Assembly (NCBI RefSeq): GCF_000832065.1
Contig: NZ_JXQM01000015.1
Location: forward strand, 1-53,401
DNA from: Nitrosospira sp. NpAV
Lineage (GTDB): Bacteria > Pseudomonadota > Gammaproteobacteria > Burkholderiales > Nitrosomonadaceae
Length of the DNA stretch: 53,401 nt
Direction of reading: 5' to 3'
Positions 1 through 53,401 of the stretch are shown here, piece by piece. Position numbers and translations under genes: made by a program. The notes beneath the pieces are model-generated. The model made no database searches, was not told the DNA's origin, and saw only the letters and a list, made by a program, of their open reading frames with translations. Within the stretch, counting starts at the first letter, position 1; every line of letters begins with the position of its first letter.

Positions 1-54
1 AAGGATGTTACCGAAAGCATGCATGACAAGCAGAATTCGTAGGGCTCATTCGAT

Positions 55-1008
55 TTAACCTACCAGCCTTCTCGGTGCTATTTCCCCTCGGGCCGTGACC
101 TCTCCCAGGCCGAGAAACTGTTTTTCGTGACCGTATAATCGAATTTTTTCCCCTTCCGGCAAACCGCCCATGGAGGAACAGGCCTTTACCACTTGCCCCT
201 GCAGCAAAGAAACTACGGCCGCGCCATCCAGAGTAGCGGCAGGGAGATCATATAAAAGACTATCCACCGGCCGCAAGCAGGTGTCTCGTTGTACCGGCGG
301 CATTGTTTCAAGCTCGTCCAGCGTATAGGCCTGCGACAGATTGAAACTGTCCAGCACACTACGGCGCAAAGCAGTAAGATACGCTCCGCCGCAACCCAAT
401 GCCTTGCCAATGTCTTCAGCGAGAGTGCGAATGTAAGTACCCGTGCTGCATTTGACCACGATGGACATTTCCTCGCCCGTCATGATATTCAAACTTAACT
501 CATGGATAATGACTCCGCGCGCCTGCCGCTCGATTTCCACTCCGTCTCTCGCATAGGCATACAAAGCCTTTCCCCGGTGCTTCAAGGCGCTATACATGGG
601 TGGCACCTGCATAATCGGGCCGATAAAGCTTCGTAGTACCGTCTCAACTTGCAACATCGTGGGTTTCATACTTCGGGAAGGCGCATCGCATGCTGAAATT
701 TCACCCTCGGCATCGCCGGTCGTACTGATATAGCCTAATCTCAACGTGGCTTCATACGTCTTGTCGGCACCCAGCAATGCGGATGAAAACTTGGTAGCCT
801 CACCGAAGCAAATCGGCAATAAGCCGGTAGCCAGCGGATCGAGTGTACCGGTATGGCCGGCCTTGCCCGCCGTAAAAATTCGCTTGGCGATTTGCAATGC
901 CTGATTGGAGGAAATGCGGGAAGGTTTATCAAGCAGCAGAACGCCGCTGATTTTACGTTTGATGCGTTTGAACTGCTCCCCATTCGGGTTAAATAGCCGC
1001 GGGTTCAA
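55..1008 (-). CDS. truB: tRNA pseudouridine(55) synthase TruB
   Basis: Isomerises U55 to pseudouridine in the T-loop of tRNAs. The 317-residue product has the usual family length. The catalytic motif GHTGTLDPLATG lies at residues 51-62 with Asp57 as nucleophile, preceded by the GVLLLDKP strand typical of TruB. It is the last gene of the rimP-nusA-infB-rbfA-truB order seen in many proteobacteria and lies 36 bases after rbfA. The start is TTG: between the rbfA stop, which is in the same frame, and the conserved N-terminus there is no ATG or GTG, so TTG at 1008 is the only standard choice. No strong ribosome-binding site is visible, so translation may be coupled to rbfA. No rpsO start can be seen in the 54 bases downstream. 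Confidence 0.97.
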   Translation of the reverse strand: MNPRLFNPNGEQFKRIKRKISGVLLLDKPSRISSNQALQIAKRIFTAGKAGHTGTLDPLATGLLPICFGEATKFSSALLGADKTYEATLRLGYISTTGDAEGEISACDAPSRSMKPTMLQVETVLRSFIGPIMQVPPMYSALKHRGKALYAYARDGVEIERQARGVIIHELSLNIMTGEEMSIVVKCSTGTYIRTLAEDIGKALGCGGAYLTALRRSVLDSFNLSQAYTLDELETMPPVQRDTCLRPVDSLLYDLPAATLDGAAVVSLLQGQVVKACSSMGGLPEGEKIRLYGHEKQFLGLGEVTARGEIAPRRLVG

Positions 1009-1044
1009 TATGTGATGTGGATGCTCGATGCCGCCAGGCGGGAA

Positions 1045-1425
1045 TTACGATCCATCTGTTTCTTTTATCGAACCTTCCTGAGCAACCGCTTCATCTATCA
1101 GTTGTGACAGATGCATTCCACGCTCGATCGACTCATCGTAGATAAAATGAAGTTGCGGTATTACGCGCAGTTTCAATCGGTGAGACAGATGACTCCGCAG
1201 AAATCCAGCCGCGTGTTCCAATCCGTTGCTGGTGAGAAAATTATCATTTTCACTGCGCAGCGTAGTGTAGAAAACCTTGGCATGGGAATAATCGTGACTT
1301 ACCTCGACACCCGTCAAGGTAATCATGCCTATACGCGGGTCCTTGAGTTCGTTGCGGATCAGGTCGGCCAGCTCACGCTGGATCTGGTCGGCAATGCGCA
1401 GTGTGCGCGAATGGTCTTTAGGCAT
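1045..1425 (-). CDS. rbfA: 30S ribosome-binding factor A
   Basis: A small KH-fold factor needed for late 30S maturation and 16S rRNA 5'-end processing. At 126 residues it has the normal size. Family features seen are the N-terminal RIADQIQRELADLI helix, the DPRIGMITLTGVEVS strand and the later YSHAKVFYTTL strand. It starts at ATG 1425, 32 bases after infB, and is followed by truB, the standard translation-gene order. The last residues are hydrophilic and likely disordered, as is common in this family. Confidence 0.96.
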   Translation of the reverse strand: MPKDHSRTLRIADQIQRELADLIRNELKDPRIGMITLTGVEVSHDYSHAKVFYTTLRSENDNFLTSNGLEHAAGFLRSHLSHRLKLRVIPQLHFIYDESIERGMHLSQLIDEAVAQEGSIKETDGS

Positions 1426-1457
1426 GGTTTCCCACTCGGAAGAGAGCCATCCTTACA

Positions 1458-4088
1458 TTACAAGCTACGCGCAACTTCGACGATTTCATAGGTTTCCACT
1501 TGGTCGCCTATCTGGATATCGTTAAAGTTTTTGATCGATAAACCGCATTCGAAGCCCGCTCTAACCTCCTTTACATCGTCCTTGAAACGCTTCAGGGAAT
1601 CCAGTTCACCCGTATGAGTGACCTCGCCATTGCGCAGCAATCTCACCAGCGAACCTCTCTTGACAATACCGTCCAGTACGTAACAGCCTGCCACAGCGCC
1701 CACTTTGGAAATGCGAAACACCTCGCGGATTTCCACCAGACCCGTGATATTTTCCTTGCGATCGGGCGCCATCATGCCTGACAGTGCCGCCTTGATTTCA
1801 TCCACCGCCTCGTAAATAATGCTGTAATACCGCACATCCACGCCGGTGGAACCGATTAGCTTGCGCGCAACCGTATCCGCGCGGCTATTGAAGCCAATGA
1901 CAACCGCTTTGGAAGCCAACGCCAGATTGATATCGGATTCAGTAATCGCGCCTACGGCACTGTGAATGATGTTAACCCTGACCTCATCGGTCGAAAGTTT
2001 CTGCAGGGCATGCGTCAGCGCCTCGTAGGAACCCTGCACGTCAGCCTTGATGATGAGTGCGAGGACCTTGACCTCGCCCTTCTGATCAAACACATTTTCC
2101 AGTTTGGCAGCCTGCTGTCTGGCAAGCTTTACGTCACGGAACTTGCCTTGACGGAAGAGCGCGATTTCACGCGCTTTGCGCTCATCGGTCAATGCCACTA
2201 CCACCTCCCCGGCCACGGGAACTTCGGATAACCCTTGGATCTCAACCGGAATGGAAGGTCCCGCCTGTTCGACTGGTTTGCCATTTTCGTCAAGCATGGC
2301 CCGGACGCGCCCAAATACCGCCCCTGCCAGCAGAATATCGCCACGCTTCAAAGTTCCGGACTGCACCAATATCGTCGCCACCGGACCGCGTCCTTTATCC
2401 AGGCGCGATTCAATCACGATCCCTCTCGCGGCTGCGTCCTTAGCCGCCTGAAGCTCCAGCACTTCAGCCTGGAGCAACACGCTTTCCAGAAGCGCGTCAA
2501 TGCCCTGCCCCGTCTTGGCTGACAGCTCAACGAACATGGTATCGCCACCCCAGTCTTCCGGAACCACTTCCTGCGTCACCAATTCCTGCCTGATGCGCTC
2601 AGAATTCGCTTCCGGTTTATCTATCTTGGTTATGGCCACCACGATCGGCACCTTGGCGGCCTTGGCGTGATGAATTGCTTCGATTGTCTGTGGCATTACA
2701 CCGTCATCCGCCGCCACGACCAACACCACGAGATCGGTGACCTTGGCCCCCCGTGCGCGCATGGCCGTGAAAGCCTCATGACCGGGCGTATCAAGAAAAG
2801 TGACCATGCCTCTTTCGGTTTCCACGTGATAGGCGCCGATGTGCTGAGTGATCCCGCCTGCTTCGCCGCTTGCCACGCGAGTACGGCGGATATAATCCAG
2901 AAGCGAGGTTTTGCCGTGGTCGACGTGCCCCATTACCGTGACCACAGGCGCTCGTGGCTCCGTTTGAAGTGCGGTGGCGGGTGTCTCAGTATCCACCAGA
3001 AAGGCTTCGGGGCTATCCAGTGCCGCGTACTTGGCAACGTGGCCCAATTCTTCCACCACGATCATGGCGGTTTCCTGGTCCAGCATCTGATTGATGGTGA
3101 CCATATTTCCCATTTTCATCAATGCTTTGATAACTTCGGCGGCCTTGATAGACATTTTCTGAGCCAGCGCGCCGACGGAAATCGTCTCAGGAACCATTAC
3201 TTCATGCACAACAGGCTCTGTCGGCGCGGAAAAACTGTGAACGGCCACATCTTCGGTGGAAGATTTACTGTGCTTATCCCTCCGCGTACGCCATCCCTTG
3301 CCGCTGGATAAATCGCCTCGTGTCTTAAGGCCGCGCTTCTCAACTCTCTCGTCTTTCCAGACGACCTGCTTGGTTTGCTTTTTTTTCTTTTCAGCCTTGG
3401 CTGCCTTATCCTCCGGCTTGACCACCGGTTTATGCAGAGTACCTTCTGTTGGAGCGGGCTGCGGCTGCGGAGTCTCCCCTTCAGCCTGGACTGTGGATGG
3501 AGCAGCGGCGGCAGGAGTGGCGCCTGGCGTCTCTGCAGGGACAGCGGTCACGGGGACCACAACCGGCTCAGGTTCCTTGATCTCAGCGGCTGCGGCCTTC
3601 TGGCGTTGCTTCTTCTCCCTGAGTTCAGCTGTCTGCCGTGCGATCAACTCGGCTTGTTTCCTTGCCTCCTCCTGACGCAACGCCTGTTGTGCGGCATCTA
3701 TCACCGGCGTTGGAACCGGTGCAGGAGCTACCGGGGCCGGCGATGGAGCGGGTTCGGCGGGCGTGCCTGCGATGGTTGTCCGGTCGCTCAAATCACCTTT
3801 GACAACTACGCGTTTCTTGCGAACTTCTACTTGAATGCTACGGGCTTTGCCAGTGCTGTCCGATTTCTTGATTTCAGAAGTCTGCCGGCGAGGCAGGCTG
3901 ATCTTGCCTTTCTCCTCCTTGGCGCCATGAATCTTGCGCAGATAATCGAGAAGCTGGGTTTTATCCTGCTCGGTCAGACTATCTGCGGTCATTTTCTTGC
4001 TGACACCAGCGGCCTGGAGCTGCTCCAACAATACGGTCGGAAGCACCCCGAGTTCACTAGCGAATTGCTCTACATTCATTTGAGACAT
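1458..4088 (-). CDS. infB: Translation initiation factor IF-2
   Basis: The GTPase that delivers initiator fMet-tRNA to the 30S subunit and promotes subunit joining. The 876 residues contain an N-terminal IF2-N domain (about 1-55), a long charged and Ala/Pro-rich linker (about 60-290), a second IF2-N-like domain (about 300-350) and the G domain. The P-loop GHVDHGKT is at about 387-394, followed by DTPGHEAF and the TKID specificity motif. Domains II-IV follow and end in the conserved [20 protein letters not shown] tail. It starts at ATG 4088, 18 bases after nusA, in the same operon. Several long ORFs on the opposite strand are codon-bias shadows of the linker. Confidence 0.98.
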
Positions 4089-4106
4089 TGATAACCTTTA
4101 ATAACG

Positions 4107-5597
4107 CTATACTTTATCCGGCGAAGCGGCGAACCATGGGGCACGCGCCGCCATAATCAATTGCTTGGCGCGTTCGGCATCCATTTCAACCATTTCCATT
4201 AGATCGTCCACAGCCAGATCGGCAAGATCTTCCTGGGTATTTACCCCTTTAGCCGCCAATTCGCGCGCGGTTTGACTGTCCATACCTTCCAGCGAAAGCA
4301 GATCTTCGGCTATATGCTCCACTTTTTCTTCACTAACGATAGCCTCGGTTAAAAGAGCATTGCGGGCCCGGGTGCGCAGTTCATTGACGGTCTGCTCGTC
4401 GAACGATTCGATTTCCAGCATTTCGCTGAGCGGCACGTAAGCGACTTCCTCCAATGTAGTAAAACCTTCCTGCACCAGAATATCCGCCACCTCCTCATCC
4501 ACATCAAGTTTTTCCATGAATAGCTGGCGAATGACGGAAAATTCCTCCTCATTTTTTGCCTGGGACTCTTCCATCGTCATGATGTTGAGCTCCCATCCAG
4601 TCAATTCCGACGCAAGCCGAACATTCTGGCCACCGCGGCCGATAGCCTGGGCAAGGTTGTCTTCATCCACCACGATGTCCATACTGTGTTTTTCTTCATC
4701 TACCAGGATGCTGCTGATTTCCGCTGGCGCCAACGCGTTGATCACAAAAGTGGCCGGATCGTCCGACCACAAAATGATATCCACCCTTTCCCCCGCCAGC
4801 TCGCCCGTAACCGCCTGGACTCTGGAGCCACGCATACCGACACAGGTGCCGATCGGGTCAACACGCTGATCGTTGGACTTTACAGCAATCTTGGCACGTG
4901 AACCGGGATCTCTGGCCGCGACCTTGATCTCCAGCAAACCTTCTTCGATCTCCGGCACCTCCAGCTCGAACAACTTAATCAGAAATTCCGGCGCGATCCT
5001 GGACAATACGAGCTGCGGCCCCCGGGCGGTACGATCAATCTTGTATAAATAGGCACGCACGCGGTCGCCAACCCGTAAGTTTTCCTTGGGAATCATCTGG
5101 TCGCGAGGTAACGCCGCCTCAACCCTCCCGGATTCGATGATGGCATTGCCGCGTTCCATGCGCTTAATGGTACCGGTAACCATGTACTCTTTACGCTCGA
5201 GAAAATCATTCAGAATCTGCTCGCGCTCGGCATCACGTATCTTCTGGAATATTACCTGCTTCGCTGCCTGGGCGCCGATACGCCCGAATTCCACCGGCTC
5301 CAGCAATTCCTCAACGAATTCTTCCAGCTTGATCTCCGGATCACGTTGCAACGCCTCGCTCAGCGTAATTTGACGTGCCGGATCCTCTACAGCGTCGTCG
5401 TCCATCACTTGCCAGCGGCGCAAGGACTGATAATCACCCGTCTGGTGGTCAATCGATACGCGCACATCGGCATCGTCCTGGAAACGCTTTTTTGTAGCAG
5501 ATGCCAACGCCAATTCAAGTGCGGCAAAAACGATGTCCTTTTCGACATTCTTTTCGCGCGCCAATGCATCCACCAGCAGTAAAACCTCGCGGCTCAT
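4107..5597 (-). CDS. nusA: Transcription termination/antitermination factor NusA
   Basis: An RNA polymerase-binding factor that modulates pausing, termination and antitermination. The 496 residues follow the proteobacterial layout: N-terminal polymerase-binding domain (about 1-125), S1 domain (about 130-200), two KH domains (about 225-370, with the GACVG-like motif present here as [10 protein letters not shown] and the [12 protein letters not shown] signature), and two acidic C-terminal repeats (about 370-490). The reading frame is open to a TTG at 5612, but ATG 5597 has the sequence GGAGGT just upstream and begins the conserved [17 protein letters not shown]-terminus, so ATG is chosen. It lies between rimP and infB. 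Confidence 0.98.
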
Positions 5598-5625
5598 GTT
5601 ACCTCCAGCCAAATTCTCGGGAAAA

Positions 5626-6054
5626 TTACAATTTTGGTATCAGACGGGCTTTTTCAAGATTATTCAGTTCAAGATCCAGCATTTTTCCGTCCACTTCCAG
5701 TTTTAATACACCATCATTCACTTCGCGCAGAATCCCGACAAAATTCCTTTGACCCTGTAGCGCCACACGCAATCTCAGCTTAGCCGATTCCCCGCCAAAA
5801 CGGATAAAATCGGCTACCTTTCTCAGCGGCCTGTCCAACCCAGGGGATGATATCTCCAGACGATCGTAGTCAATATTTTCAACCGCAAGCAACCGGCTCA
5901 AATGGTTACTAACAGCGACACAATCATCCACGCTGACTCCCTCTGGCTTGTCGATAAATACCCGTATCAACTTGCCACGCGCCGACCGCTCAATGTCAAC
6001 CAGTTCATAACCCAGCCCCGCCAAAGTTGATTCAAGCAATTCATGCAGATCCAT
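5626..6054 (-). CDS. rimP: Ribosome maturation factor RimP
   Basis: Binds the 30S subunit during assembly. From ATG 6054 the product is 142 residues and starts [22 protein letters not shown], the expected beginning of RimP. The GLDRPL motif and the C-terminal SH3-like barrel with conserved [15 protein letters not shown] end are visible. The frame stays open to an ATG at 6102, but that codon lies inside a hairpin followed by a T-run on this strand and would add 16 atypical residues, so the internal ATG (AGGG just upstream) is preferred. It is the first gene of the nusA-infB operon. Confidence 0.95.
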
Positions 6055-6078
6055 AGACCCTATAGCCCCGGCACAAAC

Positions 6079-6102
6079 AAAAAATGGGCTGAAAGAGCCC
6101 AT
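6079..6102 (-). terminator. Terminator-like hairpin in the rimP leader (possible attenuator)
   Basis: On the minus strand ATGGGCT and AGCCCAT form a seven-base stem around a five-base loop (6084-6102) and are followed at once by a run of T residues (6079-6084), the form of an intrinsic terminator. It sits 25 bases before the rimP start, so it would act on the rimP-nusA-infB transcript. In the other direction there is no T-run. It may be an attenuator, or the terminator of an RNA made from further upstream. Confidence 0.5.
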
Positions 6103-6114
6103 AAATATTGGGGC

Positions 6115-6123
6115 ATTTTAGCA
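6115..6123 (-). promoter_or_regulatory. Putative extended -10 promoter element of the rimP operon
   Basis: Reading the minus strand, TGCTAAAAT matches an extended -10 box (TGn plus TAAAAT, five of six to TATAAT). The sequence before it is AT-rich, but no convincing -35 hexamer is seen at 17 bases. Transcription would begin near 6108, immediately before the leader hairpin. This is inference from sequence similarity only. Confidence 0.35.
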
Positions 6124-6266
6124 AAAATTTAGAATTAATGAAATAGATGCTCGTCAATTACATCCTTGATCTGGAGGCAAACCTCATAAAAACCAGATAA
6201 TCCTCTGCCACGCGAGATGATGGCGAGGCAAGTTGCGAGATAGCTTTCGCCGGTTGAGGAGAATCC

Positions 6267-6383
6267 ATGACTGGGTCCATGAGCGCTGAACAAGCGGCGA
6301 AAATGGCCGCAGACCGACTACTTGCATTTCGGCAGGCTGCGGGCCGCCTAATTGGATTATCTGGGTTAAACCAATATGAGTGA
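6267..6383 (+). CDS. Possible 38-residue small protein upstream of acs
   Basis: An ATG preceded by GAGGAG at good spacing opens a 38-codon frame ending in TGA at 6381-6383. The predicted peptide is Ala-rich and partly helical (MSAEQAAKMAADRLL region) with no recognised family. It lies on the acs strand, 68 bases before the acs start, so it could be a leader ORF or a gene remnant. The only support is the ribosome-binding site and reasonable codons, so this is a low-confidence call. Confidence 0.25.
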   Translation: MTGSMSAEQAAKMAADRLLAFRQAAGRLIGLSGLNQYE

Positions 6384-6451
6384 TACAATTTCGCTAAATA
6401 TTGCATCTACCGTATATCCCTTTTCCAGAAAAAAACTTACCGGAGCATCTC

Positions 6452-8419
6452 GTGGCTACGATTAAATCCATCCTGCATGAAACCCGCGTATTCCCACCCA
6501 GCCCTGAATTCATCAAACAAGCCAATCTGCCCGGCATGGAAGCTTACCAATCACTCTGTGCCGAGGCTGAAAAGGATCTTGAAGCTTTCTGGGGCAGGCT
6601 GGCGCGGGAACATATCCTGTGGCACAAACCATTCACCCGGGTACTGGATGAAAGCAACCACCCGTTCTTCAAATGGTTTGATGACGGCGAACTGAATATT
6701 TCCTTCAATTGCCTTGATCGGCATCTCACTACTCAGCCGGATAAGATCGCCATCATTTTCGAGGCGGACGACGGTAGCGTCACTCGTGCCACATACCGCG
6801 ATCTTCACGGCCGCGTGTGCCGGTTTGCCAACGGACTCAAGTCGCTGGGAATCAGCAAAGGCGAACGTGTCATTATCTACATGCCCATGAGCATTGAAGC
6901 CGTGGTGGCGATGCAAGCCTGCGCTCGCATCGGTGCGACGCACTCAGTGGTGTTCGGCGGCTTCTCCGCCAAGAGCCTGCATGAACGGATTATCGATGCG
7001 GGCGCGGTGGCTGTCATTACTGCTGACGAGCAACACCGCGGCGGCAAGATCAATCACTTGAAAACCGCGGTGGATGACGCGATTGCCTTGGGGGGGACCG
7101 ATTCGGTGAAATCCGTGGTGGTTTACCGACGCGGTGGCGGGGACGTGCAATGGCACACTCCGCGCGATATCTGGTGGCACGAACTGATCAGCGGCAAGAG
7201 CGATGTCTGCGAACCCGAATGGATTGGTGCTGAACATCCGCTATTCACGCTCTATACTTCCGGCTCCACCGGCAAGCCAAAGGGCGTGCAACATTCTTCC
7301 GCAGGCTACCTGCTGGGTGCGATCCTGAGCATGAAATGGATTTTCGACTACAAGCCCGCAGATATTTTCTGGTGCACCGCCGATGTGGGTTGGGTCACCG
7401 GACACAGCTATGTCACATACGGCCCATTGGCAATCGGCGCCACCCAGGTGGTATTCGAAGGTGTTCCCACGTATCCCGACGCGGGCCGCTTCTGGAAAAT
7501 AATTCAGGATCATAAGGTGACCACATTTTATACCGCACCCACCGCCATTCGCTCCCTCATAAAGAATGGACCGGATTTGCCGGGAAAATACGATCTTTCA
7601 TCATTGCGCCTGCTCGGTTCGGTGGGCGAGCCGATCAATCCCGAGGCATGGATGTGGTACTACACTGTCGTCGGGCAATCCCGCTGCCCGGTGGTGGACA
7701 CCTGGTGGCAAACCGAAACGGGCAGCCACATGATTGCCCCCGTACCTGGCGCGGTGCCGCTCAAACCTGGTTCCTGCACGTTGCCGCTGCCCGGCATCAT
7801 GGCCGCCATTGTGGATGAAGCGGGGCACGATATCGAGAACGGCAAAGGTGGATTCCTTGTCATCAAACGCCCATTTCCATCCCAGGCGCGTACCTTGTGG
7901 GGAGACCCGGAGCGCTTCAGGAATACCTATTTTCCCAAGGAACTGGGCGGGAAATACTATCTGGCTGGTGATTCCGCCAATTGCGATCTGGACGGCTATT
8001 TCTGGATCATGGGGCGCGTTGACGATGTGCTGAATGTCTCCGGCCACCGTCTGGGTACCATGGAAATCGAATCCGCGCTGGTAGCCAGTCCCCTGGTCGC
8101 GGAAGCAGCGGTGGTCGGCAAACCGGATGAAATCAGGGGTGAAGCCATCGTGGCGTTCGTGGTGCTGAAAGGCACGCGTCCGCAGGGCGAGAATGCACAT
8201 AACACTGCCGTTGAATTGCGCAACTGGGTATCCCAGGAAATCGGGCCCATTGCCCGGCCTGAAGAAATTCGCTTCGGCGATAATCTACCCAAAACCCGTT
8301 CCGGTAAGATCATGCGCCGCCTGCTGCGCACCCTTGCCAAGGGAGAGGAGATTACCCAGGACGTCTCCACACTGGAGAACCCGGCAATACTTGAGCAATT
8401 GAAACAGCCGATAGCGTAA
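6452..8419 (+). CDS. acs: Acetyl-CoA synthetase (AMP-forming)
   Basis: Converts acetate, ATP and CoA to acetyl-CoA through an acetyl-AMP intermediate. The 655 residues contain the adenylate-forming core motif [11 protein letters not shown] at 268-278, the DTWWQTETG motif, and the C-terminal signature [14 protein letters not shown] whose Lys at about 619 is the catalytic, acetylation-regulated residue of the family. The frame is open to a TTG at 6401. GTG 6452 is preferred because it has GGAG six bases upstream and begins a sequence typical of Acs in related bacteria ([17 protein letters not shown]). A metallo-hydrolase gene follows after 24 bases and may be cotranscribed. Confidence 0.93.
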
Positions 8420-8443
8420 TTTGCGTCTCACACTTTATTTCCC

Positions 8444-9445
8444 ATGAACAACCATTTATCTCACGGGGCGGAGGCGCTTACTGCGCCCCCCGCCTCGCTT
8501 CCCGGTATCACCGATTACGACAACGGTGTCAGCGCTATCGATGCGGACTATCTCCGCCCTGGGCTCGCGGCGATTCACCTCATCGTCGAGAATGGCAAAG
8601 CGGCGCTGGTGGATACGGGAACCTCATCTTCCGTTGCCGGCGTGATGGAAGTATTGCAAAAAAAGAATCTTGCTCCCGAGGATGTGGCCTATGTGTTTGT
8701 TACCCACATACACCTCGACCATGCCGGCGGCGCGGGAGAATTCATGCACTGCCTTCCCCATGCGAAACTGGTGGTGCATCCGCGCGGCGCACGGCATATG
8801 GCCGATCCCGCGCGGCTCGTCGCCAGTGCAATGACGGTATACGGCGAAGCGGAATTCAAACGCATGTACGGCGTCATCCGTCCGGTGGACGCAAGCCGCA
8901 TCGTTGAAGCACCGGATGGCTTCACCCTGGACTTCAACGGGAGGCCATTGCTGTTCCTGGATACGCCGGGCCATGCGCGCCATCACTATTGTATCTTCGA
9001 TAAAAAAAACCAGTCATTTTTTACCGGCGACACATTTGGTCTTTCTTATCGAGAATTTGACGTGGACGGAATAGAGTTCGTGTTTCCGACCACTACGCCC
9101 GTGCAGTTCGACCCTGTGGCGGCCCATGCTTCGCTGAATCGCATCATGAGTTACGATCCAGCCTATGCCTTCCTGACCCACTACGGCCGCATCGGCCACC
9201 TGCCGCGCCACGCCAGGGAGATGCACGATCTGATCGATGCCCATGCAACGATAGCCAGGAAGCTGCGCAGCGTCCCCGACAGGCATGCGGCGTTGGTGGA
9301 AGAACTCGAAACACTATTATTACAGCGGATCATCGCGCATGGCTGCAAACTGCCGCAGGAAGAGATTCATGATCTGCTGAGCCTGGATGTCGGGCTTAAC
9401 GCTCAGGGACTGGAATATTGGCTGGATCAGGCAGGTGGAGGTTGA
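8444..9445 (+). CDS. Metallo-beta-lactamase-fold hydrolase
   Basis: A predicted soluble metal-dependent hydrolase of 333 residues. The zinc-binding motif HIHLDHAGG lies at 88-95 (His88, His90, Asp92, His93), a further His is in the DTPGHARHH segment, and the metal-bridging Asp is in FTGDTFG. This layout matches the glyoxalase II/RNase Z-like superfamily. The C-terminal third is helical, like several quorum-quenching lactonase and hydrolase relatives, but the substrate cannot be read from sequence. It follows acs by 24 bases on the same strand. It may be a thioesterase or lactonase. Confidence 0.8.
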   Translation: MNNHLSHGAEALTAPPASLPGITDYDNGVSAIDADYLRPGLAAIHLIVENGKAALVDTGTSSSVAGVMEVLQKKNLAPEDVAYVFVTHIHLDHAGGAGEFMHCLPHAKLVVHPRGARHMADPARLVASAMTVYGEAEFKRMYGVIRPVDASRIVEAPDGFTLDFNGRPLLFLDTPGHARHHYCIFDKKNQSFFTGDTFGLSYREFDVDGIEFVFPTTTPVQFDPVAAHASLNRIMSYDPAYAFLTHYGRIGHLPRHAREMHDLIDAHATIARKLRSVPDRHAALVEELETLLLQRIIAHGCKLPQEEIHDLLSLDVGLNAQGLEYWLDQAGGG

Positions 9446-9553
9446 AAGTACCATAGAACACAAGTAAATCGCGTTGCACCCTAAGAGAATTTCCTCGATA
9501 TGATCACGCCTGAATTCTCGTGCCTTTCCAATTGAGTTTAAACTGCCATGGCC

Positions 9554-10363
9554 TCATATACCCATTTGCGTCTGCCTCACTCTCTCAAAAAAACATACCG
9601 CCGCCGCAGCCGCCGCATTCAATGATTCCGTGCCCCCAGGCATGGGAATGGTGGCTTGTTCGCCACTTACCTGCAGCACCGCGTCCGACAACCCCGCCCC
9701 CTCATTGCCGAATACAAATGCGAGCGGGCCGGTCAGCCGGGTCTGATAAAGGCTTTTTTTCGCTTTCAGAGTCATGGCGATGACTTTGCCGCCGAACTTT
9801 TTCGCCGCTTCCACCAGGTCAGACCTTTCGTGAATGCGCAGCAAGAAATGCGCACCCATGGCGGCGCGCAGGGTTTTGGGTGACCAGGCATCGGCGCAAC
9901 CCTCGGACAAATAGACATCGCATGCACCTGTAGCAGCGGCGGAACGCAGGATGGAGCCCAGATTTCCGGGGTCTTGTATCGCCTCGAGCAGCACGTAAAA
10001 GGATTCGCTCCCCCCATCCCCACGCACGGGCATGACTGCGGCCGGAGGAATGGATATCAGCGCCATGATACCGGTGGGCATTTTTACCGGGGAAGCCTCA
10101 CGCAACAATACATCGCTCAGCACAACCACATCTACGTCCCCTCCCCGCTCCGCCAGCAAACGTTTTATCTCCATGTTCTTGCAACCCGATTCACTCACAA
10201 TAAGGGTCTTCGGCGGACCTAGTGCAAGATGATAAGCGGTGATCAGATGAATGCCATCAAGCAACGTCAGGCCGGTTGCTCTACGTTGCCGCGCGGAATC
10301 TTCCAGCTTGATGAGTTGCTTGAAGAATGGATTATCGCGGGAAGTGATAGATTTTATCGTCAA
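9554..10363 (-). CDS. TrmH/SpoU-family RNA 2'-O-methyltransferase
   Basis: A 269-residue SPOUT methyltransferase that would methylate a ribose 2'-OH in rRNA or tRNA using S-adenosylmethionine. The N-terminal part (about 1-100) resembles the substrate-binding domain of rRNA methyltransferases, with an opening like SRDNPFFKQLIKL. The three SpoU motifs are present: QDPGNLGSILRSAAATG (about 133-149), FGNEGAGLS (about 222-230) and the knot motif IPMPGGTESLNAAAAAAV near the end. The start is TTG at 10363; no ATG or GTG occurs between it and the in-frame stop upstream. The exact RNA target is unknown. Confidence 0.85.
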   Translation of the reverse strand: MTIKSITSRDNPFFKQLIKLEDSARQRRATGLTLLDGIHLITAYHLALGPPKTLIVSESGCKNMEIKRLLAERGGDVDVVVLSDVLLREASPVKMPTGIMALISIPPAAVMPVRGDGGSESFYVLLEAIQDPGNLGSILRSAAATGACDVYLSEGCADAWSPKTLRAAMGAHFLLRIHERSDLVEAAKKFGGKVIAMTLKAKKSLYQTRLTGPLAFVFGNEGAGLSDAVLQVSGEQATIPMPGGTESLNAAAAAAVCFFERVRQTQMGI

Positions 10364-10470
10364 TCGAGGACACTTGAATGGACTGTGCTACAGAATATGT
10401 TGTTGGCAAAACCCGCAATGACTCTCAACAAAATATACAGGAATCAAATTAAGAATGGAGATTAAAGAGA

Positions 10471-10489
10471 ATGGGAACAAAGTCCCCAT
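10471..10489 (-). terminator. Weak hairpin after the PEP-CTERM gene
   Basis: An inverted repeat (ATGGG / CCCAT) lies just past the stop of the PEP-CTERM gene on the minus strand, followed by a T-rich but interrupted tract. It may serve as a weak intrinsic terminator or an RNA 3'-end stem. The stem is short and the T-run is poor. Confidence 0.25.
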
Positions 10490-10494
10490 CAATT

Positions 10495-11076
10495 CTACTG
10501 GAAAGAGATTTTTCTATGTTGTGCCATAAAACCAAGCAAACCTAAACCTGCTAATAGCATGGCATAGGTGCCAGGTTCCGGCACGGCTGGCGCAAATACG
10601 ACATCAATTAAAACTCGCGAAGTCGGCGAAATGTCGAGTCCAGCGCCATTATAACGAATAGTGTCGCTGTCGAAACTCAGTCCAATTGAGGACGCTGCGA
10701 ATGTCGAAAGAGGATTAAGGGATACGCCCGCAATAACAGGCAAATTCGGGCCGGAGAAGTCAAAGACATAACCATTAAAGGATCCGTTCGCAGAAGGGGA
10801 ACTCACTACATAGTCAAGGTCGATTGTCGAGTCTCCAATATCTATATTTGAGCCGATGATGCTAAAGCCCCTGATCGTCTGAATTGAACCGGACGTAAAC
10901 TCGACTCCCGTCCCGACAACTTTTGTGAGGGGTATGCTTATCCGATCCGCTTCCATAGGAGCGGTGCAACAATAGGCCGTTGTCGTCACCTGCGCCCCGT
11001 CAAAGCCCCCGGCCTCTACGGTGGAACTCATGGCAAGTACAATACTTGCAGTGAAAATTGAAAATGTCTTCCGCAT
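10495..11076 (-). CDS. PEP-CTERM sorting-domain exported protein
   Basis: A 193-residue secreted protein of unknown function. It has an N-terminal signal peptide (about 1-22, ending near VEAGG) and a C-terminal PEP-CTERM anchor: VPEPGTYAMLLAGLGLLGFMA followed by a basic tail, the signal recognised by the exosortase EpsH/XrtA in exopolysaccharide-producing Gram-negative bacteria. The middle is beta-rich and Ser/Gly-rich, as is normal for the class. It starts at ATG 11076 with AGGGAG upstream. The partner exosortase is not in this window. Monocistronic by appearance. Confidence 0.88.
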   Translation of the reverse strand: MRKTFSIFTASIVLAMSSTVEAGGFDGAQVTTTAYCCTAPMEADRISIPLTKVVGTGVEFTSGSIQTIRGFSIIGSNIDIGDSTIDLDYVVSSPSANGSFNGYVFDFSGPNLPVIAGVSLNPLSTFAASSIGLSFDSDTIRYNGAGLDISPTSRVLIDVVFAPAVPEPGTYAMLLAGLGLLGFMAQHRKISFQ

Positions 11077-11222
11077 TTTAATTCTCCCTTGAGTTAGATA
11101 GACTTAGAAAAATGATAGCGCAACATAATGACAGCGATGTGAATCAAAACCTGCCACAATAGCGGCGTGTTGAATGGATTTTCATACGGTGCAATATCCT
11201 TCGTTCATCGCATCCTGCATTT

Positions 11223-11840
11223 TCACGCCTCCTCATTTCCCGCATCGATCCGCTGACCGAATAATTCCATCGGGATAGTCTGGTATTTGACTTCCAGAAT
11301 TTCGAGTTCTTCAACTCCGCCCGGTGCGTGCAGCGTCACTACATCGCCTTCCCGCGCCTTGATCAGCGCACGCGCCATCGGTGAAATCCAGCTTATGTAG
11401 CCTTTTGAAGTGTCAATCTCGTCAACACCCACAATGGATACCGTTTTTTCTTCACCTTTCTGATTGGCGAATGTCACCGTGGCCCCGAAAAAAATTCGTT
11501 CGTCATCTTCCCTCGGTGCAACGGGGTCCACGATTTCCGCCATATCCAGGCGGCGGGTCAGAAAACGAATGCGCCGATCGATTTCGCGCAGACGCTTCTT
11601 GCCATAGATATAATCGCCATTCTCCGAACGGTCTCCATTCCCGGCGGCCCATGACACCGTCGCCGTCACTTGAGGGCGTTCCTTGTTCATCAGCCAGAGA
11701 AACTCGTCCATCAACCGTGCATGACCACCCGGGGTAATGTAGTTTTTGCTACCCGGAGGTAAAGGGAGTAAAGGATCAATGGCCTCATCTTCATCCAGGC
11801 CATCGCTCGATTCCGGCTCCTTTATAAATGCTTTATTCAT
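11223..11840 (-). CDS. greB: Transcription elongation factor GreB
   Basis: Stimulates transcript cleavage by backtracked RNA polymerase. The 205-residue product has the N-terminal coiled coil (YITPGGHARLMDEFLWLMNKERP, then GDRSENGDYIYGKKRLREIDRRIRFLTRRL, carrying the acidic tip residues of Gre factors) and the C-terminal FKBP-like domain with SPMARALI. It is longer than the usual GreB of about 160 residues because of an acidic, Pro-rich N-terminal extension of about 35 residues. ATG 11840 is the most upstream sensible start. Confidence 0.9.
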   Translation of the reverse strand: MNKAFIKEPESSDGLDEDEAIDPLLPLPPGSKNYITPGGHARLMDEFLWLMNKERPQVTATVSWAAGNGDRSENGDYIYGKKRLREIDRRIRFLTRRLDMAEIVDPVAPREDDERIFFGATVTFANQKGEEKTVSIVGVDEIDTSKGYISWISPMARALIKAREGDVVTLHAPGGVEELEILEVKYQTIPMELFGQRIDAGNEEA

Positions 11841-12124
11841 ACGCCGGAATTTTTCTATCCAATAGAATAATCAACTTGATGTGGCTCCTCCGAATGACCC
11901 ACCATACACCTCGTTTCCGTGCCGCATCTCATCGATACGCGCCCATTTATTGACGACCGCGAGTTGACAGCAAGCCAAGTTAATAACACCAAAAGTTTGT
12001 TGGATTTAGATCAGCAATGACAGGAGCGAGATATTAGAAATGACTGGATTGACGCCAGACAAGACGCAAGGAGGCGCATACTATTCTATGCAACGACAAG
12101 CAACGCGGCATGACGACAATCCAA

Positions 12125-13132
12125 TCATTTTTCCAGCAGCATGCGCCGCGCCTCGCGTGTGGCGCCCAGCAACCCGGCTTCCGGGTTCATGACGACACGC
12201 ACAGGGATTTCACTCATCAGGGCGGAGAAACGCCCCTTGTCGCAAAACGCCTTCATGAAACCGCCTTCTTTCAATTTATCGATGATTTTGGGCGCAATGC
12301 CGCCAGCCACATATACGCCGCCACGGCTCAGCGTTGACAGCGCCAGATTCCCGGCATAAGCACCGTAAATTTCAACAAATAAATTCATCGCCATTACCGC
12401 AAGAGGATGCTTATGATTGAATGCGAGATCCGCCACCCGCGCCGCGCAGTCACCCCCCAGGCTGGCTTGCACCGGTTCCGGGGCATCGTTCCGATGATGA
12501 AAATTGAGGAACTCGAAAATATTGGTCAATCCCGGTCCGGATAGTAGCCGCTCAACCGATACATGGCCAAACTTCTTCCGTAGATATTGAAGCAAGTGAT
12601 CCTGCAATTCATTTGCGGGAGCAAAATCCACATGCCCCGCCTCAGTAGGCAATGGTATATAACGGTCATCTTGCCAAATCAGCCACGCCACCCCCATGCC
12701 GGTACCCGCACCCAGCACAACACCCATCTCCTTGTCGTAAAGCTTTCCCGCCTGCAACGACATGAAATCGCTCGCGGATAAAATTTCGATGCTCAACGCT
12801 ACAGCTTTAAAATCATTGATGAGCTTGACATCGGGAATGGAAAATTCGTGTGCGATAACCGCGCTATCCATCACCCACGGCAAATTCGTCAGGGTTGCCC
12901 GCTGTTGCATGATCGGCCCCGCCACCGCAAAACAGGCGGATGCCGGATTGCCACCCGCTCCGGCCATTGCGGCCCGATCCAGAAAATCCCTGAGGATATC
13001 GGAAAAATCCGGATAGTCGCGGCTGGGATAACGGCGCTCATAGCGCACCTGCATGCCACCCTCCGTCGCCTCCGCCGCTTGCAGCAGGACCTTGGTGCCA
13101 CCTATATCGGCGCTGATAAAATATTGGCTCAT
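12125..13132 (-). CDS. glk: Glucokinase
   Basis: Phosphorylates glucose to glucose 6-phosphate with ATP. The 335 residues show the ROK/glucokinase phosphate motif ADIGGTKV near the N-terminus, the LINDFKAVA catalytic region with Asp, the GTGMGVAW motif, the PTEAGHVDFAP segment and the C-terminal GGVYVAGGIAPK motif. The frame could start at GTG 13144, but ATG 13132 overlaps the stop of the upstream mtfA gene as ATGA, the usual form of translational coupling, and is preferred. Pairing with mtfA is notable because MtfA acts on glucose-uptake control in enterobacteria. Confidence 0.92.
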   Translation of the reverse strand: MSQYFISADIGGTKVLLQAAEATEGGMQVRYERRYPSRDYPDFSDILRDFLDRAAMAGAGGNPASACFAVAGPIMQQRATLTNLPWVMDSAVIAHEFSIPDVKLINDFKAVALSIEILSASDFMSLQAGKLYDKEMGVVLGAGTGMGVAWLIWQDDRYIPLPTEAGHVDFAPANELQDHLLQYLRKKFGHVSVERLLSGPGLTNIFEFLNFHHRNDAPEPVQASLGGDCAARVADLAFNHKHPLAVMAMNLFVEIYGAYAGNLALSTLSRGGVYVAGGIAPKIIDKLKEGGFMKAFCDKGRFSALMSEIPVRVVMNPEAGLLGATREARRMLLEK

Positions 13133-13950
13133 GATTCGATCCACCGTTGTGCCGGATCCTGGCGGTAAAACAATGCCAGTTGTTCATACACCGTCGAAAA
13201 ATGCAATTTCACCACGACCGGCATCTCAAAGAATGCTTCGCTCATGACGGCAAAGAACTCCGCGGGGCTCTCCGCTGCATAAGGATCGATATAAGAGCCG
13301 GTATAAGGATCGATGTCATAGCTGATATGAGAATCGATCGCCATTGCCTCGGCTGCATCCACCTCCAGGCAGAAGGTAGCGTATGCTTGGCTGAATACTT
13401 CGCTCCAGGTTTGCTGGCTCATGCCGGCATGCAATGGCGGTGACCCGTTGGCATCACCATTCAGCATATCGAGTTTGTGAGCGAATTCATGTATGACTAC
13501 ATTGTAGCCGGTACCCGCCTCGGCGGCGACGGTATCTTCCCAAGAGAGAATCACGGGTCCGCCAAGCCAGGATTCGCCTGATACCGGCTCATTCGCGTGA
13601 TGCACCACGCCAGCTTCATCAGCATATTCGTAGTTGCGAATGAATTCACCGGGATAGACAATGATTTCGACCCATCCGTCGTAGTAATCCAGATCAAGAT
13701 TCAGAATGAGAATGCAGGCTTGGGCCGCTATCACCACATGCATCTCCTCGGTGACAACCAGCCCATGCGCCCCACTTATTTGCTTGGCATGAAGGAACAG
13801 CGTGACGCATTCACGCAGGCGCTTAAGTTCGATCGGACTCAGGCCCCGCAGAAATTTCAGTTGCGCTACTATTTTTTTCCAGAGATCGTCCGGGATGGAT
13901 TCGTTTTCAAGAATGCGATGACGGTACCAGTCTTTGAAGTTCCAGGACAT
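13129..13950 (-). CDS. mtfA: MtfA-type zinc peptidase
   Basis: A 273-residue cytosolic metallopeptidase of the MtfA family, which in E. coli binds the glucose repressor Mlc and has aminopeptidase activity. The zinc motif HEFAHKLD is at residues 154-161 with His154, Glu155 and His158, and the downstream SPAEFFAVMSEAFFE segment carries the third ligand (Glu), the layout seen in MtfA and anthrax lethal factor-like gluzincins. Its stop overlaps the glk start. Fifteen bases upstream lies rmuC, so the three genes may form one transcript. Confidence 0.88.
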   Translation of the reverse strand: MSWNFKDWYRHRILENESIPDDLWKKIVAQLKFLRGLSPIELKRLRECVTLFLHAKQISGAHGLVVTEEMHVVIAAQACILILNLDLDYYDGWVEIIVYPGEFIRNYEYADEAGVVHHANEPVSGESWLGGPVILSWEDTVAAEAGTGYNVVIHEFAHKLDMLNGDANGSPPLHAGMSQQTWSEVFSQAYATFCLEVDAAEAMAIDSHISYDIDPYTGSYIDPYAAESPAEFFAVMSEAFFEMPVVVKLHFSTVYEQLALFYRQDPAQRWIES

Positions 13951-13965
13951 TACGGAGCCTCTGAA

Positions 13966-15093
13966 TCAATCCTCACCGGATTTCAGCGCACGGCTGCTTT
14001 CCAATTCCGGAGCATCCACGTCCACCGCGTCTATTCGCGCAAAGCGCTGGCTGATCTTGCGGCTGGAGATGTGTACCTCCTCCACATCCTGATTGGCTTG
14101 ACGGATATGATCGGCAAGCTTTTTCATGCGTTCGTCGAAACGCACAAAATCCTTGCCGAGCCGGGAAAGCTCATGCTTGATGATATGCACCTGCTCGCGC
14201 GTTTCCATATCCTTCAGCACCGCGCGCGCGGTATTCAACACCGCCATCAGCGTTGTGGGCGAAACTATCCACACCTGCTTCTGCATGGCGTAATCCACCA
14301 CATCGGAATGGTATGCATGGATCTCGGCGAATACTGCTTCGGCAGGGACAAACATCACTGCGCCGTCACAGGTTTCCGGCGGCAGAATGTATTTTCCGGC
14401 GATATCATCCACATGTTTTTTCACGTCCGCCTTGAATTGCCTTTGCGCCGCTGTCCGGCTGGCTTCATCCGCATCACGATCGAACATGCGATGAAAGTTT
14501 TCCAGCGGGAATTTTGAATCCACCGCCACCATACCCGTGGGCGGAGGCAGCCGCAAAACGCAATCCACGCGACTGCCATTGGAAAGGGTGTACTGCATGG
14601 TATACGCTGCTACGGGTAAAATATTGCGCACCAGTGCTTCCAGCTGCACCTCGCCGAATGCGCCGCGCGAGCGTTTGTCGCCCAGCAGCTCCTGCAAGCT
14701 CACCATGTTGGTGGTAAGACTGTCTATTTTTTTCTGTGCTTCGTCGATGGTCGCAAGCCGCGTCATGACACTGGTAAAAGTTTCGTTGGTTTTCTTGAAG
14801 CCTTCGTCAAGACGCTCGGTGACGTGTCCACTGATCTGGTCCAACCGTGCCTCCACCGTTCCTCGCAACTGTTCGGAAGTTTTAACAAGCGCTTCGGATA
14901 ACCGATCACCCTGATTCGCGAGGCCTTCGTGCAAATCCTTGAGCATGTCGCGATGCTTATCTTCCATCATCCTCGCCTGTTGCCCCAGCAAGTCACGCAC
15001 CATTGACGAAAGCATGCCGAGCCGGATCACCAGAAAGGCCATGGTTACCAGGAGAATGGCGGCGGCGGTGATAATCAGCAGGGTTTCAGGCAT
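13966..15093 (-). CDS. rmuC: DNA recombination protein RmuC homologue
   Basis: A membrane-anchored coiled-coil protein with a restriction-endonuclease-like fold that limits inversion between short inverted repeats. The 375 residues have one N-terminal membrane segment (about 2-25), a coiled coil (about 30-130) and the conserved core with GAFGEVQLEALVRNILP, VDCVLRLP and VAVDSKFPLENF, which holds the predicted nuclease residues. The frame is open upstream to 15204, but ATG 15093 begins directly at the hydrophobic anchor and is the likely start. Confidence 0.88.
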   Translation of the reverse strand: MPETLLIITAAAILLVTMAFLVIRLGMLSSMVRDLLGQQARMMEDKHRDMLKDLHEGLANQGDRLSEALVKTSEQLRGTVEARLDQISGHVTERLDEGFKKTNETFTSVMTRLATIDEAQKKIDSLTTNMVSLQELLGDKRSRGAFGEVQLEALVRNILPVAAYTMQYTLSNGSRVDCVLRLPPPTGMVAVDSKFPLENFHRMFDRDADEASRTAAQRQFKADVKKHVDDIAGKYILPPETCDGAVMFVPAEAVFAEIHAYHSDVVDYAMQKQVWIVSPTTLMAVLNTARAVLKDMETREQVHIIKHELSRLGKDFVRFDERMKKLADHIRQANQDVEEVHISSRKISQRFARIDAVDVDAPELESSRALKSGED

Positions 15094-15250
15094 TGTGTTG
15101 TGAAGTATACCGGAGAATCTGATTCGCAAGCAGCCTGTTAGGCTTGAAGACTCGGGCGAAAAAGTGACTGGGCGAAGACAGATTTTAGCGATTTGGAAGG
15201 CCAATGGACCACTGACGTATTATCCGAATCGCATCGCATCGGGTATCGCC

Positions 15251-15673
15251 TTATCTCTGATGAAATCCCCCGGGGTTGTATCGTTCGCTTTCCATCTGAT
15301 ACCTTTGCCATTTGTTCCGACGTTGGGTCGCGCCATCCTGATAATCAGATTCCTGGGCATTTTCATTTTTTTGCTCAAGCCGCTCCTTTCGGGCCTTTCT
15401 CCCAACCCGGCGTCGCTCCTCCGTAGCTTTCTGCTGTTTCATCTCGTCCGTAGCATTCTGCTGCTCCCACGGCCTCGCCTCCCATGGCTTCGGTTCCTGG
15501 CCTTGCTGCTTGCTCTCCAGCCCCAATCCTGGCTGACTATTTTTTAGCGCTTGCTGCCTCGCCGGGTTCGTGCCGGGTTCCCGCTGTTTCGAAAAAGTAT
15601 CTTGATATGCCGTAGCGGCGGGTTGAAAGCCCAGCATGGCGAAGGTGGTAAATGCTGTCCAGAAGATTTTCAT
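15251..15673 (-). CDS. Hypothetical small exported Gln/Glu/Arg-rich protein
   Basis: A 140-residue protein with a cleavable signal peptide (residues 1-22, ending PAATAYQ) and a very hydrophilic mature part rich in Gln, Glu, Lys and Arg, probably helical or disordered. No known domain is recognised. It starts at ATG 15673 with AAAGGA upstream. It stands between rmuC and a DUF488 gene and lacks obvious functional partners. The signal peptide and ribosome-binding site make a real periplasmic product likely. Confidence 0.65.
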   Translation of the reverse strand: MKIFWTAFTTFAMLGFQPAATAYQDTFSKQREPGTNPARQQALKNSQPGLGLESKQQGQEPKPWEARPWEQQNATDEMKQQKATEERRRVGRKARKERLEQKNENAQESDYQDGATQRRNKWQRYQMESERYNPGGFHQR

Positions 15674-15767
15674 GTGTATTCCTTTGCGATGGATGTTCAG
15701 ATTGCATTTCTGATAAATCGATATTGGCGACCCCAGGATTATGAGTTATTTACAGTTAGCCACACCT

Positions 15768-16334
15768 TTACTTATCGACAGATCCCGCTGTTGCTGGAAG
15801 AGGATAAGTAATCTTCAAGCCATCTGTGCGTGCCCACGATGTCAGCAAGTGCGGTTTCCGCGCCCCGGCATTGATGATGTCTTCAACCCGTATACCGCGC
15901 AGGTTAAGCGCATCGGCAATCAACGAACGGTGGCAACGCCAGGGAACGGCTTCAGCACACATCAGCGCACAGCGTTCGCCCAGGGCGAATCCCATGACAT
16001 TTTTTAAGTTCATGCCGAATTCCGGCGTTTGCATGTAATCGGCATAGCCGCGAAAAGATGCGTTACGCCAGCCTCCATTGATCGAATCCCTTTGGGGATG
16101 GCGTAGTCCGCCAAGCCCGGGCAAGTGCGTATAGTTGATGCCGGAAGCTCGCAGGGCATTTGGCAATGTTTCCTTGTCGAATTGAGGATTCTGCCGGGAA
16201 CGCGGGATGGTGCGCACATCGAGGACATGTGTAACTTCATTGGCTTTCAACAAATTGATGAATACATCCAGTGAACGCGTGGAATGTCCAATCGTACATA
16301 CCAGGGATTTGACCACCGGCTGCTTTTTCTCCAT
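15768..16334 (-). CDS. DUF488 family protein
   Basis: A 188-residue protein of the DUF488 family, whose function is not established. Typical features are the opening VCTIGHSTRSLDVFINLL, the VLDVRTIPRSRQNPQFD motif, and the Cys-containing CAEAVPWRCHRSLIADAL motif near the C-terminus, which looks like a nucleotide- or metal-binding site. The start is ATG 16334; the nearest AGGAG is about 15 bases upstream, farther than usual. It follows a TPR protein gene on the same strand by 58 bases. Confidence 0.82.
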   Translation of the reverse strand: MEKKQPVVKSLVCTIGHSTRSLDVFINLLKANEVTHVLDVRTIPRSRQNPQFDKETLPNALRASGINYTHLPGLGGLRHPQRDSINGGWRNASFRGYADYMQTPEFGMNLKNVMGFALGERCALMCAEAVPWRCHRSLIADALNLRGIRVEDIINAGARKPHLLTSWARTDGLKITYPLPATAGSVDK

Positions 16335-16391
16335 GACGTTTGCGCTGATCTCCTTCTATTGACGATAGCTGCAAAAGAGCCCGCGTTCTTC

Positions 16392-18131
16392 CTATTGCGC
16401 CGATCCCGCCGGAGGCGCCGCAATACAGCCAAAACGCGATGCATTGAGAGCAATATCGGCACGCGCCCAAGCGTTTCTGAACCGCGCCTCGACCAATGCC
16501 GCCTGGTCGTCCTTCTTTTGGGCGCGCAACGTCTGCAATAATCCGTAAAGCGCCCAACCGTTGTTGCGATTTTTGCGCAAATCTTCCCAGTACACCGTTT
16601 CCGCCTCGGCTGCGCGGCCCGCTTCCAGAAGAACGGCCCCCAGCGCCAACCTCGGGGGCGACTGCCATTCCGAAGGTTCCGTGTAAACCAGAGCATCTTC
16701 AATGCGGACCGCACGGTCGAGGTATGCAATGGCGGAATCAAACTGTCCACGGGCGGCGGCGATCTCACCCGCAAGGACCTCGGGACCGATACTCAATACG
16801 TCGCGCGCGGTATTTAGCGACATAAGCGGCCAATCAAGCGACCCATTCTGCAAGATCCCGCGTAGTGCTTCCAACTCCTGCTCAGCCTGCGGCAACTGCC
16901 TGGTTGCGGCAAACGCCAAGCCGCGCACATAATGCCAGCCGCCTTTAAGAAAAGCGTTTGTGGCGGGTGGTGCTGGCTCCTGAAGAATCTCGTTCCACTT
17001 TCCAAACTTTGCGTATGCCCAGTACGGTGTCACACGGAACGTTCCCGCTCCCGGCACCGTCTCCAATGCCGCATCATCAATCGCGCCTGCTACCTTTCGT
17101 GCCGATTCGATCGCAAGCCGGCTTTGCCCATCCATGGTGGCGGCAAACCAGAGAAAATGAATGTTATGGGGGGTGTACATGACGCGGTACATTCCCTGCG
17201 CATGGCTATGCGACAGATACTCCTCGTCAGCTGCAATGGCGAGTTGATTACTCTTTATCGCATCTGCATAGCGCCCCACGCGCTGATAAATATGCGACGG
17301 CATATGCACCGCATGCCCGGCCGCCGGCATCAGCGTAAGAAGGGTATCAGCTGCCTTCTCCGCCCGCTCGGGCGTGCTCGTCGGCTCGACCAGATGGATA
17401 TACATGTGCACCGCCCCCGGATGCCTGGGATTGCGTCGTATCACGCTCTCGGTAAGCGCGACAATTTCGGCGGTCCCCTCGAGCGGATAACCATCCCGCA
17501 TCCAGTACCCCCAGGAGTTGAGATCCATCATCGACTCGACATAGAGCATCGCGATATCGAGATCGTCCGGAAAGCGCGTGTGGACTTCCCGCATTGCATC
17601 CGCATAAGCCCTATTGTTCTCCTTGCGCTGCTCGGAGCTGCCGGTATAACGTTTTTCCAGCGCACTGATAAGCGCCCGCTCGCGCGGAGATGCCTTTGCC
17701 ATGAGCGAGGCGGCTTTTCGCACGAGATCCAGAGCCGCCGTCTCGTCCTTTGATTCCATCATTGCATTGATATTGGGGCCCAGGACAAGTGCCTGGCCCC
17801 AATACGCCATGGCAAGCAAGGGGTCGAGCCGCGCCGCTTCCCGGAACGAACGCCCCGCCTCGGCATGGTTAAACGCGTAGGAGAGATTGAGTCCCTGATT
17901 CATGAATTGCTGGGCTGATTTACTCCGTGTGCTGACCGGAAATGTATGTGATCCAAGGTTCAATAGTCTGGGCGTGGCCTGATCATCCTGGACCGCTCGC
18001 GCTTGATGCCTGTGAGCCCCTGATCCCGTGGCCGTCGAAGTGTTTTCGCCCGTGTGAGCAGATGTGCCGGTGGCGCCGCTGGCCGCCACCGCCAGCCCCA
18101 GCATCATGAAATGAAGTTTGCGTAATTGCAT
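16392..18131 (-). CDS. Exported TPR-repeat protein
   Basis: A 579-residue protein with an N-terminal signal peptide (about 1-27) and tetratricopeptide-like helical pairs over most of its length, for example AFNHAEAGRSFREAARLDPLLAMAYWGQAL near the N-terminus and several later units. It belongs to a group of hypothetical proteins with His-rich motifs (HMYIHLVEPT, HAVHMPSHIYQRVGRYADAI) whose role is unknown. The frame runs upstream to 18296, overlapping the EI24 gene, but ATG 18131 has AAGGGG upstream and begins the signal peptide. It follows the EI24-type gene by 23 bases and probably shares its transcript. Confidence 0.75.
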   Translation of the reverse strand: MQLRKLHFMMLGLAVAASGATGTSAHTGENTSTATGSGAHRHQARAVQDDQATPRLLNLGSHTFPVSTRSKSAQQFMNQGLNLSYAFNHAEAGRSFREAARLDPLLAMAYWGQALVLGPNINAMMESKDETAALDLVRKAASLMAKASPRERALISALEKRYTGSSEQRKENNRAYADAMREVHTRFPDDLDIAMLYVESMMDLNSWGYWMRDGYPLEGTAEIVALTESVIRRNPRHPGAVHMYIHLVEPTSTPERAEKAADTLLTLMPAAGHAVHMPSHIYQRVGRYADAIKSNQLAIAADEEYLSHSHAQGMYRVMYTPHNIHFLWFAATMDGQSRLAIESARKVAGAIDDAALETVPGAGTFRVTPYWAYAKFGKWNEILQEPAPPATNAFLKGGWHYVRGLAFAATRQLPQAEQELEALRGILQNGSLDWPLMSLNTARDVLSIGPEVLAGEIAAARGQFDSAIAYLDRAVRIEDALVYTEPSEWQSPPRLALGAVLLEAGRAAEAETVYWEDLRKNRNNGWALYGLLQTLRAQKKDDQAALVEARFRNAWARADIALNASRFGCIAAPPAGSAQ

Positions 18132-18154
18132 GGATATTCCCCTTCGATTCTTGA

Positions 18155-18880
18155 CTAACGTGAATCCGGCCGGTGGCGCAGCTCCACGAGATGCGCCAGA
18201 CCGAAATGAATGAAAGCCAGGGCCGCCAGTACGGGTGCGAACAGATTGAGAAACGGTACAAATTGTACCAGACCGGTCAGTAGGCCCAGGGCCCAAAGTG
18301 ACGGGCGGCAGGATAAAAATATTGCCCGCATCTCTTCGCGGCGAGCGTGCTCCGCGAGCGCATCATAACGGAATAGACGCTGGTTCAAATACGCCGCGGC
18401 GATAAATGGGACAATCACCCCCGCGCCGACCAGCCACAATGGAATGGTAACAAGCCATATGGCGATAAAGATGCCGACCGCGAGCAGGGCGTTGAGCAAG
18501 CTGCCTGCGATGCCGCCGCTGTTTTCTCGTTCAAGTTGCGGATAATCGCGATCTGCCACCAGATGAACCAAGGCCGGCATGGCGAATAAGGCGGTAATCA
18601 CTAGCGCCGTAACAAAAACCAGCGGCACAAAAAGAATCAGATGCGCCACACCCTGTATTCCATAGGCAATCCATCTGGGTTCCACGCCTTCGAGCCAAGT
18701 TTGAATGCCAATCGCCGTGAGACCGCTTGCGATCCATTCCGAGAAAGTGCTCCAGAAAACCACACCCAGAATCAGCCACAGCAGAGCTGCCACCAGGATT
18801 GGCCAGATGACAATCCACAAAACCTGAAACCGGAATAAATCGCGGAAAGCGCACGAAAGCGCCTCGAATACAGGAATCAT
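18155..18880 (-). CDS. EI24-domain inner membrane protein
   Basis: A 241-residue integral membrane protein with about five to six hydrophobic segments (around 20-45, 78-105, 125-165 and 190-225), matching the EI24/CysZ-like family. CysZ relatives transport sulfate, but the family is broad and no substrate is implied here. Conserved features are the YLNQRLFRYDALAEHA segment and the LVQFVPFLNLFAPVLAALAFIH terminal helices. It starts at ATG 18880 with GGAGAG upstream, 27 bases after the exported protein gene, near the end of the run of minus-strand genes from 28,229. Confidence 0.78.
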   Translation of the reverse strand: MIPVFEALSCAFRDLFRFQVLWIVIWPILVAALLWLILGVVFWSTFSEWIASGLTAIGIQTWLEGVEPRWIAYGIQGVAHLILFVPLVFVTALVITALFAMPALVHLVADRDYPQLERENSGGIAGSLLNALLAVGIFIAIWLVTIPLWLVGAGVIVPFIAAAYLNQRLFRYDALAEHARREEMRAIFLSCRPSLWALGLLTGLVQFVPFLNLFAPVLAALAFIHFGLAHLVELRHRPDSR

Positions 18881-18907
18881 GGATGACTCTCCTTCGCATG
18901 GCGAAAC

Positions 18908-19447
18908 TCATTGAATTCCACTTTCGCATCGCGGATCCGCTTCATAGGCGAATGAGTTGTACCAAGCGGTCCGCTCCCAGATTTCCTTGCATACCTCACC
19001 GCAGACTTCACGCTCGAACCCGCACATCCCACCCAGCTTGAAGCGCGCCGTATAGGCGCCCGCGGCTTCTCCACCTTTAAGCTCGATAATAACCCGTGCG
19101 TTCTGTTCAAAGATGTTCAGTTGATAAGCGTTGGTGAGATCCTGATAGAACTTCCGGGGTATGATGAATTCACTGCCATCGATGGAAACAAGAAAAACCT
19201 CGGTGACAAACCGTGGAATTCCGCCATCCATCCCCCACACGCCCGCGTCCGCCTCGCGGCACTCGCCGCTCTTGCATGGGCGCTCCCTGAACGAAACGGC
19301 AACCCTCTTGCCGGAGGGCAGCACGGATATTTTTTCGTGCACGAATGGAATCATCTGCGTTTGCGCAAGCACGCCCGATGACGCGAGGGACAATGTCACA
19401 GCGAAACCAAGGAATAGTAATTTCAAGCAGTTCACATGACCCAACAT
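18908..19447 (-). CDS. Hypothetical Cys-rich exported protein
   Basis: A 179-residue protein with a signal peptide (residues 1-28, cleavage near VLAQT) and about eight cysteines in the mature part (for example CKSGEC and CGFEREVCGEVC), suggesting disulfides in the periplasm or outside the cell. No known family is recognised. The start at ATG 19447 follows the DUF5675 stop by two bases and has AGGG upstream, so the two genes are almost certainly cotranscribed. It may act with the DUF5675 protein or belong to the kinase operon. Confidence 0.68.
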   Translation of the reverse strand: MLGHVNCLKLLFLGFAVTLSLASSGVLAQTQMIPFVHEKISVLPSGKRVAVSFRERPCKSGECREADAGVWGMDGGIPRFVTEVFLVSIDGSEFIIPRKFYQDLTNAYQLNIFEQNARVIIELKGGEAAGAYTARFKLGGMCGFEREVCGEVCKEIWERTAWYNSFAYEADPRCESGIQ

Positions 19448-19449
19448 TA

Positions 19450-19842
19450 CTACCCTATCTCTATGAATATCTTTTCAGTCTCGGATGCAGTCTTTAATTT
19501 GTTGAAAAGCCGTTCAAAAGCCACTTTACTCTGACCTATGGACCCTTCACCTTTTGTCTCGCCCACCAGTATACATCCCTCCGTATCTGCGGCTGTATTT
19601 CCAGGATGTATCCGCACCCCCTCAAAATTGGGAACGTTCAAAAAAAGTGGAAGCAAGCGTCCAAATCGCTGCGACTGATTGATAACGACCTCGTAGCGTC
19701 CCGCAGGGATGGCTGTCTTCCCCTTGATCTTGACCGGTCTTTCCACATCTTCCAGCGTGTAGCATTCAAATTGATCATTCACGTATAGCTTGCCAATCGT
19801 GCTATCCCCCGAACGATCTGTCCTTTCTACTCGTAGCTCCAT
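19450..19842 (-). CDS. DUF5675 family protein
   Basis: A 130-residue protein. The conserved block contains KTAIPAGRYEVVINQSQRFGR, the VPNFEGVRIHPGN motif and TEGCILVG, the pattern of the DUF5675 family, which is often found near phage tails and secretion loci and resembles an L,D-transpeptidase-like or peptidoglycan-related fold by its HxGN and GC motifs. The function is not proven. It lies 102 bases after the first kinase gene and two bases before an exported Cys-rich protein, so it belongs to the same minus-strand operon. Confidence 0.75.
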   Translation of the reverse strand: MELRVERTDRSGDSTIGKLYVNDQFECYTLEDVERPVKIKGKTAIPAGRYEVVINQSQRFGRLLPLFLNVPNFEGVRIHPGNTAADTEGCILVGETKGEGSIGQSKVAFERLFNKLKTASETEKIFIEIG

Positions 19843-19944
19843 TTCAGCTCTCCTTTATAAACGTGAACCTTCTGATCCGCAATACTTGACCCCGGTTTTA
19901 TGCGGTTATGATGCGATCCCCTCTGTCTCATGCCGCGAATATCG

Positions 19945-21273
19945 CTAGCGGGGACACTTTTCCCGCATCTTTTCCCGGGTAGGGCTTTCTCCGCTGGCCT
20001 TGAGATTTTTATAATCCGCACCGGTCAATACCCAGAATTTCGCTCGTACCGCTTTATCTGTCTCCTTATATCCAGCCTGCTCAAATTCAGCGCTCCTCTC
20101 GGATTCGCTGAGTATCTGATGAACTTTTGCATCCCTGAACGCCGACAATTCATGAAGGGCATTGATGTACTCATTAGAATATTTATTCACGTTAGCGTTG
20201 AGTTCCTGAATTTGCTGCGAAAAACCCTCCACAAATTGAGAGTTGCCGGATTCGACAGCAAGTCCCAGACCTGCTTCCTTTATTTCCAATCTTTTGATTT
20301 CCTGGCAGAACAATGCATATTTATCATTTGACAAGGTAGCCAAACTGCGTATTGCTTTTTCGTTCTGTACGAAATACCAGATTCCTGCCGCAAATAATAT
20401 CGACAAGCTCAAAGCCCAGATTTTCCAGTTCCTGCCGCGCTCATAGGATTCGATAGCTTTAAGAAAAGCGAGACCCCCTTGAAATCTAGCGGCTGGATTC
20501 TTCTGCATTGCCTTGAGCACAATTTCCGCTAACGCTTTTTTGAGCTTGGGATTGATTGCCCGCGGGTTGGGAGGCGGGACGCCGAGATGCTGTTCCTTGA
20601 GTGCTTCCGAGGACGCTCCCTGAAAGGGGAGACGGCCCGTCAGCATCTCGAACAAGAGAATTCCAGCTGAATAGATATCGGACCTGTGGTCGATCTTATC
20701 CGAATCGATGAATTGTTCAGGACTCATGTATTCTGGTGTGCCAATCACGCGGCCCAGCCTGGCGGCACGTTCATCGCCCGCCTGACGCGCAATACCAAAG
20801 TCGGTGAGAAGCGCCCTGTTAGCGCTATCGACCATTACGTTCGAGGCTTTGATATCCCGGTGCAGGATCGCTTTCTCATGCGCGCAATTGAGTCCGGCCA
20901 AGATACCCTTGAAGATGTGCAGCGCCCGTTTCTCCGGCATCGGCCCACCCGGCGAATCAATCATGTCGGCGAGAGAGCGGCCATCGACATACTGAAGAAC
21001 AAGAAAATACTCTTCGCCTTCTTCGAAATAGTCGGACATCTGAACAATATTGGGATGGGAAAGCTGAGCCTGATGCGCCGCCTCCTCATAAAATTGCTGC
21101 TTGAAGTTGGGATTGTGGGTCAACTCCCGCTTAAGGACCTTTATGGCGTATTTTTTATCTCTGACTAAAGCGTTCTCTGCAAGATACACCCGCCCCATGG
21201 CGCCCTCGCCAAGTTTGGAGACGATGGAATAACTGCCATGAATTATCTTGCCGATCAGATCATCATTTTCCAC
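19945..21273 (-). CDS. Hanks-type Ser/Thr protein kinase, membrane-anchored (kinase 1)
   Basis: A 442-residue protein kinase. The kinase domain (about 10-275) is complete: Gly-loop GEGAMG, Lys45, Glu64 in helix C, catalytic HRDIKASN with Asp140, DFG Asp158 and the GTPEYMSPEQ activation segment. A single membrane segment lies at about 283-302, followed by a coiled-coil-rich extracytoplasmic part of 140 residues. The frame reaches GTG 21297, but GTG 21273 has GGGGG seven bases upstream and is preferred. It follows the S41 protease gene by 79 bases. By analogy with PpkA kinases of secretion loci it may phosphorylate FHA-binding partners encoded upstream; this is inference. Confidence 0.9.
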   Translation of the reverse strand: MENDDLIGKIIHGSYSIVSKLGEGAMGRVYLAENALVRDKKYAIKVLKRELTHNPNFKQQFYEEAAHQAQLSHPNIVQMSDYFEEGEEYFLVLQYVDGRSLADMIDSPGGPMPEKRALHIFKGILAGLNCAHEKAILHRDIKASNVMVDSANRALLTDFGIARQAGDERAARLGRVIGTPEYMSPEQFIDSDKIDHRSDIYSAGILLFEMLTGRLPFQGASSEALKEQHLGVPPPNPRAINPKLKKALAEIVLKAMQKNPAARFQGGLAFLKAIESYERGRNWKIWALSLSILFAAGIWYFVQNEKAIRSLATLSNDKYALFCQEIKRLEIKEAGLGLAVESGNSQFVEGFSQQIQELNANVNKYSNEYINALHELSAFRDAKVHQILSESERSAEFEQAGYKETDKAVRAKFWVLTGADYKNLKASGESPTREKMREKCPR

Positions 21274-21352
21274 GTTCAAACCCCCGTGACATTTCACTCG
21301 TGTGGCTGATCGGGAAAATACATCGAGTGCCCGATCAGCCGGGTGGTTCTGC

Positions 21353-22516
21353 CTAATTGATCAAGGCGGCGATTTTGCTGAAAAAAGCTTCTGTGTCGTG
21401 GGTACTTTTCTCGACCCGATGCATGGGCGCCAGCCCGCTACCTTCAAACTGCGTGCCATGGGGAGTTATCAAATATCCCGTTGTCAGAATCAAGGCGCCG
21501 CCATCCTGCAGTTCTATGATGTCCTGCCGGGTTCCTTTTCCGGCAGTTGTTCTGCCAACCGAGGTGCCGCGCACATTTTCGGTTAAAGCGGCGATAAATA
21601 TCTCCCCGGCGCTGGCGGTAAATTCGTCTTGCCATAGGAAAACCCGTTGGGCTGGACGCTGCTTGGCCATCGTCGCGGTATACAACCGCACCCCGGTGCG
21701 GCTACTTACCGAAATAATGGGCTCCCCCCGCTCGAGAAAGAGCATCGAGGCATCCACTGCCGCGTAAAAATCACCGCCGCCGCAGCCTCGCAGATCGATG
21801 ACAATGGCATCCTTCTCACTCCAGCTCGCAAGCAGATGATGGAGTTCCTGTCTGGTATTAGGCGTGAAGTAGGGTAGCTTGATGATGCGCACGGAGCGAA
21901 ATGTATACTCCGAGACTGCCGGGGCAGGTACGGCTGAGCGAGTAACCGTCACTTGCCTTGTAACCCCCGAAAGATCCGCAAGCTCGGCCACGACCTCGGT
22001 TCCTGCCTGGCCCGCCGCCATGGCGGCTACTGCGGGAAGCGATTTTCCGGGTGTGGGAATCCCGTCAAGCGCCAGCAGCCGTTCGCCCGGCTTGATTCCC
22101 GCCAAAGCGGCGGGTCCGTTCGCAACCGGATAACAGATAATGTCGCCATTGCGCCGTTTCTCTATGTCAAGGCCGATACCTGCATAGCGCGAACTACCAA
22201 TCCCCTTGAATTTAATGTATTCCTCAGGAGTCAAGAAATCGGAATAAGGGTCTTCTTGCGCGAGATAGGCCTTCAGGGACGAGGCAACCAGGTCTTGGGT
22301 GTTTCCGGCGGGTGCGGAAAATATCGCACGCTCCTCAATATGTCGCAGCGCTTCGATGTAGCGATGTATTGCCTGTTCGCTCACCTGCGATGATAACGAT
22401 CCCGGCGGCTTGTCTTCGTCAAACCAGGGCAACGAGAGCCTGAACAGATAGCCGCCGAGAAATGAGGCCGTCATAATAAGTAGAATGATCCCTTTATCGA
22501 CATTGAGCCGCGCCAT
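21353..22516 (-). CDS. S41 family C-terminal processing protease with PDZ domain
   Basis: A 387-residue CtpA/Prc-like serine protease. It has an N-terminal membrane segment (about 9-28) that would place it in the periplasm as anchored or exported, a PDZ domain (about 105-192, with AGIGLDIEK and GIKPGERLLALDG) and the S41 catalytic domain. Ser302 in TASAGE and Lys327 in AGKGT form the expected Ser-Lys dyad. The gene sits 12 bases after a coiled-coil lipoprotein gene, within the kinase block, suggesting a role in cleaving envelope proteins of this module. Its substrate is unknown. Confidence 0.88.
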   Translation of the reverse strand: MARLNVDKGIILLIMTASFLGGYLFRLSLPWFDEDKPPGSLSSQVSEQAIHRYIEALRHIEERAIFSAPAGNTQDLVASSLKAYLAQEDPYSDFLTPEEYIKFKGIGSSRYAGIGLDIEKRRNGDIICYPVANGPAALAGIKPGERLLALDGIPTPGKSLPAVAAMAAGQAGTEVVAELADLSGVTRQVTVTRSAVPAPAVSEYTFRSVRIIKLPYFTPNTRQELHHLLASWSEKDAIVIDLRGCGGGDFYAAVDASMLFLERGEPIISVSSRTGVRLYTATMAKQRPAQRVFLWQDEFTASAGEIFIAALTENVRGTSVGRTTAGKGTRQDIIELQDGGALILTTGYLITPHGTQFEGSGLAPMHRVEKSTHDTEAFFSKIAALIN

Positions 22517-22528
22517 ACCGTCACGGAA

Positions 22529-22972
22529 TCAGGAGTGCAGCAGAATATCCAGGGTTTTCGTAATATCTTTCTTCATCGATTCCAGTTTTTCTTGCTTTTG
22601 CGTCTCTGTCATGTTGCTCTGTTCCACCTTGACCAGTTCCTTCTCGTGCGTTTTCAATTTCACCCGTAATCGATCCTTGCGCTCCCGCTGCTCTTTCGTA
22701 TTCTCTGCCGTACTTGCATTGGCTCGCTGTAGCTGCTCCAGCCGTGACTTCAGGTCATCCAGCGATACCTGCTTGGTCGCAAGATCCTTCTTCAATTGGA
22801 TACTTTCTTCGCGCAAGCGGGTTTGCTGCGCTTCTTCTTTTTTTAACTCATTCTCCTTATCGGCTACCAGGACTTCATGCTTTTCCACGTCTTGCTTTAA
22901 GGCCATGACCGTACAGGCACAAAGACTGGGCATAAAAAAAGCGATAAATGCTAGGGATCTGGATGTTGTCAC
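22529..22972 (-). CDS. Hypothetical coiled-coil lipoprotein-like protein
   Basis: A 147-residue protein with a short N-terminal signal segment ending in SLCAC, a possible though imperfect lipobox, followed by a long continuous coiled coil (about 25-135) rich in Lys, Glu and Gln. The longer frame to 23044 lacks a site, while GTG 22972 has AGGAG seven bases upstream and begins the hydrophobic signal. It is 12 bases before the S41 protease and follows another coiled-coil lipoprotein, so both may form an envelope complex or be protease substrates. No family recognised. Confidence 0.65.
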   Translation of the reverse strand: MTTSRSLAFIAFFMPSLCACTVMALKQDVEKHEVLVADKENELKKEEAQQTRLREESIQLKKDLATKQVSLDDLKSRLEQLQRANASTAENTKEQRERKDRLRVKLKTHEKELVKVEQSNMTETQKQEKLESMKKDITKTLDILLHS

Positions 22973-23094
22973 GGGGTGGCTCCTAATTTTTGGCTTGAAC
23001 CCGGATAATCCGCCGGGCGGATCTCCAGACCTATCCGAGTGCACGGTGAGCTCACGGCTGTTATCTCGCGTCCTGATGGTTGGGTTGAACGGAT

Positions 23095-23748
23095 CTATAT
23101 CCTTTGGCGCTGGGAAGCGAGCGCACTGGTCTGCCTTTGTGTTTCCTCCAGCAAACGTTGCTGTTTCTTTATCTCCGCATCGAGTTCGGCATGCGCGGCG
23201 CTGTCCGCGCCTGTCTTACGCTTCTGCTCGGCCTGGAAACGTTTCATGTCCTCCAATGCGCTTTTCTCAAGCGCAACCTGGTCGTTGGCCAACTTTTCTT
23301 CATTGAGCAGGGCTTCCCTTTCTTTTGCCAGTTTCTGCTGAGAAATGGTGCCTTGCTCTATCTGCGCAACGACCGTATCGGTATGCTTCGAGACCTGCGT
23401 GACCCGTTTGTTGAGTTCTTCATTGGATTTTTTTGAATCTTCATTGAGCCCGCGTACATATTTCAGCCGTGCGTCCAGATCATCTTCTTTGCCGGCCAGT
23501 TCCTGACGGCGTTTCTCGTATTTCTCGGCATAGGTATAACACGCTCCGGCCCCAAGCAATCCACCTCCCGCCGCAGCTCCCGCACATGTCGCCGCATTAC
23601 CCCCCGCTGCTAAGCATATTGCGGCGGCAAGTCCCGCGCCGACAGCTCCGCATTCGAGGGCGGCCATTCCCGAACCTCCGCGGGTTCCTCCCACCGTGCT
23701 GCAGCCCGTTATCATAGTTAAAAGTAGCAACGCAGCGATAATCTTCAT
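23095..23748 (-). CDS. Hypothetical glycine-zipper coiled-coil lipoprotein
   Basis: A 217-residue predicted lipoprotein. The signal peptide ends in a good lipobox, ITGC at residues 13-16. The next 60 residues form a Gly/Ala-rich glycine-zipper-like segment (AALECGAVGAGLAAAICLAAGG and GGGLLGAGA) able to insert in or pack on a membrane. The rest (about 75-215) is a long coiled coil. It starts at ATG 23748 with GGAG upstream. It follows kinase 2 by 132 bases and precedes a second coiled-coil protein and the S41 protease. Confidence 0.7.
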   Translation of the reverse strand: MKIIAALLLLTMITGCSTVGGTRGGSGMAALECGAVGAGLAAAICLAAGGNAATCAGAAAGGGLLGAGACYTYAEKYEKRRQELAGKEDDLDARLKYVRGLNEDSKKSNEELNKRVTQVSKHTDTVVAQIEQGTISQQKLAKEREALLNEEKLANDQVALEKSALEDMKRFQAEQKRKTGADSAAHAELDAEIKKQQRLLEETQRQTSALASQRQRI

Positions 23749-23880
23749 GGTGACTCCTCCATTAATAGCTGTCGCATCAAGACCGCCTTTCGCTCACAAA
23801 GAAAAATTGCCCGTTTCTTCGGTTTCTCATGGCAGAATTTTTACTGGGAAGTTTCCCTCATTTTTCTTATCTATTTCGGA

Positions 23881-24867
23881 TTAAATTGATACGACATAAC
23901 CAATAGCTCCCACGGCGGCAGCCAGGAGGGCAATCATCGCAGCAAATCTCAAGGGTGAGCGGGTGGACACACCCTCCGCAGGCGCCCGTGAGTGTTGCGG
24001 AATTGCCGCAAGCAACAGTCGTGAAAATTCAGCACAACCCTGCGGCCGTTGACCGGGATCTTTACTCAACGCTGACATGATCAGGTTGCTAATGCCCAAT
24101 GGAATGGACGGCTGGCGGCGGTGCGGAGGTACCGGTATCTCTTTAACATGAGCGGCTCGAAGCGCAAGCTCACCTGTTGTCCCGTTTTCTTGTTCGGGGA
24201 CAGTAAATGGCGGCTGTCCGGTCAGCATTGCATATAATACGCAACCTCCGCTGTAGACATCGGTTCTGTGATCGATATTCTCCGGCGTCCGAATTTGTTC
24301 GGGGCTCATGTATTCCGGGGTACCCACGCGCCCGCCGGCACGTGTACGCCTTGCCTCACCCACCGCCAAAGCAATTCCAAAGTCGAGCAGATAGGCATGC
24401 TGCTGCGCATCCAATAAAATATTGGAGGGTTTGACATCCCGATGCAATATGCCATTGCGGTGCGCATAATCAAGAGCGGACAGGACATCGGTAAATATAC
24501 GCACGACAACATCCAAAGGCAGAATGTGATTTGGGGTACGTTCAAGCAGTGCCGCAAGGGATTCCCCTTCGATGAGGTTCATCACCATGCATTGCTGATC
24601 ATTGACGGAAAAGGTATCGATCAGTCGGACGATGTTAGGATGATTCAAGCGTGCATGACGCCGGAGTTCGTCCTCGAAGCGCGCGCTGATGCCGGGATCT
24701 GCAAGCAGACTCTCAGCAACAACTTTTATCGCGACATGCTGGCGGGTTTCTGGATCCCATGCCTTCCAAACGACGGCCATTCCCCCCTTGCCGAGAATAT
24801 GCTCGAGCTGATACTTTCCACAGGCCTGTCCCGCGGAAAAATCGGTTCTTATCGTTCTTGCCATCAT
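23881..24867 (-). CDS. Hanks-type Ser/Thr protein kinase with C-terminal membrane anchor (kinase 2)
   Basis: A 328-residue protein kinase. The domain (about 17-285) shows the loop LGKGGMAVV, Lys48, catalytic HRDVKPSN with Asp144, DFG at 162-164 and GTPEYMSPEQ, so it should be active. A single hydrophobic segment (about 307-326) ends the protein, giving a tail anchor with almost no outer part, unlike kinase 1. The frame runs up to 24927, but the double ATG at 24867/24864 has GAGG upstream and is chosen. It follows the FHA gene by 93 bases. The FHA and PP2C neighbours are the classic partners of such kinases. Confidence 0.9.
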   Translation of the reverse strand: MMARTIRTDFSAGQACGKYQLEHILGKGGMAVVWKAWDPETRQHVAIKVVAESLLADPGISARFEDELRRHARLNHPNIVRLIDTFSVNDQQCMVMNLIEGESLAALLERTPNHILPLDVVVRIFTDVLSALDYAHRNGILHRDVKPSNILLDAQQHAYLLDFGIALAVGEARRTRAGGRVGTPEYMSPEQIRTPENIDHRTDVYSGGCVLYAMLTGQPPFTVPEQENGTTGELALRAAHVKEIPVPPHRRQPSIPLGISNLIMSALSKDPGQRPQGCAEFSRLLLAAIPQHSRAPAEGVSTRSPLRFAAMIALLAAAVGAIGYVVSI

Positions 24868-24960
24868 ACGACTCAACCTCACCCGCTCCCCAATTATGAG
24901 TATGTCGTACAAACAGATTTGACGCACCGGACTGCCAAAACACCCTTATCCGGAATTGCG

Positions 24961-25674
24961 TCAGATTGCAGTTTCACCCGAAGAACGGGGCCTCGGATCA
25001 CCGCGCTCAAAATCTTCCGCGGGTCTGTAACCTTCGGGAGCCCGCTCACTGGTTATTTTTCGAAACTCGAATAGGGATCTTCCGGTTTTGATGATCGCGC
25101 CGTCGGTCAGATCGGCGCCATCCCGTTCAACATATTTCTCGTTGAGAAAAGTGCCATTGGTACTGAGCAAATCATGCAGCTCATCCCGCCCTGCACGGCA
25201 GAGAATCACAGCATGCTCGCCAGACATAATCGGGTCCGTAGTGATCTGCACGTCGCATGATGGGCCGGACCCGATGACATTCCGTCCCTCATAAAGCACG
25301 AACAGTTCGCCCTCGTACCTCCACGAAAACGTCACCACAACCCCGGTGATTCTGCGGTTATGGGGTGCTGATCTGCTTCTGCGCGGCTCCTCGGCGGATT
25401 TTTCGAAAAGTGTGCTGCCGCGTCCTTCTTCTTGCCTCTCGGTTCCCGGGTCTATCTTCGTGGTGGATCGTTCCATTTCTGTACTCCTTCGCGTGGCTTT
25501 ACTTGATTCGACATTCTCGGTATCGGGTATGCGCGCCGTCCTTTGCGTCGCACGTTTTTCTGCGTCACAATAAGCGCAAGTTTCCCAGTTCGGATCCATT
25601 GCGTGGCCCTTCTCGCAAACACGGGTTGAATTACCCGTTTTATCACTTCCAGTAAGCCTGTCCCACAAGCTCAT
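24961..25674 (-). CDS. Zinc-ribbon FHA-domain protein
   Basis: A 237-residue cytosolic protein. The N-terminus has a small zinc-ribbon-like motif (Cys20, Cys33, Cys36, with His24 nearby). A disordered Ser/Thr/Arg-rich linker (about 40-105) follows, and then an FHA domain (about 120-205) with the conserved Gly-Ser, SGEHA and STNGTFLN motifs that bind phosphothreonine. Thr residues in the linker are likely targets of the neighbouring kinases. It starts at ATG 25674 with GAGAGG upstream, between the PP2C and kinase 2 genes. Its role may match Fha/TagH or GarA-like scaffolds, by inference. Confidence 0.85.
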   Translation of the reverse strand: MSLWDRLTGSDKTGNSTRVCEKGHAMDPNWETCAYCDAEKRATQRTARIPDTENVESSKATRRSTEMERSTTKIDPGTERQEEGRGSTLFEKSAEEPRRSRSAPHNRRITGVVVTFSWRYEGELFVLYEGRNVIGSGPSCDVQITTDPIMSGEHAVILCRAGRDELHDLLSTNGTFLNEKYVERDGADLTDGAIIKTGRSLFEFRKITSERAPEGYRPAEDFERGDPRPRSSGETAI

Positions 25675-25742
25675 GGTATGCCTCTCTTTTGATTTGACTT
25701 GAAGCTCATCTATATTCTCCTTCTGTGTTGATTGGCGTGAAT

Positions 25743-26591
25743 TCAGCTATTTGAAATACCTGGCCGTGCGGTCGCCGCTGAAAGGAGCACAATTCCCGGG
25801 ACGACAATCCCCAAGCGCCCCATAATCCTGGATATCCCACCTTTATCGCCGCCCCCGCACACGATCAACTGTATGGTAATGTTATCCTCGCCTCCTTTCT
25901 CCAAAGCGAGGCTGACAAGTTGACCCGCCAATTCCTGGGGCGCACCCTGATTGCTGAGAACGGCAGCTATTTCAGTATCAGAAACATACCCGTGGAGTCC
26001 ATCCGAGCACAGAAGAACCTGATCTCCCTCCCGTAGCGGAATCCAGGATGAAATGTCGACTTTTATTGTGGGTGAAGTGCCAATCGCGCGCTCCAGAACA
26101 CTTGCCTCAGGATGGACCATGGCCTCAGCGGGCGTCAGAATGCCGGCATCGATCATTCGTTGCACACGGCTATGGTCCTTGGTCAGCCGCTCGAGTTTAT
26201 TCTCACGGGTAAATAAATATGCCCGGCTATCGCCCACATGGGCAACCATAACCTGACATTGAGCCACAAGCAGCACGACAGCAGTGGCGCCCATGCCCTC
26301 CGTGCCGGCATTTCCCGCATGCCCGCGTTCATAAACAACCGCATTTGCCTCTTCGAATGCACCTTTAATGGCATCGGGGCCGATCGAGATGGAGTCGAGA
26401 CTGGACAAACTCTGGTTGAGCGTCTCAACGGTCAACCCAGCTGCAAGTGCGCCACCCCGATGACCTCCCATCCCGTCGGACACGATATATATGTCTCCAA
26501 AGGGCGCTTGCACATAACTCATCCTGTCCTGGTTTTCATTCCGGACGTAGCCTGTTTCGGAGCGCGCGCCCACAGACCATCTTTTTGACAT
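25743..26591 (-). CDS. PP2C-type Ser/Thr protein phosphatase
   Basis: A 282-residue metal-dependent phosphatase, expected to reverse phosphorylation by the two kinases encoded nearby. The PP2C motifs are all present: ARSETGYVRNENQD, YIVSDGMGGH, GMGATAVVLL, VGDSRAYL, LLCSDGLHG and GGEDNITIQLI, including the metal-binding Asp residues. The last 30 residues are moderately hydrophobic and may contact the membrane. The frame could start at GTG 26618 or ATG 26609; ATG 26591 with GAGGAG close upstream and the usual family N-terminus is preferred, though the spacing is short. Confidence 0.9.
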   Translation of the reverse strand: MSKRWSVGARSETGYVRNENQDRMSYVQAPFGDIYIVSDGMGGHRGGALAAGLTVETLNQSLSSLDSISIGPDAIKGAFEEANAVVYERGHAGNAGTEGMGATAVVLLVAQCQVMVAHVGDSRAYLFTRENKLERLTKDHSRVQRMIDAGILTPAEAMVHPEASVLERAIGTSPTIKVDISSWIPLREGDQVLLCSDGLHGYVSDTEIAAVLSNQGAPQELAGQLVSLALEKGGEDNITIQLIVCGGGDKGGISRIMGRLGIVVPGIVLLSAATARPGISNS

Positions 26592-26639
26592 CACTCCTCG
26601 CCCCACCATTTTCGGCACCGCTGATCTCTTAATAGAAAA

Positions 26640-28229
26640 TTAAGGCACGAATGGCTCCCCATCCGGCATCTGAGCAGAATGGCCTTGAGACGCAGTAGCC
26701 GCCACCAGCTGTAAAGTCGTTTTTCCTATCCGAATCTCGTCGCCCAGATTCAACACCATGGCTGCCTCATGCAACCGCGAATCATTGAGGAAAGTCCCAT
26801 TCCGGGAAGCGCTGTCGTTCAGATAAAGGCCGCCAGATTCATATTTTATAGAGGCATGTTTTTGCGATACATAATCATCGCTCAACTGTAGTTCGTTGGA
26901 ATTGCTGGCGCCAATTCGATAAATGGTCTCATCGATAGGATACTGATGTCCCCGGGCGGCCCCGCTCAGGCAAAGCAGAAACGCCGCAGGATGCCCCTTG
27001 GCCGGTTCGGGGAATGAATAACCCACGCTGGTCTGCGCCCGTTTCGGCACTACGGACTCGGATTGGGTACGAGGCAGCGGCGACGGCGGGACAGGTGGGG
27101 ATAAGGGCGGCGGAGATGGTTTCGCCGGCTTTCTACTCAGTAGATATGCGCCCGCAAGCGCTGCTATGGCGACCAGTACTCCTATCAAAACCCTGGGATC
27201 GACGTTGTCCTCGGAGGCCTTGCCTGACGGAGCGGCAACACGGGGCGCGGAAAGTCCATACTCGATTGTTTGTAAAATAGGTGCCTTCCCTGTGGGCGTA
27301 AATTGCAGCTGCGCTGAATTTACCTTGCGTCCGTCTCCCGATATATCGTAGCGGAACGACACGTCAAACATGCGAGGCGGAGGTAAATTGAATAATTTAA
27401 AGAGTTCGCGGGAAAGCTCCTGCGCGTTCCTGGCGAGAACAAAGTGTCCACCCGTATTTTTCGTTAAACGCGCGAGCAATTCGGAATCTTTATCCGCGAC
27501 TTTGCCGAACCCAATCGCATCAATGGAAATATTCTGCGCATTGGCCTTGCTTGTGACTACCTGGTCAGTGATGCTGCTCCCGTCATCCTTGCCATCGGTA
27601 ATAACGATCAGGCGCTTCAAGCCTTTTTCATCTCGGCTGCGCAACTCGGAGAGTCCCAGTTCGATGGCTTCGTACAGCTTCGTTTTGCTATCCCGTGAAG
27701 ATCTGACACCGATTTCGCTCACGCCTCTTGCCACCTGCGCGGTATCCTTGGAAAAGGTATGGAGCTTCCTTACCTCGGTGTCAAACGCCCATAGAGCCAG
27801 GTTTAATTTCGACTCCGATTTGGCTAAAGCGCCCCTCAGTGCCTCCTGGATTTGCTTGATGCCAGCAGCTCCCATGGAACCGCTTTGGTCGACACAAAGA
27901 ATCATCGATGTCTCGAGCGCCACGGAAGGAGCGGGTTTAACCTCGCTAGCCTGGATCGCCGGCTTGTCATCGAAACGGAGTTCAAAAGCCGGCGCGCTTG
28001 GAGTCGTTCCGGTAAAAATGCCGGTAGTCGCAATAACGGTACCCGCAGGATCCTCCTTGACCGAGAAAACCTGGAACTCACTGGCATGAACGGCACCCCC
28101 CATGGAAAGGAAGATGGCCGCCATCGCCAGGCCAAGCAAACCCGCACTTAGCGAATTCGATGTATGATATTTACATACCCGGTCATCAATGGCCGATGAA
28201 TGGAATTTGGTTTCTGATAATGGATTCAT
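26640..28229 (-). CDS. Membrane VWA-FHA protein
   Basis: A 529-residue protein. A hydrophobic N-terminal segment (about 27-49) acts as signal or anchor, followed by a von Willebrand factor A domain (about 107-285) with intact metal-site motif DQSGSM at 114-119 and the ITDGKDD strand. A second membrane segment (about 346-364), a Pro-rich linker and a C-terminal FHA domain (about 436-510, with SQKHAS and SRNGTFLN) complete it. The order predicts an outer VWA part joined through the membrane to a cytosolic phosphothreonine reader. ATG 28229 has AGGGG six bases upstream and is preferred to ATG 28244. It is the first gene of the minus-strand signalling block. Confidence 0.85.
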   Translation of the reverse strand: MNPLSETKFHSSAIDDRVCKYHTSNSLSAGLLGLAMAAIFLSMGGAVHASEFQVFSVKEDPAGTVIATTGIFTGTTPSAPAFELRFDDKPAIQASEVKPAPSVALETSMILCVDQSGSMGAAGIKQIQEALRGALAKSESKLNLALWAFDTEVRKLHTFSKDTAQVARGVSEIGVRSSRDSKTKLYEAIELGLSELRSRDEKGLKRLIVITDGKDDGSSITDQVVTSKANAQNISIDAIGFGKVADKDSELLARLTKNTGGHFVLARNAQELSRELFKLFNLPPPRMFDVSFRYDISGDGRKVNSAQLQFTPTGKAPILQTIEYGLSAPRVAAPSGKASEDNVDPRVLIGVLVAIAALAGAYLLSRKPAKPSPPPLSPPVPPSPLPRTQSESVVPKRAQTSVGYSFPEPAKGHPAAFLLCLSGAARGHQYPIDETIYRIGASNSNELQLSDDYVSQKHASIKYESGGLYLNDSASRNGTFLNDSRLHEAAMVLNLGDEIRIGKTTLQLVAATASQGHSAQMPDGEPFVP

Positions 28230-28305
28230 CTGTTCCCCTTGCATACCAGCCTCTATGTTTATAGCACATGCCTACGAATTGGCTTTATGTCATCACTAGA
28301 GACTA

Positions 28306-28323
28306 GAGCAAGTTCCATGCCGA
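28306..28323 (-). promoter_or_regulatory. Putative sigma-54 promoter for the signalling block
   Basis: Reading the minus strand, CGGCATGGAACTTGCT matches the sigma-54 consensus TGGCACG-N4-TTGCW, with GG and GC exactly ten bases apart. It differs at two positions. It lies about 80 bases before the VWA-FHA start, and the predicted transcript start is near 28296. An IHF-like match with one mismatch (28363-28375) and an inverted repeat (28427-28446) lie upstream at plausible distances. Confidence 0.6.
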
Positions 28324-28782
28324 CGCATTACAAGATAATAAAACGTCATTGAATCAGTCACTAATCAAGATTTACGCCTGTACCGACGAAGTACGCTCTT
28401 TAGCCGGATAGCGCCTACCTGATGCGATGATTGTTTATTTAATCATTGTGATCATGATGTTATATCTCACTGACTAAGAATACCCCGAGTGGGTCAAAGT
28501 CAACCCATTACCGCGTTCCACTATCTACCCCTGATCACCCTCAGATTCGCAAATCTCCCCATACGCCCACATAAAGTCCGCGTAGAAACGCATTGCCGAC
28601 AAAATGCAGATGTTCCCATGGCGGGGCGACGTAAATCGCAGGCCGGTCTACGCTACCGGCGGAGATACATGCCACCCGGACCACTTCAGAGGCTCTTAGG
28701 TCCGACCCACCCTGGGTTAGAAATCACCCATCAACCATAACATGATGATTCCAGATATTTAAATAGGTAATCCCTGGCAAGG

Positions 28783-28799
28783 GATCGTCGCAGACGATC
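28783..28799. promoter_or_regulatory. Candidate activator-binding palindrome upstream of eCIS promoter
   Basis: A perfect inverted repeat, GATCGTC-GCA-GACGATC, centred about 123 bases before the predicted sigma-54 transcript start. Enhancer-binding proteins of the NtrC type usually bind such dyads 80-150 bases upstream. The activator itself is not encoded in the window, so the role is inferred from position and symmetry. A second dyad (28770-28785) partly overlaps it. Confidence 0.5.
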
Positions 28800-28844
28800 A
28801 TATTTCTGAGTAAGAGGATGACCCATATTGCCGCTGCTCATCTA

Positions 28845-28857
28845 AATCAAGCCATTG
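28845..28857 (+). promoter_or_regulatory. IHF-consensus site between palindrome and sigma-54 promoter
   Basis: AATCAAGCCATTG fits the IHF consensus WATCAANNNNTTR at every defined position. It lies between the upstream palindrome and the -24/-12 promoter, about 63 bases before the predicted start, the usual place where IHF bends DNA to bring an enhancer-binding protein to sigma-54 polymerase. Short consensus sites occur by chance, so the spacing gives most of the weight. Confidence 0.5.
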
Positions 28858-28886
28858 ATTAAAAAGGTTTATTAACTAACAAAATA

Positions 28887-28904
28887 TTGGCATGGATGTT
28901 GCAT
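28887..28904 (+). promoter_or_regulatory. Sigma-54 promoter of the eCIS operon
   Basis: TTGGCATGGATGTTGCAT matches the -24/-12 consensus YTGGCACG-N4-TTGCW at all positions except T for C in GGCAC, a common variant. GG and GC are separated by exactly ten bases. Transcription would start near 28914, about 180 bases before the DUF4255 gene. With the IHF site and palindrome upstream it forms a full sigma-54 layout. Promoter activity is inferred. Confidence 0.72.
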
Positions 28905-28945
28905 ATAAGCTAGCTAAAACAGGTAATAAGGTTAAAGAAGGAACG

Positions 28946-29101
28946 GTGACAGACTTCTTCATGGCGGAAATAAAAATGCCAAATGTTTCTATCCGGTTCG
29001 AGGGTTTTATCAAGAACGAAAAAAACAGCGGCTTACGCTCGTCGGGTCATCGGCTGTCGTTGATTTTTCTACTGCCGCCGGCCAGAGCCAGCCATGATTA
29101 A
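28946..29101 (+). CDS. Possible small leader ORF of the eCIS operon
   Basis: A 51-codon frame starting at GTG 28946, with AAGGA just upstream, downstream of the predicted sigma-54 transcript start. It ends in TAA at 29099-29101, overlapping the DUF4255 ATG by eight bases. The DUF4255 start lacks a clear ribosome-binding site, so translation may be coupled through this ORF. The peptide has no known family. A longer reading from ATG 28892 is excluded if the promoter is real, because that codon lies inside it. Confidence 0.3.
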   Translation: MTDFFMAEIKMPNVSIRFEGFIKNEKNSGLRSSGHRLSLIFLLPPARASHD

Positions 29102-29693
29102 CGATCTCGACGAAACGCTGGCTGTGCTATTGAAGCGCGAGCTCCCAAAAGGAGTGGCTGAGCAGGTGCAAGTGAGTTTTCACGCGCCGGATGATCAATT
29201 CCCGCCGCCTTCCGTCACCCTGCCCGCCATCGACCTTTTTTTATACGACATTCGGGAGAATCTGGAGCTTCGAAGTAACGAGGTGTATGTGGATCGGCGT
29301 TCCGATGGAACAGCCATGCGAACCGTGGCACCCGTGCGAATAGACGCTTCGTATCTGATTACCGCTTGGCCCAGCCAAAGCGTAGCCGATCCTTCAGAAG
29401 ATGAACACCGGTTGCTGGGGGATGTGATTCGGGCGCTCCTGCGCTATCGGACCATCCCCGAGGATGTACTTCAAGGCAGCTTGACCGATCAGGATTTACC
29501 CTTGCCAGTCAGCACGCTTCAGCCGGGGCGCCTGCAAAGCCTTGGGGAATTCTGGCAGGCGCTGGGCGGGAAACCAAAAGCTGCCCTGAATTATACCGTC
29601 ACTTTCGCGGTGGATGTCGCCAAGCCGGAGATAGTGGATCTCGTTACCGAGAAAATACTTAAATTTCGCCTACAGACAGGAACGGACTCATGA
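29094..29693 (+). CDS. eCIS tail terminator, DUF4255 (Pvc16/Afp16-like)
   Basis: A 199-residue protein of the DUF4255 family, which corresponds to the N-terminal domain of Pvc16/Afp16, the cap that ends tube and sheath assembly in Afp/PVC particles. The family pattern is seen: MINDLDETLAVLLKREL at the start, PAIDLFLYDIRENLELRSNE, RIDASYLITAW, EDEHRLLGDVIRALLRY and a final beta segment. It is first in the operon, as in many eCIS loci. It has no obvious ribosome-binding site, while the next gene overlaps its stop as ATGA. Confidence 0.88.
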   Translation: MINDLDETLAVLLKRELPKGVAEQVQVSFHAPDDQFPPPSVTLPAIDLFLYDIRENLELRSNEVYVDRRSDGTAMRTVAPVRIDASYLITAWPSQSVADPSEDEHRLLGDVIRALLRYRTIPEDVLQGSLTDQDLPLPVSTLQPGRLQSLGEFWQALGGKPKAALNYTVTFAVDVAKPEIVDLVTEKILKFRLQTGTDS

Positions 29694-30100
29694 TTGCTCG
29701 GACGGATTGGGAAACAGTGAGTCATCACGTGAGTATTTGCGGCCGGGTCTTGGACAAGGAAGGCAACGCCATGCCTGATGTTCGGCTCAGCGTCTCAGCC
29801 GAGCCGAAACAGTCGCATAAACAGCCGGATACGCCAACGGGCCGGACCCATGCCCGCCAAGGGAGAACAGGAGAACAGAACGAAGCCGGTAACCGGGCGG
29901 AACAAACCGAGTCTCGTCATGATGGTACATTTTTTTTTCTTGATTGCCCCGATGGGAAATATACCGTGCAGGCCGTGGATACCCGTTCCGGCAACCGGGC
30001 AGAGAAATCGGTTACGGTTGCCGACAGCGCACGCAAGAAGCGTCTGAAAGATCGGACACCTGAAGAGAGATGCTGGATCGAACTTGTTCTAAAGCAGTAA
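29690..30100 (+). CDS. Carboxypeptidase-regulatory-like (Ig-fold) eCIS accessory protein
   Basis: A 136-residue protein. The N-terminal part (VSICGRVLDKEGNAMPDVRLSV) and a later segment (DGTFFFLDCPDGKYTVQAVD) together form one beta-sandwich of the carboxypeptidase-regulatory-like type, interrupted by a hydrophilic insert of about 40 residues. The last 30 residues are basic. It overlaps the DUF4255 gene by four bases and precedes the sheath genes. Such small proteins are common between Pvc16 and sheath genes in this eCIS lineage, but their role is unknown; surface decoration is possible. Confidence 0.65.
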   Translation: MIARTDWETVSHHVSICGRVLDKEGNAMPDVRLSVSAEPKQSHKQPDTPTGRTHARQGRTGEQNEAGNRAEQTESRHDGTFFFLDCPDGKYTVQAVDTRSGNRAEKSVTVADSARKKRLKDRTPEERCWIELVLKQ

Positions 30101-30179
30101 TGGGAAGGCGATGTTTCTTGAGGCAAGTGACTGCCTCGATGGAACTTATTTACGATCAATAATGAAAAGGGAATACAAA

Positions 30180-31832
30180 ATGGCAAATTATCTGAGTCCA
30201 GGGGTTTACGTCGAAGAAATACCTTCTGCGCGGCAACCCATCGCGGGAGTTGGAACCAATACGGTGGCATTTATCGGCATCGTGCCAGATACGATTTACT
30301 ATCCGAAAGCAAATGACCGCTATGATCCTGTCGATGCCCGCGAGGCGCTGGAGCGCAGCGCAGCAGCGCCAGATACGGCTGATTCCGCAGAGGTGAAAGA
30401 CCTAAAGGCAAAACTGAAGGCTGCTGAAGACCAGCTTACCGCTGCCAATAATGCATTGTCCGCGGAAAAGAGCAAGAAAAAAGATCAGCAAGATGCCGCG
30501 TTGCTGCAGAAGCTGCAGCAGGAAAAATCTGACAAGACAGACGCACGAGACAAATTAAAAGATTCCCTGCAGGAATCCTCCACTAGGTCGGCATTGACAG
30601 CGCCCCAACCCATTGAGAAAGACGCATTTGAGGATACGACCGAGAAACCTGATCCTGGCCTGCTGGAAGAAGCGAAATCGACAATAACCCCCTACTATCT
30701 CAGCCAGTTCATCGTCGATGTCGAACCTGGAGATACCAAGTTTTGTGCCAGCTTCTCGGATTACACCAAGCGCTTCGGCCCATTCTCGGCATTCAGATCA
30801 GGAGCCGATGCCTCCATACCGATGTATCCGGGACATCACGCATTGACTCATGCCGTTTATGGTTTTTTCAACAACGGCGGGACCCGTTGTTTCGTTGCCC
30901 GCGTAAGGTCGATTGATGAACTTGATAGAGCTTTAACAAATTTTCAATCGATTGACGAGGTAGCAATTATTTCCGCTCCGGGGTTACCCAAACAGGCTGA
31001 TGTGTGGAGCAGGCTGATAAGCTACAGCGAAAACAATGAAAACATTTTCGCTATCCTTGACAGCACGGCGGTAGTGAATGACGGAAAGTCGAACGACTTG
31101 GACGGCCAGAAACTTCAATATACCGACAAATCAAAGGATACATTACCCCAGCCGAGCAAGAATGCGGCCTTTTATTTTCCTCACATCGAAGTGGTGGATC
31201 CCGCCAAACAGTTACAGGATAGCGATCCGGTTCGGCAGGTTGACGCAAAATACCGCGGTCGCACCTATGTTCCGCCAAGTGGACATATAGCAGGGATTTA
31301 TGCACGTACGGATGAAGAGCGAGGTGTACACAAAGCACCCGCCAACTGTGTTGTGCGCGGTGCCATTGATGTCAAATATTACGTCAGCAAGCCCGCACAG
31401 GATTTACTCAATCCTCAAGGTGTCAACGTGATTCGCTCCATGAATGGGGCAATCACGGTCTGGGGCGCGCGCACCATCGGCGGAGACCGCAATGGCGAGT
31501 GGAAATATATCAATGTCCGCCGCTTCTTCCTATTCCTGCAGGAATCCATTGATGAAGGCACGCAATGGGTGGTATTCGAGCCGAATGACCCTACCCTGTG
31601 GGGAAAGATCCGCCTCAATGTTTCCGCCTTCCTCACCAACTGCTGGCGTAGCGGCGCACTTTTCGGATTGACACCGGAAGAAGCGTTCTATGTGAAATGC
31701 GACGAGGAGCTCAACCCGCCGGAAGTACGCGATGTGGGCCAGGTTATTACGGAAATTGGCGTGGCCATCGTAAGACCGGCGGAGTTCGTTATATTCCGCA
31801 TTTCGCAGTCAACCGGCCAGGAAAAAAGTTAA
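30180..31832 (+). CDS. eCIS contractile sheath protein 1 with coiled-coil insert
   Basis: The main contractile sheath candidate, 550 residues. It opens with YLSPGVYVEEIPS (residues 4-16), the invariant N-terminal strand of phage-like sheaths, and ends in the conserved C-terminal domain (WVVFEPNDPTLWGKIRLNV, FYVKCDEELNPP and FVIFRISQSTGQE). Between about residues 40 and 175 lies a charged insert with a predicted coiled coil at 70-133, unusual for a sheath and likely on the outer surface. ATG 30180 has AAGGG upstream and starts the conserved strand; the longer frame from 30111 is rejected. Confidence 0.92.
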   Translation: MANYLSPGVYVEEIPSARQPIAGVGTNTVAFIGIVPDTIYYPKANDRYDPVDAREALERSAAAPDTADSAEVKDLKAKLKAAEDQLTAANNALSAEKSKKKDQQDAALLQKLQQEKSDKTDARDKLKDSLQESSTRSALTAPQPIEKDAFEDTTEKPDPGLLEEAKSTITPYYLSQFIVDVEPGDTKFCASFSDYTKRFGPFSAFRSGADASIPMYPGHHALTHAVYGFFNNGGTRCFVARVRSIDELDRALTNFQSIDEVAIISAPGLPKQADVWSRLISYSENNENIFAILDSTAVVNDGKSNDLDGQKLQYTDKSKDTLPQPSKNAAFYFPHIEVVDPAKQLQDSDPVRQVDAKYRGRTYVPPSGHIAGIYARTDEERGVHKAPANCVVRGAIDVKYYVSKPAQDLLNPQGVNVIRSMNGAITVWGARTIGGDRNGEWKYINVRRFFLFLQESIDEGTQWVVFEPNDPTLWGKIRLNVSAFLTNCWRSGALFGLTPEEAFYVKCDEELNPPEVRDVGQVITEIGVAIVRPAEFVIFRISQSTGQEKS

Positions 31833-31865
31833 TCATCGCCTGTATATCCGGATATTGGGTCAATA

Positions 31866-33206
31866 ATGGATAACCAGACTTACCTCCGTGCGGCGCGCTC
31901 CAACTATCGTACGCCTGGCGTGTACTACGAAACACTGGTCAAAGTGCAGGCACAACCCGTGTTTCGTACCGGCATCCCCGTTTTGGTGGGGTTTGTGCAA
32001 CCAGGGTCAAACAGCAAAGACTTACCGGAAATTCATCATATTGACCGGTTGCAACAGTTTTCCCAGCGGTATGAACCTTTGACAGAGAGTTATCTGGGTT
32101 ACGCGGTACGCGGCTTCTTCGAAAACGGTGGTGAACAATGCGTGGTGGTGCCGCTTCAGGTGAATCTAAGCAACTCATCAGAAGCAGCCAGGGCATTAAC
32201 ACGCATTTTCGCACCTGGGGAAATACTGGAAAATATTGAAGACATCGATCTCATTTGTGTTCCAGATGCAATGTTGCTTCAACCTGACTACGACTCAATT
32301 CTGGATATTCAATCGGCAATTCTGGATCACTGCCACAGAATGGGGGATCGGTTCGCGATCCTCGACGGATTTACTGAGGAAGTAGGCAGCCGACACTCGG
32401 AACCGGAAGAAAACAGGAGCTACGTCGAACCCCCTGTCTTGCATTGGCAACGTTTGCCGCGTGAGCATGGCGCTTTCGGTGCCCTTTATTATCCTTGGAT
32501 CTCCGTAAAGCAATCGTTGAGTCCAACGGATTCCAATATTTCACGCATGACAGGCATGCCCTGCGATGGGAGGGTGAATCGTACCAACATGGGAGCGGCG
32601 TTTGCAAAGGCTTACCGCACTCAATTTGTGCCCGCATGCGGACATATCGCCGGTGTCTATGCGCGTGCGGATGCCAAAACAGGGGTACATAAAGCACCTG
32701 CGAATGAAGTCCTGGAGGGAATTCTCAAGCTGGAAGTCGATTTCAGCGACGATGAACAGGAGCCGCTTAACGAGGGAGGTGTTAATTGCCTGCGCAGCTT
32801 TGCCGGGCGCGGCACTCGGGTGTGGGGAGCGCGAACCCTCAGCGGTCATGCCGAGGAATCCTACATTAATGTGCGGCGTCTTTTCCTGACGCTGACCAGA
32901 TGGATCAGGCAAAACATGAACGATATGGTTTATGAAGGGAATAACCCATCGCTTTGGGAGCGCGTCAGCCAGCGGCTGAGCGCCTATTGCCGCGACTTGT
33001 TCGATCGGGGCGCGCTGATGGGAAGCAGTCCGGCTGAAGCATTCTTTGTGAAATGCGATGCCGAAACGAACACTCTGGAAAGCCGGGAAGCCGGGCAGGT
33101 CGTCGCCTTAATAGGCCTCGCACCGGCGATTCCCGCAGAATTTATCGTGGTTCGCATCACCCAAAGCGCCAGCGCAATCGCCGTGACTGGACTGAACGTT
33201 TCATAA
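31866..33206 (+). CDS. eCIS contractile sheath protein 2
   Basis: A second sheath paralogue, 446 residues. The N-terminal YRTPGVYYETL strand, the YAVRGFFENGGEQCVVVPL region, ACGHIAGVYARADAKTGVHKAPANE, the VYEGNNPSLWERV motif and the C-terminal FFVKCDAETNTLESREAGQV follow the sheath family. It lacks the coiled-coil insert of sheath 1. Multiple sheath genes are normal in Afp/PVC particles, where minor sheaths contact the baseplate or cap. It lies 33 bases after sheath 1 and 22 before tube 1. Confidence 0.9.
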   Translation: MDNQTYLRAARSNYRTPGVYYETLVKVQAQPVFRTGIPVLVGFVQPGSNSKDLPEIHHIDRLQQFSQRYEPLTESYLGYAVRGFFENGGEQCVVVPLQVNLSNSSEAARALTRIFAPGEILENIEDIDLICVPDAMLLQPDYDSILDIQSAILDHCHRMGDRFAILDGFTEEVGSRHSEPEENRSYVEPPVLHWQRLPREHGAFGALYYPWISVKQSLSPTDSNISRMTGMPCDGRVNRTNMGAAFAKAYRTQFVPACGHIAGVYARADAKTGVHKAPANEVLEGILKLEVDFSDDEQEPLNEGGVNCLRSFAGRGTRVWGARTLSGHAEESYINVRRLFLTLTRWIRQNMNDMVYEGNNPSLWERVSQRLSAYCRDLFDRGALMGSSPAEAFFVKCDAETNTLESREAGQVVALIGLAPAIPAEFIVVRITQSASAIAVTGLNVS

Positions 33207-33228
33207 TAATCTCAAGGAGGTAATCAGT

Positions 33229-33678
33229 ATGGCAAGCACAGGAGAACGTAGAGATCCCTACCGCGGATTTAAATTCCGTGTTCAGATCGATGGCATACAG
33301 CGAGCCGGATTTCGCGAGGTGTCCGGGCTTGATTCGGCAACCGACCCGATCGACTATCGCGTCGGCGACGACAAGACGGTAACGATATCCAAACTGCCGG
33401 GCTTGAAGAAATTTGCCAACATCACACTCAAGCGCGGGATCACCGATGACCTGGATCTCTGGAAATGGCGCAAGCAGGTCATGGACGGGAAAATAAAAAA
33501 TGCCCGGAAGAACGGTTCCATTATCCTGATGGATGATGAAGGCAATGATGCCGCACAATGGGATTTTGTGGCCGCGTGGCCAACCAAGTGGACGGGTCCG
33601 ACATACAATGCCACCGCCAATGAGGTCGCCATCGATACGCTCGAACTCACCCATGAGGGATTGGATCGGACCAAATGA
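33229..33678 (+). CDS. eCIS inner tube protein 1 (gp19-like)
   Basis: A 149-residue protein of the T4 gp19-like tail tube family: DPYRGFKFRVQIDG, GFREVSGLDSATDPIDYRVGDD, KKFANITLKRGITDD and the WPTKWTGPTYNATANEVAIDTLELTHEGL end. It should form the stacked hexameric tube through which cargo passes. It has a strong AAGGAGG site before ATG 33229, fitting high expression of the major tube protein. Its stop overlaps the next gene by four bases. Confidence 0.93.
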   Translation: MASTGERRDPYRGFKFRVQIDGIQRAGFREVSGLDSATDPIDYRVGDDKTVTISKLPGLKKFANITLKRGITDDLDLWKWRKQVMDGKIKNARKNGSIILMDDEGNDAAQWDFVAAWPTKWTGPTYNATANEVAIDTLELTHEGLDRTK

Positions 33679-34043
33679 ACCTGCAGACGGAATTCGATTT
33701 CACACTTCCACATGGGTATGTCGACGCCGAGGGAAACATCCATAAGGCCGGAGTGATGCGGCTTGCGACAGCGAATGACGAGATTGCGCCCATGAAGGAC
33801 CCGCGGGTTCAATCCAATCCTGGTTACCTGGCGATAGTTCTCCTATCCCGAGTGGTTCGCCGGTTGGGAGACCTGCCGCAGATTAACCCAAGGGTGATCG
33901 AGGAATTATTCGCAGCGGACTTTGCGTTTCTCGAAGATATGTACCGCCGCATCAATACCAGCGGACACAACCGCATCAAGGTCGCCTGTCCGGAGTGTAA
34001 TGCGAATTTCGACGTCGAGGTCCAGCGTTCGGGGGAGCCATAG
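33675..34043 (+). CDS. Conserved eCIS tail-assembly protein with CxxC motif
   Basis: A 122-residue protein often seen between tube genes of this eCIS lineage. It begins LQTEFDFTLPHGYVDAEGNIHKAGVMRLATANDEI, has a helical middle (VIEELFAADFAFLEDMYRRIN) and ends in a KVACPECNANF segment with a single CxxC that could bind metal. Features suggest a tail-assembly chaperone, but no function is proven. Its ATG overlaps the tube stop (ATGA), and its own TAG stop overlaps the possible start of the next small gene. Confidence 0.72.
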   Translation: MNLQTEFDFTLPHGYVDAEGNIHKAGVMRLATANDEIAPMKDPRVQSNPGYLAIVLLSRVVRRLGDLPQINPRVIEELFAADFAFLEDMYRRINTSGHNRIKVACPECNANFDVEVQRSGEP

Positions 34044-34219
34044 GCTACCCCTCTGCGGAATTATTTGAGGAGGTAGCCTACGTCGCGTATCACTTCCACT
34101 GGCCATATACCGACCTGATGAATCTCGATCATCTTGAACGGCGCCGCTGGATAGAGGAAATTGTGAAAATCAACGAACGCCTGAATAGCGCGGAAGAAAG
34201 CACGCCCGAATATCTATGA
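34040..34219 (+). CDS. DUF6760-like small eCIS protein with non-standard start
   Basis: A 59-residue product matching small helical proteins found next to eCIS tube genes: GYPSAELFEEVAYVAYHFHW and HLERRRWIEEIVKINERLN. The frame has no ATG, GTG or TTG before the conserved Gly-Tyr-Pro; the only candidate is ATA at 34040-34042, which overlaps the upstream TAG as ATAG, just after GGGGGAG. The frame is closed upstream by a TAA. Initiation at ATA by coupling, or a -1 shift in the G-run, could make it; a sequencing error is also possible. It overlaps tube 2 by four bases (ATGA). Confidence 0.7.
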   Translation: MGYPSAELFEEVAYVAYHFHWPYTDLMNLDHLERRRWIEEIVKINERLNSAEESTPEYL

Positions 34220-34710
34220 TACTGCCCAGAAAGGAATACGACGACAGAAGCCGCATCCCCCGTGATCCCTATTCAGCCTTCCGGTTCTCGATAGTGATTG
34301 ATGGCAAGGACAGCGTGGGAGGATTTAATGAGGTTTCGGGCTTGGTGTTCGAGACCGAGGTTCACACGCTACGGGTTGGCGGTATCAATGATCATGAGCT
34401 TCAGCTACCCGGGCCATCGAAATTCCCCTCGCGACTCGTGCTCAAGCGTGGGTTGGGCGACATCGACTTTCTGTGGGAATGGTACCAGGAAGTCGCGAAG
34501 GGAGAGATCGTGCGCAGGAATATACATATCCAGCTTAACAATGAACAGGGTGAAGATACGGACGAATACAGCAAACGCAGCAATAAGAAAATGCCGTCAT
34601 GGCTTTTCAGGGAAGCCTGCCCTGTGAAATGGACTGGCCCCGATTTGCGTGCAAACAACTCGGCGATCGCGTTTGAGTCGCTTGAGCTGGTGCATCGCGG
34701 TTTACTCTGA
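34216..34710 (+). CDS. eCIS inner tube protein 2 (gp19-like)
   Basis: A 164-residue second tube-family protein: DPYSAFRFSIVIDGKDSVGGFNEVSGL, SKFPSRLVLKRGLGDIDFLWEW and PVKWTGPDLRANNSAIAFESLELVHRGL. It is longer than tube 1 through its N-terminus and an insert near residues 108-125 that is rich in Glu, Asp and Lys. In Afp-like particles extra tube paralogues form the tube initiator or adaptor at the baseplate, and this gene's place just before the LysM/hub genes suits that role. Start ATG 34216 overlaps the DUF6760-like stop. Confidence 0.9.
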   Translation: MILPRKEYDDRSRIPRDPYSAFRFSIVIDGKDSVGGFNEVSGLVFETEVHTLRVGGINDHELQLPGPSKFPSRLVLKRGLGDIDFLWEWYQEVAKGEIVRRNIHIQLNNEQGEDTDEYSKRSNKKMPSWLFREACPVKWTGPDLRANNSAIAFESLELVHRGLL

Positions 34711-34749
34711 GAAAAAAAGATCGTCAACCTGGGACGCGCAAACACAGAT

Positions 34750-37377
34750 ATGGCACATGATTCGCAAATCCCCGCTAATACTGTTGCCTGGAATGATCCC
34801 GGGTCGCTTGGCTTTTCAACTTGGAAACAGCACATGGCCACGGGTCCAACGGCCAGAATACCCCTTGCTCAGGGGCAGAAAAATGGGTTGGTAACAACCT
34901 ATGACAGGCATGCGTCGTTTGCAGCCAGATTAATTCGTCGCCAAGTCAACCAAACCATATTTGACGCTACAAAGCCCCAATTCGTTTTTGGGTTCGATCG
35001 TCATAGAGCGCCCAGAGATGGGATTGATCATGCGCGAACCGCGCCACATGAACGGATGCCCATGAGGCAGGTGGCTTCCGTTGGCATCGCATCCGGGAAT
35101 GCGACAACAAACCATGCTACCGGCATACCTTCGCTCACGTCTGGAGGTGGCTATCGGAATCCCGCCATGGTGCAGCGGCACGTAGCAGTGCCGGAAGGAC
35201 ACGCTTCCACCGCACCTGCTGCCACTGCTGCGATGAGTCGCCTCATTACCCCCGCGGTATCGAAGGATGCGTTTACCTCCGGCAGCGCGATGGATTCCAT
35301 CAGTGCAGCCGGCACAAGGCACGATCCATCAAGGATAGAACCCTCAGGATACATCGCCAGAAATGTAGTGTTATCCGGACGTACGCAAGTGACTGAGATT
35401 CCGGTCGGCCATCCCCCTGCCGAGGTTCATGATTATTCCCACAGCGGTACTGAAGGCCCGAAGGAATCTGTTCCCGCGCGTTCTTTCATACCGGAAACCG
35501 CGGCTGGATCAGTATCTTCCAAATCAGATTTTTTGCCCGGCGGGAGTCCGCCCCGCTCGCTGGCCCAACGGCGGCCGATATCCTTGCATCAGCATCCGGC
35601 TGATGTAGAACCAGGTCAGCGATTGCCGCTGAAGATGAGCTCAATGGCAATCGCACGCCAATCGCAAAACAGCCGCGCAGAGCGGGCGATAGACATGCCA
35701 TCAAGACCAGGCCGGCCCTCTGTCAATTATCAAGCACTCTCTAAAGCGATCAGTAGAAGAAGCTTGACAGGCGGAATATCGGAGGCTGGGTTTGCGCCAA
35801 TGGAAAGCCATGAATATGGCCAAAGTGATACGTCTTCCGCCACCCCTGCGGGGCATGGCATTGCACAGTCTAACCGGACTGCTATGGACAGCTCCCATCT
35901 CACGTTAAGCCACTCAATCAAGGTTTCACCCGCCATCACTGCAACCGCCGCAGGACCGGAGCCTGATGCAAGTTTGATAACACACGATCTTCAAGGTGAA
36001 CCGAAGATAGCTGAGATACATCGCAGCGCGCTACCGATCCGGCCGATGCTCCAGTCTGACTCAGTACTCAGGTCAGCCTCGGCACAACCATGGGATGGCT
36101 ATTGGCATCCTGCGCCTCGGCACCACCAGATTCGGGATGGATTGCCGATACTCCGCAACCACGAATTGCAGCGCGCATCCAGGGTAACCGCACCGGGCAT
36201 TCACGCCTCCCCTTTCCTGATGCACCGCCACGACAATCTCTTGACGCTTCACAAAACAATCGCGCAACAAACCGGTACTGCAGCCGCAAACCACATTGTC
36301 TCAATCCCCAACGCAAGGGACGCAGCGCCGCAAGTGAATCGGTCCTTCGCACGTCCGCACATCGGGCATGATCCTTTCTTTAACATCGCCTCGCACGATG
36401 CGGCAATGTCCACGCGGATCTCAAGATCACCGTCGCCGTCTGAAGGGATTGCTCCGGACGGTTATTTACCACCGCAGCCTTGGCACCGTTATAACGCTCC
36501 CGCTCTGGCATTACGCCGGGCCAATACCCCGAGTGCCCATGCTTTGGCGATCCGGGCCATAGCACCTGCAACTACCGGCACGGCTCAGCGCACGGATCAG
36601 TCTATCGGATACGCCGATGAGCCGTCAGGCACTGCTTCGCTACCCTTGACGATTCACGGCCGGGAACACCTCATGGCCGGTAACACGCCGGTTCTCACCA
36701 CAGGCAATGATATGCGAGCCTATAGGACTCCTGACTATCGGGCTCCTGATGCTGCCGCGACCGGTTCCGCCGTGGCCACGTCAGCTGCCGCCGTGGGTCA
36801 TACCTCTCCCGCAATTCCAGATCTTATGGAAAGTGCCATAGGAACTCCGCCTGTGCTGCGGCGTTTAATGAAAAACCTGAATCCTGTCCCTCTGCCCCTC
36901 TCGCATGCTACATTGGACCGGACAACTCCATGGCCAATCAACCGGCAGCCCATGAGCACGGCCAATACAGGCACCCTATTTACCGCTGGTGCCCATGTAT
37001 CCGGCAGCCGGCATGAGACTCAATCCTTTCAGGGCAATCTTGGCACGTCGAGTAAATGGACCCATGAAGCTGCAGAATGGCCACTGGCGGTGATGCGGCG
37101 AGCGCCAGCCCAACTCATGCGCGCATCCGGCGACACAACCGCCACTGCAACCCATTTCTCTTACCCCGCTACACCGGAAGATCGCTACGGTGTGGTACCT
37201 GCGCCGAATGAAATATCACGCCAGGTGAGCGACGCCCTTCCCCGAGAGGCGTCTCCCACTGCTGCGTTTCCCTCGGGGCAGCCGGATTCTGATGAGATTG
37301 CCGAGCATGCCTGGCGAATAATGGCAGAGCGGCTTGTGATTGAGCAGGAAAGACGAGGACTCGCAAAATGGCCTTAG
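34750..37377 (+). CDS. Large disordered Cys-free eCIS protein of unknown function
   Basis: An 875-residue protein with no recognised domain over most of its length. It is rich in Ala, Ser, Thr, Pro, His and Arg, has no Cys, and reads as largely disordered with short basic motifs such as MRRAP and LRRLM. Only the end (about 850-875, HAWRIMAERLVIEQERRGLAKWP) looks like an ordered amphipathic helix, similar in style to C-terminal helices of proteins at this place in related eCIS loci. It overlaps the LysM gene by ten bases. It may be a scaffold, tape-measure substitute or internal cargo; this is open. Confidence 0.8.
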   Translation: MAHDSQIPANTVAWNDPGSLGFSTWKQHMATGPTARIPLAQGQKNGLVTTYDRHASFAARLIRRQVNQTIFDATKPQFVFGFDRHRAPRDGIDHARTAPHERMPMRQVASVGIASGNATTNHATGIPSLTSGGGYRNPAMVQRHVAVPEGHASTAPAATAAMSRLITPAVSKDAFTSGSAMDSISAAGTRHDPSRIEPSGYIARNVVLSGRTQVTEIPVGHPPAEVHDYSHSGTEGPKESVPARSFIPETAAGSVSSKSDFLPGGSPPRSLAQRRPISLHQHPADVEPGQRLPLKMSSMAIARQSQNSRAERAIDMPSRPGRPSVNYQALSKAISRRSLTGGISEAGFAPMESHEYGQSDTSSATPAGHGIAQSNRTAMDSSHLTLSHSIKVSPAITATAAGPEPDASLITHDLQGEPKIAEIHRSALPIRPMLQSDSVLRSASAQPWDGYWHPAPRHHQIRDGLPILRNHELQRASRVTAPGIHASPFLMHRHDNLLTLHKTIAQQTGTAAANHIVSIPNARDAAPQVNRSFARPHIGHDPFFNIASHDAAMSTRISRSPSPSEGIAPDGYLPPQPWHRYNAPALALRRANTPSAHALAIRAIAPATTGTAQRTDQSIGYADEPSGTASLPLTIHGREHLMAGNTPVLTTGNDMRAYRTPDYRAPDAAATGSAVATSAAAVGHTSPAIPDLMESAIGTPPVLRRLMKNLNPVPLPLSHATLDRTTPWPINRQPMSTANTGTLFTAGAHVSGSRHETQSFQGNLGTSSKWTHEAAEWPLAVMRRAPAQLMRASGDTTATATHFSYPATPEDRYGVVPAPNEISRQVSDALPREASPTAAFPSGQPDSDEIAEHAWRIMAERLVIEQERRGLAKWP

Positions 37378-38090
37378 AAAAACTGGAAATTCTCACTGAA
37401 GAGCCAGGCGCGGGGCTTCCTCAGTTCAATCCCAATAATTCGGCAAATAAGATCGTCTGTAACATGGATTCCAAAAATAATGACGTGAAGATGTTCAATC
37501 CTAATATCTTTACGATCACCCGTACTGTTGCCTGGCCGCCTCAGGCGGTCACCAAGCGCGACTCCCCGGAATTGCAGCATACCGGCGCCATTGAGCCCAG
37601 CACTCTTAATATCGAATTATTTCTGGATACCTACGACAGCCCCGACAAGGTAAAGAAAAGCGTCCGGTTAATCACGGACAAGCTGATTAAGCTGACCAAG
37701 GTTATCAGCGAGAAGCACCGGCCGCCCGTCTGCAGGCTTACCTGGGGCAACATGGGCAACGAGCACGGATTTTTTCAAGGTGTATTGGAGAACCTGGTGC
37801 TCAAGTTCAATCTTTTCATGGAGGATGGCACGCCGGTACGCGCAACCGCAACGTGTACCTTCAAGGCATGGACGCCGAATGAGACAGATTTAAAAGAGCA
37901 GAATTTGATGTCACCCGATGTGGCCAAGGTCTGGGTGATAAAACGCGGCCAGACGCTGGCCTCCATCGCCATGAAAGAATATGGTGACCCGCGTAAATGG
38001 CGGCCCATCGCCCAAGCCAACGGGATCGATGATCCAACAAAGTTATATCCCGGTACCGTGCTGGTATTGCCAGCGTTGCGCAGCGCTTGA
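37368..38090 (+). CDS. eCIS LysM baseplate adaptor (Pvc7/Afp7-like)
   Basis: A 240-residue protein: the N-terminal two thirds follow the Pvc7/Afp7 adaptor family (FNPNNSANKI, PSTLNIELFLDTYD, RLTWGNM and FFQGVLENLVLKFNLF), and a LysM domain lies at about 187-236 (VIKRGQTLASIAMKEYGDPRKWRPIAQANG). In phage T4 terms it resembles gp53, which joins hub and wedges. ATG 37368 lies inside the end of the preceding gene. The hub gene follows after 14 bases. Confidence 0.9.
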   Translation: MALEKLEILTEEPGAGLPQFNPNNSANKIVCNMDSKNNDVKMFNPNIFTITRTVAWPPQAVTKRDSPELQHTGAIEPSTLNIELFLDTYDSPDKVKKSVRLITDKLIKLTKVISEKHRPPVCRLTWGNMGNEHGFFQGVLENLVLKFNLFMEDGTPVRATATCTFKAWTPNETDLKEQNLMSPDVAKVWVIKRGQTLASIAMKEYGDPRKWRPIAQANGIDDPTKLYPGTVLVLPALRSA

Positions 38091-38104
38091 ACAGGTAGAT
38101 ATTT

Positions 38105-39178
38105 ATGGCCGCCAGGGACGAATTCGAAACGCTCACACCGGAGTTCGGCATATACATTAACGGCTCCCAGGTTCCCATTGATGCCATTACCGCCGACTTG
38201 ATTTCCCTTAATGTGCTGGATGATGTCGATGCAATGAGCATGTTTGCCATTACACTTTCCGCATGGGATGCGGCCGAGGTGAAAGTAAAATGGATAGACC
38301 ATAAACTTTTCCGGGAAGGCAATCCGGTCAAGATCGAAATGGGATACCACAACCAATTAAAGACTTTATTCAGCGGCGAGATTACAGGGCTTGAGCCCGA
38401 ATTCGCCGAGGCACGCCCGCCCACCTTCACCGTGCGCGGTTATGACCGCCGGCACAAATTGATGCGTGAGCGCAAGACCCGGTCGTTCACCAATCTCAAG
38501 GACAGCGATATAGCAAGCCAGTTGGCACGCGAGGCGGGATTGAAACCGGAGGTAGATGACAGCAAGGTTGTGCTGCCTTATGTGTTGCAGCATAACCAGA
38601 CAGATCTCGAGTTTTTGCTCGCGCGCGCGCGGCGCATCGAATACGAAGCAGTGGTGGAGGATAACTCGTTGCTATTCCGCCCGCGCAAGATTGAGAAAAA
38701 TGCCGCGGTTGATCTGAGATTGAACATTGAACTGCTCGAATTCCGCCCTCGCATGACAACTATGGGCCAGGTGAAAGAGTTTACGGTACGCGGCTGGAAC
38801 CCGAAGGACAAAAAGGAAATCGTCGCCAGTTCGGCCGCAGGGGATGAATCCACAAAGATGGGAGGGACGGTCACAGGTCCGGCGAATGTTCAGAAGCTGT
38901 TTTCCAGCACCGGCAGTACACGGGTCACAATGCCCGTTCAGAGCCAGGAAGAGGCGGACCAAATGGCAAAGCAGGGATTCGCGGAAATGGCCCTCGGCTA
39001 CATCAGGGCGGAAGGCATATGTATCGGCGATCCCCGGTTACGAGCGGGAACTGTGGTCAAGGTCGAAGGGATCGGCGAACGGTTTAGCGGCTTGTATTAT
39101 CTATGTTCCACCGAGCATCGTTTTTCCATGCGCAAGGGATACCGTACGGCCTTTTCCGCACTGAGGAACGCGACATGA
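38105..39178 (+). CDS. eCIS central hub protein (phage late control D/gp27-like)
   Basis: A 357-residue protein of the late control D/gp27-like family, which forms the trimeric hub between tube and spike. The opening EFGIYINGSQVP, the FSGEITGLEPEF, FTVRGYDRRHKLMRERK, LAREAGL and YVLQHNQTDLEFLLARARRIEYEAVVEDNSLLFRP motifs are typical. In Afp and PVC the hub and spike are one protein (Pvc8); here they are split into two genes whose coding regions overlap by four bases. Confidence 0.9.
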   Translation: MAARDEFETLTPEFGIYINGSQVPIDAITADLISLNVLDDVDAMSMFAITLSAWDAAEVKVKWIDHKLFREGNPVKIEMGYHNQLKTLFSGEITGLEPEFAEARPPTFTVRGYDRRHKLMRERKTRSFTNLKDSDIASQLAREAGLKPEVDDSKVVLPYVLQHNQTDLEFLLARARRIEYEAVVEDNSLLFRPRKIEKNAAVDLRLNIELLEFRPRMTTMGQVKEFTVRGWNPKDKKEIVASSAAGDESTKMGGTVTGPANVQKLFSSTGSTRVTMPVQSQEEADQMAKQGFAEMALGYIRAEGICIGDPRLRAGTVVKVEGIGERFSGLYYLCSTEHRFSMRKGYRTAFSALRNAT

Positions 39179-39798
39179 TGCATAACGAACTGCTACGCAG
39201 CATGTTGGCCACCTACGATCCCGATGGCAAATGTTACGGTGTTGTAGTCGGCATCGTGACGAATAACCGCGATCCGGACAATATGCATCGCGTCAAGGTG
39301 CGCTTCCCCTGGCTGAATCAGAACGACGAAAGCAACTGGGCGCGGGTGGCAAATCCCATGGCTGGAAACGGCCGCGGTATTTATTTCCTGCCTGAAGTTG
39401 ACGATGAAGTCCTGGTCGCCTTCGAGCATGGCAGTATCGAACACCCCTATGTGGTGGGTTCGCTCTGGAATGGCAAAGACCAGCCACACGAAAGCAATTC
39501 GGATGGATCAAATGACAACCGTAGCATCAAGTCGCGCAGCGGACATGTTATGCGACTATGCGATAAATCGGGAAGCGAAAGTATCGAGATTATCGATAAG
39601 AGCGGTAACAACAAGATTGTGATTTGTACATCAGGAAACAAGATTCTGGTGGAGGCGACGGGAGACATCGAAATCACGTCTCAAACCGGAAACATCAAGT
39701 TGAGCGCGGTCGGGATTGAGTTGAAAGCCCAGGCTAATGTGGACATCTCGGCGAACGCGCAGGTCAACATCAAGGGGACATTGGTCAATATTAACTAA
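39175..39798 (+). CDS. eCIS spike protein (gp5/VgrG OB-fold and beta-helix)
   Basis: A 207-residue spike. The N-terminal half is the gp5/VgrG OB-fold domain (YGVVVGIVTNNRDPDNMHRVKVRFPWL, FLPEVDDEVLVAFEHGSIEHPYVVGSLWNG). The second half holds short repeated strands (IEIIDKSGNNKIVI, GNKILVEATGDIEITSQTGNIKLSAVG and ANVDISANAQVNIKG), a triple beta-helix needle. ATG 39175 overlaps the hub stop; a second ATG follows at 39178. No PAAR tip gene follows, so the needle itself or a protein encoded elsewhere may form the tip. Confidence 0.92.
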   Translation: MMHNELLRSMLATYDPDGKCYGVVVGIVTNNRDPDNMHRVKVRFPWLNQNDESNWARVANPMAGNGRGIYFLPEVDDEVLVAFEHGSIEHPYVVGSLWNGKDQPHESNSDGSNDNRSIKSRSGHVMRLCDKSGSESIEIIDKSGNNKIVICTSGNKILVEATGDIEITSQTGNIKLSAVGIELKAQANVDISANAQVNIKGTLVNIN

Positions 39799-39891
39799 TC
39801 GAATGACTGCGTAACCGAATCGCTGAATGAGATTACTTTTGGTTCCGCTATCGAGATCGCTGGCAACGATCAGATGAAGTAAAGGAAAAAG

Positions 39892-40308
39892 ATGATGGCA
39901 ATACCCGTTCTTGGCGTCGGCTGGGGTTTTCCGGTGATACCGGAAGAGGGTTCGCAAGCACCGCTGGCGCACATTGCCGTTGCCGAGTATGAGGAAAGCG
40001 TGCGTCAATCCATCCTGATCATCCTGTCGACCGCCAAGGGTGAACGAGTCATGCGCCCCACCTTCGGCTGCGGAATCAGTGAATTGGTATTTGCTGTCAA
40101 TAACACCACGACCCAGGCATTGGTCAAACTTGAAGTACGCGAATCGCTGCAGAACTGGGAACCCAGAATAGAAGTATTGAGCGTGGAAACATCGAGCGGA
40201 GGAGACCGGGGTGAGCGGCTGATGATCTCGATCGATTACCGGGTCCGGACTACCGACACTCGCTTTAACCTGGTCTATCCGTTTTATCTTGACAGACCTC
40301 TCGCATGA
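39892..40308 (+). CDS. eCIS baseplate wedge protein (gp25-like, Pvc9-like)
   Basis: A 138-residue protein of the gp25/lysozyme-like baseplate family: HIAVAEYEESVRQSILIILSTAKGERVMRPTFGCGISELVF is the diagnostic core including the EPR-like ERVMRP region. It forms part of the wedge and starts sheath assembly. It has AAAGGA before a double ATG. A gap of 93 bases separates it from the spike gene, the place where a PAAR gene might be expected; no such ORF is there. Its stop overlaps the baseplate-J start by four bases. Confidence 0.92.
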   Translation: MMAIPVLGVGWGFPVIPEEGSQAPLAHIAVAEYEESVRQSILIILSTAKGERVMRPTFGCGISELVFAVNNTTTQALVKLEVRESLQNWEPRIEVLSVETSSGGDRGERLMISIDYRVRTTDTRFNLVYPFYLDRPLA

Positions 40309-43300
40309 ATACCATTAAACCGCCATTGATCCGGGAAGATTCCTGTTCGGAGAAGGAAATCGCCGCCCGGGTGACAAAAAAACTCGAAGAGAACCGCTTC
40401 TCGCCAGCTGGCGCCGACCCGCTGAAAGATGCGCTGGTAAATGTGTTCGCACGCTATAGCGAAATATTGCTGGAGCGCCTTAACCGGATACCCGAAAGCC
40501 ATCGTCAGGCTTTTATCGCGATGCTGGGTGCGACACCTGCTCCCGCTGTCCCCGCGCGGGTACCGCTCACTTTCAAGCCTGTCGAATCAACCCAGGGATT
40601 CGCAGCTGTAGTGCCGAAGTCCACTCAAGTCTCGGCGCCCGCGCAAAACGGATCCGGAATGGTGGTGTTTGAAACTTCCAAGGATTTACCGTTGGTACAG
40701 GCAGAACTGGAGCGTGCGGTGGCTATTGATACGCAACGGCTGGTCTATGCCGATGTCAGCGGCATGGGAGCCCCTACCCCTGTCGCGGGCTTCTCTCATA
40801 TGTCGCTCTTTGCAAACCCAATTCCCATGGAACGCGCATTGCATATTGCTCAACGCGATATTATCGGCGTTACGGCTCTCACCGAGTTGCGGCTCAAGAT
40901 CGAGCTTGAATATGCGGGTGAGTTATCTCCGGATATCGAAATCGAGTGGGGAATTCATTCAGAAGCCGGCTTTAAGTTACTCAAGCCCGAACTCGATACG
41001 ACGGCGGGACTCACGCAAAGCGGCGAGTTGGTATTCAAGCCCCCGGAAAAGTGGCCGGACTACGCCATTGATTCCCAGGCGCTACCTTGGTTGACTTGCC
41101 GTTTACAACCCAAAAATAGAATCTCACCGGTTTCTGGTGGTGCGAACAAATACTCGATATCCATTGTGAGGATCGAGCTATCGGCACTTGCCAGGGTTGC
41201 GGCGGCACCAATAAAGAATGCATTCCACGGCGGCATTCCGCTCGATTTAAGCCGGGACTTTTTCCCGCTGGGAGAGAGACCGCGCTTCGGCGATGTATTT
41301 TATGCTTTTTCGGAGAACTTCGCTGCGGGAGGAACGCAGATCGAGCTCGCCATCAAGCTTACCAACCCTCCCGGTGCGAAAGATTCTCCCATTCCTGTTG
41401 TAAGCAGCAAAGGCAACCCCCAGCTCCGGTGGGATTGCCATACCTCCCATGGCTGGGTAACACTGGACTGCGTGGACAATACCCGGGCGCTTACGCAGGA
41501 CGGAAAACTTATTTTTTCTGTACCGGGAGATGCTGCTCCGGCAATAATAAATGGGGTGAAAGGTGGCTGCATCCGCGCGCGGATGGCCGGTGGTCACTAC
41601 ACTGTTGGCGACCCGCCGATTACAAACGAACCACTGCCTCCCCTTGCTCCACCTTCGATCGCGCAAATACAGCTCACATCCAATAAGGAGTTTGGCCCTG
41701 CGCAACCCGAATATTTGGTGGTCCAAAGTAATTTCGAATATACGAAAATTGGCACGGCACCAGCACTGCCATTTGTTCCGTTCCCTCTCCACGGAGAGAA
41801 GGGCATTGTACTTTATCTTGGTCTGCAAACTCCCGGCACAAAGAATCCAGACCTAAAGAAAATCCCAGGCGCGGAATTGGCGGGCCGAACCATCAGTTTT
41901 TACAGCGCCCCGTGCGATGATGGCAGACGCATATTCAGCCGTGAAACGGGGATGCAGTCAGAGGCTGGGCCACGCTGGCAAGCGCGGGGTGCGACTGGCT
42001 GGCTTGAATGTGCCGTCGATGACCTCACGCAGGGATTCCGCAATCCCGGCATTGTTGAAGTGCGCGTACCCGGCGGCATATCCCTATGGAATCACTCGGC
42101 ACTCGATCAGAAATGCTTCTGGCTACGGATTATCTGGGATCGCCAAAAGACGGAAGATCAGCCACCCTGCCCGAGGAGGCTGCTGGTCAACACCGTTCTC
42201 GCGTCGCAGACGATGCGGCTGGACAACGAGCTTTTGGGATCGAGCAATGGCAGGCTTGGACAGGTCTTTCATGCATTACACACCCCCATAATTGGCCAGT
42301 TGATGCTGGAGGTGCGCGAGCCGGATGAAAAAAGTAATAACCCGGTAGAAACTGTTTTAAACACAGGACCTCGGCACGGCGCAAGCTCGTTCAAAATGCC
42401 TCCACCGGTTGCGGAAGCATGGACACGCTGGCATGAGGTCGATGATTTTTCCGGCTCCGATTCACATTCACGTGACTTTATCGTCGATCGTCTCACAGGC
42501 CACATCCGTTTCGGCGATGGCAGGCATGGGCGCATCCCGCCGCCTGGGGCCAATAATATTCGCTTGCGTGAATACCACGCGGGTGGGGGCAGGCAAGGCA
42601 ACCGGCCCGCCGGCACTATCACCCGCCTGCACACGACCGTCCCCTATGTCGAATCGGTATTCAATCCCGAGGCGGCGACGGGCGGCCAGGATCAAGAGAA
42701 TCCGGATTCACTGAGCCTGAGAGCGAATGCCCAGATCAGGCATAGAGATCGAGCCGTCTGCATCGATGATTACGCGGATCTCGCGCGCAAGGCATCGCCC
42801 GAAGTGGCCTATGCCCGTTGTGTCGCAGCACGCGATCTGCTGGACGATCCCCTGGAGAGAGAGGTCAAACCCGGCGTTGTCAGTGTAGTCATCGTGCCCC
42901 ATGATAACGGCAAAGAGCCGCGGCCACAGCCTTCGTTCGAACTAGTTAAGAATGTGAAGGCGTTTCTCGATGTCCGGCAGCCCATCGGAGTGGACTTGAT
43001 CGTACTGGGACCGGAATACGTCGCCATCAACGCCGTGGTCGAGATCTCATGGAAGGCGGACCACTCCGCGGCGGGTGCCCTGGTTGAGTGTGAGAAACGC
43101 CTAACCGATTTTCTTCACCCGCTTACGGGTGGCCCAGAGGGTAACGGGTGGCAATTCGGAGAGCGGCCACATGCCTCCGATCTCTATCCTTTGCTCGGGG
43201 CAGTCGAAGGCTTGGATTATATCCGCACATTGGAATTGCGAAGCGATGAGGAGCGCCCGGGATTGCTGTCGACGGGGACTTTTCTTATTTGTTCCGGCAA

Positions 43301-43322
43301 GCATGAGATCCGGTTATGTTGA
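40305..43322 (+). CDS. eCIS baseplate J-like protein 1 (Pvc11-like)
   Basis: A 1005-residue large baseplate wedge protein. The N-terminal helix region (EIAARVTKKLEENRFSPAGADPLKDALVNVFARYSEILLERLNRIPE), long beta-rich middle with several domains (about 100-700) and C-terminal baseplate-J core (DRLTGHIRFGDGRHGRIPP, VCIDDYADLARKASPEVAYARCVA and WKADHSAAGALVECEKRLTDFLHPLTGG...GWQFGERPHASDLYPLLGAVEGLDYI) match the Pvc11/Afp11 class. It pairs with the smaller J protein encoded downstream. A 46-codon ORF overlaps its stop. Confidence 0.9.
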   Translation: MNTIKPPLIREDSCSEKEIAARVTKKLEENRFSPAGADPLKDALVNVFARYSEILLERLNRIPESHRQAFIAMLGATPAPAVPARVPLTFKPVESTQGFAAVVPKSTQVSAPAQNGSGMVVFETSKDLPLVQAELERAVAIDTQRLVYADVSGMGAPTPVAGFSHMSLFANPIPMERALHIAQRDIIGVTALTELRLKIELEYAGELSPDIEIEWGIHSEAGFKLLKPELDTTAGLTQSGELVFKPPEKWPDYAIDSQALPWLTCRLQPKNRISPVSGGANKYSISIVRIELSALARVAAAPIKNAFHGGIPLDLSRDFFPLGERPRFGDVFYAFSENFAAGGTQIELAIKLTNPPGAKDSPIPVVSSKGNPQLRWDCHTSHGWVTLDCVDNTRALTQDGKLIFSVPGDAAPAIINGVKGGCIRARMAGGHYTVGDPPITNEPLPPLAPPSIAQIQLTSNKEFGPAQPEYLVVQSNFEYTKIGTAPALPFVPFPLHGEKGIVLYLGLQTPGTKNPDLKKIPGAELAGRTISFYSAPCDDGRRIFSRETGMQSEAGPRWQARGATGWLECAVDDLTQGFRNPGIVEVRVPGGISLWNHSALDQKCFWLRIIWDRQKTEDQPPCPRRLLVNTVLASQTMRLDNELLGSSNGRLGQVFHALHTPIIGQLMLEVREPDEKSNNPVETVLNTGPRHGASSFKMPPPVAEAWTRWHEVDDFSGSDSHSRDFIVDRLTGHIRFGDGRHGRIPPPGANNIRLREYHAGGGRQGNRPAGTITRLHTTVPYVESVFNPEAATGGQDQENPDSLSLRANAQIRHRDRAVCIDDYADLARKASPEVAYARCVAARDLLDDPLEREVKPGVVSVVIVPHDNGKEPRPQPSFELVKNVKAFLDVRQPIGVDLIVLGPEYVAINAVVEISWKADHSAAGALVECEKRLTDFLHPLTGGPEGNGWQFGERPHASDLYPLLGAVEGLDYIRTLELRSDEERPGLLSTGTFLICSGKHEIRLC

Positions 43323-43456
43323 AACGATTGTTTACCACCGGTCGGAATGATCAGCGCCTCTGGGTGAATGGAGGCAAAGTTTGTAAAGAGGCGGCTGGCC
43401 GCCAGACTGGCTGGCCGAGCCACCCTGAAAAAATCTGGCGGAGCTTGTCATCATGA
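43316..43456 (+). CDS. Possible 46-residue protein between the two baseplate-J genes
   Basis: An ATG inside the last codons of baseplate J 1 (ATG at 43316-43318, overlap seven bases) opens a 46-codon frame whose TGA overlaps the next gene's ATG as ATGA. Overlap at both ends is the pattern of tight translational coupling and gives this otherwise featureless stretch a reason to stay open. The peptide is basic, with Trp residues, and has no known family. No strong ribosome-binding site is seen. Confidence 0.45.
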   Translation: MLKRLFTTGRNDQRLWVNGGKVCKEAAGRQTGWPSHPEKIWRSLSS

Positions 43457-44634
43457 ATATGCTGATGCCGAATCTTGATGACCGGACCTACGACGATCTC
43501 TTGAGCGAAGGTCTTTCGCTATTGCCGACGATCGCCCCTGAATGGACTAATCATAATCCATCGGATCCCGGCATTACGCTCATCGAGCTGCTCGCGTATT
43601 TCACAGAGATGCTGGTTTACCGGTTGGGCCGCGTTACTCCGGCAAGCAAGTCACAGTTCCTGAAATTACTGAAGGGCGCAAACTGGGAAGGCTTGAGCCG
43701 GGACAATAAATTAAAGTTTCTGAGGTTGCTGATGGGCGCCAGGTGGGAAGGCTGGAAAACGCTCAATGAAGCTCATTCCGCTGATCTCGAAAAAGAAATC
43801 GACTGTGCGGTTGTAATGGCCGGACCCGATGAGCTTGATAACGCAATCGGTTATCTGGTTGGCAGCCTGAAGCACAACGAATGCGCCGTCACCGTTAAGG
43901 ACTACGAGCGAATTGCGAACAAGATCGCTCGCAACCACTTGGGAGCGGAATGGCCAATCCGAACGCTTTGCGTGCCATCGGTCAACCTCGAGAATCCGCT
44001 TGCAGGCTCCGGGCCAGCCCACGTCAGCATCGTGGTCGTGCCTGGGAAGAAACTCACGGACGACGCGGCAGCGAGCTTGCGCGAGAAGGTAAAGGATGAG
44101 TTATTGTCGCGGCGTCTGCTGACCACACGGGTCCATGTCGTTGCGCCTGCGTACCTATGCCTTGCCATCGGGTTGAGTCTTGCACCCAAGGCCGGCCAAC
44201 AAATGGAGCAATTATCGAATAGATTGAGGGATGCCTTGCAGCGGCAATTTGGTTCGGAATCTGGACAAGGGCCGGAAGGCAAAGGCTGGCCCTTTGGCAG
44301 GCCCTTGCATATATCAGAACTGATCGAAACCATTGATGCAACCACGGGTGTCGACTACGTGGGTGATGTCACCATTCTCCAGATGAGTAGTAACGAAGAG
44401 AATCTGGCACTGCCGGAGTCCGCGCTGGGCATACAGGTAGGACTCCGCTCCACCATCGGTGTTGATACATTGCTCGGCGGGCCCCGGTACCTCGGGTCGG
44501 AGCGCCTGCTGCGCAATGATAGCGGCCGGCTCGTTTCCATCCTGCTCAAGCCATGGGAACTTTTGCGCGTAAGCGTGGCCGCGGAGGATATCAGGACCAT
44601 CGATACCCAAAGCAGAGGGGGCGCCGATGCGTGA
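43453..44634 (+). CDS. eCIS baseplate J-like protein 2 (Pvc12-like)
   Basis: A 393-residue baseplate protein. The start (MPNLDDRTYDDLLSEGLSLLPTIAPEWTNHNPSDPGITLIELLAYFTEMLVYRLG) is the classic opening of the Pvc12-like wedge protein, and the later part is baseplate-J-like (VTVKDYERIANKI, SELIETIDATTGVDYVGDVTI). It is shorter than most Pvc12 proteins. Residues 69-80 and 89-100 form a tandem repeat (FLKLLKGANWEG / FLRLLMGARWEG), which suggests a local duplication. It overlaps the next gene by eight bases. Confidence 0.87.
   Translation: MNMLMPNLDDRTYDDLLSEGLSLLPTIAPEWTNHNPSDPGITLIELLAYFTEMLVYRLGRVTPASKSQFLKLLKGANWEGLSRDNKLKFLRLLMGARWEGWKTLNEAHSADLEKEIDCAVVMAGPDELDNAIGYLVGSLKHNECAVTVKDYERIANKIARNHLGAEWPIRTLCVPSVNLENPLAGSGPAHVSIVVVPGKKLTDDAAASLREKVKDELLSRRLLTTRVHVVAPAYLCLAIGLSLAPKAGQQMEQLSNRLRDALQRQFGSESGQGPEGKGWPFGRPLHISELIETIDATTGVDYVGDVTILQMSSNEENLALPESALGIQVGLRSTIGVDTLLGGPRYLGSERLLRNDSGRLVSILLKPWELLRVSVAAEDIRTIDTQSRGGADA
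43657..43752 (+). repeat. Tandem 60-base coding duplication in baseplate J 2
   Basis: Two copies of a 12-residue motif with a 20-codon period (9 of 12 residues alike) lie in the N-terminal helix region of the protein. The DNA copies differ at several sites, so the duplication is not very recent. It adds one helical turn unit after the conserved LVYRLGRVT segment. Confidence 0.6.
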
Positions 44635-45292
44635 GGTGAGTACGCGCCTGCTGGACAATCTGCCCGCTATTTACCGGGCTTCGGATTCCGCCGGACACCT
44701 GCGTCGGCTGCTGGGGATCTTCGAGGAAACGCTCTTCCACGGCGACGGTCGGGAGCTGCCCGGGATTGAGCAGCAAATCGAAACGATACCGGGCCTGTTT
44801 TCCCCACTGGGCAATGACGACGCAGCACCCTTCACCATTGAAAAGACGCCAGACCGGTTTCTGCCCTGGCTGGCGACCTGGGTTGCGTTCACACCGCACG
44901 CGCTATTCACGCCCGAGCAGCTCAGAATCATTATTTCGCGTATTGCCCCGCTTTATGGCAGGCGTGGAACGCGCACCTACCTGGAACAGTTATTAAAAAT
45001 CTGTTTTGATGAAATATCAGAAGTGACAATCGATGACGAGCCCATACAAGGATTGGTAATCGGACAGGCCAAAATCGGCGAAGACACGCTGCTTGGGGGC
45101 GAACGGCCATTTTGGTTCCGCGTCGCCATTGATGCAGGCCGACAGAATTCCGGGTCAAAAATCACGGAATCGCATCATGAATTCGAGCAACGGGTCCGAG
45201 CGATCATCGATTTCGCAAAACCAGGCCATACGACCTATGACCTGCGGTTGCGCTTTTCTTCGCCGGACGAAACGGGTACGCACACAGCGTGA
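44627..45292 (+). CDS. eCIS tail protein I-like baseplate protein
   Basis: A 221-residue phage tail protein I-like component: LLDNLPAIYRASD at the start, FLPWLATWVAFT, RIIISRIAPLYGRRGTRTYLEQLLKICF and the RVRAIIDFAKPGHTTYDLRLRF end. In phage P2, protein I works with J at the baseplate edge; in eCIS it lies after the J genes as here. AGGGGGC precedes ATG 44627, which overlaps the J 2 stop. It is expected to complete the wedge. Confidence 0.87.
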   Translation: MREVSTRLLDNLPAIYRASDSAGHLRRLLGIFEETLFHGDGRELPGIEQQIETIPGLFSPLGNDDAAPFTIEKTPDRFLPWLATWVAFTPHALFTPEQLRIIISRIAPLYGRRGTRTYLEQLLKICFDEISEVTIDDEPIQGLVIGQAKIGEDTLLGGERPFWFRVAIDAGRQNSGSKITESHHEFEQRVRAIIDFAKPGHTTYDLRLRFSSPDETGTHTA

Positions 45293-45347
45293 TTTTCTAT
45301 GACAACAATGCTTGATCGGGAAGGATACCCGCCAGGGGAGAACCAAA

Positions 45348-46340
45348 ATGCGTAAAAAACAACTTATCAGTAAGAAACCAGCCTATTTCCAGGGACAATT
45401 GCTGGATGCAAACGACTTCATCGACGAGCAGAAATATCATGCGAATGAACGCGCACGTCATAGCCTCTATCTCCATGGATCGGGAGTTTTGCGCGGACTG
45501 GACGTAACGCGCGCCAGCGACTCGACGATCAGCATCAGCCCTGGTTTTGCCATTGATGGCAAAGGCCGCGAAATTGCCATCAATCAGGCTGAAATCCTCG
45601 AGCTTTCCGCCTTTCCCCCCTCTTCCCTGCTGCAGATCACCGTGAGTTACGAAACGGAACAGCCCTCTCGAGACCGGTCGCGCATCGAATGCTATGGGGT
45701 ACTGGCTGCTTCGACGGGCATTGAAGAAGCCGCCGTAGTACTGGCAACAGTTCAACTCGACGAACACGGCAAGCTGAAAGCGGAATCGATCAGTACCGCC
45801 ACCCGGCGCCAATTGCGTATCGTGCTTTCGCCGGGCTCGGTAACCGCCGTTGCGTTGGATCCCGGTTTGCGCAAGGGTTGGCTGCGGGTGGCCTTTCGCC
45901 CCATTACAATTCCGCAGGACACCGACCCCAAAGTGGAGCCCCCTCCTCCACCTTTTAGAGTCGGCGCCACGGAAGCGAGAGCGCATAGGGATTTTGACGG
46001 AAAAGCCAATACCAAGGGCGCGGGCGGGACGATGGCGATCCCGTTGCCACCTGGTGTCACGCGTGTCCATCGGCTGAGAGTCGCCGGCCAGGAAAACGAG
46101 AAAAAGATGAAAATCACGCTATTCAGAGGTGGTTGGGATGCCGCCAACAAGAAGCATATCGGTGGCAGGGACGATGCGGCCAACAGACTGGTGGAGGAGG
46201 AAATAGGTAGCGGACCTTATGACAGTACTTACGAAATCAAGGCAGGGGATCTCGATGCCGAGTGCAACACGCTCTCGCTCGATATCAGGAGCACGGGTTA
46301 CATCAGGGTATCGCTCGTTGCCGTGGAAATCTCCTATTAA
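45348..46340 (+). CDS. Conserved eCIS baseplate-associated/fibre-like protein
   Basis: A 330-residue protein of a group often placed after tail protein I in this eCIS lineage. The start YFQGQLLDANDFIDEQKYHANERARHSLYLHGSGVLRGLDV and the following SPGFAIDGKGREIAI are its recognisable core. A Pro-rich hinge (EPPPPPF) near residue 200 leads to a beta-rich C-terminal domain (about 215-330) that could be a receptor-binding or carbohydrate-binding part. No known name applies. ATG 45348 has GGGGAG upstream; the frame start at 45312 is rejected. Confidence 0.72.
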   Translation: MRKKQLISKKPAYFQGQLLDANDFIDEQKYHANERARHSLYLHGSGVLRGLDVTRASDSTISISPGFAIDGKGREIAINQAEILELSAFPPSSLLQITVSYETEQPSRDRSRIECYGVLAASTGIEEAAVVLATVQLDEHGKLKAESISTATRRQLRIVLSPGSVTAVALDPGLRKGWLRVAFRPITIPQDTDPKVEPPPPPFRVGATEARAHRDFDGKANTKGAGGTMAIPLPPGVTRVHRLRVAGQENEKKMKITLFRGGWDAANKKHIGGRDDAANRLVEEEIGSGPYDSTYEIKAGDLDAECNTLSLDIRSTGYIRVSLVAVEISY

Positions 46341-46387
46341 TTGCGGCTCATAATTGAGCCTGATCCGCTCAGATAGATAGAGAGCTC

Positions 46388-48583
46388 ATGCCTGCCTTCA
46401 AAGACTCGTTGGCACACCTCCTCGCCGAGATGGAGCGCATCGATCTGCTCATTCGCCTGCAGATTGCTCGCCGCTGTAAATTGCAAGCCGAAGACGAGCA
46501 GTTCCGAGGCTTGTATATTTCCGAACAGGAGGTTGATGGGCTGCTCCGCAAGCCGCTCGGGATGCCGCAATGGCTCATGCCACAGTCCGGGGGGCCGGCC
46601 GATCCATCCGAGCTAAGCCAGCTTGAGCATCGGATAAGCGCGTGCAAGCAGGAAAGCTTGAGCAAAGGAATCGAGCTGAGGCTTGAGCGGCTCCGGCAGT
46701 TCTTTGAACTGACCCGGTTCGACCTTGATGCCTTGCTGATCTGCATGGCGGTGGAATTGGATCTGCGCTATGAAAGGCTTTATGCATATCTGCAGGATGA
46801 TGTCGCCAGGAAAAAACCCGGCATCGAGCTGGCACTCAATCTACTGGCGCCTTCACTGGAACTGAGCGTCGATGCCAGGCAGCGATTCTCACCGGAAGCC
46901 CCGTTGGTACGCTTCCGGCTTATAGAGCTGCTCGAAGAGCCCCCCCATCTTCCCTCCCCTCTGCTGTCCAGGTTCCTTAAGGCGGATGATCGCATTGTTC
47001 AATATCTGCTGGGCGCCGAAGGACTTGACGAGCGTATTCGCTCCTTCACGGAACTGGCGGATTCGGATCAGGACCTGGATCAACTCCCGTTGGATACGGA
47101 CATCAAAGAGGGATTGATGCGTTTTGCCAACGAGATGCAGCACTCGCCAATGGTGGTCATGCACCTGCAAGGTCCCCATGTCACGGATAAACAGAGTATC
47201 GCCCTGGCGCTATGCCGCCATAGGCATCAGCGCCTGCTGGTGGTCGATGTGGAGCGGCTGGCGGCCGAAGCCGAGCCCGGATTCGGCAAGACCCTGGTCC
47301 TGCTTCACCGCGAGGCTCGCCTGCAACACGCCGCGCTCTTCTGGAAAGGTGTGGAAGCATTGCATAGCGAACAACGCCGCGGCATGCTCATCACTTTCAT
47401 GCAGAACCTGGAACACGGCCCCTCATTGGCTTTCGTCGATGCCGATGCAACACTGGAGTCAGCCCATGCGCTGCGCGGAATCACTTATTTTACCGTTACG
47501 CTTCCGCGGCCAAGCTTCATGCAGCGCGCACAGACATGGCGCAACGCACTGGAAGAATACGAAACCGGTATCGAGCCGCATGATATCGCCGAACTTGCCG
47601 TCAAATTCAAGTTTTCCCACAGTCAGATTGAGAACGCCATGATTACCGCCAGGAATCTTGCACGCTGGCGCGATCCGGATTCGCAACGCATCACCCTGCG
47701 CGACCTTTATGAGGCCTGTCGCGTGCACTCCAATCAGAAGCTGTCGGCGCTGGCTCACAAAATCGCATCCAAGTATCAATGGAATGACATTGTTCTGCCA
47801 CTGGATCGGACCGAACAGCTGCGGGAAATCTGTAACCACGTCAAATATCGGGATCGTGTTTATAGCGAGTGGGGCTTTGACCGGAAGCTGGCAATGGGCA
47901 AAGGACTTTGCGTGCTTTTTGCGGGTCCCTCGGGTACGGGTAAAACCATGTCTGCGGACATCATCGCCGGTGAACTGGGTCTGGATCTTTACAAGATCGA
48001 CCTGTCGACAGTAGTAAGCAAGTACATCGGGGAGACGGAAAAAAACCTGTCACGGATTTTCGATGAAGCCGAAACTTCGAATGCCATCCTTTTTTTCGAT
48101 GAAGCGGATGCATTGTTCGGCAAGCGTAGCGAAGTGAAGGATTCGCACGATCGCTATGCCAACATCGAGACGGGCTACCTGCTCCAGCGCATGGAGGAGC
48201 ACGAAGGCATTGTCATACTGGCAAGCAACTTCCGCAAAAACATGGATGAGGCTTTTGTCCGGCGGTTGCATTTTACCGTTGAATTTCCCTTCCCCGCCGA
48301 AGACGATAGGCGCAGGATCTGGGAAGCTGTCTGGCCGGAAGCGATGCCGCGCGACCCGAACCTGGACATGGCTTTCCTGGCAAAACGTTTTCACGTTACG
48401 GGCGGCAACATCCGGAATATCGCCCTGTCAGCCGCATTCCTGGCAGCGGATGATAATGGCATAGTAGGCATGCAACACCTTATCCGTGCAACTCAGCGCG
48501 AGTATCAGAAAATGGGCAAGCTCGTTTCCGAAAGCGATTTCGGAGTGCCGCCCAAGGACTTCGTTGCGATTGGGAGCCGTTAA
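46388..48583 (+). CDS. eCIS AAA+ ATPase (Pvc15/Afp15-like)
   Basis: A 731-residue protein with an N-terminal helical domain (about 1-210), a degenerate first AAA-like region (about 230-440) and an intact C-terminal AAA+ domain. Walker A GPSGTGKT is at 513-520 with Lys519, Walker B FFDEAD carries Asp571-Glu572, and sensor and arginine-finger segments (ILASNFRKNMDEAFVRRLHF) follow. This matches Pvc15/Afp15, needed for particle assembly or cargo loading. It is the last conserved assembly gene; the DUF4157 genes follow after 119 bases. Confidence 0.93.
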   Translation: MPAFKDSLAHLLAEMERIDLLIRLQIARRCKLQAEDEQFRGLYISEQEVDGLLRKPLGMPQWLMPQSGGPADPSELSQLEHRISACKQESLSKGIELRLERLRQFFELTRFDLDALLICMAVELDLRYERLYAYLQDDVARKKPGIELALNLLAPSLELSVDARQRFSPEAPLVRFRLIELLEEPPHLPSPLLSRFLKADDRIVQYLLGAEGLDERIRSFTELADSDQDLDQLPLDTDIKEGLMRFANEMQHSPMVVMHLQGPHVTDKQSIALALCRHRHQRLLVVDVERLAAEAEPGFGKTLVLLHREARLQHAALFWKGVEALHSEQRRGMLITFMQNLEHGPSLAFVDADATLESAHALRGITYFTVTLPRPSFMQRAQTWRNALEEYETGIEPHDIAELAVKFKFSHSQIENAMITARNLARWRDPDSQRITLRDLYEACRVHSNQKLSALAHKIASKYQWNDIVLPLDRTEQLREICNHVKYRDRVYSEWGFDRKLAMGKGLCVLFAGPSGTGKTMSADIIAGELGLDLYKIDLSTVVSKYIGETEKNLSRIFDEAETSNAILFFDEADALFGKRSEVKDSHDRYANIETGYLLQRMEEHEGIVILASNFRKNMDEAFVRRLHFTVEFPFPAEDDRRRIWEAVWPEAMPRDPNLDMAFLAKRFHVTGGNIRNIALSAAFLAADDNGIVGMQHLIRATQREYQKMGKLVSESDFGVPPKDFVAIGSR

Positions 48584-48702
48584 CCAGGCATACGCCTATT
48601 ATCAAGAATTCTTTCGCAACTTCTAGGTTTCCCATTAATCATGGATAGGTGAGAAAAGATAGCAGGTAGCTGCACTCAAATGTATCAAAGGAACCAACGC
48701 TC

Positions 48703-51700
48703 GTGTCCCAACCCCTTCTGACCGAATCACCGGAAAAAGCAAAGCAGAGAACCGAGCGCCGCGAGCCTCACCCCAATTCCACCCGGTCATCTCAAGGTGG
48801 ATTCAATCCAATTCTTCAACTGCAACGAACTTTGGGGAATCAGCGTGTAGCGCAGTTGATCAAAACCAAGCGCCTTACTCCGGAAGGCCGGATTACCGGC
48901 CTTCAGTCCAAGCTTACCGTAGGCGCCGCTGACGACCCATATGAGCGGGAAGCCGACCGCGTCGCCCGCCAAGTGGTGAGCATGCCGGATTCGGTGACCA
49001 TGGCATCCTTCCAGCAAGCGCTCCCGGTAGAAGGAGAAGCCGGCCATACCCAAACTCTGCAAAGCAAGCCCCTGGCCCTGGCCGCTACCATCACTCCGTT
49101 CATGCAACGGCAGGTGCGCAGGGAAGAACCAATAGAAGAAAAAAAGGACCTGGAAGAGGAAAAAGACGAGTTATTGCAGGGGCTTTTCAATAAATCGGTC
49201 ACACTTTCCCTTCAAAAACAGAGAGCCGCTGAGGACGAAAAAACCAACGAGGCGCCGAAAGACGGGAAGCCGGGGATCCGAGCGGCACTCTTAACCGAAA
49301 CCTACCACCCAATGCGGCGCCGGTCCGCAACGGGAGAAGAACCCGAAACAATCCAGGCCAGGCCGGCCGGATCACTGGCCGATAGCTTCGAGGCGGGTGA
49401 CGATGTCGCATCCCAGCTCGCTCAAAGCAAGGGGCAAGGCAATCCGCTACCGGATTCCGTGCGCACTTACATGGAACCGCGGTTCGGGATGGACTTCGGC
49501 CACGTGCGCATCCATACCGGCAGCAATGCCATCCAGATGAACCGGGATATCGGCGCCCATGCCTTCACTCACGGCCTGGACATCTTCTTTGGTGCTGGGA
49601 ATGGTCCCACCAACCTGGAACTTACCGCACATGAATTGACGCATGTAGTGCAGCAAACTGGCGCGCAGCCGCTGCGGAGAAAAGAGAAGGCACCCACTGT
49701 ACATCGTCCGCAGTTATCTCCGCATTCATTTTATATACCCGATATCCCGAGAGACAGCCTGGATCTCCCCACGCCGGAGACCATGAATGACCCTACCGCT
49801 GAGGCATCGGCGATGACAAGCGCCGGCATTGCAAGTCGGACTGGACAGACAGAGCGTGGCATCCCAGCACATGATTCACGCAGTGGCACCGCGCGCCCGG
49901 CAGCAGGCCAGCATGCTTCACCGTTACTGGCTTCCAACTCGCCAACCTCTGCGGAGGGTAAAAAACTTGGGGAGTCATCGGAACCCACGGTGCCGAATGC
50001 AGCTCCATTCGCAATCCCGGATGCCACGAGTCATCAGCCATCAAAAGGTGGCAACGAGCTAACGCCGGAAGTCGTTGCCGGCTCTGCATCCGGGACGTTA
50101 CGGACCGATATTGGCACGGAAAAGCCGGGGGGCGCCGGATCTCCTGGGATGGGGCAGATTACGGCTGCTCCAGATTCCCCCCTCAAGCCTCACGCAATAG
50201 CACAGGCGCAGCTCATCAACAACGATTGCCTGCAAAGTGAAACCCAGGTCGCTCGAAGCGCGGCAACGCGCCGGCAACAGATAAGCGGACAATTTTCTGG
50301 CGTACGTCGAGAGCTCTCGGGCTTCCTAACCAAATCTATCGCCGGTGTGCGGACTCTTGTCATCACAAAGCAATCCGAAATTATCACAGCGTCGGCCCGA
50401 ACCCTCGGCGCGATCCAGATGGGTATCATGAGCGCGTTGCAAGCAGCGGAAGCGCAAAGCGACGAACTTCGCGAGGAAATAAACGGGGTTATCGAAAGCG
50501 TTACCGCTTCGGTACAGGAAAGAGTCGGAGGGATCGCGAACCAGATTGTCGATGTGATCAACGTCATACCATTCCCGGATCTTCCTGGTGTCGCGCAGAT
50601 ACGGGACGCGGCGGTAAATCTTTTGAGACGGGCAGCTGGGGTGGTCAATGGCGCAGTCGGGCAGATCCTTGGATTTGTTCGTTCGGCCTTCAACATGGGA
50701 ATGAATTTACTGGGTTCATTCTTGCGCATTTTCAGGCAACTGATCGATCAGGCACTCGCGCTCGCTTCATCGGCGATTCAGCGCATTATGCAATTGGTCT
50801 TTCAGGCGCTGAATCAACTATTGAATCTCATCGTTTCAACCTTGGAAAATGTTTTGTCCAGTGCCATTACACCTCTGCTCAACCAGCTGGAGGCATTGAT
50901 GACTCAGGCAATTTCCACTGCGGAGCAACAGACGCTCGCGCAGATACGAGCCAACAAGGCGCAGCACCTCGAGGTATTGGCTTCAGCGGTCGATCCTGCT
51001 GCTGGCGGCGGAGAAGCAGGTCCGACGGCGAAGAATAAAGCTGCCTCGATGGACGACAGCATTGCGGCAATCAGGGAAATCGGCTTGAACGCTATTCAGA
51101 ACAATCGAGTGATTATCCAGTCTTTCGAGGAACAGACATCCTCAATCGCTGTGTTGATCTTTCAACGGCTGGCTGCCACAGCCGGACAGATTATGCAGGA
51201 AATCGCGGCCCGAATCGCTCAGGCTATAGAAATTATTGTAAGTAAGGTCACCCAGGTCATTCAGAGCTTCTCGCAGTTAACGCAAGCCGTTCTCGCTTTC
51301 ATCCAGTCCTTGATTCAGGCATGGACTGCCGCGCTAAGTCGCATTGTGGAGTATGTACGTTCGCTTGCCCAAAGTCCTGTCGATCAGATCGTTGAATTTG
51401 CCCAGAGAACCTTGAGCCGAATGAGAGAGTTTATTGGCCGCCTCATCCGGAATTTCATCAGCAGCGGCGGCAGCATAGTCGCCAGCATCTCGGAAATTGC
51501 GGGCGATTTCAAGGTTACGCCCTCCTTCCTGGGCCCGGCTCCGGCCTTTGCCGGACCGCCGATTCAGATCATCGGAGGACTCATTATTATTCTCATAGCC
51601 GGAGTGGCCTACGTTCTTCCGTTATGGGCGGGAATCGTCATTCTGGTGGTCGTCGTACTGCTGCTGCTGCTCCTCCTGTACCTGCTTTATCGATGGATAT

Positions 51701-52281
51701 TCAAGCCACCTCCAGTCAAACCTCCGCCTCCGCCCCCACCGCCGCCATGCCCCCTGCCCGTCAATGTCCGGAATGGACCCTTCCACCAGCCGATTGACGA
51801 GCCGACCAAGGTGGGTATGGAGATCGCGATCACAATCAGTTCATCGACCGGTGTCGATGCCGACATGGCGACGATATTGGACAGCGAACAGGTAAGTCTT
51901 TCATTTAACCATACCGGGTCATTTGCCGGACTGCCGCCATTCCCATCGAACAATAGCGGGTTCATGCCGGGATTTCCCATACCGAACGACAGACATACAT
52001 CGTCACGATCACTGATTACCGATCGGGCGGACAACCATGGTGGCAACGGTAGTTTCAACAGGCATCAATTGGATATTTTTATGGCTCCTGCATGCGGTGT
52101 TCCCGCCCCGCAGGCAATCCCCGACTCCGGTTATCTGATCAAACGTATCATTACCGTCGGGCCGGGAACTCAAATTTCTTTTCGGATAGAAAAAAGCCCG
52201 GCTGCCTGTACCGTCAATGGATTTTCGACAACTGCGGGACCATCGCCGACGCAGGGTGACGATGTGATCGTAAGACCTTAG
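48703..52281 (+). CDS. DUF4157 (eCIS core) protein with helical region and membrane hairpin
   Basis: A 1192-residue likely cargo or eCIS-associated protein. Residues 36-95 hold a conserved leader (ILQLQRTLGNQRV and GAADDPYEREADRVARQV), then the DUF4157 domain (about 246-320) with LPDSVRTYMEPRFGMDFGHVRIHTG and zincin-like motif HELTH at 310-314. A disordered linker (320-500), long amphipathic helices (about 500-935), a strong membrane hairpin (about 955-1000), a poly-Pro hinge (about 1002-1017) and a beta-rich C-terminal domain follow. The GTG start has AAAGGA upstream. The form suggests a membrane-inserting effector, or a tape-measure-like part; activity is unknown. Confidence 0.85.
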   Translation: MSQPLLTESPEKAKQRTERREPHPNSTRSSQGGFNPILQLQRTLGNQRVAQLIKTKRLTPEGRITGLQSKLTVGAADDPYEREADRVARQVVSMPDSVTMASFQQALPVEGEAGHTQTLQSKPLALAATITPFMQRQVRREEPIEEKKDLEEEKDELLQGLFNKSVTLSLQKQRAAEDEKTNEAPKDGKPGIRAALLTETYHPMRRRSATGEEPETIQARPAGSLADSFEAGDDVASQLAQSKGQGNPLPDSVRTYMEPRFGMDFGHVRIHTGSNAIQMNRDIGAHAFTHGLDIFFGAGNGPTNLELTAHELTHVVQQTGAQPLRRKEKAPTVHRPQLSPHSFYIPDIPRDSLDLPTPETMNDPTAEASAMTSAGIASRTGQTERGIPAHDSRSGTARPAAGQHASPLLASNSPTSAEGKKLGESSEPTVPNAAPFAIPDATSHQPSKGGNELTPEVVAGSASGTLRTDIGTEKPGGAGSPGMGQITAAPDSPLKPHAIAQAQLINNDCLQSETQVARSAATRRQQISGQFSGVRRELSGFLTKSIAGVRTLVITKQSEIITASARTLGAIQMGIMSALQAAEAQSDELREEINGVIESVTASVQERVGGIANQIVDVINVIPFPDLPGVAQIRDAAVNLLRRAAGVVNGAVGQILGFVRSAFNMGMNLLGSFLRIFRQLIDQALALASSAIQRIMQLVFQALNQLLNLIVSTLENVLSSAITPLLNQLEALMTQAISTAEQQTLAQIRANKAQHLEVLASAVDPAAGGGEAGPTAKNKAASMDDSIAAIREIGLNAIQNNRVIIQSFEEQTSSIAVLIFQRLAATAGQIMQEIAARIAQAIEIIVSKVTQVIQSFSQLTQAVLAFIQSLIQAWTAALSRIVEYVRSLAQSPVDQIVEFAQRTLSRMREFIGRLIRNFISSGGSIVASISEIAGDFKVTPSFLGPAPAFAGPPIQIIGGLIIILIAGVAYVLPLWAGIVILVVVVLLLLLLLYLLYRWIFKPPPVKPPPPPPPPPCPLPVNVRNGPFHQPIDEPTKVGMEIAITISSSTGVDADMATILDSEQVSLSFNHTGSFAGLPPFPSNNSGFMPGFPIPNDRHTSSRSLITDRADNHGGNGSFNRHQLDIFMAPACGVPAPQAIPDSGYLIKRIITVGPGTQISFRIEKSPAACTVNGFSTTAGPSPTQGDDVIVRP

Positions 52282-52290
52282 GAGACGAGA

Positions 52291-52800
52291 GTGGATTCCG
52301 CCAGTGAGCTGGGCCTGTTCATTCGCGAGGACGGCCGCATTCTTCCGGCCACTGCCGAGGACGAAGAGGTCGCTCGAAGCTATCCGATATTTCCGGATAA
52401 GGGCGCTCTCGTAGCCGGCTACCGGCTCACTATCCTCACCCGAAGCTTCACGATCCATACAGGTGACCCTATCCATATCATTCATGTTTGCGAGGCTGTC
52501 CTCCCGGATTCACTGTTATATGTCATGGGTCCCAAGCCGGTCCATGATGAGTACGTGAACGGCATTCTCTCGACCACGGCACTGCCCCCAGGCGAGCATC
52601 CCCTGGCACCATCGTCATATGATGGCCGAACCGTCGAGGGCCCCGCTGTCGACTACAATTATGAAATTACGCAATATCGGTTCGAGCGGCCGGGAACATA
52701 TTTGATCCAGTGGCGCCCAGGAATACTTGTATCCAACACGCTCAGGCTACAAGTCACCGCCCATACGGTTCACCGCAATTCGCGCACGTTAAAAACTTGA
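52291..52800 (+). CDS. Hypothetical companion of the DUF4157 protein
   Basis: A 169-residue protein without signal peptide, with GTG start at 52291 and GGAG upstream, nine bases after the DUF4157 gene. The sequence is beta-rich (SFTIHTGDPIHIIHVCEAV, YEITQYRFERPGTYLIQWRPGILVSNTLRLQVTAH), like an Ig- or C2-type sandwich. No family is recognised. Position suggests a partner of the large DUF4157 protein: a chaperone, a second subunit or an immunity protein. Confidence 0.65.
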   Translation: MDSASELGLFIREDGRILPATAEDEEVARSYPIFPDKGALVAGYRLTILTRSFTIHTGDPIHIIHVCEAVLPDSLLYVMGPKPVHDEYVNGILSTTALPPGEHPLAPSSYDGRTVEGPAVDYNYEITQYRFERPGTYLIQWRPGILVSNTLRLQVTAHTVHRNSRTLKT

Positions 52801-52874
52801 CACTACCAACGTATCGACTATTTTTAGATTATGAATTGGCGATGGCGGATAGCCGCCAGAGGAGTTTCGGGTTT

Positions 52875-53401
52875 ATGTCTCAACAAATATCCTCCAGGTC
52901 ACCTCCGGGAACAAAACAGCGAATCGTGCAGCATGCGCCGAGTTCCCCTTCTCCTTGCCCTTTCCAGAGTGGGATTTCCTCCCCCATTCTCCAACTGCAA
53001 CGAACACTGGGCAACCAGCGTGTGACACAATTGATTCGAGCCCGGCGCCTCACGCCACAAGGCGGGATTATCGGCCTGCAGCCCAAGCTGACGGTCGGGG
53101 CAGCAGACGACCAATACGAGCAGGAAGCCGACCGCGTTGCCCGCCAGGTGATGACCATGCCCATACCGGATACCCCCTCGAATTCGATGCGACGTGTCAC
53201 TGCGCCGCAAGACACGCTCGAGGAAAAAACTGTCGAAGAAGACGAGGATAATATTCTGCAAACCCGGCCGCTAAGTGCCTCCATCACCTCCCTGACCCAG
53301 CGGCAAGCGCAAGAAGAGAAGGACGCCGAAACGCCCCGGACCGGCTCTGCCGGATCGCTGGCCGACAGCTTCGAGGTGGGAGAGGACGTCGAATCCCGTC
53401 T
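52875..53401 (+). CDS. Second DUF4157-type protein, 5' part (cut by window end)
   Basis: An ATG at 52875 opens a frame that continues past the window end (175 codons seen). Residues 38-95 repeat the leader of the first DUF4157 protein nearly word for word: PILQLQRTLGNQRV, a KLTVGAADD segment and EADRVARQV, and the AGSLADSFE motif also recurs. The DUF4157 metallo-motif would lie beyond the end. Shorter ORFs in other frames here are shadows. It is likely another cargo protein sharing the same loading region. Confidence 0.82.
   Translation, partial: MSQQISSRSPPGTKQRIVQHAPSSPSPCPFQSGISSPILQLQRTLGNQRVTQLIRARRLTPQGGIIGLQPKLTVGAADDQYEQEADRVARQVMTMPIPDTPSNSMRRVTAPQDTLEEKTVEEDEDNILQTRPLSASITSLTQRQAQEEKDAETPRTGSAGSLADSFEVGEDVESR

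Follow-up and report, generated by a model that had tools for sequence, protein, structure and literature searches.

A genomic island of Nitrosospira carrying an eCIS and a putative sigma-54 and phosphorylation control circuit

Genome comparison indicates that an eCIS, an injection machine resembling a phage tail, travels with a putative control circuit as one genomic island in some ammonia-oxidising bacteria; such wiring is more familiar from the type VI secretion system (T6SS). The window is the whole stretch of DNA that was analysed (53,401 nucleotides of contig NZ_JXQM01000015.1 of Nitrosospira sp. NpAV), and we consider it reasonably probable that the island found in it carries an eCIS with a circuit of its own, including gating by phosphorylation at the envelope. 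An activator without receiver domain is strongly suggested to bind palindromes of the form TGGGT-N8-ACCCA and, just as strongly, to open both divergent operons with RpoN, so that machine and signalling proteins would be produced together. The signalling proteins may then assemble an envelope-spanning complex that would sense an envelope signal; in it the VWA domain, the lipoproteins and the S41 protease would lie on the outer side, and the FHA domains, PP2C and the kinase on the inner side. K2 and PP2C would control the phosphorylation of a candidate target (one of the FHA proteins, the activator or a part of the baseplate), and this phosphorylation may act as a gate on how the eCIS is assembled, docked or released.

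Content, limits and distribution of the island

The original prediction, an eCIS operon diverging from VWA-FHA, PP2C, FHA and kinase genes, is confirmed by Pfam matches on both strands (Table 1). The minus-strand block, 28244 to 19945, encodes VWA-FHA, PP2C and FHA proteins, two Pkinase proteins and an S41-PDZ protease; K1 and K2 are the only Pkinase matches in the 3.45 Mb genome. The plus strand from 29094 encodes Pvc16_N, two sheaths, two gp19-type tubes, CIS_tube-LysM, hub and spike, with gp25, baseplate J, AAA+ and eCIS_core proteins further on. By this component set, present in one operon with an eCIS_core protein, the machine is an eCIS (Afp/PVC-like). Neither the fibre nor the 875-aa protein matched a solved structure by sequence at E <= 1, and a structure model of the fibre was rejected as fold evidence (mean pLDDT 49.5; TM-scores <=0.28 among the 50 fold matches listed).

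Table 1. Features of the control region, the eCIS operon and the signalling block (positions in the window)
Feature	Position	Strand	Remarks
K2, Hanks Ser/Thr kinase	19945..21297	-	Pkinase 5.6e-53; 7/7 islands; edge of island
S41 (CtpA-like) protease, PDZ, N-terminal TM	21353..22516	-	7/7 islands
Small envelope protein, possible lipoprotein	22529..23044	-	Hydrophobic segment and Cys, by eye; 7/7 islands
Lipoprotein-like protein, Gly-rich segment	23095..23748	-	N-terminal hydrophobic segment and ITGC; lipobox by eye; 7/7 islands
K1, tail-anchored Hanks Ser/Thr kinase	23881..24927	-	Pkinase 2.4e-53; TM 328-346
FHA protein	24961..25674	-	FHA 5.2e-13
PP2C phosphatase, Stp1-like	25743..26618	-	Just under Stp1-like family cut-off
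VWA-FHA protein	26640..28244	-	TM, VWA (predicted outside), TM, FHA (predicted inside)
Sigma-54-type box toward signalling operon	28306..28323	-	TCGGCATGGAACTTGCTC; one mismatch; counterpart in 7/7 islands
Candidate enhancer palindrome	28490..28507	.	166 bp upstream of signalling-facing box; like spacing (153-172 bp) in 5/7
Candidate enhancer palindrome	28713..28730	.	156 bp upstream of eCIS-facing box; like spacing (140-167 bp) in 7/7
Sigma-54-type box toward eCIS	28887..28904	+	TTGGCATGGATGTTGCAT; exact; counterpart in 7/7 islands
Pvc16_N-domain eCIS protein	29094..29693	+	Pfam
Small eCIS-operon protein	29690..30100	+	CarboxypepD_reg-like match, under family cut-off
Sheath 1	30111..31832	+	Pfam
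Sheath 2	31866..33206	+	Pfam
Tube 1 (gp19-like)	33229..33678	+	Pfam
Tail assembly chaperone-like protein	33675..34043	+	phrog_508, 3e-8
Tube 2 (gp19-like)	34216..34710	+	Pfam
875-aa protein	34750..37377	+	Ends conserved, middle variable; no family match
CIS_tube-LysM protein	37368..38090	+	Pfam
Hub (GPD-like)	38105..39178	+	Pfam
Spike (OB domain)	39103..39798	+	Pfam
gp25-like baseplate wedge protein	39892..40308	+	Pfam
Baseplate J-like protein	40305..43322	+	Pfam
Second baseplate J-like protein	43453..44634	+	Weak match, under cut-off
eCIS-operon protein, no family	44627..45292	+	Conserved in 6 same-type islands
Tail-fibre-like protein, CIS13-type N-part	45312..46340	+	Match under family cut-off
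AAA+ ATPase, Pvc15-type position	46388..48583	+	Pfam
eCIS_core protein, candidate cargo	48703..52281	+	Pfam
Small protein between eCIS_core genes	52291..52800	+	No family; matches in G004, G011
Gene start, off contig end	52710..53401	+	Resembles part of C250 eCIS_core protein

The range originally claimed for the system, 18155..53401, holds from 19945 (K2) onwards. The three core genes at 18155-19842 (CysZ, a 179-aa gene and DUF5675) do not belong to the block, since they are found at the empty site of island-free genomes. The locus extends past the window, with the activator (C250:87574-88674), a DUF4280 gene and cysS on contig C250.

Among 23 Nitrosospira/Nitrosovibrio genomes, the full VWA-FHA protein was found in seven, always beside an eCIS, as a conserved neighbourhood would have it; named carriers include Nitrosovibrio tenuis Nv1 and Nitrosospira sp. 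Nl5. No block away from an eCIS was met among the 23; its occurrence elsewhere without an eCIS as a rule had been named as a finding that would contradict the link. At E <= 1e-30 the protein was found in 2 of 399 sampled genomes of the order, both Nitrosospira/Nitrosovibrio. When 84,980 species genomes were scanned by pattern, a scan that was non-exhaustive because it missed the copy of genome G022, five near-full-length matches, all from the same genus, and one FHA-only match were obtained; by these scans VWA-FHA appears confined to Nitrosospira/Nitrosovibrio among the genomes covered. In other genera, the queries used matched no Hanks kinase in the 40 eCIS loci fetched.

A closed empty site is present in 14 of the 16 genomes without full VWA-FHA, with DUF5675 directly adjoining cysS (12 genomes) or CysZ next to it (2 genomes); of the other two, one has DUF5675 and cysS separated by about 5.2 kb, and one stops at the end of a contig. 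G022 carries the island at a different site, its own cysZ-cysS site being closed. Comparison of these loci shows that machine, block and activator co-occur, are absent together and are found together at two chromosomal sites. Mirror-tree correlations (r = 0.83 for block-eCIS, 0.82 for eCIS-core and 0.64 for block-core; 10 pairs, 5 genomes) were rejected as a test of linkage, linkage and vertical descent not being separable by them.

Promoter region and island-encoded activator

The predicted sigma-54-type promoters facing both ways are upheld by sequence and conservation, their boxes recurring in the same intergenic region of all seven islands. In the window this region is 28245-29093; the match facing the eCIS occupies 28888-28903 and the one facing the block 28307-28322. 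Conservation across islands was used because a box scan of the whole window, allowing up to one mismatch, did no better than chance (12 found, 9.6 expected). Every box scores 12-14 out of 14, with p <= 0.017 when compared with resampled sequence, on a consensus written after the boxes were first seen. Exact palindromes number 12 in the seven intergenic regions (7.1 kb), which are the regions where the motif was discovered. Outside them, six islands and their flanks have 2 in 417 kb, and control loci totalling 1.47 Mb also have 2. Palindromes stand ahead of both boxes in five islands; at the block-facing box, none is found in G011 up to 260 bp away, and the single one of G016 is 232 bp off. By sequence and conservation, the region contains what defines a sigma-54 promoter, a -24/-12 box with a candidate upstream activator site. 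Extra exact palindromes are present in G022, with a weak sigma-54-like box 64 bp on, ahead of an eCIS_core gene, and in G019, with no convincing sigma-54 box.

The activator has a Sigma54_activat AAA+ domain and a Fis-type HTH, with no receiver match, and occurs at >=70% identity in exactly the seven genomes with full VWA-FHA, within the fetched island locus in six and on contig C250 in NpAV. It lies <=3 kb from cysS in six of the seven (C250 included), G022 being the exception. Its recognition helix is nearly invariant, and its loop reads GAFTDA, not GAFTGA, in all seven; GAFTDA or GAYTDA is also found in six activator relatives at other eCIS loci. The genome has one rpoN match. Seven island-free genomes of the genus encode relatives of about 50% identity, which were rejected as alternative activators of an eCIS, the surrounding 20 kb having no eCIS-part match in any of the seven. 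The proposed eCIS-signalling link is supported as a genomic association, and the conserved boxes, the near-fixed palindrome spacing and the island-encoded activator strengthen the case for shared sigma-54 control.

The signalling block, the machine swap and alternative readings

K2 has one TM (about residues 293-311) with a C-terminal part beyond it, and its catalytic motifs are intact in all islands; K1 is present in only three of the seven. The five PP2C motifs examined are kept in 7/7, save for changes within one motif (Glu-to-Gly in G019; Ile-to-Val in G019 and G022). Judged by these retained motifs, K2 and PP2C look active. Phospho-Thr-binding FHA domains have a signature of Arg, Ser, His and Asn; in both FHA domains of the block the Arg is absent in 7/7 and the other three are retained, the FHA protein having Ser in its place (Lys in G022). 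The structure model of VWA-FHA has a mean pLDDT of 66.5, and the VWA of G022 is without the metal-site motif. Block gene order, K1 aside, is constant in all islands.

In strain Nv6 (G019) the eCIS is replaced by another type, which begins 185 bp past the conserved box, while block, promoter, palindromes and activator are retained: a natural machine swap beneath a constant switch. The C-terminal domain of the fibre is also retained, inside the swapped eCIS; the idea that the old fibre gene had left a free remnant proved wrong, the kept stretch being the C-terminus of a DUF6519 fusion. The swapped-type machine does not need the circuit, since its relatives in G012 and G014 have neither block nor activator within the 20 kb that was fetched.

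That block and machine are together at two different sites, that the block stayed through the machine swap and that its two Pkinase genes are the only ones of the genome argues against shared expression alone, in which the operons would be co-activated and the phosphorylation proteins would have a different job at the envelope (in stress, or in protecting the cell during production) with no action on the eCIS. This keeps a modest chance, however: the conserved DNA signals indicate only co-expression, the FHA domains are without the usual Arg, and G012 and G014 have relatives of the swapped eCIS and no block. That the block is functionally unrelated cargo of an eCIS-bearing island is favoured by vertical descent, which explains much of the co-evolution, but it is improbable in view of the divergent promoter region that both operons share, where five of seven islands have palindromes ahead of each box, the constant gene order (K1 aside), the survival of the block through eCIS replacement, and full VWA-FHA never being found away from an eCIS in the genomes scanned. 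Still less probable is that the block is a type VI secretion phosphorylation pathway, decayed or hijacked, whose true target is a T6SS elsewhere in the genome. The sorts of parts are the same and a T6SS-type kinase/FHA/PP2C locus exists in the genus (G021), yet the genes of that locus are separate: its kinases share 27-37% identity with K1 or K2, and it has IcmF and a T6SS_FHA_C domain. Besides the eCIS block, G005 carries a kinase/PP2C locus with a similar level of identity on a different contig. VWA-FHA and FHA have no T6SS_FHA_C match and fall far under the NCBIfam TagH cut-off.

The dedicated circuit, including envelope gating, is the reading we prefer; the Arg-less FHA domains (7/7), the missing K1 (4/7) and the missing VWA metal-site motif in G022 count against it. 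So do the palindrome gaps at the block-facing boxes of G011 and G016, the circuit-free relatives of the swapped eCIS in G012 and G014, the mirror-tree result and GAFTDA in place of GAFTGA. In a bolder and rather doubtful form of this reading, the eCIS would behave in a type VI-like manner: particles would be produced when needed, the VWA-FHA/lipoprotein complex would keep them at the envelope, and firing or release would await a disturbance signal from K2, the fibre C-terminal domain kept in Nv6 being the part that meets the complex. If so, this domain would be more than a target-binding tip.

Comparison with known systems

The T6SS kinase PpkA carries a VWA; here the VWA is fused to FHA and not to a kinase, the FHA Arg is absent, the machine is an eCIS, and block and machine have a common island-encoded sigma-54 activator. 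T6SS_FHA_C and ABC-transporter had no match among the proteins scanned around the block, and IcmF (TssM) had none among 30 proteins scanned around block and eCIS. The threonine phosphorylation pathway of T6SS (PpkA/PppA/Fha with TagQRST) gates some type VI systems. Its parts have counterparts here: a Hanks kinase anchored in the membrane, PP2C, FHA proteins and sensor proteins of the periplasm or outer membrane, all encoded with a contractile injection machine (PMC10482370). By this analogy, phosphorylation control may extend to the eCIS, and the module suggests post-translational gating.

Sfa2 is an activator encoded inside a T6SS cluster. The island differs in that the machine is an eCIS, the activator has no N-terminal regulatory domain and both divergent operons appear to use one activator; a contractile machine under sigma-54 and an activator is common to the island and to the H2-T6SS of P. 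aeruginosa, which is under RpoN/Sfa2 control (PMC8855297).

In a literature search with subscription journals mostly outside its scope, none of the matches listed joined eCIS with sigma-54/RpoN or with Hanks kinase/FHA/PP2C by title or abstract start; those holding both 'contractile injection system' and 'RpoN' had, by the same reading, T6SS or Xanthomonas topics. Control of eCIS without conserved regulators is described as poorly understood (PMC10598620). The eCIS-adjacent regulators of Geller et al. (2021) are GerE, BTAD and RfaH, which a histidine kinase accompanies in some cases, and the main text does not use the term sigma at all (PMC8213781). Regulator genes adjoin eCIS operons there as here (PMC8213781), and the present locus offers a concrete candidate switch, in which two promoters are joined by an activator and the site that it probably binds. 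Relatives of this activator recur beside eCIS in other genera, which suggests that sigma-54 control of eCIS may reach past this genus.

Composition and site of the island

Position and content of the two gene groups in the window
Feature	Position	Strand	Evidence
eCIS operon	29094-53401	+	Pfam confirms named domains
Signalling block	19945-28244	-	Pfam confirms named domains

The eCIS operon diverges from a block with two Hanks kinases, a PP2C phosphatase and two FHA proteins, and the Pfam domains bear out this part of the original prediction. Its range, 18155..53401, stands for block and eCIS from 19945; positions 18155-19842 hold CysZ, a 179-aa gene and DUF5675, which are core genes flanking the island, since they are neighbours of cysS in genomes without the block. 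A search of the entire 3.45 Mb genome gave two Pkinase matches, both within the block, together with one sigma-54 factor and three strong sigma-54 activator matches.

Full-length VWA-FHA genes were found in seven of the 23 Nitrosospira/Nitrosovibrio genomes compared (G000, G004, G005, G011, G016, G019, and G022). The neighbourhood is conserved: the gene stands beside an eCIS in all seven carriers, and nowhere in the 23 genomes does it occur in full without one. The eCIS is the same in six carriers and different in G019. The order VWA-FHA, PP2C, FHA, lipoprotein-like protein, small envelope protein, S41 protease, and K2 (the kinase at the island edge) is constant in 7/7 islands, and K1, the tail-anchored kinase, is present in three (G000, G011, and G016). 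More distant sheath genes were matched in G003, G012, and G014; the 20 kb fetched around each holds no block and no activator. An additional Pkinase match lies inside the eCIS cargo region of the G016 island (G016:C48:26813-27607).

Twelve of the 16 block-less genomes have CysZ, the 179-aa gene, DUF5675, and cysS side by side. CysZ adjoins cysS in G017 and G020, where the 179-aa gene and DUF5675 were not found; about 5.2 kb separates DUF5675 from cysS in G003, and the contig ends at the site in G018. The island-encoded sigma-54 activator lies at most 3 kb from cysS in 6/7 carriers, including the window's genome, where it is on another contig (C250). Besides its full-length gene, G011 has a partial VWA-FHA-like one just past the activator (VWA part, 48% identity; G011:C12:160249-161307). 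In G005 the stretch between CysZ and activator appears inverted. The island of G022 is at 3.09 Mb, with the genome's own cysZ-cysS site closed, a second DUF5675 copy adjoining K2 and no cysS in the stretch fetched. Judged from these gene neighbourhoods, the island is one unit at an otherwise empty site.

Candidate divergent promoters and activator

The region between VWA-FHA and the eCIS measures 0.7-2.0 kb and aligns poorly apart from boxes and palindromes. Sigma-54-type boxes, in line with the promoters predicted to face both ways, occur in both directions in 7/7 regions and score 12-14 of 14 (p <= 0.017 each against 300 resampled sequences, values that are descriptive because the boxes were already known when the consensus used for scoring was drawn up). 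An 18-bp palindrome, TGGGT-N8-ACCCA, was spotted in the alignment and counted there afterwards: exact copies number 12 in the seven regions (7.1 kb), 2 elsewhere in six of the islands and their flanks (417 kb), and 2 across the 40 control loci (1.47 Mb). Every island (7/7) has a copy upstream of the eCIS-facing box, at a distance of 140-167 bp. Upstream of the block-facing box a copy stands at 153-172 bp in 5/7; in G016 the distance is 232 bp, and in G011 the 260 bp searched hold none. In G022 an extra exact copy (G022:C1:3134965) precedes an outlying eCIS_core gene, and 64 bp further on there is a weak box of sigma-54-like type.

The activator is a 366-aa protein of the sigma-54 type in which no receiver was matched. 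Within the genus its orthologues, at 70-80% identity, are confined to the six other carriers, and the next best match has 52% identity. Recognition helix KERRA[LF]GKLLKKH and loop GAFTDA are common to all seven. The palindrome is the probable binding site of this activator. Seven island-less genomes (G003, G007, G008, G009, G010, G013, and G014) carry a paralogue of the activator at 48-52% identity, with no eCIS-part matches in 20 kb around it in any of them.

G019 (Nitrosovibrio sp. Nv6) carries an eCIS of another type: its AAA+ protein shares 80% identity with the G014 one, and its sheath is 48-52% identical over full length to those of G340, G026, G012, and G014. Its first eCIS gene begins 185 bp past the conserved box, and the palindrome lies 155 bp upstream of the box. 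The last 169 aa of the old fibre (73% identity) survive fused to a DUF6519 protein, whose C-terminal end they form (L083:9384-11372), an apparent recombination joint. In the related eCIS of G012, G014, and G026, the 1.5 kb preceding the sheath hold no box scoring >=11 and no exact palindrome. As read from the sequences, G019 is a natural swap of the eCIS at the island.

Control loci and survey of the order

Controls were drawn from 57 Pvc16_N matches, less two of the genus and four weak ones; 40 of the resulting 51 loci were compared by tblastn with the same queries, over up to 20 kb each side of the match (shorter at contig ends). Hanks kinase, FHA and VWA-FHA were each found in 0/40; the kinase query recovers T6SS-type kinases at about 1e-50, and FHA detection is weaker. 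PP2C matched in one locus (G036, E 4e-6); 12 loci hold a sigma-54 activator. Six of these activators are short and carry GAFTDA or GAYTDA, and of these six, five lie at 1.3-4.3 kb from eCIS genes and one at 19.7 kb; the other six are longer, with GAFTGA, GSFTGA or GAFTTA. Short receiver-less GAFTDA/GAYTDA activators stand beside eCIS in other genera, e.g., G281:C32:48113-48276, G058, G109, G202, and G255.

Close activator relatives (E <= 1e-85) occur in 33 of 399 genomes of the order (34 matches). Pvc16_N or CIS_tube was matched in 52 genomes, and 18 of the 33 belong to this set (Fisher p 1.7e-9; 16/31 and p 2.9e-8 minus two genus members). Twelve of the 18 relatives lie within 50 kb of Pvc16 (seven within 6 kb), five are far off or sit on a different contig, and the remaining one is the window genome's own copy on C250. 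Box-palindrome pairs (<=2 mismatches) number four in the eight control loci with a close relative within ~35 kb (278 kb; in two, the relative sits outside the fetched stretch) and one in the remaining 32 loci (1194 kb). Box and palindrome stand 61-149 bp apart in these pairs; the G281 pair, facing the Pvc16 gene, is exact at 145 bp.

Block proteins and known systems

The eCIS regulators named in passages of PMC8213781 are GerE, BTAD, and RfaH. Among the literature matches listed there is no report of sigma-54 control of an eCIS, nor of a Hanks kinase/PP2C/FHA circuit for one, in line with the original statement that no eCIS was known with such a joined circuit.

In the T6SS threonine phosphorylation pathway PpkA is switched on by an envelope signal; Fha becomes phosphorylated, a step that PppA undoes (PMC10482370). 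The block is not a member: Pfam scans gave no T6SS_FHA_C in either FHA protein and no IcmF among the proteins scanned around block and eCIS. A true locus of this pathway (T6SS_FHA_C, IcmF, two kinases, PP2C, Gly-zipper protein) was identified by family scan in G021, a genome of this genus (G021:C1:2122000-2141999, L094), and is distinct from the eCIS block. Kinase/PP2C matches similar to those of G021 occur in G012, G014 (C14), and G005 (C17); the family scan covers the G021 locus alone. The usual FHA Arg is replaced in 7/7 islands, by Ala or Ser in VWA-FHA and by Ser (Lys in G022) in the separate FHA protein, with Ser and His retained in both; its loss from both domains counts against a simple reading. 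Hydropathy and a model predict that VWA-FHA crosses the membrane twice, the VWA domain lying between the two crossings and the FHA domain following the second; K2 has one membrane segment by hydropathy, and from their N-termini the two lipoprotein-like proteins and the S41 protease look periplasmic. In its membrane-linked kinase, PP2C, FHA, and envelope proteins the block resembles the T6SS threonine phosphorylation pathway.
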